The translations under genes and the position numbers were made by a program. Below are positions 1-64,000 of a DNA stretch of 64,000 nucleotides, piece by piece (the stretch's first letter is position 1; each line of letters starts with the position of its first letter). The DNA lies in assembly GCA_002989075.1 (NCBI GenBank), contig PSQN01000016.1, positions 3,364,336 through 3,428,335 on the forward strand, written 5' to 3'. Source of the DNA: Arthonia radiata. Taxonomy: Eukaryota > Ascomycota > Arthoniomycetes > Arthoniales > Arthoniaceae. The notes below the pieces were generated by a model. The model was given only the letters and a program-made list of their open reading frames with translations. It ran no database searches and was not told the DNA's origin.

Positions 1-442
1 TAGGAGACTTTAGTGAGGAGCTTGCGGAACTTTTGGCTCAACACACGTTTGAGAGGGGACTGAAAAAGCTGCTTGAAGATGCCCGCACTTCGTTGAGGTC
101 AGCCTTGACGTATGCGCAAAACTGGTGAGGATGCGCCAAGGCCGGCAAAGGAAAGGCGAGGCAACAACAACAGGAGGACGTCACGACACAAACCAAGACC
201 ACAACCAGTGGGCAGCTAAATAAACACGTTTGAAGGGCTCCCAAGAGGGCGCAAGCGTTGCCAGCACGGCGGAGCTTGATGGTGATGCGTAGGGGATGAG
301 GCTTTGCAATCAAACCTCGCTTCACTTATTCACCTATGCTCTCACATCTATCTATTCCTGTAGCTTGATTTGTCTTGTTCTTGTTCTTCTTCTCCTTTTG
401 TGTTTCCCTCTTCAACATCCATCTAACTCCGACAAGCTGCAC
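1..442. other. no gene seen; leader of first array gene
   Basis: No convincing coding region is visible. The last 90 bases are strongly pyrimidine-rich on the plus strand, as is common just upstream of fungal start codons, and an open frame runs through them into the first array gene. The hydrophobic translation of that stretch comes from CT-rich DNA and is probably untranslated leader. Confidence 0.5.
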
Positions 443-1009
443 ATGGCACAGTTTCCAGAGATGGATCCAATTCCACTGTCCACTGCAGACCAGCCGCCAA
501 CCGCTCGATGCGTTCAACCTCTATCCGATCAACCTCAATCTGATCAACCGTCAGAAGATCAACCTCGCTTTGTCCGACCTCAACTAGAGCCACCGGAAAG
601 CGACGCTGATACGTCAACGAAGCTTGCCCTCAAGGTCATCTTGATGATAGTGGACTATAACCTCGAAGAAAGTCTCATCACCACACGTGACAACACTGAT
701 AGCTACGATGCCAGCTACTATCTATCTGCACTCACTCTCGCCCATACCTGTCGTGCGCTCCGCACCCACGTAATCGAGAAGACTGGGGAATATCATCGCA
801 CTGCGGAGGAAAACTGGATTGCGGCCGACCTTCACAAGTTCAACTCGAGGTGCAAACACAAAACCAAGAAATTCATTGCCAAGTACCTGTCTCTTTGCGA
901 CGACTGTGCAGCAAGATTCTACGAATCAACAGCTTTAATGGCACTAGACCTGAAGCTGCAGGAGGTGCTCAGGATCTTGAATGGAGAGATGGGGATCCAC
1001 CAAGGATAG
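443..1009 (+). CDS. FBC1: F-box-like/Cys-signature family protein (diverged)
   Basis: First member of the tandem family, 188 aa. The helix after the F-box-like start is visible (KLALKVILMIVDYNL, residues 60-74) but the usual LPxLPxE lead-in is lost, so this is a diverged copy. The family helix SALTLA lies at 95-100 and the Cys signature C137-x14-C152-x2-C155 is intact, followed by a Leu-rich C-terminal helix. The N-terminus has SDQP/EDQP repeats. The start was set at the ATG at 443; an open frame reaches back to 296, but those codons lie in a CT-rich leader. The function is not known. An adaptor role is inferred only from the F-box resemblance of its better-preserved neighbours. Confidence 0.7.
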   Translation: MAQFPEMDPIPLSTADQPPTARCVQPLSDQPQSDQPSEDQPRFVRPQLEPPESDADTSTKLALKVILMIVDYNLEESLITTRDNTDSYDASYYLSALTLAHTCRALRTHVIEKTGEYHRTAEENWIAADLHKFNSRCKHKTKKFIAKYLSLCDDCAARFYESTALMALDLKLQEVLRILNGEMGIHQG

Positions 1010-1434
1010 TGGACGGCGGCAAAGGCTGAGCATAATGGCGGGCGGGGGCGTGATGAGAGGCCGTGTCAGAAAACACACTCTGACATGATACGACCACGAG
1101 ATAGAGACGCAGACCGAAGATGGAGAGAACCAATGCGTTTTGAATGAGTCACTGCTTCAAGCATTCCTCTACTGCCACCTGCTGTATCCCGATGGCGTTG
1201 AGTCTGCCCCTAGAACTCAAGTCGCACGACGTCTGATGAGCAGCCTATGGAGCTTACAGGCACGAAGTTGCATGGACGCGTGATGGTCTCATTGGAAGAC
1301 TATTTCACCAACAGAGGCTGCTCTTCTCACCGTGCAGCTATCCTTACAATGGCTTCTCAGAGCACACCTGCTCTTCTTGTTACTTGCTTCCCATACTACA
1401 TGAAACAACTTATTTACCTCACAATACCCAAGCC
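1010..1434. other. intergenic, nothing recognised
   Basis: Spacer between FBC1 and FBC2. Short open frames exist but none shows the family motifs or other recognisable sequence. Confidence 0.5.
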
Positions 1435-2259
1435 ATGGCGGACTCCGTGATGGATCTGAGTGCGCAAGTAGAAGGCAGAATGGCTACTGATCTACCACCG
1501 GTGGTTATGTATCCGGCGTCCGCCTCGTCTGGCCTCACCACTCTTCTGTCCTCTAGATCGGCAAGTCCAGCTTCACCTACTGTTGGTCGCGTGTCCTCGC
1601 CTGACACTGCCACGCCCTCATCGCCGGCTACTGATACGCCAGTCACACTACCCAATGCAACAGGCTCTTTGATGAGGGCCAGGTATACGAAGGTCGCAAG
1701 CTTTTCATGCTCCAAGCTCAAGAAGGCGTCTCGTCGCAACAGCCGCGAACTGCCTCCTAACCTCCTCTCTAAGATCGTCTCATACCGCCTTACTGACGAA
1801 TTTCTCGCCACGTTCGACTCCGATGACTTCTGCGACCCTACCTATCAAACTTCCCTTCTCGCTCTCGGCACTGCTTCGCCGGTCTTCATCTCTCTCGTCA
1901 TTCAGAAGCTACAAGAGCATCAGAAGATCGTTAGAAAGCGTCGGGATCAGGTCTACGAGGCGCGTAAGACTCAGAGTGAGACATGCCTGGAGCAAGACCT
2001 GTGGTCAAAGACGCCTTGCGATCAATGTAAGAGGGCCAAAGAAAACTACGACGTCGAGGAAGCGTTCAAAGCTAGCCTGCGGAAGGTCATGTTGAGGCTC
2101 AAGGACACTGAAGGTCGACAGAACAAGGAGCGGCGGGAGCAAAGGAATGAGGAGAAGGAGGCGAAGAAGGCAAAAAAGGCGAGAACGGGTAAGAAGGTCG
2201 AGAAGGGCGCGATCGTTAGTAAGTGTAGAAAGGGGATATGGATCTCGAACCTGGCGTAA
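1435..2259 (+). CDS. FBC2: F-box-like/Cys-signature family protein with Lys-rich tail
   Basis: Protein of 274 aa, one of the longest array members. A Ser/Pro/Thr-rich, probably disordered N-terminal 100 residues precedes the F-box-like segment LPPNLLSKIVSYRL (106-119). The middle helix (LLALGTASPVFISLV, 141-155) is followed by C184-x10-C195-x2-C198 and a final amphipathic helix. Unlike most neighbours it ends in a highly charged Lys/Glu/Arg tail (about 228-258) that could act as a nuclear localisation or nucleic-acid-binding segment; that role is inference. The start at 1435 is in strong context (GCCATGG); the upstream in-frame ATG at 1384 would add 17 leader-like residues. Confidence 0.75.
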   Translation: MADSVMDLSAQVEGRMATDLPPVVMYPASASSGLTTLLSSRSASPASPTVGRVSSPDTATPSSPATDTPVTLPNATGSLMRARYTKVASFSCSKLKKASRRNSRELPPNLLSKIVSYRLTDEFLATFDSDDFCDPTYQTSLLALGTASPVFISLVIQKLQEHQKIVRKRRDQVYEARKTQSETCLEQDLWSKTPCDQCKRAKENYDVEEAFKASLRKVMLRLKDTEGRQNKERREQRNEEKEAKKAKKARTGKKVEKGAIVSKCRKGIWISNLA

Positions 2260-2866
2260 GACTTGCGCGGCAACTCATTGACTCACCCCGAGAGCCTTGC
2301 CGACTCCGAGTAAAAGGTCCGAGCTCCATCACAGCTGATGAGCCAAGTGTGAGACCGACTGGGCGTCGCGAGGCTGAACATCGTACCGATCTCTATACGA
2401 AAGAGAGAACATGAGCGAGGCGCTTAGTAGACGAGAGAAGAATGCTGAAGCGTGGCAGTCACCCTTAACAATGTTGCTCCAAAATTTTCCCCGTCTCTGC
2501 CGTACTGACAGCCTCATACCGAAAAAAATTAGTATAGCGAAGGCCCCTAACTTCTCAACCCTTCTTAAACGTCTTCGTCTTTTCGCAGCACCTGCATACT
2601 TAAGAGTCAGTTTGAGAGTACGTAGAATACTCCTGCGCTTGCGATAGCCCCTAATACGTCACCGAGGCAGAAGGTGCAAAAGTCGCAGAAGGTGTGGCGC
2701 TGATCCCTATTACTTTCGGTCGTTAAGATTTGGCAGAATTTTCTTGGCGCCAAAATTAGTTAGCTTCCTCTTTCCTCTTCTATCGATATCAAACAAATCT
2801 ATAACTTTAAAACCCTATATCCAGCAGTCAGCAACGCCCTCTTCTGGAGACACAAGTCCGCCCACA
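2260..2866. other. intergenic, nothing recognised
   Basis: About 600 bases with short open frames only. The last 120 bases are pyrimidine/AT-rich leader of FBC3, through which its frame stays open without looking coding. Confidence 0.5.
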
Positions 2867-3304
2867 ATGACCAGAACAAATGCCAACCCTACACCGCCGC
2901 CCAAGCGATTGCCACAGCTACCCGTCGAAATGGTCCACCAAATCCTTGCTGAGCGTCTCACGGACGATCTCTTCGATCTTATCAACGCGGGAACGGACTA
3001 CTCCGAAGCGTACACCTCATGCGTCATCTCAACAATGGCAGTCTCAGCAAGCTTTTCCAGGCTGGCGTTCGCGGAGATCTCTCATCAAGTCGCGCTCCAG
3101 CAGCAGATCTCCGATGAGGCCCAAGAAGCTTGGAAAATCCACGCTGATTCCTGCAGGGAAGGCTACGGTCGGGGTCCGCGCAAATGCCTTACGTGTATTG
3201 ACTTCGCCACTTCGGCCAGACGCAGAAGAGTGGTTCTTGCGGCGCTGGAGTGCACGACTAGGGCCTTGGACTGGGGGAGGTTCTCAATAGGCAAGGGGGA
3301 ATGA
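2867..3304 (+). CDS. FBC3: compact F-box-like/Cys-signature protein
   Basis: At 145 aa this is close to the minimal form of the family. LPQLPVEMVHQILAERL (15-31) is a clean F-box-like start, followed by an Ala/Ser-rich helix (about 55-75) and C96-x10-C107-x2-C110 with a basic RRRR stretch and a short closing helix. It is intronless. The start at 2867 (CACAATGA) was chosen because the upstream open frame from 2744 lies in leader-type sequence and would place 41 low-complexity residues before the usual basic N-terminus. It lies about 300 bp upstream of FBC4 on the same strand. Confidence 0.75.
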   Translation: MTRTNANPTPPPKRLPQLPVEMVHQILAERLTDDLFDLINAGTDYSEAYTSCVISTMAVSASFSRLAFAEISHQVALQQQISDEAQEAWKIHADSCREGYGRGPRKCLTCIDFATSARRRRVVLAALECTTRALDWGRFSIGKGE

Positions 3305-3607
3305 GCTGAGGCTATCTGTCGGTGGTGATGCAGTGTGCATTCGCTGTGCAGCAGGTGGGTTGGATGACGCGTAATGCAAATGTACAGCGGCATCTACGCG
3401 AGCAGGGAAGAAGTTCACAGGATAGCCCTTCCGTTTCTGGCATCAGATTCGGCCGAGCTTGACACGCTTCATGCCCTAAATACTGGCACCGCTGTTACCA
3501 TCACGTAGATGCTCCTCTCCTTTTCATTCACCACTCTTCACAACTGTCATACTTGAACTCTGCTCGACTCTTGAGACACAAAGTCACTGGCTCAACCAGC
3601 TTCGGCA
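3305..3607. other. intergenic, nothing recognised
   Basis: Spacer of about 300 bases. The final 100 bases are CT-rich leader of the next gene. No coding or RNA feature is recognised. Confidence 0.5.
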
Positions 3608-4093
3608 ATGACCAATGAGAAGAAGCGCAATGCGAACAAACGTCACAAGAAGAAACGCTTACCACTCCCAGAGCTGCCAACCGAAATCGTTCTTGAGATC
3701 ATCACCCTTCGCCTCAATGCCGACTTGAACAAGATCTCTACAGGCGGCGAGAATTTTCAAAAGTCAGCGCTGGGGTTTATGACGCACTCTGCAGCTGCCC
3801 GTAAATGCGTCTTCAACATCACCAGGCAAGGGATCAAACTCGCGCAGCAGAAACAGCATGAGTTTGAGCATCACCAATCTATGTGGTGTGAGGAACCATG
3901 TGCGAAGTGGTTACTTCAGCTCAGCTGGGGGGAGGAACACACCCTCTGGAATCATTGCACCGCGTGCCGGAAGGGAGACACCGACGCTGAGATTCAGAAA
4001 CAGCGCAACATGGAAGTCAAGCTCAGAGCCACAATGTCCTTGATGCAGTGGAAAGCTGAGGAGAAGGGTCGCATGATGCACGGTACTTGGTGA
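3608..4093 (+). CDS. FBC4: F-box-like/Cys-signature protein
   Basis: 161 aa. A very basic N-terminus (residues 5-17, Lys/Arg/Asn) leads into LPLPELPTEIVLEIITLRL (18-36), one of the best F-box-like matches in the array. The family helix is KSALGFMTHSAAARKCVF. Two Cys (94, 98) and the pair C117-x2-C120 make a longer-spaced version of the signature, with an intervening His-rich stretch (HQSMWC, HTLWNHC) that could add metal ligands. The start at 3608 (GGCAATGA) is the only sensible ATG. It is intronless. Membership of the family is clear from sequence; biochemical function is unknown. Confidence 0.78.
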   Translation: MTNEKKRNANKRHKKKRLPLPELPTEIVLEIITLRLNADLNKISTGGENFQKSALGFMTHSAAARKCVFNITRQGIKLAQQKQHEFEHHQSMWCEEPCAKWLLQLSWGEEHTLWNHCTACRKGDTDAEIQKQRNMEVKLRATMSLMQWKAEEKGRMMHGTW

Positions 4094-4495
4094 GGCTGCA
4101 ACCGCAGAACGTAAAGGGGACTGTGATGTAGATAGATAAAGATGATGGAAATACTCTCGCTAGCGTCTGATGATCGAAATAGTTGGGATGAGGCGGAAAT
4201 GGCGAGATGAGCCCTGCATGCATGGCCAGGACAGAGTCACTCATGACCTGCAAACGATGGAGAAAGCAAGGAATAGCGGTACTCAGCGTAGGCAGACCCT
4301 GCTTATGCGAGGGAAGCCCCAAACATGTAGCAGTCAGGCTGACATTACCCTTTCGAGCATTAGCACGCGCCACTTAGTAAGCGCCTGTCCTTTACCTCTA
4401 AAACTTAAACGTCCCTCCACGCTGCCATCTATCATCTCTTCTTCCATCCTTCTTCATCCCCGCAGTAAAGCAAATCGATTCATACTGCCCCCACA
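4094..4495. other. intergenic, nothing recognised
   Basis: Spacer of 400 bases. The 3' third is CT-rich leader of FBC5. Short frames on both strands show no recognisable motif. Confidence 0.5.
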
Positions 4496-4969
4496 ATGAA
4501 GTCTTCATCCTCGTCCCCAAAGATCAAGCCACCGAATGACCGAAAGATACCTCAGCTGCCGACCGAAGTCATCCGTCACATCATCACACTTCGCCTGGCC
4601 GCTGACATGGCTGACTTCGAATTCGACTGCGAATGCGACCACATCCTCGACCGACCCGAGAACTACAACATGTCCGCTATAGCTTTAGCTAGGGCGTCCC
4701 CTCTACTCTCACACATCGTTTACGACATCGCGGTTCGCTATCTGGAGGCCGCGAAGAAACGTCACCAAGAAATTGCAATGCAGCTAAAAGAACATAAGCA
4801 AGCCTGCCCCCCGAAACGCGTTTCTGCCTTCCTGCCTGGTTGGAAACTCGAGTATCCTGACGAAAAGGCGGATGAGCTGGAAGAGTCGTTGCGATTGGCC
4901 GATTCGGTGAAGGCGGGGTTGAGTGTCGCGTTGCAACAATTGGAGAAGCATCGCGGGATCCTGACTTGA
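4496..4969 (+). CDS. FBC5: F-box-like protein lacking the Cys pair
   Basis: 157 aa. The N-terminal half is typical: basic/Ser-rich start, IPQLPTEVIRHIITLRL (18-34), an Asp/Glu/Cys insert (FEFDCECD), then SAIALARASPLLSHIVYDI (60-78) and the long amphipathic helix. The C-terminal half differs. Only the first Cys of the signature remains (C104) and the C-x2-C pair is absent, replaced by an acidic segment before the closing helix. This is a loss of the presumed metal-binding module in an otherwise open reading frame, so the gene may have changed function or be an early decaying copy. Confidence 0.72.
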   Translation: MKSSSSSPKIKPPNDRKIPQLPTEVIRHIITLRLAADMADFEFDCECDHILDRPENYNMSAIALARASPLLSHIVYDIAVRYLEAAKKRHQEIAMQLKEHKQACPPKRVSAFLPGWKLEYPDEKADELEESLRLADSVKAGLSVALQQLEKHRGILT

Positions 4970-5574
4970 GGCGTTTTGAGTCCAAATTCGCCAACGGAGT
5001 GAGCTTCCCAGAGTCGGAGCTCCACTTGAGTGCACTAGAGATGCGGCAAAGGTTGATAGACCTGTCTGTTCTGGTCCCTGGAAAGGTTCCATTTCAGAGA
5101 TCATGATATGCCGCTTTGAATCCAGTCTGTCTGCTGCAGGCGCGATGTTGGAAGAGTAGCGGTGAATCACTCGACGCAGCGGGACCGCCTACAGTATTCA
5201 CACACCATATATTCGAACGCGTCATAGAACGTAAGTCAAGTTTAATATCTGGCTGATGGGTTTCTCTTCCTCTGAGAGATGTCTTCTTCAACACAAACAG
5301 TATAGTACGAATCCTCGCTGCACAATCGAGAGCCATCTTGCTCTCATTAAGCTTTCTGCGCTGCTGTCCGTCCGCTACACTCCTGTTACGGCGCTTGCGG
5401 GCCCGTCTACATTCTTTCTCGAACGTCACGGCGTCTACGGACCCGTCGACACCCCTCCTCTCTCACCTTGGAACGGCGTCTACGGACCCGTCAGCTCTAC
5501 CAAACCGTTTATACAGCGCCTACGGGCCTGTCATCATCACACATACAGCGTCTACGGACCTGTCATCACGAAAA
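4970..5574. other. intergenic with 17-bp repeat cluster
   Basis: About 600 bases before the unrelated gene at 5575. The 3' half holds five imperfect copies of a 17-bp motif, listed separately. Open frames crossing it are judged non-coding because copy spacing (40, 45, 40, 32) is not a multiple of three. Confidence 0.5.
5391..5564 (+). repeat. five imperfect copies of a 17-bp motif
   Basis: Copies resembling GCGTCTACGGACCCGTC start at 5391, 5431, 5476, 5516 and 5548. The middle ones match best and the outer ones carry 1-4 changes. The last copy ends 10 bases before the ATG at 5575, so the cluster occupies the promoter/5' UTR of that gene. Spacing of about 40 bp with unrelated spacer suggests either repeated regulator binding sites or remnants of a decayed minisatellite. 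Confidence 0.7.
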
Positions 5575-6465
5575 ATGGCGCCAAAAGCTCAAGCGTCAAA
5601 GAATGTGCCACAAAGCTCCGGGAGCGTATCTCCACAAGACAACCCAGACGCAGAGATTGTTGTTTGCCCCTGCGACTATGGTCCGACTGGCGACGCCAGA
5701 GATGATCTCGCGCGAGCACAGAAAGTCAACCAATTTCTGTCTGAGCAGTTCAAGTTTCCCGCATGGACTCGACTGCCGAGCGGTCGCCATCTAAAAAGGA
5801 AAGATTACATGATAGTGTGGCACACACTTCCTTTGCAGGCCAAGCGGCAAGTTCCTCTATTTCAATGGCTGCTCAACAAAGGTATGAGCTTTCGAGAGAT
5901 GCAAGACTTCACAGTCAGCATTGCGCCAGAGCTTGGTTTGAAGGGTTTCCCCAATCAGCGGTGGATCAAACTGCTGATCCGCATGGAGAACGGCGAAGAC
6001 CTGAGACAAGACATCCCGAACGTCAGAGTTCCTAAAAATACTCCGCCGGCTCCAAACTTCTTGATCAGCGCTGCGGATGTGGCTAAGGCTTCCCAACCGG
6101 GGTCTGCGCCGTGGGAACCAGACACGAGTCGCTCAGTGACTGCTGTGAGTTGGTCGGACTCGAACCATGAAGAGCTTGTGGATGCCTTCGAGGAGGCTGC
6201 TCTGCAAAATGCTGGATCTGCACCACCAGAGCGAGATACGAGTCAACCTGAAACTGCTGTGAGTTGGTCGGACTCGAATTATGAAGAATATGTGGATGCC
6301 GTCGATCAGGGTGCTTTGCAAGATGCGCTCGATGAAGACGAAGCCGATGACGATGTTGGTTTCCGTGAGGGTGTCGATGTTGATATGCAAAAGGGTTCCA
6401 TTCCAGACGCCAGCATGCAAGAAGCTCCCGACAGCTCTTGTGCTTTTTACCATGATATTGGGTGA
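5575..6465 (+). CDS. hypothetical protein with internal duplication, not an FBC member
   Basis: 296 aa, family not recognised. A Cys-Pro-Cys motif near residue 31 precedes a compact central region (about 45-145) with FLSEQFKFPAW and SFREMQDFTVSIAPEL, which looks globular. It is followed by an almost exact tandem duplication of a 38-residue unit (176-213 and 214-251), each containing TAVSWSDSN or an equivalent and an acidic helix. The tail is strongly acidic. There is no F-box-like start and no C-x2-C signature, so it interrupts the array. The start at 5575 is chosen because the upstream open frame passes through non-coding 17-bp repeats. Function unknown. Confidence 0.65.
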   Translation: MAPKAQASKNVPQSSGSVSPQDNPDAEIVVCPCDYGPTGDARDDLARAQKVNQFLSEQFKFPAWTRLPSGRHLKRKDYMIVWHTLPLQAKRQVPLFQWLLNKGMSFREMQDFTVSIAPELGLKGFPNQRWIKLLIRMENGEDLRQDIPNVRVPKNTPPAPNFLISAADVAKASQPGSAPWEPDTSRSVTAVSWSDSNHEELVDAFEEAALQNAGSAPPERDTSQPETAVSWSDSNYEEYVDAVDQGALQDALDEDEADDDVGFREGVDVDMQKGSIPDASMQEAPDSSCAFYHDIG

Positions 6466-6782
6466 TAGTCTGGCAATATATGACATAGTTGCTATGTTAG
6501 ATGAGCGGGACCGCAAGCCCCGCGTATCCAGTATTTTTCAGTCTCTTCGCATCCTGCTTTCTCGTGGCCTATTATGGCTTCGCGTCACCTTGGAGTATTA
6601 CAGGCGAACAGGGCTTGTGTAAACACGTGATGAATCGCCTAAAAGAAGATGGCTGAACACCGTCAATAGGAGGCTGGACATCAGCAAACGCCAAGTCTCC
6701 CAGCCATTCGAATTATCAGGATATCTTCGGCACTCCCGACAGCTTGTCTAGTCATGCACTCATTCGACTACCATATACCACA
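6466..6782. other. intergenic, nothing recognised
   Basis: Spacer of about 317 bases. The end is leader of FBC6. No RNA or coding feature is recognised. Confidence 0.5.
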
Positions 6783-7439
6783 ATGGCGCACTCACCGTCC
6801 ACTCCGAGTGAGGCCTCATGCCAAGTCGAACCCTCAGTACCATCACCAGTCACCGCAGCACACTCACCGTTAGTTTCGAGCGAAATCGGCCCACAAAATA
6901 AGCCCTCCGCACCACCAACACTCCCCAACGAGATCATCTCCCACATCGTCAGCCTACGCCTCCAAGACGACCTCTTGGACCTCCAATTAGCCAAGTTTGG
7001 CATCCCCCTTGATAATAGCTACCTCACTTCCGCCATCGCACTCCGTGCTACGTCCCCTGCCTTCGGCGAAGATGCGGCCCGTACCACCAAAGGGCACATC
7101 AAAGACATGCGCGACTGTCGAGATGACTTGGCCGCGGAGCGTGAATCACACGTACAGCGTGAACCCCACCAAAAGCCTGAGGAGAAAAGGAGCCGCCGCA
7201 GGGCAGGGAGCCGGCGTATGCATGACACTCCTGAAGTAGTTTGCGAAACGTGTGAGGATTACCAGCGCCGACTCAGGGAGCTTCGCAACGTTGAGATGGA
7301 AGTGAAGAAGGTGTGGCTGATGCTCGATCCGAACGGTGAGAAACGGGAGAGAGCGAAACGGTTCTTGCCCGCGCTGGATGTCAAGTTGGAAGGCGAGTAT
7401 CTGCGACAGAATGGGTGGGGCGTGAAGGTGCTTGGTTGA
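6783..7439 (+). CDS. FBC6: F-box-like/Cys-signature protein
   Basis: 218 aa. The N-terminal 45 residues hold two related AHSP...SSE-type segments and are Pro/Ser-rich. PTLPNEIISHIVSLRL (45-60) is the F-box-like start; SAIALRATSPAFGEDA (83-98) is the family helix. A basic, Arg-rich linker (135-146) leads to C154-x2-C157, with C112 as the likely first Cys, giving unusually wide spacing. The C-terminus extends about 40 residues beyond the usual closing helix. Start at 6783 in ACAATGG context. Only 137 bases separate its stop from the FBC7 start. Confidence 0.77.
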   Translation: MAHSPSTPSEASCQVEPSVPSPVTAAHSPLVSSEIGPQNKPSAPPTLPNEIISHIVSLRLQDDLLDLQLAKFGIPLDNSYLTSAIALRATSPAFGEDAARTTKGHIKDMRDCRDDLAAERESHVQREPHQKPEEKRSRRRAGSRRMHDTPEVVCETCEDYQRRLRELRNVEMEVKKVWLMLDPNGEKRERAKRFLPALDVKLEGEYLRQNGWGVKVLG

Positions 7440-7576
7440 GCGGTGGGGCAAGTCTCGAAGTACTTTGTAGCACAGGGATGCCAAGACTTGAGCTATGAAC
7501 TGCATCACTGATGCCTCTTTCTTTCTTCCTGCCTCAGTGCAGGCAGAATTGTACCACAGCTAGATATAACGATGCA

Positions 7577-8167
7577 ATGACACCAGCTCTTGTGTCAGCG
7601 CCGGTGTCTGGTGTCGGAAGCAAAAAGCACAAACGCCCTCCACCGCAGCTGCCTACTGAGACCATCTTCCACATCATTGATTACCGCTTAGAGGAGGAAA
7701 TCTCTGCCCACAGGTTCACCGACGGAATAGAAGAAAAGGTATACGCCAAATCAGCACTTGCGCTTAGTGCGATATCTATTGCTACGCACGAGTACGTTAG
7801 ACAGGCTACCAAGCGCTATTTAGCATGTGCAAAGACACACGAGCAAGATATCAAAGCTGAAGAGCATTGCTTGGGTGTGTCTAACCCCGCAGATGACTCT
7901 TTTCGAACACAATGCGATGGCTGCGAGGTACGGTGGCAAAGGCTGTGTTTGGCGGTAAGGGGACGTTCGACGCTGGAGGTGACGTTGCAATGGCTAATGC
8001 GGGAGCGCGGCTCGGATATCCGAGCGTGGTGTCGGTGGGCAAGATGGGTCGCCGCTAATACGCCTGGCTTTGTGCCAAAGGGACTGCAGTCGACGCCAGT
8101 TGAAGACCGAGGCGATCAGGAGGACAAGCAACACAGCCAGTGGAAGGTTGCGATCCTGAGGATTTGA
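7577..8167 (+). CDS. FBC7: F-box-like/Cys-signature protein
   Basis: 196 aa. A basic, Pro-rich N-terminus (KKHKRPPP) runs into QLPTETIFHIIDYRL (24-38). The segment KSALALSAISIATHEYV (58-74) is followed by a long helix, then C98-x14-C113-x2-C116. The C-terminus is longer than average, with a Trp/Arg-rich run and an acidic-polar end. It is closely related to the broken FBC8 downstream: both share SAL-L-AIS, EYV and an E-V-T-L-Q helix after the Cys pair, so the two are probably a recent duplicate pair. Start at 7577 (GCAATGA). Confidence 0.77.
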   Translation: MTPALVSAPVSGVGSKKHKRPPPQLPTETIFHIIDYRLEEEISAHRFTDGIEEKVYAKSALALSAISIATHEYVRQATKRYLACAKTHEQDIKAEEHCLGVSNPADDSFRTQCDGCEVRWQRLCLAVRGRSTLEVTLQWLMRERGSDIRAWCRWARWVAANTPGFVPKGLQSTPVEDRGDQEDKQHSQWKVAILRI

Positions 8168-8270
8168 TACGGCGAGAGGCGAGTTTGTGCTGGTCGTGGC
8201 TGTCATCGAATGCACAAGTCAAAAGTATTCTTGGTGGGAAGGTGACGCTTCTGTTTGACCTGACACTGTT

Positions 8271-8298
8271 CAGGTGACAGGTGACAGGTGACAGGTGG
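8271..8298 (+). repeat. 7-bp tandem repeat (CAGGTGA), four copies
   Basis: Four head-to-tail copies of a 7-base unit, the last with one change, lie in the short spacer between FBC7 and FBC8 about 75 bases before the FBC8 start. It is a simple microsatellite-like repeat. Confidence 0.8.
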
Positions 8299-8371
8299 GA
8301 AGTGGCGTCTGTCATCTCAAAACTAGCCCAGTTACTGCTTTGTTGCTCTGTTCGTCACAATCATAACCACA

Positions 8372-8825
8372 ATGGCGCAAGAAAATACATCAGATGCCGG
8401 GGAAGCCACTAAGCCATCAAAGTTGTCAAAGCCGCCTCCCACTCTCCCTAAGGAGCTCGTGTTTGACATCATCGATCTCAGACTGATGGACGACACCAAA
8501 GCTACGCTCGCCGTGTTACCGGGTACTGACCACACTTATCACTGGTCGGCACTGGGGCTCGCAGCTATCTCACCTGCCGCCTGCGAGTACGTCATCAAGA
8601 AAGTGAAGGCTGATATTGAGTCTCTTATTGATCCCCGGAAGAGAGGCCAACGGTTGGGCTCGGCATCGGAGCTCCTCATGCAAGCACATGTGTAGTATCT
8701 GCCTGAAATCGATCAATGCAATGAGGGACTATGATACGCTGAAGCGGTTGTGGGAGGTAACTCTGCAAGATCTGGAGGTCGTTGGCCGTCGACGGTTCGT
8801 GTCGGGTGGCGGGGTATATCATTAG
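8372..8825 (+). pseudogene. FBC8: frame-broken F-box-like family gene
   Basis: The first frame gives 107 aa with PTLPKELVFDIIDLRL (23-38) and SALGLAAISPAACEYVI, then ends at 8695 just where the Cys signature should follow. The missing part is present in another frame overlapping from about 8616: CSICLKS and a WEVTLQDLEVV helix matching FBC7. A one-base shift somewhere in about 8616-8693 therefore separates the two halves. No intron with credible splice sites fits so short an overlap. It is either a recently inactivated copy of FBC7 or an assembly error. The start at 8372 is in ACAATGG context. Confidence 0.7.
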
Positions 8826-9086
8826 GACGCGAAAAGCCGCGTGCAGAAGGAGTGAGGAGGCATGATAGCTGACTGCGAGGATATTGCCGCTATGGACGCG
8901 TCGAGGTCCATAAGTGAGGTCTAGGGTCCGTTGCATTCGTGGAGGACGTAAGTAGCCTTCAAAGGCCGAGCGTGGCTCTCAAGAGCTGCGTATAAAGCCA
9001 AAGAGAGTTTCTTGATGATGACTTTCGTAATAAAAATCCTCATCAGCAGTGTTTGGAAGCTGCTTGTGATTACACACACCGGCACT

Positions 9087-9725
9087 ATGCGACGACGACG
9101 AGCTCGACGACAGCGCAGGCAGCGGAGATTGAGGGAACAGAGACGACGGCAACAGCAGCGACGACATCGTCGACTTTCCCAGGCAGTACAAGCTCAATCG
9201 CTCTCTACTATTGAGCCTGAACCTCCGAGACTGCCCCTTGAGATAGTGATAATGATCATCGACCATCGCCTGGCAATGGACGTAACCGACATCGGTACAG
9301 CAGCAGCTGAATGCCTTACAGCGAAGGTGGAAGATGGGCTCCATGAGCTCCTTGAGGAGAACGATGAAGCTTCGCAGCATCCGTTGATCGAAGCCAATGA
9401 GGCGTATGCGAGATCGACCCACAGCCTAGCTGCATTGAGCAAATGGATGCGTAAGAGGGTGATCGAATCCACAAGTCAGTACAGAGAGACAGCCCACTAC
9501 CGATATTGCATCTCGTCGGGGCGTCCTCGAAAAGGATGTTTCTGGCTTCGTGGAACCGACGGGATATTTAGGCCGTTGATGTGTCGGCAGATGTGGTTCA
9601 AGGAGATGTGTGAGAAGTGTCGGTACTGGTGGATCAGGAAGCGGGTCGATCTGGTGGTGAGTGCGGCATTGAAGCATGCGTTGAATGCTCTGCAGTCAGA
9701 GGAACATGTCTATTTGGGCTTGTGA
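9087..9725 (+). CDS. FBC9: F-box-like protein with Arg/Gln-rich N-terminus
   Basis: 212 aa. The first 29 residues are almost only Arg and Gln with a few His/Leu, an extreme basic tract that would serve as nuclear/nucleolar localisation or RNA binding (inference). PRLPLEIVIMIIDHRL (47-62) is the F-box-like start. An acidic insert (90-96) precedes the helix RSTHSLAALSKWMRKRVI (109-126). The Cys-rich part is expanded: C141, C151, C166 and C175-x2-C178, with several Trp/Tyr. Start at the ATG at 9087; earlier in-frame codons belong to the leader. The gene is intronless and lies about 260 bases after the broken FBC8. Confidence 0.75.
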   Translation: MRRRRARRQRRQRRLREQRRRQQQRRHRRLSQAVQAQSLSTIEPEPPRLPLEIVIMIIDHRLAMDVTDIGTAAAECLTAKVEDGLHELLEENDEASQHPLIEANEAYARSTHSLAALSKWMRKRVIESTSQYRETAHYRYCISSGRPRKGCFWLRGTDGIFRPLMCRQMWFKEMCEKCRYWWIRKRVDLVVSAALKHALNALQSEEHVYLGL

Positions 9726-9909
9726 AAGACTCCGGGATTGGGGGACGGATGGGGACTGCCGGGTTTCGATGCGATGTTGAGGCGGTCACCATCACAGCTG
9801 CCTTCCATTCACACCGCTCCTCCCGTCAGTCTCTCACAAATCCCCTCACATCCTCAGCTGTTAAATCTTTTCGTCGTTCGTTCGTCCGCACCTTCCAGCT
9901 TCAAACGTG

Positions 9910-10101
9910 ATGATCTCTTTTCCCGGCAACACAAGGCCGCCATCAAAGAGAAGGGCCGATGCAACCTCAAGCGCGCACTCCATCTCCAATGATAAATCGC
10001 TGCCTGAGCCTCCTTTCGAGGTCATGCTCCAGATCATCGGCGCCCTCCTCGATATGGATTTCACAGACCTCTTCAATTATACAAAAGGAATACAAGACTG
10101 A
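9910..10101 (+). pseudogene. FBC10: truncated F-box-like relic
   Basis: A 63-codon frame starting at 9910 contains the family N-terminus (basic/Ser-rich) and an F-box-like run EPPFEVMLQIIGALLDMDF, then stops at 10101. The residue usually Leu before the Pro-x-Glu step is altered. No C-x2-C segment can be found in any frame in the 300 bases downstream, so the 3' half appears deleted or decayed beyond recognition. It keeps the plus-strand orientation of the array. Confidence 0.6.
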
Positions 10102-10441
10102 CAAGACGGTCAATGAATGTATGGCTTTGACGGAGCGCAGTCTGGGAGACACGCAGTCAAAGTGGGCTGTAGAAGCGGGAATGCCAGGTGGTTGAGTTCA
10201 CCATAGCCATCGCGAATGATGCTAGAGGAATTAGTTGATGGTTGTGGTTCAGGTTGAGGCTGCGGCGTTGAGGATGCAGTGACATCATTCCAAATTCAGG
10301 CAGAAGCCTGCTCTTTCACCTTGATCTTGGCAATCGTCCAGCTGCTCCTTCCCACACTCTCTGCATCAGCTGTACTTATGTGACCTCTTACTTCGAAGTT
10401 TGCACACGCTTATCGGATCTGCAGACAGAGCAGTGGCAACT
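10102..10441. other. intergenic / decayed 3' part of FBC10
   Basis: No motif of the Cys half of the family is recognised here. The 3' end is the leader of FBC11. Confidence 0.4.
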
Positions 10442-10957
10442 ATGCCGACTGTACCAATGCCGAAGCGTTTATCTCGCAAGCGGCCTCTCCCAACACTACC
10501 CAACGAGATTCTCATCAACGTTGTTGACCAAACACTCAAAGCAGCATACAAGAACTTGGTCGAGCAGTCGCCCCCACAGAGTCCGCGGATCTTCAAATCG
10601 GTCAACTCGTCGCACAAGCTCACATCAAGCGTCTATCATGACCAAGCCATCTGTCTTGCTTCTATCGGTGGCCTGTTTCTCGAGCGCGCGCTGAAACAAA
10701 CCGCACGGTATGACGACTACTTGAATGACCACTGGGCGAGCTGCCGCAAAGAACACGAAGCCCGCACGAAGGAATGCGTGGTGCAAGTACCGCCGCAAGA
10801 CCCGAGCCTGGAGCTGTCACGAACGTGCGGCAAGAAAAAAGCGTGCTTGCGGGGACAGTGCTGTCACTGCCTCGAGACTTGGCTGCGGGAGCGTTGGGCC
10901 TGGGCTTTGAGCGATGCGATGCGGAGAACAATGTCGAAAGTGATACACAGGAAGTGA
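10442..10957 (+). CDS. FBC11: F-box-like protein with expanded Cys region
   Basis: 171 aa. A basic start (KRLSRKR) leads directly to PLPTLPNEILINVVDQTL (15-32). The helix DQAICLASIGGLFLERAL (67-84) fits the family pattern. The Cys half is richer than usual: C101, C112, C129, C135, C140, C141 and C143, so two overlapping metal sites are possible. The closing helix (WLRERWAWALSDAMRRTM) is amphipathic. The start at 10442 follows the leader-type open frame from 10400. It is one of three adjacent members (with FBC12 and FBC13) sharing the (P/A)LPNE(I/V)L form of the F-box-like start. Confidence 0.77.
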   Translation: MPTVPMPKRLSRKRPLPTLPNEILINVVDQTLKAAYKNLVEQSPPQSPRIFKSVNSSHKLTSSVYHDQAICLASIGGLFLERALKQTARYDDYLNDHWASCRKEHEARTKECVVQVPPQDPSLELSRTCGKKKACLRGQCCHCLETWLRERWAWALSDAMRRTMSKVIHRK

Positions 10958-11186
10958 GGTTGCTCGAAGGTAGCCTGATAGCTGGGGTTTTGCGAGATAC
11001 CTGGGAGTTGACAGAGGAATAGTGATAGCGTAGATGGCACCGGCAAGGGGCGGTCAGCAAGGTCCATCATGGCCACACCGCTCCTTCCGCCTCAAACACC
11101 CCTCGACTGGACGATTCTCATCTTCCAAGCTGCTCTTCCCTCTTCTGTCTGCTTCGGGCTGCATTCCAGTCCGGGATTCGTGCAAG

Positions 11187-11741
11187 ATGCCACGCAGGCT
11201 GAGCTTCAGAAATGCTCGGCAGCCCGTACGCTCGACACGTTGTCCACCAGCTCTGCCAAACGAGATCCTTCTGCTGATCATTGACCTTCGCTTCGCCAAA
11301 CTGATTGAGGCACTCTCCAGCTCTCACACGTTCGTTACATGGACTCGTATGCAAAGCCTCTCGGCAAACGCTGTGTATGCCGTCCACAGTGGCGTTTTGG
11401 ACCTCGCTTCAGTCAATGCGCTTTTTCACACTCGTGTCACCCAGCACATCAGACACCAATCCGAGATTGCTCGCGAGCAATATATCGATTCTTGCACCGC
11501 ATTTGAAGCAAAAGCGGTGGAGTGCATGAAAAAGCCGGCGCCGCGTTATTGGAATGAAAAGCAGTGGGAAGGGATGGGTGAGAGATGTCTGAACGGTCGA
11601 TGTGGCGGCTGTCGGGAGGCTCGAGTCCTGACCAACAGGTGCCAGAATTTGAAGGGAAGGTTGGCGTGGGTGCTGGATCAACTGGAGCGGATGAAAGACC
11701 TTGATCAGCTGATCAAACGCCAGAATGTTGGGCGGCTCTGA
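11187..11741 (+). CDS. FBC12: F-box-like/Cys-signature protein
   Basis: 184 aa. An Arg-rich N-terminus is followed by PPALPNEILLLIIDLRF (20-36). The family helix (VLDLASVNALFHTRV, 70-84) is preceded by a 20-residue Ser/Ala-rich insert. The Cys half has C103, C113, C134 and C139-x2-C142, resembling FBC11 and FBC14. The closing helix (LAWVLDQLERM) ends in a short charged tail. The start is placed at 11187, where the typical basic N-terminus begins. The longer open frame from 11034 runs through CT-rich leader. Only 154 bases separate its stop from the next start. Confidence 0.77.
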   Translation: MPRRLSFRNARQPVRSTRCPPALPNEILLLIIDLRFAKLIEALSSSHTFVTWTRMQSLSANAVYAVHSGVLDLASVNALFHTRVTQHIRHQSEIAREQYIDSCTAFEAKAVECMKKPAPRYWNEKQWEGMGERCLNGRCGGCREARVLTNRCQNLKGRLAWVLDQLERMKDLDQLIKRQNVGRL

Positions 11742-11895
11742 CATCTTGATCGGGAAGTCATGGGAAAGCCGATGATATCCACTTTTGGTTGCCTGCAGGA
11801 GGCTCTAACCTTTTCGAGCATTTCATGAACAATTGATAACCCCCTTCTTCGCTCACACTCTTTTACGCTCACGACATGGTCTCGTCATTGCGAAG

Positions 11896-12381
11896 ATGTC
11901 TCCAAGTAGTTTCAGCAAGCCACTGCCAACACTCCCGAATGAAGTACTGCTCAACATCCTCGACGCCCGCCTAGACGCTGATGTCACAACATTCCGTTCT
12001 TCCGTCACCAAACAAGCAAGAAACCAAGTCTGCTCTGTCGACACCCAATCTCTCAACCTGTCATGCTTTACGTTCTACCGGGAGTCCACTTTCGCGCTTG
12101 CTGAGATCAACCCAATGTTCCATGGACGGGTCGAGAGGAAGATGTCCGAGTACGCGGAAGCAGCGAAGCAACGATTCCAGAGCGCGGACATCGCAAAGAG
12201 CAACGTGTCCGTCTATTGTCCACCTTGCGGTCTGGGGTGGGAGATCTGTCCGAATTATCTGCATTGGGATGTGTGTGTGTCCTGGCTCGCCGAGTATTGG
12301 TCGGAAGGCTGTCTGTGGGGAATGATGCACCAGTTGAACATGGAGACCTGGGCGCGTCAGATGAACGAGATACACTCCTAA
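11896..12381 (+). CDS. FBC13: F-box-like protein with rearranged Cys motif
   Basis: 161 aa. PLPTLPNEVLLNILDARL (9-26) is a near-consensus F-box-like start. After a Cys-containing insert (C46, C57) comes STFALAEINPMFHGRV (64-79) and the usual helix. The Cys signature is rearranged: C108-x2-C111-x6-C118-x8-C127, so the paired Cys come first rather than last, and Trp/Tyr residues crowd the C-terminus. The start at 11896 follows a pyrimidine-rich leader through which the frame remains open from 11833. Whether the reversed order still binds metal cannot be told from sequence. Confidence 0.75.
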   Translation: MSPSSFSKPLPTLPNEVLLNILDARLDADVTTFRSSVTKQARNQVCSVDTQSLNLSCFTFYRESTFALAEINPMFHGRVERKMSEYAEAAKQRFQSADIAKSNVSVYCPPCGLGWEICPNYLHWDVCVSWLAEYWSEGCLWGMMHQLNMETWARQMNEIHS

Positions 12382-13446
12382 TGAGCCCGAAGACGGTGTC
12401 TGATGATGTTGTGTAGCAACCTGTCACTCCACATGTCTCCGCGTCGATGAATCTACTCTTCAACTCCGATGCCTTGCGTTTCAGACTTGCTCACGCCTGA
12501 TGACTTTGTACCACCAACAGACATCCTGTACATGTAGCCGTAGTTGCACCAGCCCGCAAACACCCTTTTGATTGGCGATGTGTATGCACGAATTGATCCA
12601 TCACGCTATCACCTCTAGCATTGAGCATCCGAGACAGCCGAAGAATTGAAGATTTGTTGCATGCTTCCTCGTTCTATCCTCGTTCTATCCTCGCCCGGGC
12701 GTCCTTTACCGGAGCCGGATGGGCAGCGCCCTCGCTGCACGCGCATACTCGAAAGTCCCTCGCATGGCTCGGAGTAGCGCATTCATACATCTGTCTCAGA
12801 GTATGGAGACAAAAGCGATTGGCTCATGAGAGGGAGCATGATTAGATCGATCGAACGTTGCTCCGTCCACGCCTTCGTGTAGACCGCCGTGATTGTTGCT
12901 TATCCGCGGATCGAACTCGACACAAGTCTGAAGAAACATCTGCATTCCCTCGAAGGCACCAGATGGATCACATCGCTTCGCTGTGAGAATTGCTGTCACG
13001 CTCGTCAATATCACAGATTGAGCCTCCTGGCGAAGACGAGCCGGGAAATTAAGGAGGTCGGAGAAAACATCGCCTGACTGTCGGACAAGTGCAGCGTCAG
13101 CTTTCGTGTTTAAGCCCTGGGTCTACTCACCCTCTACAAAGCGCCACATTGGATGATCCTGATACTCTTGGTGACTACCTAACTTGGTATCGCGTGAGCG
13201 CATAACTTGGTCCTGAGGTCTGAGCAACTGCAGTCTGAGCGCAGTCATTCTTCAAGCTTTAGCACCGATGCTTCAGTCTTGAAACCGAATCATCTTTTGT
13301 CCACCTATTCGGCTACCACAGTACTCGCTTTATTCCCGTGAACCTCAAGTCGTTGGCTATCTCAGTATCATGTCCAGCTCCATAGTCCTCACTTCTTGAC
13401 TCCAGAGCCGGCACAGCCTCTTGTGCACGGGAAAGTGACTACAAAA
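12382..13446. other. long spacer, possible FBC relic at 12889-13077
   Basis: About 1 kb without an intact gene. A 62-codon plus-strand frame at 12889-13077 contains RCENCCHARQYHRLSLL, which resembles the C-x2-C and closing helix of array members, but no F-box-like half is found upstream. This may be a decayed unit. A short 11-bp duplication (TCCTCGTTCTA) occurs near 12670. Otherwise nothing is recognised. Confidence 0.35.
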
Positions 13447-13944
13447 ATGGCTCAAAGGAGCGAGGTGCAGCATTATTCACTTCCGAGAGAGATAATCATC
13501 ACGATTATCGAGACGCGACTCGAAACAGATCTTGCTGTCCTACGGACTCTCTCCAGCTACGAGATGGGCAATCCAACGCTCTATCGCAGAAACGCGGCCA
13601 ACATCGCTATCGCACACCCTTCGCTATGTGACGTTGTGTCCCGACAAGTGCGACTCCATCTTGGCGAAGCGCAAAGACGCTACCAATCCTGCCTTGATGA
13701 TTTTCACGAGCAAGCGGACAGGTGCACGCCTGTCCGCCCCGAGCACTCGTTCAACTCGCGCCATTTTGATCATATGGAGGGAAGGTGTAGCAATTGTCGA
13801 GATGCATGGGCCCGGTTCGTGCACACTCGGCCCTTGCGAAATGAGCTGCATGAAACGCGCTTTGATCTGAGGCGGCGGACTCGGCACGATCCAGTTCTAG
13901 ATAAGCACGCAGCATGGAGGTTGAGGTTAAGTAAAATCTGGTGA
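13447..13944 (+). CDS. FBC14: F-box-like/Cys-signature protein
   Basis: 165 aa. The N-terminus is very short, with YSLPREIIITIIETRLETD (10-28) starting almost at once; only one of the two Leu-Pro steps is present. The helix NAANIAIAHPSLCDVVSRQV (49-68) fits the family. C82, C93, C114 and C117 give the extended signature with a His-rich stretch between them (PEHSFNSRHFDHMEGRC). The closing helix is basic. The start at 13447 (AAAAATGG) replaces an open frame that begins only at a non-ATG codon. It is isolated by about 1 kb upstream and 750 bases downstream, the loosest spacing in the array. Confidence 0.75.
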   Translation: MAQRSEVQHYSLPREIIITIIETRLETDLAVLRTLSSYEMGNPTLYRRNAANIAIAHPSLCDVVSRQVRLHLGEAQRRYQSCLDDFHEQADRCTPVRPEHSFNSRHFDHMEGRCSNCRDAWARFVHTRPLRNELHETRFDLRRRTRHDPVLDKHAAWRLRLSKIW

Positions 13945-14699
13945 GCATGCAGATGAAGTATTGGCCAATGGACGCGATGAAACGTAGCTTTATAGCCTCG
14001 CTCGTGAGGCTATGATAGCGGAAGTAGGCGCGAGCACTAGCATTCACGACTCTCATCATCTTGTGATCGCAACTCCTAACAATTCCGACTCATAAGCTTC
14101 ATCAATCATTGACACTTAGCATTGGCAAGGATGTTGTCGGCAGCACCTTCCGGATTGGTCTTGTCGCCTTGGAGACATGCGTCTCTGTCGAAGAAGGCGC
14201 ACAGGCGGGCTTCAGAAAGCGATCGCACGCCCCTTTGAGCCGAGAAATTACGTCTTCTGTGTCGCTACTGAACGAGTGCCGTAAGCAGCACAAAGTTCCA
14301 CGCCAAAAAAATTGTAGTGCCGAGGACGACGCAGAACAGGCACATAACGTCTTCCTCACTACCCACCTCGTCAGCCGCAGGGTGTGGGCTGAGCGGCTGG
14401 CGTAAATGTTGCGCTTGTCGAAATGAAAGAGGATGCTTGATTGTATGAGCACGACTAAGTCAGGTGAGATGGATACTGAGTAGCTCAGCAAGCTAGTGTC
14501 GCACTAACAGAACTCGTTGATCGTCAATACTAGATGTCGCTGAGCAAGTGAAGCATCTTGGCGCCTGTGCCAAGCTTCAACATCGAAAGATTTTCCTCTT
14601 CTTGTGCCCGTTTCCCCACTTCTCTTTAGCCTACCCTTCGTCGAAGATAAAAATTTCTACTGCAGAGGGCTCTCTGAGCTCGTCGCACACACACCGACA
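13945..14699. other. intergenic, nothing recognised
   Basis: A plus-strand frame at 14109-14405 is open for about 98 codons but shows neither family motif nor other recognisable sequence. The opposite strand is also open there. No feature can be supported. Confidence 0.45.
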
Positions 14700-15203
14700 A
14701 TGTTACCAGCTCCGAAGCCGCTTCCAACCCTCCCGGATGAGATAATCCTCCACATCATCGATCTCAGCTTGAAAAGCGCAACGATACAGACTAAAAGAAT
14801 CATCGACACCTACAACAACACGAAAGACCTCGACCCGCCACCATGCTCGAAACGCAGTATTTATTGTCGCACGGCCACGATCTTAGCTGCTGTGTCGACT
14901 GGGTTGCAGAAGCACGTCAAGGAGCGCACCCAAAAATACTCTCAGATCGCCGACCAACGCCTTGCTAGCACTGATTCCAAGCTCATGACACACTATGACG
15001 CCTGTTCAGAAAAGCGCCAGAGTCCGACCAAACGAGCTAGGCCGCGCCCAGAATGTGTTTCGGGTGTATGTGGAAACTGTGTTCCGGCGGGCATACAGCG
15101 ACGAAAGGATGAACAGATCGCCATGCAAGCTTACTTTGTGGATGTGCAGGTTGGGAATATGGGGGGTGAGCAGTCGGAGACTTTGTTTGAGGTGGAAATC
15201 TGA
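14700..15203 (+). CDS. FBC15: F-box-like/Cys-signature protein
   Basis: 167 aa. PLPTLPDEIILHIIDLSL (7-24) is among the closest matches to the family consensus. A 25-residue polar insert with two Cys precedes the helix RTATILAAVSTGLQKHV (57-73). C102-x16-C119, C124-x2-C127 complete the signature after a basic Arg/Pro stretch. The C-terminal helix is short and ends acidic. The start at 14700 (GACAATGT) lies at the end of a leader-type open frame from 14604. Intronless, plus strand. Confidence 0.78.
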   Translation: MLPAPKPLPTLPDEIILHIIDLSLKSATIQTKRIIDTYNNTKDLDPPPCSKRSIYCRTATILAAVSTGLQKHVKERTQKYSQIADQRLASTDSKLMTHYDACSEKRQSPTKRARPRPECVSGVCGNCVPAGIQRRKDEQIAMQAYFVDVQVGNMGGEQSETLFEVEI

Positions 15204-15515
15204 AGTGATGGGACTGCATCCGCCTGGTTGGTTGTCACGATGCTGGGGTCGCACGTGTCTCAGGTGTGCTTTCACAAGCTGGAGATTGCGCGTCACTTCA
15301 ATCTGCATGTAATCTAACACACCCGTTCTTTGCCTCCAGTAGGCGACTTTCACTCCTTCTTTGTTCCTTTCAGCAGTCTCTCCGCCGAGTTCATGTGCCA
15401 TCGAAGCTGGCCTGTAATTCGTCTTCTCCAACTTCCTCTCCAGCTGGACAATGTCATAGTTACTCAGCTCTCAACGCTTGCGCACTACCAAGTCCCCAGA
15501 GGGAGGAGATCATAG
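15204..15515. other. intergenic, nothing recognised
   Basis: About 310 bases with pyrimidine-rich leader toward FBC16. Nothing else is recognised. Confidence 0.5.
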
Positions 15516-17084
15516 ATGCCTGTGCCGCGCCCACAAACACCAGCCGAGTCCGGCTCCGACGACATGCCGCAGCACACCTCCCGCATACCACGGATTCTCA
15601 AACGCCTCATCTCGCCGTCAACGCATGTACCGCCGCCGATGCCTCCAGACGTGCGTACCAAAGTCTCGGAGTCTCGTCTCAATGTCTTACGTGAAAAGGC
15701 TGAGCAAAGCTTCGTGTCAAGCGAGCCTGCTGCCAAATATTGGGAGATCTCACCCGGTCAGACCTTATCCGTACGACCATCGCTCGAAGCACGCTCGTCG
15801 CAGTTACCCCGACGGTCAGTCGCGCCCAAGGCCACCCCGCCACCACGGCTATCAATCTCGCCCAAGCCTCCAAGCTCACCGCGACTATCGATCTCACCAC
15901 GCCCTTCAGTCTCTCCAAGTCCGTCGATCTCACCAAAGCCATCGATCTCGCCAAAACCACCGACCTCTTCGAAAGCATCGACCTCTTCGAAGCCATCAAT
16001 CTCTGCAAAGCCGTTGATCTCTATGAAGGCGCCAACTCCACCGAAAGATAACACGTCCGACTTCTCAGGGTTCGTGTTTCCATGGGGACCCCCCGCCCCT
16101 CCCGACGAGCCATCAACCACACCCACACAGTCAACGTCTGACTTTTCGGGATTCATATTTCCATGGGGACCTCCGGCTCCTCCAGGCACCCTGAAAATTC
16201 CAAGCAACCATGATCACAACCGTAATCCAACAGCCCTGCATCCCACCGCACCACAGCCACCACCCGCTGTGCATCTGCCACTCAACGTCATACCCCCGAC
16301 CGACTTCAACACCCTCATCTCACCACGTCTGTCAACCTCTCGCGAACAAACATTGACTCCTATTCCCGAATCCGCATTCACCTGCAGCCCGTCACAGTCC
16401 GGCCCTGAATCATCAGCGTCGACAGTCCGCTACCTCACGCCGCCGGAAACCGCCTCATTACAGCCATCGCTTGCGGCGGTACCAGCACTCTCGACCGAAC
16501 GATCACCATCGACCCAACCGCAACTCCCGGCCCTACCACCACCCTCCCCCAACCTCCCATTCAAGATCATTCGCCAGATCACGACTCACATTCTCAACAG
16601 CGCCTTTCACACGACCCTCACCTGCCCATCACCCGACTACTCTCATCGACTCGCCGCGCTGACCCTATGCCGAGTCTGCCCCGCCTTTCACAGCCACATC
16701 CTCACACTTGTGTCCGCGCACCACGAGCTCGTCAAAGAGCTGGAAGTGGCCGCGCACATGGAGCTGAAGCGACAGATCCAAGCGTGCAAATGCTCGAAGG
16801 AGAAGACGGAAGAAGGGAGAGCGCTATGCGCAATGTGTGAGGAGAGACTCGAGGAGAAGAGAAGGTGGAGAGGACTAGAGTTCGGCGTGTGGAGGAGTGT
16901 GAAGCTTGTGAAGGGGGTGGGGAGTGAGTTGGAGTGGGCGAAGCAGGAGGAGGGGGTGATGGGTGTGGGCGGTGAGTTGAAGGAGTGTTTGGAGGTTCTG
17001 GGTCTAGAGGAGAGGGTGGGAGAGGACGGGGAGGTGAAGTTGGTGGTAGAAGGTACCGAGGTCGTTGTGAGGGATGGGTGGTAG
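15516..17084 (+). CDS. FBC16: F-box-like protein with long Ser/Pro repeat extension
   Basis: 522 aa, about three times the family norm. Residues 1-340 are low complexity. Between about 100 and 170 there are hexapeptide-like repeats of the SISPKP type. Two near-identical copies of SDFSGF(V/I)FPWGPPAPP follow at about 181-197 and 208-223. The FBC core sits at the C-terminus: an F-box-like segment NLPFKIIRQITTHIL (346-360), the helix RLAALTLCRVCPAFHSHIL (378-396), then C424, C426, C438-x2-C441 and a charged tail with Glu/Gly repeats. The start at 15516 is the first ATG of this frame. The extension could be a scaffold or degron region (inference). The repeat keeps several frames open. Confidence 0.75.
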   Translation: MPVPRPQTPAESGSDDMPQHTSRIPRILKRLISPSTHVPPPMPPDVRTKVSESRLNVLREKAEQSFVSSEPAAKYWEISPGQTLSVRPSLEARSSQLPRRSVAPKATPPPRLSISPKPPSSPRLSISPRPSVSPSPSISPKPSISPKPPTSSKASTSSKPSISAKPLISMKAPTPPKDNTSDFSGFVFPWGPPAPPDEPSTTPTQSTSDFSGFIFPWGPPAPPGTLKIPSNHDHNRNPTALHPTAPQPPPAVHLPLNVIPPTDFNTLISPRLSTSREQTLTPIPESAFTCSPSQSGPESSASTVRYLTPPETASLQPSLAAVPALSTERSPSTQPQLPALPPPSPNLPFKIIRQITTHILNSAFHTTLTCPSPDYSHRLAALTLCRVCPAFHSHILTLVSAHHELVKELEVAAHMELKRQIQACKCSKEKTEEGRALCAMCEERLEEKRRWRGLEFGVWRSVKLVKGVGSELEWAKQEEGVMGVGGELKECLEVLGLEERVGEDGEVKLVVEGTEVVVRDGW

Positions 17085-17380
17085 CGTTGAGGTCTGCATA
17101 TAGGAGTGTGCGGGAAAGATTTCTACAGAGATCATGGTGTGAGAGTCTGCACCTGGTAGTCCTCGAGCTGAGAACGGATAACAAGTCATTTCGACACGCC
17201 ATGTGGATGGCAGAGCAGCCCAACGATGAATGTGACAGGATTGTGTCGTCACCTCCTGTCGCTAATCCCGTACAAAAGAGACTAGCGTTGCTTTTGCGTT
17301 CATCCTTCACCTTCGTCTTTCTTTGTTAACCTTCTTGCTTTCCGATTGACTTTAGAAACCACAAAATACAAGTATTCAAC

Positions 17381-17935
17381 ATGGCCAGTCCACCGCACGT
17401 GCCGATTAGCAAGCCTCCGCCAAAGCTACCGAATGAGATTGTCTTCATGATTGTCGACCGCCGTTTGAACGCACAGATCGAGGACGACAAAGCATCTACA
17501 TACACTCAGAAACCCAAATACCTCAACCTAGCACTCAAACTCGCAGTGGTGTCGCGCGATGCTATGGTCTACGTGAAGCAACATACCAAGCGAGAGTTTC
17601 AAATCACGAAGCGAGCAGCAGCCGACTCAATCAAACTCGCACGTGAAGTACGAGTGACCTGCGAGCATTTCAGTTGCCGATATAGATCTACGATAGTTTG
17701 CACTAGGTGCACAAAATACATTGGAAGAGCTGAGAAAGATCGAGATCTCCTCAAGCAGATCTGCGTTATTTGCATGGCAGTCAAGGAGATGCGGAAGGTT
17801 GTGGCAGGCGAAGGTGAGCGTGGCCGTCACTGGTGGCTTATGCTGTCGCAACTGGCCATTGACTCGCGCAGGATCAGATACTTAGCGGGAAGTCGGCGGA
17901 ATGGATGGCAAGTCCGTGATGAGAGTGTGGCCTGA
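17381..17935 (+). CDS. FBC17: F-box-like/Cys-signature protein (3' subgroup)
   Basis: 184 aa. PPPKLPNEIVFMIVDRRL (12-29) starts the core. LNLALKLAVVSRDAMVYVKQHTK (48-70) is the family helix, and C94, C99, C107-x2-C110 form the signature. After it comes a helix KQICVICMAVKEMRKVV that is conserved, in variable form, in FBC18, FBC19 and FBC20, marking these four adjacent genes as a subgroup from recent local duplication. The start is the ATG at 17381 after an AT/CT-rich leader. This is one of the two members of the subgroup that remain fully open. Confidence 0.78.
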   Translation: MASPPHVPISKPPPKLPNEIVFMIVDRRLNAQIEDDKASTYTQKPKYLNLALKLAVVSRDAMVYVKQHTKREFQITKRAAADSIKLAREVRVTCEHFSCRYRSTIVCTRCTKYIGRAEKDRDLLKQICVICMAVKEMRKVVAGEGERGRHWWLMLSQLAIDSRRIRYLAGSRRNGWQVRDESVA

Positions 17936-18644
17936 GGTGAAACAAGATAGAAAGGCCCCTTCGGTATCAATGCGGGCTGTATCGGTCACTGGTGGTGAGC
18001 CGGAAGACACCAGCTTAGCGTTTGGTAAACCCTGGGTGGAAGAGTGAAAGACTGAGCGCACTTTATGCGATAATTGGACCAGCTTTAGACGCTCTGTATC
18101 AACAAAGGCCACTCAATCTCAGGCTTGCTGAGGCTCTGCGAAACGGTAATCTCAAGGCGAATCGACCTGAATTTTCAATCAAGCCTAACAGCTTGATAAG
18201 CCAATCCTAGCAGGTACCAGCTTGGCTCTATGTCGCACAAGCCAAACTAGGTCAAATTTTGTCAAGCTTACCTTTGCAATCTTTTTGCGTTACTGAGGTA
18301 CTCTTTGTCAAGCGTCTAACGTTGCCATTATATCGTCACTAAGGCGTCCGGGCGTTTTATTATCGTCGTCTTAGCGTCTGTCGCCTTGTCAAGCTAGACT
18401 GGCTTGGATTGCTACTTCCCAAAGCAATCCAGGTTTATATGCGCCAAGCCAAGGTTTCTCTCAATCAAGCCGTCTGATATTTGACTGGGCTTGGGAACCC
18501 TGCTTTCACCTGCACGTCCGGAAGACCCTGCGCGCTTGTAACATCTAGAATTCTTGGAGCATTCCAGCCACACTCCCGGCTGTCAAGTGTTCTGTATCTT
18601 CTTGCCGACATCCACTCTCAGAAGCGGACTCAAGGACACAGAAC
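17936..18644. other. AT-richer spacer with repeated short motifs
   Basis: A 700-base gap, visibly richer in A/T between about 18160 and 18480. It holds repeated TCAATCAAGCC and TTGTCAAGC motifs and a perfect short hairpin, described separately. No coding region is recognised. Confidence 0.5.
18175..18471. repeat. AT-rich segment bounded by 11-bp direct repeats, with hairpin
   Basis: TCAATCAAGCC occurs at 18175-18185 and again at 18461-18471. Between them TTGTCAAGC occurs three times, and TGGATTGCT (18405-18413) pairs perfectly with AGCAATCCA (18423-18431) across a 9-base loop. AGCCAA and TTGGCT also face each other near 18200-18230. The layout could be a decayed small non-autonomous transposon, but no clear terminal inverted repeats are seen. 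Confidence 0.4.
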
Positions 18645-19136
18645 ATGGCTCAACCTCCCACCCTTGATGTAGACAAGCCGCTTCCAGTGCTACCGCCAGA
18701 AATCATTTCCCTGATTGTTGACCATCTGCTCGACCAAATCATCCAACGGGCTACATCTACGCCCGGAGTCATTCGAAACATATCCTACCACCGTGTGGTC
18801 TCTAGGCTTGCCAAGCTCTCCAAGACAATGCTCGCATGCGTTGAGCGCCGCGTGAAGAGAGATTTCGAGTGCATGAAGAAGATGGCGTTTGCTTCGTCAG
18901 ATGCATGTCGGAGGGAGTAAGACGCCGAGGGTCATGAAGGCTTTTGTACATGCGAGGTGTGTTGGAGCTGCAGCGATACCTGTCGGCTGGCTGAGAGAGA
19001 CAAGAACATGGCGCAGCGTATATGCGTCACACACACAGTGCTGCAGCGGATGAGAGAAATCGCTGAGCATAGACGAGGTAATTATGGGCCTGTTCGCTTG
19101 CCACGAGCGCGGAATGATTCTGGGAATTTTGACTAA
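18645..19136 (+). pseudogene. FBC18: F-box-like family gene interrupted by one stop
   Basis: The first 91 codons hold a normal N-terminal half (PLPVLPPEIISLIVDHLL, residues 12-29; VVSRLAKLSKTMLACVERRV). They end in a TAA at 18918-18920. The same frame then stays open for 71 more codons to 19136 and encodes the expected second half: a Cys cluster (CTCEVCWSC) and the subgroup helix with RICVTHTVLQRMREI. With the flanking frame fully conserved, a single nonsense change is the simplest reading. A GTAAG sequence overlaps the stop, but splicing there would delete the conserved Cys segment. It is either a young pseudogene or a gene with a shortened product. Confidence 0.7.
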
Positions 19137-19514
19137 TGGCGACGCATAGTCTGATACCGCGCAAGCTGATGACCTCAACAACGACAAAGAGGTGCTGTGG
19201 TTGCTGAGGATCATGACGGTGTGGAGGAGACCGTGATTGGGGCTCAGTGTGTGAAAATCGCAGCGGCGGTGACAGTAGTGAAAACAAGCGAAGGAAGTCT
19301 AGTGAACATTTCGATATGCGAATGTGTCTCCTACCAGGCTCATTCTGAAGCTGCGGTATAACGTTGTCAATCACGTGGCAACTGTGCCAAGCGATCCTTT
19401 CGCGCGATGCCACTAGTTCTTTCGACTTGCAACCTCTCACAACTCTCCTATCCATCACACTCGCCGTTTGTACAAATCTCGCAAGATCGACGACAGCTTG
19501 CGTCACCAGAAACA
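19137..19514. other. intergenic, nothing recognised
   Basis: About 380 bases. A long minus-strand open frame overlaps it but has no recognisable content. The end is leader of FBC19. Confidence 0.45.
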
Positions 19515-20009
19515 ATGGAAACGGTTGACCTGCGTGACTTGCACATCAAAGCCAGACGTCCTCCAACGCTCCCACATGAAGTCATGCTCATGATCGCCGA
19601 CATCTACCTACAGCAAATCGTCGACAATGACATTGATGATTGGAAAAGCTGGCATGGCGCCAGAAAGTCACATGATGCGGCCCTGAACCTCGCCAAGGTT
19701 TCGACAGGATTCCTTGCTCACGTCAAAGGCCGCATCGATCAACATTTCGGGAAGATTGCACAAGCTGTGGCTGCCTCATACGACTCTTGGCGTCAGATGC
19801 AGCCTTGCGGACGTGGGCCATCGGACCCAGACCGTGATTTTTTGGCGTGTAACGGATGTGATGCGGTGGTGATGTATTTCTGGGGTATGAAGGCGTTGGC
19901 GAGAGATATGAGCATTACTTGCATGGCTCTGCTTCGCATGAGTAGAGTCGTGGCAAGGTGCGACTTCTCAGGTAAGTGCTGCCCTTTCGTCTTTTCCGTC
20001 GAACAATGA
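19515..20009 (+). CDS. FBC19: F-box-like/Cys-signature protein (3' subgroup)
   Basis: 164 aa as an unspliced frame. PPTLPHEVMLMIADIYL (16-32) and AALNLAKVSTGFLAHVKGRI (55-74) define the core. C98-x13-C112-x2-C115 is the signature and the subgroup helix (DMSITCMALLRMSRVVAR) follows. A good donor (CAG/GTAAGT) lies 40 bases before the stop, with a possible acceptor at the TAG near 20022, so the last 14 residues could be replaced by splicing. The start at 19515 is in AACAATGG context. It is closest to FBC20, with which it shares T(G/D)(F/I)LAHV. Confidence 0.75.
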   Translation: METVDLRDLHIKARRPPTLPHEVMLMIADIYLQQIVDNDIDDWKSWHGARKSHDAALNLAKVSTGFLAHVKGRIDQHFGKIAQAVAASYDSWRQMQPCGRGPSDPDRDFLACNGCDAVVMYFWGMKALARDMSITCMALLRMSRVVARCDFSGKCCPFVFSVEQ

Positions 20010-20343
20010 AAACTGAGTAGATGCGGAGGAAATGATCTGAACTGAAGACATCAAGGGAGGCTCGCAGCAGCCAGTCTCGTGTGTCCGACGCCGCAAAGCG
20101 CTATGGCCGGCTATGTGATGGTGAGAGGTTGAAGGAGTGAAGTGAGCATAACATGGTCGGCGGAATTTGTAGTCTTCTGGGTCACCGCTGAAGTATCAGA
20201 AGGCGGGAGTTTGCAGCTAAGCTTGCACTTGCTTGATCGAGCTAGGCAATGCACATCTTGACCCTCGGCACTCTCTCGTTCGATCCGCTATCTGCGAAGC
20301 CCACTCAGCCTCATCATCAACCCTTGCAAGTAAGAACGGCGAG
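20010..20343. other. intergenic, nothing recognised
   Basis: Spacer of about 330 bases between FBC19 and FBC20. No feature is recognised beyond the possible acceptor of FBC19 near 20022. Confidence 0.45.
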
Positions 20344-20975
20344 ATGACGACGGATCCAGACGCCAGTCAGAAAAAGTCGCTGCCGGTATTGCCATTCGAA
20401 ATCGTCCTCAAGATCATCGACTGTTGCCTTCTACAAGCAATCGATTGGAACGTGGCGCATGTCGACCTGTGGGATGATGATGATGGCGATCTCATCGAAT
20501 TTCATCACCAGGCTCTCGATCTCGCCGAATATCGACTGACATCCTCGCCCACGTGGAAAATCGTTTGTTTCAGCATTGGCTGGCTGTGAAGGATTTATGC
20601 GTCGCCTCGCGCAACACATGGCAGGAACGACAGCGGTTGCAACCCGGGTGCAAAGTAGTTTCGGGTGAATACTACAGTGATCGCGACCTATGCCGTGGTT
20701 GCCGAAGTTTGTACCTTCAGGCAAGGTTAGACAACGCGCTTGCGAAGGACATATGCATTACTTCTGTGGCTGTGAGTCGAGCATGGGAAACACTATTGCG
20801 GTGCAGAGCTGAGAAAGAATCTGGTAGGCGTAAGATCATGCTATGGCTGACTTTGCAATTGAGCGATTATCGACAGTGGGAGCGAACAGACCTGAACGAG
20901 TCGCTAGGTCAGGGTGAAAAAGTTCGACTGCGTCGCCTCGGACGGAGTCTGCGTCGGGTGGTCGTGACTTGTTGA
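20344..20975 (+). pseudogene. FBC20: frame-broken last member of the array
   Basis: The frame starting at 20344 gives the usual N-terminus (LPVLPFEIVLKIIDCCLLQ) and the start of the family helix (HHQALDLAEY), then leaves the family pattern near 20535 and stops at 20589. The neighbouring frame picks up exactly there with TDILAHVENRLFQHWL, aligning without gap to TGFLAHVKGRIDQHFG of FBC19. It runs to 20975 with C-x2-C (DLCRGCRSL), the subgroup helix (DICITSVAVSRAW) and a longer basic tail. A small indel of about one base around 20531-20540 therefore splits an otherwise complete gene. Either a fresh pseudogene or a sequencing error. Confidence 0.72.
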
Positions 20976-21227
20976 TGCCAAGTCTAGGGAGACCGTGTTG
21001 AACCTGTCGTGTGCGGCCGGAAATGGTTAATGGATTCAGGAACGTTCAGTCGTGAAGATTCATACCGCGCGAACTCCCTTGTACACACTACTGCGCAAAA
21101 CGCAAAGCTTGCAGGATCGAAAGCAGGTGACGGTTGACTGAGCCTTTCAAACGCAGATGCGCAACGTCATCATGTCTACTTTGCAGTGGCGGATGCTTCC
21201 ATCGATCAGAGAATTTTATTGTCCTGT

Positions 21228-23102
21228 TCAATCACCCTTTCGTTTGTTGCCTTCGTCCCAAAAGTCCCTTCCTACCCTATGTGCACTCCTATCTCTACCT
21301 TCACTGATGCGACTTCGTCCTCGTCTTTCGTCAAAGCCAATCCTTTCTTCGTCATCTACATCCTCATCGCCAATCTCAAAAGCATTACTCAGTTCAATGA
21401 GATCCCCGCCAGTTGTTGGTCCGAAACCAAGACCTGCAGAGTCGTTGCCTTGGTTCGTCCGACTGTTAGCCCTTTTGATGCCAGGCATGCTGGGCACAGT
21501 CAGTCCGCCGCCGCCAGGACCCTGCTGGTTCTTATATGCTTCGTTAATTTTCTTGCCGACACCGCGCATCCAGCCTTCAATCTGACCACCAATCTGCTCC
21601 AATGGGGTCGCGCCGCCTGGCGAATACTCTTCCTCGTCCTCCTCAGGAAACACGCCTTCTTGGGGCGGCGCCATTGAAGGTAGGTGCTTGGACACGGCAC
21701 GGGTGAATTTGTCTTGGCCGGGGCCAGGCGCCGATTCCCCCTTACCGCGTAGCGTTCCGACACCACCCGGTCCACTCATCTGCGCGGCCCAGCTCACGCC
21801 ACCGTTTCCTTTCGCACTTCCGGAGGATCCGCGCTTACGGTGTTGGCCGGCCAAGGTACGAGCTGATGCTGTGTCGCTGACTGTGATGGACGGTCGGGGC
21901 AGGTCGAAAGACGCAGACGGCGTGTCTAGGTCAGAGTAGCTGTGAGATTTCCGTCGGGCGCGCGGGAAAAAGCCGAGATCTCTGCGGGACAGTCGACCTA
22001 TCTCTGTAGGCGCTCGATGACCGTCAAGTTGAACCCACGAGTCGTGCTTCCAAGGTTTCTCTTCTTCGGCTTTCTGAGACAATGCAGGCGAGGGAAACGA
22101 GCGCGGTGGCATGCGAGATGACCCAGAATTCGGTGGGCTGGGTATCGCTGTGCCACCAAATGCAGTGTCACCAAACCCCTGTTGCACCGGCCTCGGAGTC
22201 TTGTCTTTGTCAGCATGGCTGCCATCAAGCTTCGGAGACGCTGGTGCCGTATCGGCCGGGGTTGCTGCAGGAGGCGACGGGCAAGGCCGGCCTTTGAGGC
22301 CACTTGCGTCCACAGGAATGACCACAGTCTTGCGCGTCTGCACGACGTCCGAATACATTCGGTTTGACTTTTTGAGCACTGGCATCGGACAGCCATACTT
22401 GATACTTAGCCCAGCCAGCGTGTCCATCTTCGTGACGTGATGTATGTAGACCATCGCTTCTCGGTCTTCGTTCTCGCCAGGAGGAGCGGACGTGCTTTCG
22501 AAATCATCTGACGTTCGCCTCTTGACTCGCAGGTTGTCTAGCGAAGGGTTCGCGTTTGACATGAGCAGTTCCTGTCGCTTGCGCTCTCTTACCAAGGCTC
22601 TCCGCTGCTCCTTGGTGCCCACTCCAGGTTGTGATTGTTCCCGCAAGGATGGTCCCCATTGCTGTTTTTGCCCATGTGTGGCTTCTACGGGTCTTCGAAT
22701 GCGCTGTGGAGATTTGTCTTTAACCAGCTCGTCGGTGCCGTCATTGCCAAGCATATTGCTGGCAAGGCCTTGCAAGGATGTCCATGATTTTCCCCATAGC
22801 CCCGAGAATTGGTCCGCCAGATCGGAGCCAAGCCGCTCGCCATTGCGACCGGGCGAATCGCCGATGAAATTTGAACGATGGTGTGAAGGAGACCTGGAGG
22901 GATGCGTGCTCGGGATTGGCGAGGGAACGCGGGAGTTGAAAGGGGACTCTAGGGGCGCGGAAGAGAATGGTGTAGCTATGCTGTTGACCGGTCTGCCGTT
23001 CACAAGTTCTTCAGAGCCTTCGTCAAGGCCTGATATGAGTCTCTTGTTGCGCGGACGGAGAGAGTTGGGTTGAGAGCCATTGGCAGATCTCGGCTGAGAC
23101 AT
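21228..23102 (-). CDS. LysM-domain protein, no signal peptide
   Basis: 624 aa, single exon. It begins with a Ser/Pro/Arg-rich region without a signal peptide or membrane segment. One LysM-type module lies at about 218-264 (YIHHVTKMDTLAGLSIKYG ... VVIPV), with the typical D-T-L-x-G-x-S and final V-x-I-P. The rest is disordered, with basic and Ser-rich stretches, an acidic EEDEEE run and a conserved-looking C-terminal DLIELSNAFEIGDED segment. Secreted fungal LysM effectors bind chitin, but the missing signal peptide argues for a cytosolic or organelle-associated protein as seen in several ascomycete families. The start at 23102 is the first ATG. It runs opposite to, and converges with, the FBC array. 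Confidence 0.85.
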   Translation of the reverse strand: MSQPRSANGSQPNSLRPRNKRLISGLDEGSEELVNGRPVNSIATPFSSAPLESPFNSRVPSPIPSTHPSRSPSHHRSNFIGDSPGRNGERLGSDLADQFSGLWGKSWTSLQGLASNMLGNDGTDELVKDKSPQRIRRPVEATHGQKQQWGPSLREQSQPGVGTKEQRRALVRERKRQELLMSNANPSLDNLRVKRRTSDDFESTSAPPGENEDREAMVYIHHVTKMDTLAGLSIKYGCPMPVLKKSNRMYSDVVQTRKTVVIPVDASGLKGRPCPSPPAATPADTAPASPKLDGSHADKDKTPRPVQQGFGDTAFGGTAIPSPPNSGSSRMPPRSFPSPALSQKAEEEKPWKHDSWVQLDGHRAPTEIGRLSRRDLGFFPRARRKSHSYSDLDTPSASFDLPRPSITVSDTASARTLAGQHRKRGSSGSAKGNGGVSWAAQMSGPGGVGTLRGKGESAPGPGQDKFTRAVSKHLPSMAPPQEGVFPEEDEEEYSPGGATPLEQIGGQIEGWMRGVGKKINEAYKNQQGPGGGGLTVPSMPGIKRANSRTNQGNDSAGLGFGPTTGGDLIELSNAFEIGDEDVDDEERIGFDERRGRSRISEGRDRSAHRVGRDFWDEGNKRKGD

Positions 23103-24588
23103 AGCCTTAAGGAGAAGCCGTGAAGAGGAGGAGGGAGCGTGCTTCGAGCTCCGGCCGTTGCTACACTCATCTAGCCATACGAGAGTGGAATGCCATGGCC
23201 GTTGTCGCGCGACGAGTGGCCTGAGCTGCAGTGTAAGGAGGAGGTTAAGAGGTGGTGAAACGAGGTATCAAGGCACGTCGCCGCAGCATCCATGTCAGCA
23301 TCAAAATGCCGCGTAATCAGCGTCGACTCCCCTTGTCGCACGCCTTGCAGGGCTGAGCATGTGACAGTCTCTCCCATTCCCTTGCCGCCCTTCTCTGTAG
23401 CCGCCTCCGCTTTTTTCCGACTGCGCACCCGCGTCCGTCTTCAAATATTACGCTCTTGATCCTTTGTGAAACATTCGTGTCATCCTCATCCCGATGTCAT
23501 CTCAAACCGCGTTCCCAGCATGAAGCGCGTGCATCACCATCCGAAGATGACAAGCTTCAAGTCGAAGCAGATGACTGTCCAGGGTCTGGCTCATGCCACC
23601 CGACGGACGCTCGTGCGCCGACGTAGTGAACAGAACTCCTCCTGTTCATGGTCATTCTTGTCGTCTCCTGACCCCTGGATCTAGGATTAGCAGGAGTACA
23701 GCTGTACTCTGTGCAGTCTCCGCCAAGCTTTGATCTACCAGATTGTACCGTTGTGGCGCTAAGGCGGTCCTAGAAGGTCGTTTCCCGTTCTGCCAATCCC
23801 GTCTTGGTTCCACTCGTATTTCTCAAGACTCCCGCGCCCTGTACCTTGTCCATCGTAACGCCCTCCATCAGAGCGCTTACCTCTGTTGGCGAATGCTTTT
23901 AGAGGCCACGCGACTTCAAGTCCTGGAGTAACGCCTCCCTTGTCAGTCTCCTGCTCTTTGCGTCTGCATAGCAAGATTACGTGTAACCTCGAAGCACGCC
24001 TTCTCGCCCGTCGTGGCCACTTTCCGCACAAGCACAATATCAAGGCAGATTCCTTAACGAGCGTTCGATGCGAGCAGAAAGCAGCCGTGCGAGGCGGCTC
24101 GATACACTCTCGCACTAGTATTGTGGGCATCCGTGCGGGAGCTTCTTTGCTGCATTGAACCAAGTCTTTAGCTTCTCCTGCACAATCCGGCGAAGCGGGT
24201 CGCAACAAGTATCTATCTCGCATCGTTCAGCACAACCTTGTCGCGAGATGCGAAAACATGACCACGTTTCTCCTTGCGCAAAGACAGTAGCCTATTGCTG
24301 GCCCCAGTTAGCGCGTGAGCTATGGGACTGGTCTCCTGGCATGGTCGGCCATGGTCATGCGGGAGATCTGCAATAATGTCACTGTGCTGTATATCTTCTT
24401 TCTGATGTCCACTCTGCTCCCGCGAACCTCTTCATTTCCATTCTCAGCCATCGTTTTGAATAACACATTGTCGGCGTTGCTCATACGTCGCACGTCCTGT
24501 ACAGTCAGTCAGTCAGTCCTTCTTTTTACGCAACTACACTACCAACCTTTGTCGATCTTTTCCTTTTACTGCTACATATCATATCAAG
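23103..24588. other. intergenic between divergent LysM and mannosidase genes
   Basis: About 1.5 kb shared upstream region. Open frames on both strands (for example 23759-24223 minus) carry no recognisable motif. The last 100 bases are a pyrimidine-rich leader containing a short CAGT repeat (CAGTCAGTCAGTCAG near 24500). Confidence 0.45.
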
Positions 24589-26268
24589 ATGCGCTTCATA
24601 GGATCCTTGGCTGCCACTGTCTTGCTGGCCCATTCGTGCACGGCAGGCTCCGTACTACCAAAGAAACAACAAGCTCCAAGACAGGTATCCTCTGCGAACC
24701 TTCCGCTCGCAAGCTCAAGCTATGGAAAAGTAACCTCTGCCGCACCGGCACCCGTCACGCCACGGCCTCCTGTAGAAGACAGAGCACAGCAGATCAAGGA
24801 TGCGTTTGTATTCGCCTTTGATGGTTACCTCGAGTACGCTTTCCCTGCGGACCAACTCAAACCCATATCCTTGCAGCCAACGAATCCGCGCAACGGTTGG
24901 GGCGCGTCTGCCATCGATGGACTGGACACTGCGCTTGTCATGGGGCTTGGTGATATTGCCAACACCATCCTAGATTACATCCCGAGTGTTAACTTCGGAG
25001 TGTCTATTGACAACGAAGCAGTCAGCTTGTTCGAGACGACCATCCGCTATGTGGGCGGCTTGCTCTCCGCGTACGATCTTCTGCACGACGGACCTTTGGC
25101 GAGCCTGGCGACTAACCCGCAGAACGTTGAGGCCTTGCTGTCACAGGCAGAGGGTCTGGCCAACAACCTATCCTATGCGTTTGAGACACCCAGCGGCATA
25201 CCGCAGAACAACCTGTACTTCAACAACCGAAGCAATGATGGTGCTACCACCAACGGTCTGGCCACGGCGGGAACGCTCGTGATGGAGTGGACACGCTTGA
25301 GTGACCTGTCTGGCAATACGACCTATGCGGAGCTCTCACAAAAGGCTGAAAGCTACCTGATCAACCCTAATCCCGAGGGTGTTGCTTTCCCAGGCCTCGT
25401 GGGTCAAAACATTGGCATTGCCGACGGAAGGTTCCAAGACGCCTTTGGTGGCTGGATTGGCGGAAGCGACAGCTTCTTTGAGTATCTAATCAAGATGTAC
25501 ATCTATGACCCAGTCCGGTTCGAGAGCTACAGGGATTTCTGGGTCCTCGCCGCGGACTCCTCGATATCCAAGCTCGCATCGCACCCCTCCTCTCGCACTG
25601 ATCTCACATACCTAGCCGAGTACAATGGACAGCAGCTCATTCTCGAGTCTGAGCATTTGGCGTGTTTCGACGGTGGCAATTTCCTGCTCGGAGGTCAGGT
25701 GCTGAACCGACCAGACTATGTCCAGTTCGGTCTTGCGCTCACTGATGCATGCCACAACACTTACAACTCCACGTTGACCAAGATTGGACCGGAGACGTTC
25801 GACTGGGATGCGAGCTCCGTTCCAGCGGATCAATTAGACTTTTACAACGAGCACGGCTTCTATATCACGAATCCAGCCTACGATCTCAGGCCTGAAGTTA
25901 TCGAGAGCTACTACTATGCTTATCAGATCACCGGCAATACTACCTATCAAGACTGGGCGTGGGATGCATTCGTTGCGATCAATCAATACACCCGAGCGCC
26001 TCAAGGCTTTTCTCAGATCTCCGACATCAACGCGCCAAATGGTGGCACACAAGCAGACAACCAGGAAAGCTTCCTATTTGCGGAGACGTTCAAATACCTT
26101 TACCTGATTAACGCGCCGGTAAGAGTTCACGCATTTTCGATGTGATGCCGCTGACCTTCATCACAGCAAGCAGTATACGATGTCGCTCAAGGCGCTACAG
26201 GCCGAAACATGTGGGTCTTCAACACGGAGGCGCATCCGTTCAAGATCGCCCCTACTGCAGCAAAATGA
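24589..26268 (+). CDS. secreted GH47 alpha-1,2-mannosidase
   Basis: Two exons, 24589-26118 and 26167-26268, with a 48-nt intron (CTGAC branch, CACAG acceptor) that keeps phase. Product 543 aa, normal for class I mannosidases. A signal peptide covers about residues 1-19. Family motifs are in order: GASAIDGLDT, FETTIRYVGGLLSAYDLL, FGGWIGGSDSFFEYLIKM, SEHLACFDGG, LRPEVIESYYYAYQ and, encoded by the second exon, FNTEAHP, which holds the calcium-binding Thr. The enzyme trims terminal alpha-1,2-mannose from N-glycans in the secretory path or outside the cell; several N-x-S/T sites are present. Start in TCAAGATGC context. Confidence 0.93.
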
Positions 26269-26944
26269 TTTCTCCGACATCATCACCTTTCGTAATCATG
26301 GTTGATTGTGTGGCACTGCTACTCTATGATCGGCAGCGTTTGGGCAATATTCAACATGGAGTTTGGAACGTCAAGCAACACACAACACATACCCGTATGC
26401 CATAAATTAATGTTTTACTTCTTGGTCCTTGGCTGTTCGCTCGTTTTACTAAGTACAATGGGCTCACTTCATGTTGCGTACCTGCATGAGTCGTCTGCTA
26501 CTGCCACGTTGGGCATACGCGCTTCAATAGATGTTGTTCACTCTCTCACTGTCAGGCGTAAGCGTTTCTTATCATGCACACGCAGGCACCTTTGCCACCA
26601 TGTTCTATTCACTTTCGTATTGTTGTTGACTTCAGGTAATCACACGCGCCTGCCTTCGCTTGGAGGAGACCCCTTAGTATGCTTTAAGTATCAGCCTTCA
26701 GCATCTCCCTCTCCTTCTCTACTACATCCTCAATCAACTTCACGTTCCTCTTTCAACCATCAATATCAACCAACGCTTATATTAAACGCCATTCAAACAT
26801 CGCCGGAAGACCAGACAGCAGGTTCACACACCAAGTCTACGTGATCACCAACCTCGATCCTCCCCAATCTCCATCCTCCTTACTTATCCAAACCCTCATT
26901 CTTCACTTGTTGCTCGACAACGAACTCAGCTCATCCAAACTACC
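26269..26944. other. intergenic; leader of next gene
   Basis: About 675 bases. The 3' 200 bases are strongly CT-rich, typical of a promoter/5' UTR of a well-expressed fungal gene. Nothing else is recognised. Confidence 0.5.
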
Positions 26945-28909
26945 ATGGCGAACCTAGCCAGCTCCAACACCTTCCTCGCCGCCGCGAAGAACAACGACTT
27001 CTTCGCCAAGTACGGTGCCAAACCCGGCGGCCCTCGTGCTAAGCCAGCTGCTGGTCCTACCAATGGCAACATGAAGGGCGGCGCTCCTGCTCCAAAGGCA
27101 GCTGCTCCCGCTGCCAACGGTGCCATGACCGGCAACGGCACCCTGAACAAGCCGGCTCCTGCCATGAATGGAACTAGTAAAGGCGCTGACAGCTCCAACG
27201 TTAAGCCAACGATCGCCGAGCCAGCGGACTCCAAGGTCAAGTTCGCTGACGACCAGCCGCCCATCTCCGCTTCAACCAAAATGAGCGCCTTCACTCACAG
27301 CACGAAGGCCCAGTCAGTCGTCGACTCCGGCATCCCGGGTCTTCAGGAAGACTTGGCCAGCTTCAACCGTCGTCTGATTGAGATGGAGAAAGCTGTGGAG
27401 CGCTCTATCCTGGCTCCTACGCCAACAACTGAGCTGACACCCCCTGACACCCCTGACGAGGCTGTTTCCTCTGGATCCGTCCCTGCTGGAAAGGTCAAGG
27501 TACGCTTTCTGTCACATCTTGCCTTCTCCTTCCTTCCCTGGTCACGTGCTCCAGACAATGAAGCTAACATTCCCAGACCACCCTATCCGCGCACCTCGCC
27601 TCGACCCAGCCAGTCTCCAGTCTACCTCCCTTCATCGCCGGCCAGAAGTCTTACAACTCAACCACGCTTTCCACGCAGCCCGTGCCTCTCTCTGACGCCG
27701 AGCTCTTCCCCCTTTCCTTCCTTGCCCGTGTCCTCGGCGGCAAAGAGAACTCACCAGGCCTGTACTACCCCGCGCACTCACTCACCGACCTCTTCACTGA
27801 GGACGCAGCCGCCAAAGCTGAGCGCCTCAAGCGCGCTGGCTCCGCGAAATCCAAGCCCAAGGCCCGCCCCGAGAAGGAGACGTACTACGTCTTCGATCGC
27901 TCCCTGAACCCGTTCGTACCTGGCAAACCCGTGAGTCCCCTTCACAAACCCATTTAAACTTATGATTGAAGCAGCACTAACCCCACTGCCAGGGCGCCCA
28001 CGGCGCAGCCCTCACGCCGCTGTTCAACGACTTTGAACATGGCTCCGCGCCCGAGAACGAACTGAAAGCCCGCTACGTCGACGTCCCGCTCTTCGTCGCC
28101 GTCGACGCCGCATCCAAGGACGAGGGCGACGACCTCCAGCCGAGGACCAAAGACTTCGGCCAAGAGAAGCAGTACGTCTACATGGGACAGTACACGCAGG
28201 CGCGCTGGTCGGACCGCCTGTCCGTGGCTGAGATCACGTCGCTCGTTCCCGTGGCTGTGTTGCAGCATTGGAGCCGGGTGCTTGCTTCGAGTGATGAGAA
28301 GGTGCGTCCGGAGTGGATGCAAGAGCAGCTGATGGGGTTGCTGGAGACGAAGCCGGAGTTGGATGTGCAGTTGGGGATGAAGGAGAAGGAGGTTGCCATG
28401 AAGGTGGGGGAGTTTATGGACGATTTGGGGTATTGGAAGGAGGATTCCGAGAAGGCGTTGAAGGGGTTGACGGAGAAGGAGGTGATGAAGTGGTTCAAGG
28501 AGCCGGATGCGGGCGAGCGTCCGGGGTTGCGGCTGTGGTGGGAGTATCTGGTGTGCACTGTGAGTATCTCCTATTCCCCACTTAGGGGTAATAGAGTGGA
28601 GCTTCTGGTCCTTCTGAGAATGAGTATGCTAACGATGACTAGGGCTACGATCGCAGCTTCTATCAGTCTCTTGCCTCCATGAAGCGCAAGGAAGAGCACG
28701 CCGTGAGCGAAGAGCAGCGCGCTCCGCCTGACGCCAGCCTCTTCGGCGACGGCGCCAACGGTAGCAACGCCAAAATGGTTGACGATAAGATTATCAGCAA
28801 GGGCGGCTTCGAAAAGAACGGCTTTGGTGGCCTGCCAAAAGACAACGAAGAGAAGGAAGCGGACGACGAGGAGGTGGAGGAGGGCAGCCCTTTGACAGAC
28901 CTGTGGTAG
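26945..28909 (+). CDS. DUF6697-like conserved fungal protein
   Basis: Four exons: 26945-27499, 27577-27930, 27993-28559 and 28643-28909. All three introns (77, 62, 83 nt) have GT..AG ends with CTAAC-type branches and keep phase. Product 580 aa. Ala/Pro/Gly-rich N-terminus, then a helical segment (GLQEDLASFNRRLIEMEKAVERS). A folded core carries YYVFDRSLNPFVPGKPGAHGA, YVYMGQYTQARWSDRLS and LRLWWEYLVCTGYDRSFYQ. It ends in an acidic tail. The YxxMGxY and RLWWEYL elements resemble what I recall of DUF6697; that family call is from memory and not certain. Function unknown. Strong leader and good codon usage suggest an expressed gene. Confidence 0.8.
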
Positions 28910-29371
28910 GCCTGTCACTGCCACCAGCGCTGGCGTCTGCAATCTGGCCGCGCCGGCAAGACGTCAACTTCTCGCCGCAGCTGGAGAATGACGCGGCCAT
29001 GCGAACTTCCGCGTTTCAACCGATCGATATACTCGCTATGAGAGACGCGAAACGACAACAATGTGTGTATGAGGGGAGCGAGGTTGCTTTGTTTCTGGAT
29101 GGCACACATGGCTGTGAGATGGAGAAGGAGAGGCCATATTGGCGATTGACTATTGACGGGAGAGGTGCTGCGGTGTTTGTCGCAGGAACGAGAGACCAGG
29201 AGTCGCGCTCGTAATTTCTTCTCATCACTCGAAAAAGACGTCACGGTGCGGTGAGAGCGCCAACGACGTCGTCTCATATCTATCTATCGTTAGTCTATGA
29301 TCATCGCTCTCTATGTACTCACAACAATCATCATCCCACGGACTTCACGCATGCGATGTTCATAGTTTTGC
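28910..29371. other. intergenic between convergent genes
   Basis: 3' flanks of the DUF6697-like gene (+) and PHO13 (-). No gene recognised. Confidence 0.5.
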
Positions 29372-30668
29372 TCACGCCGCCTTCGTTAAGTCGCCAAGCT
29401 GCTCAAGATAAGCCGTCGCTCTGATGCCCTCCGCGTCACCCTCTCCCTGTCCCTCCATCTCCTCTCTGGTACTCACACCCGTCAGCACGCCCAGCGTGCC
29501 TCCCAACTCGCTCTCAACACCAAACCTAATATCTGTTCCCACGCGATCACCAACCATGCACGTGCGCTTCCTATCCAGCCCACCCACAGCACCCTCAATC
29601 GCATCCATCATCTCCTTACTCGGCTTTCCCAGACTGATTGGCCCACGTCCCAATGCAGACACAAGAGGCGCCGTCACCGACCCTGCGCCGGGAAAGAGAC
29701 TGTGAGCGTTCGGCAACGTCGTATCCGGGTTCGTCGCCAGAAACGTCGCACCGCGCTGCAGATACGCGAACGCATGCGCGTACTTCAAGTAGTTCACGTG
29801 GAAGTCCAGGCCACTCAGCACGACCGCCACGTCCGGGTCTAGCGCCTCACCGCTTGCGATAGTTTTAAAGTCTTTGACAGGATCGAAGTCGCGGCGGAAG
29901 GCTGGGTCCGGGCCGCAGACCCAGGGGATGGAGAGCGAGGAGAGTTCGTCCGTAATGCCCGATTCGCCGAGGACGAATACTTTGTTTTTGGGTGGTGAGA
30001 GGCCGAGGACGCGGGAGATGTAGACGGCGCTGGCGAATGAGGAGCCAACGATATCCGACTGGTTGGGTGATTAGTGTGTTCTTCATGGTATATTGTGGGC
30101 ATGATTTGAGTATTCCAAAAGCTCAAGAGACATTTCGGAGCTCTCAAAGAGGATTTCGAGGCTGTTCTACTCACAACAGACACTGGAATGCCCATGCTAT
30201 CGAACTTGGCCTTGTACGAAGAGCGAGATTTGGTGCTATTGTTGGTGACGAAGATGAGCCGCTTGCCTGCCCCTGTGAGCTTGCTCGTTTGCCGAAGACT
30301 ACCATGGGAATGATAGTGTACCTTTCTTCCTCAGCATCTCAATCGCTTGCGGCACGCCCTCGAACAGGTGGTCGCCGGACCAGAGTACGCCTATCTCGCA
30401 GGTCAGTAAAGACTCAAAGCGCGCACCGTGGTGATGTCGCTTTGCCTCGCCTCATCACAGCGTGCACATGACTATTCTAAACATGCTAGGAGTTATACTA
30501 CTAAAGGTGCAGCAGGGGGGAACTTACCATCGCAATCGAAGAGCAAGGTCTTGGACGCCGGTCATCAGCTTCACCTTCTGACTGACGAGTGCTTGCACTC
30601 ACGTCGAATCCATCTATGAAGGTGGATAAGCCAGCAGCATCGCCTGTCAGGCAATGAGATGGATCCAT
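29372..30668 (-). CDS. PHO13: Pho13-type HAD phosphatase (4-nitrophenyl/phosphoglycolate phosphatase)
   Basis: Five exons on the minus strand: 30603-30668, 30528-30549, 30322-30390, 30175-30272 and 29372-30058. All joins keep phase, giving 313 aa, equal to the family norm. Exon 2 is only 22 nt and encodes the nucleophile motif, completed across the next intron as LLFDCDGVLW (first Asp nucleophile, second Asp acid/base). Motif II is FVTNNSTKS, the cap region follows, and motif III/IV is LGKPS...CMVGDRVGTDI. These cytosolic enzymes hydrolyse phosphoglycolate and other side-products of glycolysis as metabolite repair. The Mg-binding residues all appear present. Confidence 0.9.
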
Positions 30669-31376
30669 ATTGTTGACTACGAAATTATTATGAGCATGAC
30701 AATGTGAGAGAGGACCATCAGACCATGGATTCAAACAGGGTTGCCAAGAATCTGGGTTGGCTCGACCACAGCAGACAACCGGGCAATGGAGAATCACGAG
30801 TAGATAACCATTGAGTTGTAAGTTTTCACATAAGGTGTGAGAAATAGATTTGATCTTGTCATTTGCATGTCTAGTTGAACAATAAACCCTTGCTTTTCGA
30901 GCAGCGATGCAATAGTCATCATCTAGCCGTGCCTTCATTCCATGCATGATTGCCGTAACGCCATTGCACAATTTTCCAAGCAGAATCCTCGCCGTCGTTG
31001 TACCTGCCCGTATCAGCGCTGCCAATGCAGACGGCCTCAAGCCGTTACGATCTATGGGCGCATCTAGGCCATTCCTATGCCGTCGACTCATATACCAATG
31101 CTTCCCTCTATGATGCTGTTGAACTCCGGACGATCCAGATCTCTAGTTCTTGATTTCGTCATGCTGTGACGCCAATTCCAAATGCTGTCGTAACCAATGA
31201 ATGTCATTGTGTGAAGGGAAGGCGCCGATCTTGAATGGTGGCGACAAATCGTGGTCATAATTAAGAACACCAGGAGTGTGTGTCCTGCTTGGCCGATGTC
31301 AATGTCGAAGCCGAGTTGAAGGAATCTATAACGTATTCCCGTTGAGGCTGAAGCGAATTGCGCGCTACCGCCGGTG
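30669..31376. other. intergenic, nothing recognised
   Basis: 5' flank of PHO13 and 3' flank of the zinc-finger gene. A minus-strand open frame that extends through PHO13 exons is an artefact. No other feature seen. Confidence 0.45.
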
Positions 31377-32991
31377 CTAATGGTGGCCGCTGTACATCAA
31401 AGAATCCTGCCCATTGGGATTGAAGCAGTCAGACCAATTGGAGCTGTTGTTATCAGTTGAATTGCTGTATTGGCTGGGCCATCCATTTGTACGACTGTAC
31501 CCCGACATGGGCGGCAACTGCTGCTCGGGCTGTGGTGCCATGGTAGTGTGGTATTGGAAGCCGTTGCCATTCGCATCCCGGAAGGTCGGATGCATTTGAC
31601 GGTCGGCACCGAAAGGGTAGGAGAACGGTCGATCATGCCCAGCAACGCCGTTCGAGGTGGATTGCATACTGCCATTCATTGGAGCCAGACTGGCGCCAGT
31701 CGAGAAGCGCTTGCGATCTTCGTCTAGATGCGGGTCCGGACCCATGAGACTGCTAGATCTCGAAGTCCTCGTCGAATCTCCAATTGGAAACGTGTTCTGC
31801 TCTAAAGATGTAGTGGCCGAAGAACGACCGGTAGTCGCGGACCACGGGCCTTGGTGGTAACTCGAGGGTGGTTGATTGGTAGAAATGGATGTGAGCGCAC
31901 TCATGGGCGGTGGGGCGGTAGTGCCATTGGACGAGTTCGGCGCGGATCGAGGCGGCTTGTTGAGATGAGCCTGAGCGTGGGTGAGGTGGTTTGCTCCAGA
32001 GGGATTGCCGCGACGAATCGCGCATTTGTTGAAATGGCGCTTGAGGATGTCACTGCGACAAAACGTCTCGTGGCATAGCCCGCACTGGTAGGGTCGCTCG
32101 CCCGTGTCTGCGCGCACGGTTAGCAATGAGGGTTTGCACTATGGCAGCTTGGTTAGGACACTCACGCCGTAAATGATGACGTTTGAGGTGCTTCAAATGT
32201 AGGTAAGTTTTGTTGCAAAAGTTGCAGGGGTACTTGTTATCCGCATTCTTTGATGGCTGCGCCACGCCTCGAACGGAGCCATCGGGCGTTGAACCAGGAG
32301 GCGGTGGACGAGTACCAAGACTGGGTAATATACCTCTCCGACCTTGCGAACCCACGACCGGCATGGGTCGGCCCTCATCTTGGGAGAACGAATGTTCAGG
32401 TTGAGCTTGAGGTGCATACCCGTATGGTGGGGGCTGCTGCTGGCCGCGATCGTACATGCCATTTACGGAAGAGCTCAGGTGAGAAGAAGAGGGCTGTGAG
32501 TATTGGGGGAGGCCATTGATGGGGAAACCAGTGGCTTGTTGAGAGGACGCATGGTATGTGCTTGGCGAGGTATCCTGATAACCGTGACCGGCGGCAGCAT
32601 ATGTTGATACCTGAGGCTCAGCGACATTCATGTGCGTCTGCGGTGCAAGATGCGGTAACGATGTATTACCCTCGGCGACGCTGCTGGGGGTATCGGGGGT
32701 GTGTGGTACCCTAGAGGTACCAGAGTCATGCTGCTGATGTAGGCCGCTTTTGTATGAGGATGGCGGATGATATGCATAATGACCATTGTGTTGGCCATGG
32801 AGCGGAGGAAGGATGTTTGGTTGTGCGGACGAGTCGTTGTGATGGAAGGAGGAATGATTGTGGTTACTAGTGATGTTAGAGATGGGAGTGAGAGGCTGTT
32901 GCTGCTGTGACTGTGGGTGATGCTGCTGCTGTTGTTGTTGATGCGCGGGTACGCCGTTCGAGTGACTCGGCTGGTACTGGTAGTGGTCCAT
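31377..32991 (-). CDS. C2H2 zinc-finger transcription factor
   Basis: Two exons, 32166-32991 and 31377-32107, with a 58-nt intron that falls inside the zinc-finger region. Joining restores KRHHLRHTGERPYQCGLC. Product 518 aa. The N-terminal half is Gln/His/Ser/Pro-rich with poly-Gln tracts. Two adjacent C2H2 fingers (CNFCNKTYLHLKHLKRHHLRH and CGLCHETFCRSDILKRHFNKC) are followed by a basic IRRGNPSGANHLTHAQAH tail. The SDILKRHF-x-KC-x-RRGNP form is typical of a fungal C2H2 group that I associate with RfeC-like regulators; that name is tentative. The start at 32991 is the first ATG. The CT-rich region upstream to about 33760 suggests a long 5' leader. Confidence 0.87.
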
Positions 32992-34554
32992 CCCGCAGTG
33001 GGGAGGGGTATGCGACTGACGGGCCAACGGCGGTCGCTAGGTGGAGACCAAAAAGCGCGGTGGGTGGACAAGATACAAAGGTTCGTTATCGATAATTAAG
33101 AGGAGTGGAGTCCCTCATGAGAATGATGATGGTATGCTGATGATGGTGATGGGTGCAGCGTGTGGCGTCGCGGAAGTCTCGACGTTGCGATGATGAAAAA
33201 ATATTCCGAACCAGTGCGACGCTAGTTTTGAGCGCGCATGAGAACTCTTCTCGTAGTATCGTAGAGCAAGTACAATAGCGACCGGTAAGGACTGCAGGGA
33301 AATAATAATGGAGTGGACGATGTGTGCTGTGGAGCAGGGCGGAAGACAGGTCAATGTCTGAGCGCAATGCGAGGGTAGGCGGTTGTAAATGGGTCAAGAA
33401 GTGGATCTGCTGGTGCGGTTCCTGAACCACAAAGGGAAATCTTGTCTGCAAATGATGTCGCAGTGGATCGGCGCCTAAGTGCAGTGGTGGAAGCGATACG
33501 CAGATCAAGCTGGACGGTATCGGACAGTGGGTAAGGGGGAGCAGAGGCGAGCGGTGACAGCCAGAACAATTGAGCGAGGGGAAGATGGCAGTGGCGATGA
33601 TAGAAGAGAAGGTAGAATTGAAGAAGGGAGAATCTGAGCGAAGTTACGTATCTGCTGCTGAGAGAGAGAGAGCGAAAATCTGTGAGAGTTGCTGCTGCGC
33701 ATCTCCCTCGCGCTAAGGGTCCAAGATCTTCCGAGCACCCTCTCTCTCTCAACCCGACTCAATCAATACTCTCCCGCCGTCCTTGGATGACTCTCCGCTA
33801 CCGCATCTCGCCCACCAGAACCGAATCTTCCATTCTTCTATCTGGACAGACTTGCACTCCTTTGCCAAAGCAGGCCGTCCAACGTTCCGACTTTGACCGA
33901 ACCAGCCCATCTCACGCAACATCCATGTGATTGGTCTGGCCGGCCCGAGAGCTCGCCAAGCATCTTCTTACTCGATTTCCTCATCAAATCATGACAATAT
34001 TCTCCTCTTAGGTTTGATGTTGCAGTCCCGACGTCGGAGCTGTCATGGTTTCGTGCCTCCTTCTCGCCATGGCCGCCGGCGGTGTGGGCTTGCTCCAAGG
34101 CAATGCGAAAGTATACCATCGACTTCTTTCGCTGCACTGCTGGTTGGGGCTGGTGTTGGAACGGGAGCGCCCTTCGGAGTGCGCCATCGTCTGCATAAAC
34201 CAGCCCCGATTCGTTCGCCCTTGTGTCCACCTGTTCCATGAGACTGCTATTTTGGCGTTCTGGAATCCTTCTACCGCCCTATTCACTCCCTCTGCCCCAC
34301 TCTTTGCCGCTCCCCTGAAACCCACCTCGCGTGACGCTACCTTCTCGCTCTGTGGGCTGTATCATGTCTGGTCTGACTGCAAGTCTTGCTCTCTCCAGCC
34401 TGATCAGTCTCGAGGCCAGCCAGATCGTTCAACCCTGATGTACCCAAGTGGTAAATAGCAAGTCCCGTGGCGACGACTTTGGTGGATTCCCATCAAGCCA
34501 TCTCCTTCGAAAACTTCGTGACTTGACGAGAAGGCAAGGCACGATCCTGCCAAT
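32992..34554. other. long upstream/leader region of zinc-finger gene
   Basis: About 1.5 kb. On the minus strand it is pyrimidine-rich and contains a short (GA)n-type run near 33660. A plus-strand frame at 34045-34458 (137 codons, hydrophobic start) is open but unrecognised and lacks supporting context. Long leaders are common for fungal regulators. Confidence 0.4.
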
Positions 34555-35668
34555 TTACTTCAGCACTGCTAGATGCACAATAAAACCCGATGGCTCTGTA
34601 AGCTCTTTCGTCAAATGAGACGCTTTCACCTGAAACAGCCTGAAGTGCTGCATCATAGTAGACATCCACAGCTCGAATACATCAGGCAGACGCAGCTGCT
34701 GCCCGATGATGCAAATCGTATCTCTGCTCGGGTCTGTTTGCCTTTGCAGACTGCAGATCGTTTGACATGTTTGCACGAATGGCTCAATCAAGCTCTCATT
34801 GAAGACGCAATCGCATGCAAAAAGTACGGACACAAACGGATGGAGCGATGCTGATCTGTTGTTCAAAGCACTGCCCAGATGCTGTGCCAGCTGCTTGGAT
34901 ATGTCGTGTGCCTCCCAGTCAAGAGCCAGAGTGTCGATCTTTGCTTGAGTTCTTTTCCTCATTTGTCGCCCCTTCTTCGTTACGGAACGAACATTGTCAT
35001 TCACATTTCGTTCATAGTATGGAAGAACATAGCTTTGATCCGTAGCAATGTATTGCGAAACTCGGTCTCGCAGACTGAATGCAGGCAAAGGGGATATACC
35101 GCAACCAATCTCTACAGCGATTGAGCCAGAAAGTCGGTTGCTCAGGCCAGGCAGCTGTGAGAAAGGGTTTTGTGAAGATGACAGCCTGAAATGAGGGTAT
35201 TAGCAAGCACTGCATTGCAGCTACAGACCGGATCGTACGCGCAGCACCTTCGTATTCGGTCTGGCAGCGTGGCAGCATTTTCAACAACAATAGAACAAGT
35301 CCATGGGGGAGACTAGCAAGCCGTCAATGCAGACGATTTGCACTTACCATTCGGCAAGATGTAAGCTTGTACGCCAGATTGCACCGCCAGTCGTTCCCTC
35401 GGCTCGGTTGGATTGAAGGACGCCTGGGCATTGCTTGAGGCTGTAGTCTCTCCCTGCAATTTCTAGATCTACTGTTTGAGCTTTGGCATCGATCATTCCG
35501 AGATCGTGGTCCAATCTTCGAGAGCAGAAGATGTTGAAAACCTCTTGAGGGCGGTCAACAATCGCCAACAAACGTACCAGATTCTCCAATGCTGTTACCT
35601 TCATCTTCATCAAGGATCTCCTCCCCTGCTTCACGAAGCATGGATACGAGCTCTGCATCACGATCCAT
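34555..35668 (-). CDS. RKM5: Rkm5-type protein lysine methyltransferase
   Basis: Three exons: 35599-35668, 35348-35543 and 34555-35185, introns 55 and 162 nt, total 298 aa in phase. The joins were set because they restore family motifs: ILDEDEEVFNIFCSR across the first junction and GTTGGAIWRTSLHLAEWLSS across the second. The third exon supplies the SAM-binding motif VEIGCGIS (about 113-120), YIATDQSYVL, LDWE, and the class signature LFACDCVFNESLIEPFVQTC plus the QQLR motif and SGFIVHLAVL end. Rkm5 methylates a lysine on ribosomal protein uL1 in yeast; that substrate is known for the family and inferred here. Cytosolic. Confidence 0.9.
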
Positions 35669-36289
35669 TACTCGACTGATGCACAAAATTGAATATTAGT
35701 AGGGCTAGACGTGAAATCTTGCAGGCCCTACTCGCCATGGACGTGAGCCGAGCTGCGAAGCTCACCGGCGGAGGAACTTTTTTTCGCTTCGGCGGAAAGT
35801 TGACTGGGGAAGGATTTGGAAAGGCTCGCCGGAAACAATCGAGCTCCTTGCAATGCCAATAACGAGCGGCAGCTCCTCCAAATAGTTTACGTGTTCAACT
35901 GAAGTGGCGATGCACTCCGTGGTTGAGTTGCAGCACGACGACCATTTTCAGAGCGTGCGAGGATTTTGCCTTGTAAACTAGGTGGTCAGCTGCGCTTGAC
36001 GAGGCGACCCGGCTGCGCATTCAGGTGTCTGGGAAGGAAGGCTTGAGCGGCCGATGATGGAGCAGCGTGAGCAGGCAGCAGCACGGCAGAGCAGAAGGGC
36101 ACGTGACCGATCGACTTGGCAAATGACGTTGCGTAGAGCTCTCTCCGGATTCATCTCACAACAATCATCCTGCTCGATCGTGTTCAAGGCTACCTGTTCT
36201 TTCGCCTTATTTCGTGCGCATACATTCGGAATTTGCTCTCAAGCGGCCGTACCGTGTCAGACACCCCTTTTCCACCACTGTTACATTGC
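35669..36289. other. shared upstream region of RKM5 and acyl-CoA synthetase
   Basis: Divergent promoter region of about 620 bases. No coding, RNA or repeat feature recognised. Confidence 0.5.
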
Positions 36290-38570
36290 ATGGGCAACGT
36301 CCTCTCCGGCGAGATGGTACCCCAAGACACTCACTCTTGGACCCCACATCCCAAGGTCTACAAGCCAGGCCCCTATACTGTTGAGCGACCTGGCGCTACG
36401 AAGGCCAAAGGCGAAACAATCCCACGCGTCAATGTTAGAAGTAAAGACGGTCTGAAGACTACGCCCGAGGCCGGCATAGAGACGATATGGGACATCGTCA
36501 AGCGAGGCGCCTCAAAGTTCGGCAACGCAAAGTGCGTGGGCTTCAGAAAGATAGTGACTACACATGAAGAGACCAAAAAGGTCAAGAAGCAAGTCGATGG
36601 CAAGGAGGAGACGGTCGACAAGAAGTGGACGTACTTCGAGCTGAGCGAGTACCACTACTTGAGCTTCATCGAGTATGAGAAGACAGCCGCGCGTGCCGGT
36701 GCAGGCTTGCGTAAGCTCGGTATGAAGGCTGAGGATCGACTGCATCTCTTCGCTGCGACAAGGTCAGTGATGAACACGTCGGTGCGGCATTGAATGACAG
36801 GCTAATGCTCCTCCGAATAGTCCATGGTGGCTTGCGATGGCACATGGTGAGTGTTTGAAGAACAAAATCCCGTCGAGCTTAGTCATGCTAATATCATCTA
36901 GGTGCTGGCTCACAATCGATGCCCATTGTGACCGCGTACGACACTCTCGGCGAGGAAGGGCTGCAGCACTCTATGAAACAGACTCACGCCAAAGCCATCT
37001 TCCTCGATCAGCACCTTCTCAAGAAGCTCATCAACCCGTTAAAGAACGCGAAAGACATTCAATATGTCATCTACAACAGTGAGCCAGAGGGCCAGCTGAA
37101 GCAAGAAGACATCGACGCCGTCCAGAACGCACACCCTCACTTGACCATCATGAGCTTTAATGAACTGCAGAAGTTGGGACAAGACAACCCAGTGGATACT
37201 GTGCTGCCAACTTCCGATGATCTGTGTTGCATCATGTACACATCAGGCTCAACCGGAACGCCAAAGGGTGTGTTGCTGAAGCACAAGAACGTTGTTGCTG
37301 CCATCACGGGCGTTAATGCTATTGTCGGCGATTACATTGGACCTGGTGACGGCCTCATCACATACCTCCCCCAAGCTCACATCTTGGAATATGTGTTCGA
37401 AGCTGCATGCTTATATTGGGGAGGCACCATGGGTTATGGCAACCCAAAGACGCTGTCGGACGCCTCTGTGCGGAATTGCAAAGGTGACATGCGTGAGTTC
37501 AAGCCATCGATCATGGTCGGCGTACCTGCGGTCTGGGAGTCTGTCAAGAAGGGCATCATGAGCAAGGTCCAGGCGAGCAACCCCGTGGTGCGGAACATGT
37601 TTTGGGGCGCGATGTCAGCCAAGAGCATGATGATGTCCACAGGTCTCCCAGGAGCCGGCGTTTTGGACGCTGTCGTCTTCAGCAAGATCAAGGATGCCAC
37701 CGGTGGTCGCCTGCGTATCTGCATGAACGGTGGCGGCCCGATCGCGAAAGACACTCAGCGCTTCATCTCGATGGCTATCACGCCGATGATCAGCGGGTAC
37801 GGCTTGACAGAGACAAGCGCGATGGGTGCTCTTATGGACCCTGCGGCGTGGACGGATACCGCGATAGGTGAGGTGACTGCATCTGTGGAGGTAAAGCTGG
37901 TGGACTTCGCTGATGCTGGATACTTCTCGACAAATGACCCGCCACAAGGTGAGGTCTGGATACGCGGTGCACCCGTTACTGAGGGGTATCTCGACCTGCC
38001 CAAGGAGAACGAAGAGTCGTTTGAAGACGGCTGGTTCAAGACGGGGGATATCGGCCAATTCAACAGCAAAGGCTTGTTACAGATCATTGACCGTAAGAAG
38101 AACTTGGTAAAGACGTTGAACGGCGAGTACATTGCGCTTGAGAAGGTGAGTCCTTATCACTCTTTTGGAGATGACATGTCGCTAACGTATCCCAGCTTGA
38201 ATCTGTCTATCGATCTGTTCCCATCACTGCCAATATTTGCGTTCACGCGGCAACGGACCAAAATCGACCGGTCGCCATCATTGTTCCCGCTGAGCCTGCT
38301 CTGAAGCAACTTGCCAAGAGCAACGGCATTCAGGGCGATTCCTTGGAGGAGCTGGTCAACAACAATAAACTCAACGGCGCGGTGCTGGCCGAGCTTCAGA
38401 AGGGAGGCAAAGCAGGCGGCCTGTCAGGTATTGAGCTGATCCAGGGCGTCGTGCTGGCGGATGAGGAGTGGACGCCGCAGAACGGCTTGACGACCTCGGC
38501 GCAGAAGATCAACCGCAAGGGCATCTTGAGCAAGTATCAGCAAGGTGTAGACAAGGCATATGGGAAGTGA
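36290..38570 (+). CDS. long-chain fatty acid CoA ligase (Faa1/Faa4 type)
   Basis: Four exons: 36290-36762, 36821-36846 (26 nt), 36902-38145 and 38196-38570. Phase is kept throughout, giving 705 aa, typical of Faa1/Faa4. The AMP-binding signature YTSGSTGTPKG lies at about 279-289. YGLTETSAMG, the D-G-W-F-x-T-G-D motif and DRKKNLVKTLNGEYIALEKLES follow, the last spanning the third junction. The enzyme activates long-chain fatty acids with ATP and CoA for lipid synthesis, import and beta-oxidation. The N-terminus MGNVLSG has a Gly2 and could be a myristoylation site (weak inference). The start at 36290 is the first ATG of the frame. Confidence 0.94.
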
Positions 38571-38868
38571 TAGAGGCTGTTACTACGTGAGGGTCTGGAC
38601 TTTCATAGTCGGAGCCTGGAGTCTAGGCATGGGGTTCCTCTCAGTTGGCGGGCTCTGTAATTAGTGTACGCTTTTCAATGATGTATGATTAATGTACACA
38701 ATGTACGTCCCATCTCGTTCTATGAAAACCATTGAGCCCAGAAATGTAGTTTGATACACTAGAGCTGATTAAAGAATATAGATGAATTAAAGTTTTTGGA
38801 CGAAGCCATTACGTGAGGTGTACGTGACAAAATCTGCACACCACCGTCAGCATCTGCTGACTAAGTAT
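38571..38868. other. 3' flank, nothing recognised
   Basis: AT-rich 3' flank of the acyl-CoA synthetase, with TGTA-rich stretches as seen in fungal polyadenylation regions. Confidence 0.4.
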
Positions 38869-39029
38869 CAGCTAATGGTCTAGTGGTATGATTCTCGGTA
38901 AATATGCGTGAACTTGTCCCCTAATGAGATTCTGCTAACACCCGGCGCAGCTTCGGGATAGCCTTCTCGGTTGAAGTTCACTTCACCTGAAATTGCGAGA
39001 GGCCCCGCGTTCGAATCGCGGTTAGACCC
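38869..39029 (+). tRNA. tRNA-Pro-like locus with about 97-nt insertion in the anticodon arm
   Basis: The 5' part TGGTCTAGTGGTATGATTCTCG (A box and D-arm) matches eukaryotic tRNA-Pro. The 3' part GCGAGAGGCCCCGCG-TTCGAAT-CGCGG is a perfect T-arm with a B box, followed by an acceptor strand and a 7-T run. Between the two anticodon-stem halves lie about 97 extra bases (38898-38994), far longer than usual fungal tRNA introns. The acceptor stem pairs at only about four of seven positions. The insert repeats TTCTCGGT (38892 and 38964). The anticodon cannot be assigned. Either a tRNA-Pro with a very long intron or a damaged copy. Confidence 0.5.
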
Positions 39030-39030
39030 A

Positions 39031-39037
39031 TTTTTTT
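39031..39037 (+). terminator. RNA polymerase III T-run terminator
   Basis: Seven consecutive T immediately after the tRNA-like 3' end, the standard Pol III stop signal. It supports a once or still transcribed tRNA gene. Confidence 0.55.
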
Positions 39038-40741
39038 CGTCGTCTTAGAGGGTTTGGTGAGTCAAGAAGTCGGGTTTGGGCGCAGGAGGGGAATATCTTC
39101 GAGAGGCCGAGTGTGCGGGGACAAGGGGCGCCCACTAGCGCATTCCCCTATTTCTTTTGCCTACATCACTACTTCCAGGACGCTTCGGTGTTCACTGGCA
39201 ATAGACTATCATTACTGTCGTAGTTCGTTTGAGTATGTATGGTTGTGTATATAGAGCCCTAGAGGACGGCTCTTGGCGGCACGACGGAGCGGACGAGCCT
39301 AAAATTCGCCTTGTACTGACAAAGAGCATGCATCGCACACGCAGTCACGGAAGTTCTGATGAGAAGCGTGGTATATTTGACAGCGTCCTATCCTACATAT
39401 GAGTGTGGGCCCCCGGGTCAGGCTCTCTCTAGGTGTGCAGAACTTTTAAACCCTTTACCTTCAAGTTATGGAGCATCTATTCTCAATCTTAGTCGGGGAG
39501 GCTCAAGAACGAGAGGCTGCGCAAATGACCAATGCCGACGTACTCAAATGCGACTGAACGATCTGCCATCCATTTGTCAAGGTATCGACCTGGCGATTCT
39601 ATAGATGACTAGGATACAGCCACGATGCTCGAGATCCAGAACCTCAGACGAGTCTGGTTGAAAAGCATCGTCCAGTGCACGGAATGGACTCCCACAAAAT
39701 TTGCATGGGTGAGATGCGAACAAGCCGTCCTTTACCGAAACATTAAACCCTTACCGAAGACGGGGCCTGCCAGTCTGTGCTGGCTACTGCGCATGTCAGG
39801 ATAGAATGCCGGCAGGATGTAGAAACATCAGCAGAACCCGCGCCAGGAGCGAGTATTGTCTTTGTCTGCACGAAACCCGTGTTACGCCAGGTGTCTGTTG
39901 CCCACACATCTATTTGGGAGGCATGTTCTCTCTTGCACCTATGCTCGAAACCTAGGCATCGGTCGTGCCATACCCCAACAGCAACATGTCCTGACATGCA
40001 CGGAATGAAGCAAAGCTGGCTCAACCTCGATCTCTTATAGCAGATCGTAGCGACTCAGCCCAACACCAGCCTTTGCGTCCGTCCTATAAATCTAAGCACG
40101 CAAGGTTGGATCACGAGAATCTCGAGTTCCTGCTGTATACTCCCTCGAAAGCTTTGAAGGAGGGTGACCAAGGCGATCGGGAGGCGGTCGTCGAGGCCTA
40201 CCTACAATGCAACGGCGCCCGCACGTAGGGCTGCACCCTTCTAAACGAAGTATGCAATACACAGCAGCTTCAGGGGACACATGAGATTGATTCAGACAGG
40301 CGTGGATCTTCAGAGCGTTCCAAGAACGTCATTGTTTCTTGGTCTATGAGCAGGGAAGCGAGCGAGAACACATATATGAACGACAACAATACTGCACACG
40401 GAGCTGATCTCGCAGCGGAGGACGTCAATTATGTTCGAGACGATGATTCCACTGACTGACCGAATCAGGTATGTGTCCAAGCCTGTCGGAAACCCCAGTC
40501 TTCAAGTCTCTAGCCCTCAGCATGCATGATATCCGGCTTTTACTGTGACGGCAACCAATTCTACAGCGCTGCGTGTCAGCGTCCTGATCTGCTCACACCT
40601 GCATGGCTGCTTTGCCGCTATTGGATTTGTTATCCACTTTCTCTCCAAATCGGTGTAAGCGCCTGCTGCGACGGGCGTTGTTTTTGCCTCCCTAAAGTGA
40701 AACAGTATCAGCGATGGCCCGCCCAAGAGTCGAAGTAAACA
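39038..40741. other. gene-poor accessory DNA, nothing recognised
   Basis: About 1.7 kb with only short open frames on either strand and no protein motif, tRNA or repeat that I can support. Confidence 0.45.
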
Positions 40742-41355
40742 TCAACTTACTGAGCATCGGTAGTAGATCTCATGCAGCTGCTCCAGCACACCTTCGATGT
40801 CCTTCCTCCGCTTATGGAGCTGCCAGAAGACGATGTTCTGCGTCCGTAACTCCGTGAGTCTTGGGCACAAAGACGTCCACGATGGAGCAGAGCATTGAGA
40901 GCAATGATCTTCAAACATGTGCTGGTGCATGGCTATGGAGGTTTCCTCGTAGAGACTTGCCCACTTCTTGACGTGTTGTAAAGCCGGGCTTTTGATGACA
41001 TAGAAGATGTGTTTGTTCAGCAGTGACAGACAGCGAATGGTGCTGAGGAACTCTTTAGCCTGCGACACCTTATTAGTGCATCCTCAGTGGAGGGGGGGTG
41101 AAACCGCCATTAACGCAACCGCAGCGTTGGGGCCTCTTCACTGACCCTCAGAAGTCCCAGCTGGCGGGCGTTCGCAAGATCCTTGGTTACCTGATAGTGC
41201 AGTGTAGCGTCGAACGCATCCTCGAGACGGAATTCGATGATCTTGAAGATGACCTCAGTGGGGAGATCCGGAAGCTTCGTAGCGCCTTTGCTCTTCTTGC
41301 GCGGCGGCTTTGCCGCAGCGGTAGCAGATCGGGCCTTACGCTTTGCTTGGGCCAT
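40742..41355 (-). CDS. FBC-m1: intron-bearing F-box-like/Cys-signature gene
   Basis: Two exons on the minus strand, 41146-41355 and 40742-41059, with an 86-nt intron (GTCAGT donor, CTAAT branch, CGCAG acceptor). Phase is kept, giving 175 aa. The N-terminus is Lys/Arg/Ala-rich (residues 1-27), then LPDLPTEVIFKIIEFRLED (28-46), a consensus F-box-like start. C123-x2-C126 with C135 follows a His-containing helix (HQHMFEDHC), and the closing helix is KRRKDIEGVLEQL. It is clearly the same architecture as the plus-strand array about 20 kb away, but with an intron. Start at 41355 in CACAATGG context. Confidence 0.75.
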
Positions 41356-42727
41356 TGTGAATCGCGAGCGTGGCGAGTTGTGTTGACAGCAGAGAGCAAC
41401 GAATAGGAAGAGAAAGGTCAGTGAGGGTGATGGGTAGCAGTCAGGTGAGGGGCTTGGCATCAACACTTCGGCTGCGACTACCAAGACAAGTGATGGTCAA
41501 GAATTAGGTACCTAGCATGTGGGCGAGAAAGTGACGGGTACCTTGCGGCTTTGTTTACAGCTCTGTTTACAGCATCGAACGAAGCTCAGCCTCTTGAAAA
41601 ACAAACGAGCTTTGCTCCTGCTGCTCACAGGACACTCGCCGCTAGCAGCGGCACCGTCAAGAATTGAGCAGATACATCACACTGCATGGTATCAGGCCTT
41701 ACTGCCCGTTCCAACTTCACCCGGTCCGAAGCATATGGGTTCGACGGCAGGCATCACTTTTGGACAAGTCAATCTACATGTTTCGATTGCCGCCGTTGAG
41801 CTGCTTCTCGCGTCATTAGAAGAGTCGAGGATTGTGCGCGTCGTTGAAATTCTTTCAGATAGCACGATATCGCGCAGCCAAAAAGGGTATGCACTCAGCA
41901 TCGTTGGAGCCTCGAGCGAGCGGTACTGTGGTCAATGGTGCCTCAGATGGGTGGGTGTGGCCCAGTTCCCGGCTGAACAAAGCATGGGCAGCGTAGCGAG
42001 TCGTTAAAACATTGTTACTTGATGCATGAATGGGAAGGAAGATGATCGAAGGCGGCGTACAGCCGAGGATAGTAAACAACGCTACGCCGAACGTGATCTG
42101 GCGCCTCCCAATCTCCCAATTGTCCGTTGGTCCATACTACGGAGTACTCTCTAGGGCTCGTACATCCCATTTCGCTGAGGCGGAATCATACGGGCATGTC
42201 TGACTTGATCAACAACACCCAGTCCCCACTGCGCAATGTGCGCCAATGACGCCATGCGAAGCGCAACCGCACGCGCTCCGTCAAGCTGTGGGCTCAACCT
42301 GGATCTCGGCACCGCCCGACTCTATTTACGTTTTGTGCCATTAAGTGACTTTTGCAGCTAAATGCTGACAACAGAGTCTCGAGGAGGAACTCCTAACCCT
42401 TGCAGTTTTGCTCGTCCAGGGCCAGCCCTATGCCAGCTCACGCCTTACTTACGCAGTTTTTCCGATCCTAACGATTATTGGCACAGTGCTGGATAGATAC
42501 ATATCGGCAAACATTCTTCGTAGGCGGATTGCTTGCATGTGAGTATATCGGAAAGCCGTTGCTCGTGTTGACAATTTGAGGCGCTAGTAAGCCGTTACCT
42601 CTGTACCACAGTAGGACAGTATTCCGTGTCTGTGAGGAGAACCTTTATCTTCGAGCCGCACGCCCATCTCCTCTTCTCCAAGATTGGTTTCAGACATCCT
42701 TGTGCCTCTGCATTGCTCTGAACTTCC
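41356..42727. other. intergenic, nothing recognised
   Basis: About 1.4 kb. A 162-codon plus-strand frame at 41519-42007 is open, but it is matched by open frames on the other strand and shows no recognisable motif. The palindromic TACTACGGAGTACT near 42135 is noted without function. Confidence 0.4.
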
Positions 42728-44188
42728 ATGATGTCGATCAGTCACACCGAGCAGACCCCACATGAGCGCAAGCTCAACGTTATCATCGTAGGTCACTCTG
42801 CCAGGCCTTGCACTCAATCTATTGACGAATCGACAGATCGGCGGCTCATTGGCAGGGCTCATGCATGGCGTCATGCTCACAAATCTGGGCCATAACGTCC
42901 AGATATTAGAGCAAGCGACTACATCAGTACGACACGACTACGCTGCAGGGATGGGTATCGGCCCAAGTGGCAAGACCTTCTTCAATGACTACGACCGCCA
43001 CGATGAGCAGCTGCATTTCAACTGCCCCGGCTTTCTCTTCCTCAATCATGATGACAGCACAAAGTCGCTGCGTGATCTGCCGATGTCTTTGTACTTCACT
43101 GGCTGGGACAGCCTCTACTACCGCTTGCGCGCCATGTTTGACGGGCTGCCAAGTACTCACCTGCCAAAGCCACGCTCAGATGACCATCGCGGCCGAGCAG
43201 ACATCAAGCTGGGCACCAAAGTCACCAGCGTCAGCCTAGCATCTGATGGATTTGCTTCCGTGGAGTACGAGCCGTCTTTCCTGACAGCAGGCGGTAGAAC
43301 CACGGAAGTGGGCGGTATTCTTCAAGCCGATCTTGTTATCGATGCCAGCGGCGCCAACTCACTCATTCGCCGACACTTCTTCCCTGACTCCCATAAGAAG
43401 TACGCAGGTTTCGTCGGATGGCGTGGCACTGTGCCTGAGAGTGACGTCTCTAAGACTACTCGCGACCTGTTTAATGACGAGATTCGTTTCCTCGTTTACC
43501 CAACAACGAATGGATATGTGGTTGGGTAAGATTCTTCATGTTGATCTAGTATGTGCACGTGCGTTGTTCGCCCTGCTGACATAGAGACAGGTATTCTATG
43601 CCCGGCGAAGACGGCAACATGGATCTTGGCAAGCGCTTCCTCAATTGGGTGTGGTACGACGCCATCTCCGAGTCCGATCCATTCTACACGCAGATTATGA
43701 CCGACTCAGACGGCCGCCTCCATCGCGGCACGCTTCCCGTTGGCAAGATGCCAGAAGAGACTCAGCGCATTCAACACGCCCGTACAGAGAAACTGCTAGA
43801 TCCCGCTTTCAAAGAGCTCGTACTCAAAACGAAGCAGCCATTCATCTCGACAGTACGCGATAGCTTCACGCCCGGCTTGATAAAGCTTGACGGCAGACTG
43901 ATCTTCATTGGTGAGGCTGCGACCCTCATGCGACCCAACGGCGGACAAGCATTCGACTTGTGCGCTCAGCAGTGCCTTCTGTTACGCAAAGTGATGCAAA
44001 GCGAGATCACACTGCAAGAATGGGAGAGCGCGGTCAAGGCTTCCAGGACGCGAGCATACTACTTCAGCCGCATATTAAGTGACAGCTATATGAGCTGGAA
44101 GCCTAGGCTGTGGCTCACGCTGCTTCAATTGCTCAGTGTCATCGTGTGGCAGAAGATCGCGGCACAATGGACTAGGGCGAAGCTTTGA
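42728..44188 (+). CDS. FAD-dependent monooxygenase
   Basis: Three exons: 42728-42787, 42837-43525 and 43591-44188, introns 49 and 65 nt, total 448 aa in phase. The first junction joins KLNVII to IGGSLAGLMHGVML, making the Rossmann FAD motif with the G-G-S-L-A-G form and an Glu-ending strand (VQILEQ). The middle has VIDASGANSLIRR, and the third exon has LNWVWY plus the second FAD motif FIGEAATLMRPNGGQAFDL. The layout resembles 6-hydroxynicotinate 3-monooxygenase-like flavoproteins; the substrate is not predictable. It sits alone in accessory DNA with no sign of a metabolite cluster. Confidence 0.88.
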
Positions 44189-45042
44189 GAAGTGCGCCAC
44201 CACACCTGCAGCTGAACTAACGTATCAGCCAGGAGGCAGGATTTATGCTGTACTTTTCCTCCTTCACCACGGTACCGTTGTCCTGGGGCTTTCTTTGATG
44301 CTGGGCTGACGTGCACATCTTTTGCAGCTTTCCGTAGCCTTGCACACATTCCCTTTCTTCGCCGCGCCCTCGCGTTCGCTGCTTCTTTTCAATCGACCGC
44401 TGCCATACGGGAGATAACATCCGTGACATCTGTGTCAGTCTTAAGCATCACACGGCAGTGGCTGCAGCCTTCGACCTCAGAGCAGAGGTTTGCGCGCGAG
44501 AGCCGATGCGCTCAAAGGCGACGGAGTATTTGCACGCCACTCGGCCTGGGGCCAGTGACCACGACAATCGAGGCTATCAAAACAAGTTCATGTTCGTCAT
44601 AAAGTAGTCACGATCATCGTAGCGACGTCGATCTCAGCGCGATGAAGCATGATCCTATGGACAACCTCAGAAGGCAAAGTTAGCGGAGCGATGACGATGA
44701 TCCGAAGGCCCCTGTTGAGCAGAATGTTTGCAGATATAAGACGCTGCATAGGGTTCCTTGCTGTGTAGCGATCGATGGGCTGTGCTGGCAGTGGCACGGC
44801 ATCGATAATCAAAGGGTACCGCATAGGCAGGCTTCAAGAGCCGCAGATGAAGAGATAAAGACACTAGCCGAGCGGCAAACAAAGGCATCTTCATTTAATA
44901 TCATGGCGACCGCTTACTGCCACAGGGCAACAGCCGTCCCCTCTCAATCCGGAATATCCGCTTTCTTATCTCTGATCTACCCCCTTAGACACGTCGAATC
45001 TAGACCCAGCTCCGCTTGCAGAGCTGCGAGTGTGTCAGCGCG
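44189..45042. other. intergenic, nothing recognised
   Basis: About 850 bases with short frames only. No family motif, tRNA or repeat can be supported. Confidence 0.45.
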
Positions 45043-45384
45043 TCAATAGAGATGGGTTTGAGTGTCTCCGAGGGACCCATCATCAGCGTCTTTGCCATGA
45101 TCTTTCAAGCAAGCAATCATAGGACGGAGGCTGCTAGTGTCGACGAAGGCAATGCTCATGACTTTGCTGCCGTAGAAGCGTTCGAATCTATGGGTTCGCA
45201 GATGTCCGAAGGCGAAGGCGATCGGGTATCCTTTGCCGTGATTATAGTCGCTGAGAGCTGCGTTGAATGCATTATCGGCGGCGAGAATGAGAATTTGGTG
45301 AATAATCTCTGTGGGGAGCTGAGGTGGAGGTGGAGGTGCTGGTATGAGGCTCACACTGTGAGAAAGCCACATTCTTTGGTCCAT
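45043..45384 (-). CDS. FBC-m2: short F-box-like protein without Cys pair
   Basis: 113 aa from the ATG at 45384. PPPPPQLPTEIIHQILILAADNAFNAAL shows a clear F-box-like start after a Pro run (residue positions about 20-47). The following region (PIAFAFGHLRTHRFERFYG) partly resembles the family helix, but no C-x2-C pair or closing helix is found, so the gene is short or truncated at its 3' end. A longer open frame from 45510 adds residues that look like leader. An undetected intron could supply a missing C-terminal part; I did not find convincing splice sites. Confidence 0.5.
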   Translation of the reverse strand: MDQRMWLSHSVSLIPAPPPPPQLPTEIIHQILILAADNAFNAALSDYNHGKGYPIAFAFGHLRTHRFERFYGSKVMSIAFVDTSSLRPMIACLKDHGKDADDGSLGDTQTHLY

Positions 45385-46049
45385 GCTGGACCATGAGCTG
45401 ATCGGAACTTCAGGGCTTAGAAGATGAGGATGGTGGCAACCTAATCGGTCGGGGAGAAGTGAAGAAGATGACAGCATATGATGCTTGAATAATGAGCTAG
45501 AAAGCTGCAACCTGCCAGCGTGTCGCGTTGCACCAGCCCTTCATGCGGCAATTGCATGCGTAGGTGATTCAGGGAAGTTTGTAATCATGGGCAGAAAAGG
45601 CGTGGTAGGAACTTCGCTCTGGATACATCAATTTGAAGCGTGGTGGATGATCAATTAACTGAGCGGGAGAGACATTGGGGTGGAGTATTGACATGGAGAT
45701 GCTGAGTGCCAATAATGGACATGTCGGAGGCCCAAAGGACTAAACCAGAGGCAGAGAAGAGAAGACATGATCTCACGCAGAGTAGCGGTTTACATTGTTT
45801 TACGGAATATGTGAGGCGCTCGTCCTGCAATGCGTTGCCGTGGCGTCAGATCGCTCGCCCATGAATGACCAATGCGCCTGCAAACGTCCTTTCCTAGAGA
45901 GTGTCTTTTCTCTGGTCACAAATTTGGATTTGATCATGATCCAAAAGACCGGCGCGTACCCTGTCTCACAAGATATCCCACAGCTCTTTCCCTCCCACTG
46001 CCGTTACCGCGCCATCCGTGATTCCCGGTCAAGTAGGCAATCTGTTGAT
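45385..46049. other. intergenic, nothing recognised
   Basis: About 660 bases between FBC-m2 and FBC-m3. Nothing is recognised. Confidence 0.45.
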
Positions 46050-46541
46050 TCATTGAGCAAGCTTCTCCACCTCAATCGCGAGCCACCTAACGTCCCAGTA
46101 TATTGGTACTTTAGCGTCCTGCAAACCGATCACATCAAACAAACGCTTCAACTCCGCATCCGCGGCTGGACTGGGAGAAGGCACTTGCAGCTCCTCACTT
46201 AGCTTCTGCCATGCAGTGAACTTATTGCCTGTGGTGTACCCGGACTGGACACGGACGAGTCGCTCGCGTGCGCTGATGATGGCGTAGAAGCTGCGGAGTT
46301 CACGCAACGCAACGACCTGGATTGTGCGGCTAATTCTGAGCAAAGGCGTGACTGTCTCGAGAAAGTTTTGTCTGGCACACGTATGGGCTGGCGAGTCGTA
46401 CGTGTCGAGTTCTTTGGCCGGATCGGGAGGTGGGATGAACGTGTCTAATGCCTGATCGAGGGCGATCACGATGATAAGCTCAGTGATCTCGATCGGGAAA
46501 GGGAGGCGCAGAGGCTCGTGTGAGTTTGGCGCCTCTGACAT
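46050..46541 (-). CDS. FBC-m3: diverged F-box-like protein
   Basis: 163 aa. LRLPFPIEITELIIVIALDQAL (about residues 11-32) is a diverged F-box-like start, followed by a Pro/Asp insert and NFLETVTPLLRISRTIQVVALREL, which corresponds in position to the family helix. The Cys pair is absent. The C-terminus ends in a Trp-containing helix (YWDVRWLAIEVEKL) where the closing helix normally lies. The start at 46541 is chosen over the open frame from 46604 because it begins the usual short polar N-terminus. The plus-strand frame at 45795-46202 on the opposite strand is treated as a shadow. Confidence 0.55.
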   Translation of the reverse strand: MSEAPNSHEPLRLPFPIEITELIIVIALDQALDTFIPPPDPAKELDTYDSPAHTCARQNFLETVTPLLRISRTIQVVALRELRSFYAIISARERLVRVQSGYTTGNKFTAWQKLSEELQVPSPSPAADAELKRLFDVIGLQDAKVPIYWDVRWLAIEVEKLAQ

Positions 46542-46809
46542 CGTGGTGCTTGTGGCCGAGATTTGTTTATTTGAAGTGTGAAAGATCAGACTAGGAGCAC
46601 GCATAGATATCTTTTCACTAGGAAAAGTAAAGTTGGGGGCTCAAAGTGGAATGCAAAGACGTGCAAAAGAGGAAAGTCTTGGCGAAAAACATGTGAATAT
46701 GGTTCAACTACATCGCTGCTATCTGTGGTGCAATTTGAGAACAGCCGCTATCTAAGGCTGAGACACTTGTGGAGCATCGCGACCCCGGAGATTTGTTTAT
46801 AGGCCGAGA

Positions 46810-47414
46810 CTAAGTGCTGCTTCGAGGAGGACAGTGACGGCACCGAACGGTCCTCTGCAAGACTTTAGCAGCATCCGATAGGGCAGAACGTCCAGCACCA
46901 GTAGTGCGAGCCCGTCCACCGTCGGAGTCTTTTATACGCTTGCCGTCCGCAGCAAGAGTCAACCCAATCACGGCGGTCGGCTTTCTCACCCGCTGACCGC
47001 TGCTCGCCGGTAGCTCAAAAGTCTGAGACGGAGCACATTGCTCTGCTGAGCCGCCAAGACCAGCACACTGTGCTGGACTCATCCTTTGACTGTAAATGCA
47101 GAAGGTGTAGAGCTTGCCCATCTTTTCGCGAGTGAGAGAGTGCAATTCTAACTCGCGGCGCAATAGAGGCAAAGCAAGACTGGGAAGGTCTCGCAAGATC
47201 TGTGCACGAGAGACTCTACTCACCTGAGCAAGACTGAGGACCGCTTTGCGGAATCTTCGGCGTCTGCAGACTTTGTGTGGACCGGTGATGGGAAAGGTGA
47301 ATGCATCTTCCGTGGTAGGAATAAGATCTTCAACTGCATTGTCAAGGGCACGTGTATGACGTGCTCTAGGATTTCGTTGGGCAGCTGTCCGATCTGTCGC
47401 TTTGGTGGTATCAT
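46810..47414 (-). CDS. FBC-m4: F-box-like gene with probable intron
   Basis: The first exon (47224-47414) encodes IGQLPNEILEHVIHVPL and ends at a strong donor (CAG/GTGAGT). Using the TTCCCAG acceptor gives a 44-nt intron, a second exon 46810-47179 and 186 aa in phase, with SVLLSLALPLLRRELEL across the junction as the family-type helix. The distal part is less typical, ending with CRHC near the C-terminus. The intron is at the short limit and the acceptor choice is uncertain, so the second half is less secure than the first. Confidence 0.45.
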
Positions 47415-47648
47415 GGCCAATGTAGGCTTGCAGAACGAGCGGCTAGGCAGTAGTTGCCGCATTTCGAGGAAGACATCGAACTGAGATCCATGTGGGTGAA
47501 CAGTGAGCATTATCCGACAGCGTCAGCACTACGTTAGTAAAGCAACTTACTGTTGGGCACTGTGCAATCTTGTGAAGCTCCAGTTGCTCGTCAACGGATT
47601 TGGAACAAGGACCGGCTGTCGAAAACAACCATCATTACCGCTGTATAC

Positions 47649-48311
47649 TTACGTACTTGGTGCTTCCTCGTCACCGTCGTCTTCCCACTCCATCTCGTCT
47701 TCTTCCACCCAGGGAAGCATGTGGTCCTCGTCTGACTCCTCATGGTCCTGTAGAGAATCATCTCCAACATGATAGATCTCGTCTGCAGATACCTCACCGA
47801 CACTATTTTCCAGCCGTCCCAGCTCCAAAATGAAGATCATCTCGAACAGAGTCTTGGCTTTTCGGACCGCAATGGAGAATATGGTTGCGAGCTTGTCCGG
47901 CACACCCTCAAGCTTCGTCTGGCAACATCGACATGTCTCGGTGGGCCATTCCTTCACTTGCAGCCAGGCGTACTTCTCCTCATAACGGGCGGCTTCGGCC
48001 CAGACACGCAGACAAAGGAGTATCTCAGGGCTATAGTCAGCGTTCGCTGCCATCAATCTGTGGACCTCGGCCTTGAGCTCTCCACATCGAGCATTGGCCG
48101 AGGCACGTAATTCATCAATGTCCTGATGGGCGACGGTCGTTATGCCGCTTGGGAACTGACCAACGTACTCTCGAAGCGGGTCGCGCAAAGCCAAGGCCAC
48201 GATGAACAAGCGGTCTTCGTCGATCTCAGGAGGGAATATGTATTGCCCGTCATCATTCAACTCGATGCCAAGAGTGGACAACCCACCTTCTTCTATTCTC
48301 GTTATTGACAT
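47649..48311 (-). CDS. FBC-m5: F-box-like/Cys protein with acidic tail
   Basis: 220 aa from the ATG at 48311. FPPEIDEDRLFIVALALRDPL stands where the F-box-like start is expected but is diverged. The region around C90 (SANARC) and the pair TCRCCQ, followed by a long amphipathic helix (KLATIFSIAVRKAKTLFEMIF), reproduces the Cys-signature half. The last 40 residues are very acidic (DHEESDEDHML...EWEDDGDEE). A GTAAGT donor lies at the stop codon, so a short extra 3' exon is possible. A pseudo-repeat of TGTGACCCAG is found just upstream of the start. Confidence 0.5.
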   Translation of the reverse strand: MSITRIEEGGLSTLGIELNDDGQYIFPPEIDEDRLFIVALALRDPLREYVGQFPSGITTVAHQDIDELRASANARCGELKAEVHRLMAANADYSPEILLCLRVWAEAARYEEKYAWLQVKEWPTETCRCCQTKLEGVPDKLATIFSIAVRKAKTLFEMIFILELGRLENSVGEVSADEIYHVGDDSLQDHEESDEDHMLPWVEEDEMEWEDDGDEEAPST

Positions 48312-50013
48312 TGTGATCCAGTTGTGACCCAGCTGTGACCCAGCTGTGATCAATCGTAGTGGTTTAAAGACCCCAGGATTCCAGCAAAACGACTGAAGTC
48401 AATACTTATAGTTGACAGCATGGTGAGCTCGACGCATTGTGCGCTCAACATATCCGCGACGTTCCAACCACTGTGCGTATCGGGTCAGGCTACCAGCCTA
48501 GGATCAATACACATCAGCAGAATCGGTGTCTATGGCCAGAGCCATTGTGTAAGACAAGCACGCGCTTCATAATGAGAAGTACCTGTTGTGCCTCTGCTTC
48601 GGCCGCCTTGTGGTTGCTCTGGATGCGGAGGCACTCGTCTGTATGTGCTCGGGATCTTGTGCACCCAGTCGTATCGAGGCCAACATGAGGCATTAAAGAG
48701 ACACAGCACCAGGTTAATCTGACATCTCTTCCATTTTGGAGGCATGCAGGGACGTTCATGTCCTGAACGACGCCTTTTGCAAACACAGCTGTGCACGCTA
48801 CAAGTGAACAACAACTTTCGTAACACGGTGGAGCATATGATGGAACGTATATATCGAATGATGCAGAGTGTCGCCACATCCAATTTGTCAAGCCAGAAGA
48901 ATTCGATATCTGAACATCGTCATGCTGTGTGAAGCAAGGGAAATGAGAGACAGCATTTTATTGTTTCAGGGGCTTAGGCGGTGATTGCATGGCCGGTGGA
49001 CCGACATGAAACAGCACTGGCAGCGACCTCTTCGTTTACTACTCTTTCACGCGCGCCACAGTATTCCGAGTGAATAGTACCTTAGGTGTCAGAATGCCGC
49101 CCCTCAAATATCCTGCAAGCCGGAATGCTTCAAGGGACTGGCCCATTTTCTTTGTTTTCACACCGTCAAGCTGGTATTGTAGACTACATGTAAAAGCGGA
49201 GGCACTACATTAAACTCTGCAAACTTTGCGGATGCTCTCCCGATACCACCACTAAACCGGCACACTATCCTAACATGAACGATAGAACTCCTTGTTTACT
49301 CACCTGAATCCGGACGAAACCACCGCGCAGGTAGGTCATTACTTCATAATGGTCAAGCAGCCCATTAAGACCATGCCTCTAGGCAACTCTGCAGGGCCAA
49401 GAGCCACTCGAGACGACTGAATACGCACGGCAATATCGGCTTCGAGCAGAAGTTTTCCATCAGTTTCAGCTCACGGCTTGTTACGAGCGACCATGCAGGT
49501 ACCACACGCTTGCTTCCTCTACACATATCAGCAGCCGAGACGACACTTTGTTCGACCTCGTGGGTGCAGACGAAGCAAAGCTAGCTCCCTACAAGGACGG
49601 AGCTGCCTGCCATCCAGAGCCTGGTGAAACCCCCTGTTCCCGCCAAATCAGCTGCGTGCTCATGAACTTTCGTCTAAGTCGAGACTTTGAGCCTCTCTTG
49701 AATTACCGACAGAAACCGGAGACAGCGTTGCTTGCGCCCGAGTCAGGTATTGCGATTGTGAAATGGGGCTGCGGGCGCGGGTTTGGCAAAGTTCCGAGGA
49801 GAGCGTGTGGTCGCCACTGGAGATGTCTCTCTGGCACAATAGAGACGACACGATGGATAGACTCGGTAGTTATGGAGTCTCCTGGTAAGGAATTGGGCTT
49901 TGTATTGCAAGCTATAGTGGCCACACAATCCTTTGAAGCTTGGGTATCTTAATCGCGTTATTCAAGGCGACCATCCTTGACTCACTCAAGACCAGTCATT
50001 CCCTGCTGCAATC
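48312..50013. other. gene-poor DNA, nothing recognised with confidence
   Basis: About 1.7 kb. A minus-strand frame at 48514-48891 ends with a helix resembling the FBC closing helix, but no F-box-like half or Cys pair accompanies it. A plus-strand frame at 49548-49952 (134 codons, Cys-rich) is unrecognised. No feature is supported. Confidence 0.4.
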
Positions 50014-50826
50014 CTACAGCGTAGCTGTCAGATATACCGAGTCCTGCCTGTACTCGGCTTTTTCAACGGTGACTGGCATCGTCGCTCGTGAGTAGTTTAG
50101 AAACTTCTTCACTTTGTCCGCCTTCTCCAAAGCCCACCTCACTGGAAGGAAGATGTCAGCACAACCTGTTCTGAAATTGGATGAAGCCGCAAACAAAAAG
50201 CCATAGGTCAGCACCAGCGATTCAGCTGCTTGACAATGATTTTGAGGCACAGAACAAAATGCGTGGCTGCTCGGAGACTTACCCCACCCCAGCCGCTCTC
50301 GAGCACCATCGAGCTTCGCCATCACAAAGTAACAATCATTGCACCCCATTCCAATAGCGTTGAAGGGGCACTTGAGCAGTGCGTGGTCCAGTTCTGGCTC
50401 GTATTTGCGGATCACCGCTTCCAAGACATCCTGTACTACGATTAGCGCCTTTAGTCTGCTATGCGCAGTGGCCGCTGATGCAGAGGACATGTCTTTAGTC
50501 ACAATCGCTCCGTCGTGCCTGCGGCTCGCATTTGAGTCCAGGAGCTCTAGACAAGTGTGGTCTTACCTTGTGGCTGTTCACGACGTCGCGAATGTGGACC
50601 TGTACCTGGCTGGAGATGCGCTGGAACCGGAGAGCCGCGCAGGCATAATTCAAGCCAATCGTATAGGGATCCTCGATTGGAGCCAACGCGTCGTTGAGTA
50701 GCGCCAGCTCATCCACCAGCGCAAGCTCAACGATGTGGGTTATAAGCTCCGTCGGCAAGCGCTGGGGTCCGACGGTTGTGGTTGCGTTGTCAATGGCAGC
50801 GTTTGCGAGCGAAAACGGATTGGCAT
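50014..50826 (-). pseudogene. FBC-m6: three-exon F-box-like gene, 5' end unresolved
   Basis: Readable minus-strand exons: up to 50567, then 50283-50430 and 50014-50165, introns 136 and 117 nt with GTAAG donors, CTAAT/CTGAC-type branches and CAG acceptors; both joins keep phase. The first exon gives QRLPTELITHIVELALVDE and CAALRFQRISSQVQVHIRDVV; the second has C-x10-C-x2-C (LLKCPFNAIGMGCNDC); the third continues a helix after GCADIFLPVRWALEKADKV. No in-frame ATG precedes the F-box-like start. An ATG at 50826 opens a basic leader but in a different frame. It is either missing a further 5' exon or broken at the N-terminus. Confidence 0.5.
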
Positions 50827-52026
50827 TCAGGTGCGCCGAGCTTGGGGTACGAAGAGACTGCTGGCGACCCGAAGACGGTGTCGCACTCAGGTTGAGAGGT
50901 ACTTATGCGCGTCGTAGGTGGGGTAGCGGCAGAGTCTGTGGCTGTACTTGAGGGGGCACGGTGACTTGCACGACGGTACCATCTTTTCGAACCCCGTAGC
51001 CTATCACTGCAGGCATTGTAGATCTTGCTTGAAAATTTCGACACAGATTCGCTTCGACTTGGAGATGCAAATGACTCCGCGACCCGATGAGTTTCAGCCG
51101 ACGCGATTCGCGATGCTCAAACAATCGCTCCGAAGGCGCGGTCGTTACTGCGGTGCCTCGGGGGTTATTCGCTGCAATGGCAACACTCGAGAGAGGAATA
51201 TGGTTACAAAAACCGGAGCTACGGACTGTGGACGTAGAAGAAATTGGTCATCAGCTTTTGAGAAGTGTGATATTAACTCGATTTCACGCTATTTGCGTTT
51301 TGCCTCGCTAGTTCAAATGCTTGGCATCACAAAAGGTAATGACGAAGTTTCACGAGGAAGTCAAGACTGAATGTTCTCCGAACGGCGCAGCTCAAGTCAG
51401 CGACCAATTTTATTCCTGAAAACTTCTAGATCTCTTCGCTGAGCTCATGCGCTTGAGGTGTGGCCCGGATTTCGTACAACTCTGTCAGATCTAATAGAGG
51501 TCGAAAATCACTTAAGCACGTGAACAGATGCGTAGCTGACAGCCTGATTGGGATATGAAGAATGTGCAGTAGGCATTACTTCTCGTAAGTTGATGGCGGG
51601 TCTGGTTGAAAACGCACAATAGCTGGAGCGACGAACGGGCACGATCTTGCACAATCCGTCGGAAGAACGTTCGCTCGTATGGCGACCAAAGGGGTTGAAG
51701 AGACTCATCAGAGATTCTGCGACAGAGCTTGTTGACTTACCATTGCTGGAACTCCAGTAACGCCACGAGATGCAAAGGGGCTACTTATTGAGACACGTAC
51801 CTTATGCTCGGAATTGCTCGGCGCTGTTCGCATAGATGCTGTTTCGAATCAAGCCGACAATTCTTGAAATTGCTCTGTCTGGAATAAGTACAGGCTAGAT
51901 GCTTGGATGTCATTGATCGGGACGCTACGCACTGAGCAAAGCACACTCTACTGTCTCCTCATCGATGCGGCGCTTGTTCCTTCGGAATTCGAACGCGGTA
52001 CCCTGCAGACAGCTCCTAAGGATGAC
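50827..52026. other. intergenic, nothing recognised
   Basis: About 1.2 kb. A plus-strand frame at 50948-51370 contains HCRHCRSC but no other family element. Nothing else is recognised before the 3' end of the RBM25-like gene. Confidence 0.4.
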
Positions 52027-54566
52027 CTATTCAGCGATGCCACGTGCCTCGGATTCCGATAAGAAAACCAGCATGCGCCAAAGCTTTCTCACAAAGTCCT
52101 TGGCTTCATCACCCAGCGCCTAGAATACGTGTCAGCTTCACTTTATACGACAGCCGGGCGTCGGAAAACTTGCCGGTGTTACTTTGTCTGCCACATGCTC
52201 AGGTCGGTCTCGTTTCTTGATTGCATCGATGACCGTATCAACTTGACGCTCTTCCATGACCCCGAGAGTTTCGACGACCTTCTTTTCAACAAACTCACGC
52301 AGCTGCGACACAACATCGGCGTTAACATGTTCCCACTTGATGCTCCAAGCCCAAAGACCACGACGATCGCTGGGAATCTCTTTCGCGAGTTGGTGCGCCT
52401 TCTGTAGCCGCTCCTCAGCTGACAGACCTGAGTTCTTCGAGAAGTCTTCGGCCATAGGCATGAGCTGTCGATTGCCTTTCTCGCGACGAGCCACATCATC
52501 CTCATCTTCGAGCAGCCCTTCAAGCGCAGCCATGCTACGACGCGGCACCTCTTCTACAGTCTGCTGCTCGCGCTTTGCGGAGCTTCCGAGGCCCATCTTG
52601 AACTTCATGGGCTCTCGAGTGGGCCTTCTTTGCAGCTGCGACTCGAGCTCTTTAGCCTGTTCAGCCAAAAACTCATCGGCAACACCAGCTTCTTTGTTGC
52701 GACGCTCTTGCTCAAGCTGTCTTTCTCGCTCTTCGAGATTTCGATCGCGCTCATCGATGGCAGCCTCCTTTGAGCGGAACTCTGCGCGGCGGCGAAGCCA
52801 CTCTATGCGATTGCTGTAGTATAGCTTCTCTCGGTCAAGAGCTGCCTGGTCGTCATCGAACGCACGGTTTGTCTGGCGGGCTGCGCGCTTTTCGCGTTGT
52901 GTTCGCGCTGCCTCATCCGCCTCATACTCCCGCTCTCGCTCGATGGCCGCCGTGCGAGATCGCTCTCGATTGATCCACTTGCGCTCTTGGTCGAGGAACA
53001 TCTTCTCCAGCTCGTTGTTGTGCTTAGCGTTGCGTCGTCGCTCGAGCTCCTCGTCGGACGCGTCGCTTTCCTCTTCCTCCCGGCTCAGACCAGTGACACC
53101 GTTCATCGTGGTGCCGTTTACAAAAGCCACGCCTCTCTGGTAGTCCTTTGGGATCTGTACCCCGGTGGAACCGCGCGGGCCTGTGGGAGCTGTATGCTGT
53201 CCGCGAGGACCCAATGGAATGTTGTTCGCGTTGCCCCCCACGGTAGGGGTAGCGTTACGCGCTCGCTCGCGTGCTTCTTCGGCCTCCTCTTGCTTCAGGC
53301 GTTCAAGGTCACGCTGATGGCTGCGATCTCGGAAGGCCGCGATCTCCTTGGTGACTGTCTCACGCATCTCGGACGGGATGTCGGAAAGCTCATCCTCGAC
53401 AGTCAGTGGGATCTCGACAACCTGGCCAGTCTTCTCGTTCTTTACGGTTTCAGCTTTGATTGGCAGCCCGTCTTGGGCTGCGGTGTCGATGTGATCGAAG
53501 ATTTCGGACTGGGGATTAGCAATATTTCGGAGCGTCTGCTCAAGATCCTGTTTGGCTCCATCAACATGAAACTGACGCGACTCAGCGTCGGCTTCACTCT
53601 TCTGCTCTTTGCTGCCTTTCCAGTCATTGATATATCTCTGTGACGCGTCATCGATGATTACGCGCAACTCGTCCATTTTGACTGGTTGCTCCCCAACGGT
53701 GTCTACTGTGAATAGCATTGCATCACCATGATCGTCGTCTTCCTCCTTCTTCACTTTTGAATCGCGGCTCGCCTCATTTCCAGGTTCAGCTTTCACGTCC
53801 TTTATCATTGCATCCTCTTCGGTCTTGACACGGTTGGCCCTCGATTGTAATTCCTGAGGCTGATCTTTGGATTTGATCTGCACATCACTAAGCACTTCAA
53901 CAGCAACGGCCAAAGAATCTGCGCTGTCATACTCAGCGAAACCAAATGAACAAGGTTTCTCAGTGGCGTCGAATGCGCGAAGGAATTTTCTTAGCCCTCC
54001 GCCAGCGCTGAGAATATCCTCAAGGTCCGCGTCGGAGCCGAATGCGTCAGTGATGTTTCCGATGAAGAGTGTGCGGGCGATCTCTTCCCTAGTTTGCGGC
54101 TTCAGTGTCACGTCTCTCACATCTCTGTCACGGTTCTGATTACCACGACTGTCGTAGCCCACGCCGCCCATGCCGCGGCGGTTGCTTATAGGTTCTGCAT
54201 TTCCACCTCTTCGGTCGTGGCCAGCAGCCGCCGGTGTGCTTGGTTTGTTGTCTTGTCCGGACATGCCCAGGCGAATAACAGGCGCAGAGAAGTTGAATCC
54301 GGGCATGCTTGTTCGAGGGTCGAAGTTTTGTGGTAGGCCGCCCTGATTCTGCTGTGGTTGTTGCACGCCGGGGGCTCCTGAAGTACCAGGCGCGGGCAAG
54401 CCAGGAGGAGGCTCCATACCTGGCGGTGGCGCAGACTGATGCGGGAAACCGCCATAGCCCGGAGGTTGATTGTATTGGCCTGGGGGTCCTGAAACGAGGT
54501 TAATGGATGCGGAGAAGTGAAGCGCAGGCTCAGGTGCAATGGCTCACCTTGGTATTGGTAGGACAT
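52027..54566 (-). CDS. RBM25-like splicing factor (RRM plus PWI)
   Basis: Three exons: 54548-54566 (19 nt), 52183-54488 and 52027-52119, introns 59 and 63 nt, total 805 aa in phase. The N-terminus is Pro/Gly/Gln-rich. An RRM lies at about 145-220 (RNP2 TLFIGNI, RNP1-like CSFGFAEYD). A long Arg/Glu/Asp-rich, coiled region (about 480-660) is followed by a C-terminal PWI domain, split by the last intron: LWAWSIKWEHVNADVVSQLREF ... then ALGDEAKDFVRKLWRMLVF. RBM25/Snu71 proteins act with U1 snRNP in 5' splice-site choice in the nucleus. The 19-nt first exon explains why the ATG at 54566 is separated from the main frame. Confidence 0.92.
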
Positions 54567-54814
54567 CGTGTCAACGAGCTACCCTAGAGATGAATCAGTG
54601 ACTCAGCGTGCTCTGACGCTAAGTCAACTAACTTACGACTGTGTATGAAGAAAAAGATCATGAACTCGTCAAGCTCAAGAGATTGGGTCGAGTGGTCCGT
54701 GCATTGCCAAGACAATGTTTGCCCTAGACGACGCTCCCCATTCATGAGTTGCACGAATTCGCTATCGTCTTGCAATCTGCGAGCGCGAGCACGTCTAGTG
54801 CATTGGGGGTCGAC
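54567..54814. promoter_or_regulatory. short bidirectional promoter
   Basis: Only 248 bases separate the divergent RBM25-like and bS21m start codons, so both must be transcribed from this interval or from overlapping leaders. No specific binding motif is identified. Confidence 0.5.
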
Positions 54815-55690
54815 ATGGAGATTTCAAGAGCGACAACATTGTTCCTGCGGCAAGCAACGTTTCCCATGTGCGCACCTCCTATCGCACGAACCCCTCCCGT
54901 ACTTCAGCACTCTCGCTTAAGCAGCTACACATATTCACACGGGTTTCGGCGAATCATGACGACCCTATCATCACATCAGGCCGGTATAGCGACGGCGGAG
55001 AAAGAGCCAAAAGAACCCCCGCAGCCCTCGCAGCCAGAAGACAACCATGATGCATCTCGAATGCGGCGATCTTTGCAAAGCAATGCAGAAGGTCAAAACA
55101 CAGATCAAGCCGCCGAAGAGCACAATCTACAACGTTTAAATAATTTCATGAAAGAGTTGGGGAGTGATCAAGTCCGCGAGCAAGGAAGTAGCACATCCCA
55201 ACCTCGCCGCGCACGGGATTTTAGGCCGCAGAAAATTGGCGAACGGGCGAAAACCTCCGAGCGCGGTGAACATCAACCGCAGCGAAGCTCTCCAAAAGAA
55301 TTCAACATTGGTCGAATGAATCAGCCAGGCGTTGCGAAGCATAACCCTCGAGCGCTAGACTTTCAAAACCAATTCGAACCCAATCAGCAAGCAAGGCCCA
55401 GGGCGATCCACGTGCCGGCGGACGTCGCACCGCCGCCTTTTCGCGTAGGACCCAGCTTGGGCCGGACGATCCCGATGCAGGGCACTAGGGACTTGGCGTA
55501 CGCGTTCAAGAGGTTGGAGATGCAATGTGGGCGCAACCGAATACGGCAGGATTTCGCAGCGCAGCGGTTTCATGAGCGGCCGGGTTTAAAAAGGAAGAGA
55601 CTGCATAGTGAACGATGGAGGCGGCGATTCAAGGCGAATTTTCAAGCCGTGTGCAGGCGCGTGGAGGATCTGAGGAGGAAGGGGTGGTGA
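54815..55690 (+). CDS. MRP21: mitochondrial ribosomal protein bS21m
   Basis: 291 aa. The first 48 residues are rich in Arg, Ser and hydrophobics with almost no acids (MEISRATTLFLRQATFPM...), a typical mitochondrial presequence. The middle is polar and disordered. The C-terminal 70 residues are an S21 domain: RDLAYAFKRLEMQCGRNRIRQD, QRFHERPGLKRKRLHSERWRRRF and a Gly-Trp end. The protein belongs to the small subunit of the mitochondrial ribosome. The start at 54815 keeps the presequence; the later ATG at 54956 would remove it. The N-terminal extension is longer than bacterial S21 but usual in fungi. Confidence 0.88.
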   Translation: MEISRATTLFLRQATFPMCAPPIARTPPVLQHSRLSSYTYSHGFRRIMTTLSSHQAGIATAEKEPKEPPQPSQPEDNHDASRMRRSLQSNAEGQNTDQAAEEHNLQRLNNFMKELGSDQVREQGSSTSQPRRARDFRPQKIGERAKTSERGEHQPQRSSPKEFNIGRMNQPGVAKHNPRALDFQNQFEPNQQARPRAIHVPADVAPPPFRVGPSLGRTIPMQGTRDLAYAFKRLEMQCGRNRIRQDFAAQRFHERPGLKRKRLHSERWRRRFKANFQAVCRRVEDLRRKGW

Positions 55691-56250
55691 TGCGGCTGCC
55701 GGGTGGATTTGGCAAGTCTGGTATTGCATCAACAGGGCGACGGGGCTGGTACAGTGTATGTAGCCCTCGCATAGCACTTGAGACTACTGATTTTGTACAG
55801 ATGCTGTAATGCTACATCCAAACAGCCGAAGCATTTTCTTCGAGCCACATACCGACACGACCTCTTCTACGTCGCGGGGCAGGTGGGCGACGAGCGCCAT
55901 CCTTACTCATTAGGATTATGGCTCTACAACAGCGCCGTGGCATTATCGCTCCCGCACTCGTGCTTGCATTTTGCCAATGGCCGATAAGCTGACATGACTC
56001 GCGTGCTGATCGTGATGGTGGAGAAACCTCACAGCGCGGGCGGGATTGACCCGAAAGAATGTTGAGATATCAGTGGAGAGATGGAGGCCTTGGAAATTCC
56101 GAGATATACCTGGACATTGCTTTTACGCACGTATGAGAGCTTGCATCGACCGTAGAGTATAAGGCCGCCAAGCACTCACCCTCCTGAGCGAAGATCAACA
56201 AGCCAAGAGTACAAAGCATACTTTTAGCGTCATAGGCATTCAAGTCCACC
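55691..56250. other. intergenic, nothing recognised
   Basis: About 560 bases, 3' flank of bS21m and promoter of the enolase-superfamily gene. No feature recognised. Confidence 0.5.
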
Positions 56251-57735
56251 ATGGCTATTACCAATGGCACTCAAGCCTACCAAAACCTTCACCTTCCTTC
56301 TGATCCCATCATTACCAGCTTCGAGACGAAAGATGTCCGCTTTCCAGTAAGTCCAATAGCTTGGCGAGCAATCCCCATCCACTATCATCAATGACCTTCA
56401 TTCATTTCACGACCTTGACGACGTGTTTTCCAGACATCACTTGACAAAACCGGCTCCGATGCCATGAACGCTGCCGGTGACTACTCTGCCGCTTACTGCA
56501 TCCTGCATACCTCGTCGCCTGCCCACGCCGGCCACGGTATGACTTTCACCATCGGCCGCGGTAACGACCTCGTCATTCACGCCATCCCTTACTTCGCCAA
56601 ACGCCTGATCAATAAGCCGGTCTCTGCGCTCGTCGCTAATTTTGGCGACACATGGAACACCCTTGTAAGTGACAGCCAGATGCGCTGGGTGGGGCCGGAA
56701 AAGGGCGTCACGCACCTTGCTGTTGGCGCTGTCGTGAACGCAGTCTGGGATCTGTGGGCAAAGGTGCTAGATATGCCTGTATGGAAGGTGGTGAGCCGAA
56801 TGACGCCAGAAGAAGTTGTGCGATGCGTGCCGTTTCGTTATATTGAGGATGCTGTCACGCCGGCTGAGGCCGTGAAGATCTTGCGGGCTTCCGAAAAGGG
56901 AAAGACAGATCGGCTGAAAGAGGCGGAGGATAGCCAAGCAGTGCCAGCGTACACGACGAGTGCAGGCTGGCTTGGATACGAAAAGGGGAAGATGAAAGCT
57001 CTCCTGCAGCAGGCAGAGCAACAGGGCTACCGGCATTTCAAGATGAAGGTCGGCGGCTCGCTGGAAGATGATCGTGAGAGGCTTTCAATTACGAGAGAGG
57101 TGATTGGATACGACAAGGGGAATGTGCTCATGGTGGATGCCAATCAAGTCTGGGGTGTGCCGCAGGCAATTGAGAATATGAAGAGCTTGGCAGAATTCAA
57201 GCCGTGGTTCATCGAGGAGCCAACAAGTCCGGACGATGTGTTAGGACACGCTGCGGTGCGAAAAGCCTTGAGGCCCTTTGGTGTTGGTGTGGCGACTGGT
57301 GAGATGTGCCAAAACCGCATGATGTTCAAGCAATTGTTACAAGCGGAGGCGATTGATGTGTGTCAAGTGGATGCGTGTCGCATGGGAGGTCTGAACGAAG
57401 TCTTGGCGGTGCTGCTCATGGCAAAGAAGTTTGGTGTTTCAATCGTGCCTCATAGCGGAGGTGTCGGACTACCTGAGTACACCCAACACGTCAGCACCAT
57501 TGACTATGTTGTTGTCAGTGGGAAGAAGAGTCTGCTGGAGTATGTTGACAGCCTGCATGAGCACTTCTTGCACCCGAGCCGAGTGCAACAGGGCAACTAC
57601 GTGACACCCCAAGAGTGCGGGTACAGCGTGGAGATGAAGCCTGAGAGCATGCGTAAATACGAATTTCCAGGCGAAAAGGGTGTCAGCTGGTGGCAGACAG
57701 AGGAGGCCAGGCCTATACTAGAAAACGACCTGTGA
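56251..57735 (+). CDS. L-fuconate dehydratase-like enolase-superfamily enzyme
   Basis: Two exons, 56251-56346 and 56434-57735, with an 87-nt intron; 465 aa in phase. The junction restores FETKDVRFPTSLDKTGSDAMNAAGDYSAAY, the N-terminal capping domain start of L-fuconate dehydratases (ENOSF1-type). The TIM-barrel residues appear in order: the K-x-K motif (HFKMKVGG), a metal Asp (VDANQVW), Glu (EEPTSPDD), and His (IVPHSGGVG). The enzyme would remove water from sugar acids such as L-fuconate in the cytosol. Exact substrate is uncertain. Start in CACCATGG context. Confidence 0.9.
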
Positions 57736-57785
57736 TGCGAAGATTCTAAAGCGGATGAAGTCATAGAACCTCGAGCAATGGCCGG

Positions 57786-58793
57786 CTACAAGTCTGTCAT
57801 TCGTACCAACAACTCTTTTGCCTCAGCTCTCCATCTTGCTTCATCTTGGGAGCGGTCGGTCGGCTTTGTGAGAACATCTGCGAGCCACAGTCGTGTCTCT
57901 CCTTGAATTTTCTGTAGTTCGGGATGTCGGTCGTAGGGTGGAACCCTGATGACTTCGTCAATTCTCTCGATGATAGGCTTGATGTCGGACGCGTTGGTGT
58001 TGCACATGTGGTTTATTCCAAGCCGAGCTTCGTCTTCTGAGTACTCGTACGTACCATGTAGCTCTGCAAGGGCCTTGGCGCGGTCTTGAACACGACCTTG
58101 TATCTGGAAAATCCATAACGAGAACAAGATAGGATAAAACTCCAGCGCAGAAACTGGTTCCTTACATTGTTCATATGACCGACTCTTAGAATTGGTGTGT
58201 TTAGCAGAGCAGGCTTGGGGATGAGACTTTCTTCTAGGGTATTGCAGAATGAGTCGATCATAAAAAGTTTTGGCGTCCTCAAATCCCTTTTCGGTCGCAA
58301 TCGATCTAGCGTCAGCCGATCCAGACCGCTCATTAAGATTGTCAAGCACATGGGCGTGCCAGCTGTCAGCCTCGGCCCGTCGCAGAAGCACTTCAGCACC
58401 GACACCCCAAAGGTTCTGCTTACGTAGATCAATGTGCGAACCTGCAGGATAGATGCCTGGAGGCTCGAAACGAAGAAGCATACTGAAGATCCTACTAGCT
58501 CGATTATACGCACATTCTTGCAAACATCTGTGAAGTGCGGTGTTCAAGGCAGTGAAATGCTGATATTTTAAATTTGCGTGCTTCGCGGGCTGATGGGCTG
58601 AGTGCGCGGAGCGGCCAGAGATCGCTGCGGGTCTCCGTGCACATGTTGCCTCACGCGGTATTTCATGGTCGCCAGTTTCAGTCTCAGCGGTGTCGGCCTC
58701 TATTGACGCCAACCCCTCATCGTGGTCGGGGCGCTTGCGCTTTACACCTTTCCACGACCTCTGCTTGAGAGGAGGCTCAAAGACGAGCGACAT
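57786..58793 (-). CDS. RRN11: Rrn11-like RNA polymerase I initiation factor
   Basis: 335 aa, single exon. The basic N-terminus (PPLKQRSWKGVKRKR) is followed by a polar stretch. The conserved region then begins at LKYQHFTALNTALHRCLQECAYNRASRIFSMLLRF and continues with NLWGVGAEVLLRRAEAD and ALEFYPILFSLWIFQIQ. These elements match my memory of fungal Rrn11 (TAF-like subunit of the Pol I core factor), which acts in nucleolar rDNA transcription. The start is the ATG at 58793; the one codon upstream is not ATG. It converges with the enolase-superfamily gene with about 50 bases between stops. Confidence 0.8.
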   Translation of the reverse strand: MSLVFEPPLKQRSWKGVKRKRPDHDEGLASIEADTAETETGDHEIPREATCARRPAAISGRSAHSAHQPAKHANLKYQHFTALNTALHRCLQECAYNRASRIFSMLLRFEPPGIYPAGSHIDLRKQNLWGVGAEVLLRRAEADSWHAHVLDNLNERSGSADARSIATEKGFEDAKTFYDRLILQYPRRKSHPQACSAKHTNSKSRSYEQCKEPVSALEFYPILFSLWIFQIQGRVQDRAKALAELHGTYEYSEDEARLGINHMCNTNASDIKPIIERIDEVIRVPPYDRHPELQKIQGETRLWLADVLTKPTDRSQDEARWRAEAKELLVRMTDL

Positions 58794-59385
58794 CAAATCG
58801 TAATCGTCTAGGAACCCCTTTGTTGTTGATCCTAATTTGCTATCGATTTGCCTGGCGGAGAAGCCTTCGAATACTCTTTGTTTGCTGGATCAAGCAATTG
58901 GACCTTGAAAACAAACCACCAAAGTTTCTGAGTTGGCATCGAGAAAGGCTTTCGAACTTCTCTGGATGAGATTCCAAAGACCGTGTCTGGCTGTTTGACC
59001 AAACAAACAAATTGAGCAGCGTGTTGGGGAGATTCCTGTGTTCGTACTGGAGCCATCAGGGCGTCACGGTGGGAGTGAGTGAGGTTGATATGCTAGCGCA
59101 TGCCGCCAAGCTTCTCGGCGTTTAGGTAACCCCGTTGCGGTGTCGCTTACGTTCGAAACGAGCCTCAACCACCATCTCGTCGCCCTCCTCTTCTATCACC
59201 TAGAGCTATCCATCTCCATCCTGCTGCTCCGCGCTCACCACGATCTCTCACACCCTCGCTCGTACAGTCTGCACTACGAGCATCCATAGCTCACGAACTT
59301 CACCCTTGCTGGAACAGCCTGGCGTGTGCACTCCATGTCACCCCATCATTCTGACGTTCTTTTGTGACCTACTTACACCGCCCGT
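58794..59385. other. divergent promoter of RRN11 and RING gene
   Basis: About 590 bases with no gene. The half next to the RING gene is CT-rich leader. Confidence 0.5.
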
Positions 59386-61845
59386 ATGGGGCAATCTTCT
59401 TCACGCCCGCGACAATCGACGGCGGATCAACAGCAGAGTCAACCGCAATCACGACGTCGACTGCGTACTCGTCACCCACGACCCAGTTCTTTCTTTGAAG
59501 GCTCCTCACGAGGCCGCATCACCACCCAAGACGCTGGCGACGCCCCCACCATCCTCAATGCCGATGTAAACAATTCTCATCCGTCAGCCGCCCGATCCAG
59601 GAGCACTCATCTCTTCAGCCGACCACGTCCACAAGAACAGCAAGCACGCTCTGTCTCCCCTCCCTCAAGAACACCCTCTGCTCTACGCCGCCGTGGTACA
59701 GCACGTCGAATCCCAACAAGTCGGCCATCTACCTTTGCTCGGCGGGTTTTTACCCGTCGTCGCACCACGCAAGAAGAGGACAATGCGTCCGGAACAGTCG
59801 CTCAATCATGGAGCGTTGAGCCTCGGGACTCGCTCGACATGGCCCATGCTGCACGGGATCGCAGCCACTCCCGCCTACCCGATATCCCTCAGGATCCTTT
59901 CGATGTCGATGTGAGCTCACCCCGAGCTCCGTCTCAACCTGAAAATGTGCCATTGTTCAACGACGCCAGCAGTGCGCAAGAATTACGGCCAAGCTCAAGT
60001 CTGGCAACCCGGTTGTCAGCGCTGACACCCGCAAGAGAGTTCAGCAGATTTACGTCTACAATACGACGTCGTCACGCACGTCGTTCATCTCCAGGCGAGC
60101 AAAATGCCGCAATGTTGCAACGGCTATTGTCGGTGGCGGCGGCGGCTACCGCGGCTTCTCTGATGGGTGGCAACCCAGAGGCCGCTGTCAATGACTTGCG
60201 CCGCACTGCTGTGGCTGTTGACGGCGAGGACGGATCCTTTGACAACTTCTTGCAGGCGCTCAGGAATGGTCGATTGGCATCTCATCTCGGCCGAAACAGC
60301 GGCAACAACTCTGCCATTGGCGACGCTGAGAATGCCGACGCCAACGCGTCTAACCCGAACTCGCTGGATTTTTTCCGTATGTTCCGATTCGGACCTAGTC
60401 AACAGACTGGCGCGAGAAGCTCGGCTCCAGCAGCTTCCAGCGGTAACCAAGGTCATCAGAACGATGTCGACGACACTGGCAACACGGGTGCAAACAACCG
60501 TGGCATTGAAGAACCGACTGAGCTCGAAGCGCGCACAGTCTCGATACTAATAGTCGGCATACGCTCACTGAACCAAGACGCAGACTCACAAGTAGGCTCA
60601 GACGCAGCTGATGGTATGCCATCGTTCATCGACGCCCTGACAAACCTTAACACCACCATCAATGTTGGGTTGCAAGACACTGGGTCGGGTTTACCAGTGG
60701 GATCTCCACGAAATGGCCTCGGTCTCTCGGCTTTCACCCGGGCCAGGAGAGCGTCCATGGGGGGTATGTTTGCCGGACGAGATAGGACACGTCGTGCACG
60801 TCTCTCAAACACTGGAAGACCTCTTTCTGAGATTGGACCGCCTGCGCCAATAATGCCAGATCTGATCGAGAGCCCTACGCTACCAAGATCCATCGACGAG
60901 CAAATGGCAGATGACAGCCCTGCACCAATTGGAGACGACATCCTAGTAGAGCACTCAACTACAGAACAAGACCAGCCATCGCCACTTGTAACACCCACTG
61001 GTGTACCGCCAAGTCCGGTGTCGAGCCGGTTTCGATTCCGTGACAGCTGGCGCGACAGCTGGAGACACAGTTGGCGGGATAGTTGGCCATCATCGCGGGG
61101 CGCTAACCGACGATCGATGATTGACGACTTGCCCGAGGACGATGGCGCGCGAACGCTCCCTCGGTGGTCACGCAGGCGTAGTCATTCCGAGGCCATGCGG
61201 TTCGGATCAGGCTCATCTCGTCGCAACGGCGTCGTAGAGCCTGATCACATCTCTCCCGACGGTGAATCAAATCGTAGCTGGATCATCTATGTTCTTGGTG
61301 GCAGCTACCCTGAGAATCACCCCATCCTCACCACACCGAGTTTGTTTACTGAAAACCCGACATATGAGGACATGCTACTTTTGTCATCATTACTTGGACC
61401 AGCAAAGCCGCCAGTCGCTCAGCAGCAAGATGTAGATTCATCTGGCGGCTTGTTCAGGATTCACAGCGTGGATGACGGCCTCGTCGCGCGTGCTGTTCAT
61501 GAAGATGGCGATGACGGTTTCATCGAGAACATCGCCATCGACCCAGCGCAGAATTGTCAAATATGTCTTTCGACATACAGCAGAGGAGAGGTGACAAGGC
61601 GATTGAGAGATTGCAAGCATATGTTCCACAGAGAATGTGTCGACGAGGTAGGTACCACGACGTGAACGACCGAGAAAGCATGCTAAACTGAATAGTGGCT
61701 GACCACCGGCCGCAATTCGTGTCCGCTGTGTCGGATGCGAGGGGTCTTTGAGAAGACACCTCCACCCGATCCTAATGTCCACATGCCAGGCGATCCTGGC
61801 TCGTCGCGAGGAGCTGCCGCCGCCGCCGCAGCCAATGAGGGATGA
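59386..61845 (+). CDS. large RING-H2 E3 ubiquitin ligase
   Basis: Two exons, 59386-61647 and 61696-61845, 48-nt intron inside the RING; 803 aa in phase. The joined C-terminus is CQICLSTYSRGEVTRRLRDC, KHMFHREC, VDEWLTTGRNSCPLCR (about 724-770), a complete C3H2C3 RING-H2. The N-terminal 700 residues are Arg/Ser-rich and mostly disordered. There is a short Ser-Trp-Arg repeat (RDSWRDSWRHSWRDSW) near 550 and a folded-looking stretch just before it includes GGSYPENHPILTTPSLF. The N-terminus MGQSSS fits a myristoylation signal (inference), suggesting membrane-linked ubiquitination. It ends in an Ala run. Confidence 0.9.
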
Positions 61846-62684
61846 TCGAACTTACCCAGCGCAGATTGCTCATCTGATGCGGGCTGGTGATGTTGATGCA
61901 GTAATGATTTCCACTTCCACCCACTGTATGATCACTTTTCAGCGGAGAGCACGGCCGGGGCCCCTTATTCTTGTCTGACACCCCCAGCATACTTTGCATT
62001 CGTTCTATGACATGTCTGAATTACGTTGAGCCGTGAAAATGGAGGGTTAACGACTTGCGATGAGTTACGGCCGTTGCGGATGGGCTGGGCAATGCACGGC
62101 GTTGAAAGCGTTTGAACGGTTACGTTACTGGGTTCGGATGGATGATTTGAGCACATGATTACTTGTGCAAATTTGCTCGACACTGTATGAGCGAGCAGGT
62201 CCCCCCACGAAGGAGTCATAGATAGTCTCTTGCAGGGGGGAGAGGTTGAACGGATGGCGAGTTCATTCATGAGCCATGGCATAGCGAAGATTTCGTAGGC
62301 TTCAGGCGAGGTAAAGAATTGGCTCGACTGTCAATCGAGTTATCGAGTCCCTTTCAAAGTCTCGGCTCGGGTCTAGAAGAATAAGCTTTCGCGCTTTGCT
62401 CCAGGTACATCAATGCGCCGCTTGTATTGCAGTAGGGTGTCTTTGATTGAAAAGGAATTCATCCTCATTCGCAGACGTGCCACGCGTGCCTAACGAGATC
62501 CAGAGATCTGCGATGACGTCAATTTTCTGAACGTACTACAACGTGCAAGTCAAGCGCCTCGAAGACATCATAAGAAGTCAATATCACCACTTTCCCCCCC
62601 ACCCTAATTTCCTCTGTGGACGGGCGCATCACGCAAATTCCTGAGCTAATCGCAAAATCACTCCAACTGTCAATTGAGACCTTC
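61846..62684. other. intergenic, nothing recognised
   Basis: About 840 bases between the RING gene and RAD4. Short frames only. No RNA or repeat recognised. Confidence 0.5.
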
Positions 62685-64000
62685 ATGCCGCCGTTCACCC
62701 CTAAAAAGCGACCGTCTGCAGAACCGGCTCTGGAACGCCCAGCCAAACGCGTCGCAATTAAAGATACGAGGTCGAAACGGCAGTCCGTTTTCGACGCTGC
62801 GGAGGCTACGAAGCCTACTACGCGTAGTGAAGATCAGCACAACTTTCTCCAGCAGCTTGAAGACTCAGTATCAGAGAGCTCTTCCTCAAGTGACGCCGCG
62901 GACGTTGAGGAATACAGACTCCCCATTGAAGCACCCTCGGACAGGTCGCAACATGTCGCGGACAAAGGCACTATCAAGACACGGAACGGGCCTGACAAGC
63001 CGCAAGACGACGGCAGCAGCAGTGAAGAAGACGAGGAAGACGAGGAAGGCCAGAATGACTGGGATGACTATCTGGCTGCAGACAATAATGCAAAGACATC
63101 CAAGACGGCGCACAAATCCGATGAAGAGGATCGCATGCAATTCACAGTGGACGAAGTTAGACCAGTGCGCCTGTCGGATATCAAGTCGATGGGTGAAAAG
63201 AAGGGCCCAACCAAGGTCGAGCGTCAGATCAGAACAAACACGCATCAGCTACATGTCATGAGTCTCATGCATCACAATCACATTCGAAATCACTGGTTGA
63301 ACGACAAAGGGCTTCAAGCTTCACTTGTTGAGCAGCTGCCCGGTGGTTGTAAGGATGAGATAGAACGGTGGCGGAAAGCTTGCGGCGATAAGTTTCAACC
63401 TCTAGAGTGTGCGAAGAATACTCAGGATAGTAATAGGCCTAAGCAGAAGGATAAGGGGAAAGCCAAACCCAAGCCGTCCAAAGCCTCGAGAGTGGCTAAG
63501 AACATTCGCGACTGGGGTCCCAAAGCCGAGGGGAACGAAGATGGCAATCCCAATTTGAGCCACGGTGACCCTACGCTGCGAATGCTCAAAGCAATGAGTG
63601 CGTTCTGGCGGAAGCGCTTCAACAAGTCTGCTCCAGGCATTCGAAAGAGCGGTTACAAGGACATGGAGCGCATCCAAGACGAACTCAATGCGTTTCGAAA
63701 GGACGCAGGGAACAAGGATGAATTTGGCGAGCACATCGAAGCTCTCGAAGACTTGCTCCGCCTATCGCAACGGGCCAAGGGTAGCCGTGACGTCGGTGCT
63801 CAGCTCTTCACTGCCATGTTGCGCGGGCTTGGACTTAGCGCGAGGATGGTGGCGAGCTTACAACCAGCTGGGTTTGGTTGGGGCAAAGGGGAGGAGGCGA
63901 ATCCAGCTAGGAAAGTGGTCAAAGCAGAGTCCAGTGACAATCACAAGACTGCTCAGGTGCAGACTCCGGCAGGCCAAAAGGCTAGCAAGCCTCGGAAATT
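62685..64000 (+). CDS. RAD4: Rad4/XPC DNA repair protein (5' part)
   Basis: The frame from the ATG at 62685 stays open to the window end: at least 438 codons with no stop, so the gene is cut by the edge. The N-terminus is Lys/Arg/Pro-rich, followed by acidic Ser/Glu/Asp runs. The conserved part starts near residue 185 with HQLHVMSLMHHNHIRNHWLND. The transglutaminase-like fold core of Rad4 is recognisable further on, with SRDVGAQLFTAMLRGLGLSARMVASLQPAGFGW. Rad4 recognises damaged DNA with Rad23 in nucleotide excision repair in the nucleus. The beta-hairpin domains that contact DNA lie beyond the window. Confidence 0.9.
   Translation, partial: MPPFTPKKRPSAEPALERPAKRVAIKDTRSKRQSVFDAAEATKPTTRSEDQHNFLQQLEDSVSESSSSSDAADVEEYRLPIEAPSDRSQHVADKGTIKTRNGPDKPQDDGSSSEEDEEDEEGQNDWDDYLAADNNAKTSKTAHKSDEEDRMQFTVDEVRPVRLSDIKSMGEKKGPTKVERQIRTNTHQLHVMSLMHHNHIRNHWLNDKGLQASLVEQLPGGCKDEIERWRKACGDKFQPLECAKNTQDSNRPKQKDKGKAKPKPSKASRVAKNIRDWGPKAEGNEDGNPNLSHGDPTLRMLKAMSAFWRKRFNKSAPGIRKSGYKDMERIQDELNAFRKDAGNKDEFGEHIEALEDLLRLSQRAKGSRDVGAQLFTAMLRGLGLSARMVASLQPAGFGWGKGEEANPARKVVKAESSDNHKTAQVQTPAGQKASKPRK

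What the first reader, a model, noticed from the sequence alone, without database searches (positions are those of the whole stretch)
443..20975. Twenty-unit same-strand tandem array of a small F-box-like/Cys-signature gene family
Seen directly: about 20 small genes in 20.5 kb, all on the plus strand, share LPxLPxEIhxxII near the N-terminus, an A-L-x-L-A-x-x-S helix, and C-x(n)-C-x2-C before a closing helix. The proteins differ widely outside these points, so the set is old yet still being copied. Established: F-box proteins begin with an LP-x-E-L/I helix that binds Skp1. Inference: a lineage-specific bank of SCF adaptors or related scaffolds diversifying by birth and death. I do not recognise the full architecture as a named family.
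Basis: partly seen in the sequence, partly recalled or inferred. Interest (0 to 1): 0.82.

Follow-up and report, generated by a model that had tools for sequence, protein, structure and literature searches.

The report
Fungal arrays of F-box-like gene copies
A fungal chromosome carries a row of about twenty small, very unlike gene copies, all pointing the same way, and the same genome has several more such rows; their shared front end resembles the docking piece of proteins that mark other proteins for destruction, so they may be a bank of recognition adaptors.

Summary
Window 296-20972 carries 20 units, all on +: 16 intact ORFs, 3 interrupted ones, 1 fragment. Each of the 16 is found by a profile of the other 15 (E 8e-9 to 5e-20). 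A 21st straddles the left edge. The N-terminal half is shared; C-termini differ by row (Cys-bearing hairpin in C2 and C9, no C-x2-C in C16). "Still being copied" is not supported: the 40 best of 263 paralogue pairs reach at most 44% identity. Pfam F-box models find 65 and 93 places in this genome, none in the rows. Yet profile-profile comparison matches two segments, in order, to the halves of this genome's own F-boxes, separated by an insertion; the second match is weak. Foldseek found no similar fold. Best reading: insertion-split F-box-like adaptors with a conserved docking end and a variable end. Skp1 binding is untested; other fungi could not be searched.

The parts
296..1009 (+). unit 1, intact ORF 237 aa; family domain from about 614; LALKVI in place of LPxEI
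   Evidence: leave-one-out E 2e-14
1435..2259 (+). unit 2, intact ORF 274 aa, lysine-rich tail
   Evidence: E 9e-16
2867..3304 (+). unit 3, intact ORF 145 aa
   Evidence: E 1.5e-11
3608..4093 (+). unit 4, intact ORF 161 aa
   Evidence: E 6e-14
4496..4969 (+). unit 5, intact ORF 157 aa; lacks C-x2-C
   Evidence: E 1.7e-18
6783..7439 (+). unit 6, intact ORF 218 aa
   Evidence: E 2e-17
7511..8167 (+). unit 7, intact ORF 218 aa; second structure model built on 7583-8164, mean pLDDT 77.3
   Evidence: (E 2e-19)
8372..8822 (+). unit 8, interrupted: N-terminal half 8372-8695, weak C-terminal half in another frame within 8607-8822
   Evidence: (E 2e-15 and 0.054)
9015..9725 (+). unit 9, intact ORF 236 aa with a long acidic loop insertion
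   Evidence: E 1e-14
9865..10098 (+). unit 10, fragment with only the first ~29 profile positions
   Evidence: E 0.0097
10442..10957 (+). unit 11, intact ORF 171 aa
   Evidence: E 7.5e-14
11034..11741 (+). unit 12, intact ORF 235 aa
   Evidence: E 1.7e-18
11896..12381 (+). unit 13, intact ORF 161 aa
   Evidence: E 2e-16
13447..13944 (+). unit 14, intact ORF 165 aa
   Evidence: E 2e-16
14700..15203 (+). unit 15, intact ORF 167 aa; AlphaFold2 model, mean pLDDT 84.5
   Evidence: (E 5e-20)
15516..17084 (+). unit 16, intact ORF 522 aa: about 340 aa P/S/T-rich leader, then the family domain
   Evidence: E 2.5e-12
17381..17935 (+). unit 17, intact ORF 184 aa
   Evidence: E 1.6e-17
18645..19133 (+). 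unit 18, interrupted by an in-frame TAA at 18918-18920
   Evidence: E 1.4e-12 and 0.013; 1 TAA inside
19407..20009 (+). unit 19, intact ORF 200 aa
   Evidence: E 8e-9
20344..20972 (+). unit 20, interrupted: N-terminal piece 20344-20589, remainder in another frame within 20484-20972
   Evidence: (E 0.0028 and 3.8e-5)
1..125 (+). 3' end of a further unit lying mostly left of the window (window -615 to 125)
   Evidence: E 1e-11 with the window profile
40745..41496 (-). divergent relative in two frames (41113-41496 then 40745-41083)
   Evidence: 41113: E 1.7e-5 with the window profile; 40745 piece only after iteration
45046..45540 (-). divergent relative
   Evidence: E 0.014; E 3e-11 after iteration, by inclusion
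50498..50902 (-). divergent relative
   Evidence: (E 2.9e-4)

Best explanation
A large, old family of small genes without visible introns, kept in several same-strand tandem rows that arose by tandem duplication and then diverged. Shown: one homologous family; same-strand rows; conserved N-terminal half (LPxEI helix, loop, ALxLAxVSxxF segment); C-termini that differ by row (H/Q-x3-C...C-x2-C in many C2 and C9 members, no C-x2-C in C16); several broken units. Inferred: the N-terminal half is a derived F-box-like domain in which an insertion separates F-box helix 1 from helices 2-3. It docks the proteins on Skp1. The divergent C-terminal hairpin or coiled coil binds different targets, so each gene is a different substrate adaptor of an SCF ubiquitin ligase. 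The rows would act as a repertoire, most simply for surveillance of foreign or selfish proteins or for self/non-self recognition.
For: Family and rows: leave-one-out; window-only profile finds C9 28 of 28 at E <= 5.2e-4 and C16 17 of the 18 later accepted at E <= 0.095, against two reversed hits at E 0.2 and 0.39. Strand: 21, 30 and 18 fragments on +, 0 on - in the C2 row and the C9 and C16:230-250 kb stretches. F-box relation: hhalign 84.8%, score 27.8 against a 60-shuffle maximum of 13.9; second half alone 11.3 against 8.3; in sliding 30-column windows only two segments align over several columns, to F-box positions 5-24 (scores up to 24.2) and 23-39 (11.5-12.0), in order. Entropy in bits per column: H1 2.14, C-x2-C 2.36, H2-H3 start 3.04, H4 3.24, H3 rest 3.40, linker 3.57, loop 3.77. 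Cys/His: C9 columns H 73%, C 53%, C 77%, C 70%; C2 Cys 71% each; C16 C-x2-C in 0 of 18. One place matches Skp1 PF01466. Precedent: C. tropicalis KSS antidotes, clustered, fast-evolving, F-box-like by structure but not by sequence (PMC12680543, passages).
Against: No Pfam F-box hit above cut-off; no F-box place of the genome lies in the rows. Profile of this genome's F-boxes against the row fragments gives E 0.006 at best, over the first helix only (two of its 12 rows were misframed). Both models show a first helix of 27 and 21 residues and a third of 35 and 27, longer than textbook F-box helices (recalled). Foldseek best E 0.65 and 0.41 (PDB) and 0.10 (viral), no F-box among the 50 listed. The F-box after position 39 is not matched. 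The second-half match is weak (21.6%), and with the first helix kept, shuffled second halves reach 27.9 against 28.3. The C-terminal closing helix is nearly as conserved as H2-H3, so 'variable back end' rests mainly on loop, linker and differences between rows. No known substrate-binding domain. No expression or binding data.
Confidence: 0.42

Rival explanations
1. A stand-alone helical-bundle family, not an SCF adaptor: the LPxEI helix is part of a self-contained bundle or dimer interface, and the proteins act as scaffolds, for instance by oligomerising through the C-terminal hairpin or coiled coil.
For: Confident long-helix model without an F-box match; no F-box model hit; weak coiled-coil-type Pfam matches in members: HALZ 4 of 67 (best E 0.019), DivIC 4 (0.14), ZapB 3 (0.034), TSC22 1 (6.5e-5).
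Against: Two collinear profile segments match F-boxes, and no other stretch of the family profile does.
Confidence: 0.33
2. A relic: old rows that are now decaying and drifting, with little present function.
For: 4 of 20 window units broken or fragmentary; no recent duplicates among the 40 best of 263 paralogue pairs.
Against: 16 of 20 window units keep an open frame and the conserved positions at 23% mean column identity; the 28 C9 units lie in stop-free frames of 134 aa or more.
Confidence: 0.13
3. Secreted proteins or effectors of a host-associated fungus.
For: Tandem rows of small cysteine-bearing proteins are common among fungal effectors (recalled).
Against: Only 2 of 16 intact ORFs (296 and 9015) have a strongly hydrophobic stretch near the first ATG (15-residue Kyte-Doolittle mean above 2), and both have later in-frame ATGs before the domain. 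No signal-peptide predictor was run.
Confidence: 0.05
4. Repeat-induced point mutation drove the divergence of recent copies.
For: Ascomycetes often carry RIP (recalled).
Against: Dinucleotide indices of the row equal those of the flanks: 0.57/1.30 in 1-21000 against 0.52-0.64/1.29-1.32 in three other window stretches.
Confidence: 0.02

Closest known systems
Canonical F-box domain (Pfam PF00646, PF12937)
   Same: LPxE[IL] first helix; ALxLAxVSxxF segment aligned with F-box positions 23-39, in order
   Different: about 18-column insertion between the halves; long helices in the models; F-box tail not matched; no Pfam or Foldseek hit
Caenorhabditis KSS/KSL F-box-like proteins (PMC12680543, passages seen)
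   Same: clustered, fast-evolving paralogues whose F-box is mostly not seen by sequence
   Different: KSS carry a C-terminal solenoid, and Skp1 (SKR-1) binding is reported; here the C-terminus is a helical hairpin or coiled coil and binding is untested
Tandemly duplicated F-box genes of Caenorhabditis (PMC8665587, passages seen)
   Same: tandem duplication of adaptor genes on a large scale
   Different: there the F-box is recognisable; here no recent pair was seen
Fungal F-box proteins (PMC7991009, passages seen)
   Same: same kingdom, SCF components
   Different: that survey saw no F-box cluster in Macrophomina phaseolina; here rows of 20-28 (though this genome also has a small group of recognisable F-box-like genes at C3:358639-365383)
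DUF3420 (Pfam PF11900)
   Same: weak match to the LPxEI region of the consensus (E 0.12; 0.027 without the loop)
   Different: 13-15 bits against a cut-off of 24.9

Membership tests
F-box (PF00646/PF12937) | Profile score above the curated cut-off | tested here: not met
   no F-box family listed for 16 members at E <= 10; PF00646 in 3 of 67 at best E 0.079, 25 of 80 families shown; no F-box place in the rows
F-box (PF00646/PF12937) | LPxE[IL] first helix | tested here: met
   LP and I at 90% or more; hhalign to F-box positions 5-22, score 27.8
F-box (PF00646/PF12937) | Compact three-helix unit of about 40-50 residues | tested here: not met
   insertion between the halves; model helices 13-39, 54-65, 67-101
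F-box (PF00646/PF12937) | Helices 2-3 pattern (LxxLAxVSxxW/F) | tested here: inconclusive
   in-register match, score 11.3 against shuffle maximum 8.3, hhalign 21.6%
F-box (PF00646/PF12937) | Structural match to solved F-box proteins | tested here: inconclusive
   Foldseek: no F-box in the 50 listed of 277 and of 323 matches; no positive-control model run; second aligner unavailable
F-box (PF00646/PF12937) | Binds Skp1 and joins a cullin-1 ligase | not testable with these tools
   one place in the genome matches Skp1 PF01466; no docking tool
F-box (PF00646/PF12937) | Known substrate-binding domain (WD40, LRR, kelch and the like) | tested here: not met
   none listed in Pfam scans
Zinc-binding Cys/His module | Four conserved metal ligands | tested here: inconclusive
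   H 73%, C 53%, C 77%, C 70% in C9 columns; three Cys at 71% in C2, His weak there; strict H-x3-C with C-x2-C in only 4 of 21 and 2 of 30

The most novel reading that the evidence does not exclude
A fungal counterpart of the nematode and plant adaptor repertoires: probably well over 80 SCF adaptors with an insertion-split F-box, kept in one-strand rows with row-specific C-terminal recognition modules, serving as an intracellular immune-like or self/non-self system.
Probability: 0.2. Interest if true: 0.85.

Novelty: new variant of a known kind. Interest (0 to 1): 0.58.

Why it matters
Large F-box repertoires built by tandem duplication are described for nematodes and discussed for plants; one fungal survey whose passages I saw found no F-box cluster in its species. 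If these rows are adaptors, fungi have such a repertoire hidden from domain databases. It would give a test bed, in an organism where whole rows can be deleted, for the idea that adaptor repertoires are intracellular immunity or the seedbed of selfish elements.

Tried and rejected
Chance ORFs: rejected by leave-one-out and reversed controls. Recent copying: not seen in what was examined. RIP: no signal. Introns as the cause of the broken units: no plausible GT-AG intron seen by eye in the DNA printed; no splice predictor was run. Pfam side hits (Holin_2-3 E 5e-5 for one member, BORCS6 E 7e-4 for the consensus) lie below their cut-offs and were taken as chance or coiled coil. PDB sequence search with the alignment: best E 0.046, to a mitochondrial ribosomal protein; rejected. 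Viral structure library: best E 0.10. Shared upstream element: TTCTTG lies in 9 of 18 window upstream regions against 1.1 expected; rechecked, it is in 9 of 20 C2, 5 of 27 C9 and 1 of 17 C16 upstream regions against 10.6% of background stretches, at scattered positions; so perhaps a C2-row feature, not a family one. Species identification was tried only by a 5.8S search, which found nothing. Paper searches showed no title on such fungal rows in their listings, several of them capped (20 of 73, 12 of 88); this is not proof of absence.
Full report
Observation. The window lies in a 33.5-Mb genome of 16 contigs, at C2:3364336-3428335. That it is an ascomycete is inferred from gene content and was not tested. 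Within 296-20972 there are 16 intact plus-strand ORFs with the described signature, three interrupted units and one fragment, 20 in all. Mean column identity of the 16 is 23%. A profile of 15 recovers the sixteenth in 16 of 16 cases, E 8e-9 to 5e-20. One unrelated ORF (5575-6465) sits inside the row and has no Pfam match at E 0.001.

Extent. The row continues left of the window: a unit spans -615 to 125. The profile built only from the window finds 28 units in C9:1315188-1337842 (28 of 28 at E <= 5.2e-4), two more at 1347-1349 kb (E 0.039 and 0.0087), and 17 on C16:231-249 kb at E <= 0.095, of which several are weak; reversed sequences give two hits, at E 0.2 and 0.39. With the iterated profile an eighteenth C16 unit appears and reversed sequences give none up to E 0.5. 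The final set is 74 fragments at E <= 1e-3: 21 plus and 4 minus on C2, 30 plus on C9, 18 plus and 1 further plus on C16. The iterated E-values include those members by construction. A consensus query gave 80 places at E <= 10 across the genome, with more groups at C3:1281-1308 kb, C16:205-267 kb and C16:1143-1148 kb, many at weak E-values. A 4-kb sample of C3 holds five more plus-strand fragments, E 6e-6 to 2e-13 in that small search. Not everything could be fetched.

History. On a tree of 69 N-terminal domains the row label changes 12 times, against at least 26 in 500 shuffles, and neighbours are closer than random order (as low in 3, 0 and 10 of 300 permutations for C2, C9 and C16). Branch support was not examined. 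This is the mark of tandem duplication. Yet the best-scoring pair is 36% identical over 157 aa, and the 40 best of 263 pairs do not exceed 44%: the copies examined are old. Dinucleotide indices show no RIP signal. Four of 20 window units are broken or fragmentary.

Anatomy. AlphaFold2 with window members only gives unit 15 a mean pLDDT of 84.5 and helices 13-39, 54-65, 67-101 and 128-154; unit 7 reaches 77.3 with a like order of helices. Column entropy is lowest in the first helix (2.14 bits) and at the C-x2-C (2.36), then H2-H3 start 3.04, H4 3.24, rest of H3 3.40, linker 3.57, loop 3.77. In C9 the columns before and in the hairpin hold H 73%, C 53%, C 77% and C 70%; in C2 three Cys at 71% each, with the His mostly replaced. 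A metal clasp closing a hairpin is my inference; a strict H-x3-C with C-x2-C is found in only 4 of 21 C2 and 2 of 30 C9 fragments. In C16 the C-x2-C is absent in 18 of 18 and the tails look like coiled coil, by eye. So a shared front end is joined to back ends that differ between rows.

Is it an F-box? By curated models, no: PF12937 and PF00646 find 93 and 65 places in this genome at E <= 1, none in the rows. The 67-member scan gives PF00646 three times at best E 0.079. The family consensus gives PF00646 at E 0.73, and without its loop PF12937 at E 0.092 over most of the F-box. By profile-profile comparison with 12 F-boxes of the same genome the first helix matches with score 27.8 (60 shuffles: maximum 13.9). 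The ALxLAxVSxxF segment alone scores 11.3 (shuffle maximum 8.3). In sliding windows these are the only two segments that align over several columns, to F-box positions 5-24 and 23-39, in order. The extra score for the second half in the joined, loop-less test is small (28.3 against 27.9 for the best of 60 shuffles with the first helix kept), so the second half is suggestive, not proven. Foldseek found nothing at E 0.001 or better in PDB or the viral library; no positive control was possible.

Mechanism. Most likely a conserved Skp1-docking front and a target-binding back, each gene a different adaptor (confidence 0.42). Shown: homology, rows, conserved and variable parts. Inferred: Skp1 docking, ubiquitination, repertoire role. 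The nematode KSS antidotes show that an F-box-like end can lack sequence likeness and still bind Skp1 (PMC12680543, passages). Caenorhabditis shows species-specific tandem expansion of F-box genes (PMC8665587, passages). A survey of one fungus saw no cluster (PMC7991009, passages). In this genome, however, recognisable F-box-like genes also form a small same-strand group: five PF12937 places within C3:358639-365383, three of them over the cut-off.

Novelty. No Pfam family covers these proteins, but fungal proteomes could not be searched, so the family may be known under another name. I rate it a new variant of a known kind: adaptor-like tandem repertoires, here with a split F-box-like domain in a fungus.

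Noticed in passing
window 5575-6465 (+): The one longer ORF inside the row that is not a member; 296 aa, no Pfam match, with an internal repeat near the C-terminus (AVSWSDSN...EE).
   Followed up: partly
window 15516-17084 (+): Unit 16 has a roughly 340-aa proline/serine/threonine-rich leader with short repeats before the family domain.
   Followed up: no
window 40745-50902 (-): Divergent minus-strand relatives lie on either side of a plus-strand gene with a weak FAD-binding match (42792-43529); further weak LPxE-type ORFs at 44600, 46053 and 47223.
   Followed up: partly
C16:231415-248658 (L045, L046): Eighteen same-strand relatives with coiled-coil-like tails in place of the Cys hairpin.
   Followed up: partly
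C3:358639-365383 (-), own genome: Five PF12937 F-box-like places on one strand within 6.8 kb (three over the cut-off): recognisable F-box genes also sit in a small row here. Whether they link the split family to canonical F-boxes was not tested.
   Followed up: no
upstream of the C2 row units: TTCTTG in 9 of 20 upstream stretches against 10.6% of background; not shared by the C9 and C16 rows.
   Followed up: partly
window 21231-23099 (-): Protein that looks LysM-like by eye; Pfam gave no match at E 0.001.
   Followed up: no
window 24460-26145 (+), 36892-38304 (+), 56419-57735 (+), 59368-61665 (+): Ordinary neighbours: glycosyl hydrolase 47, AMP-binding enzyme, enolase-superfamily protein, RING protein.
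   Followed up: yes
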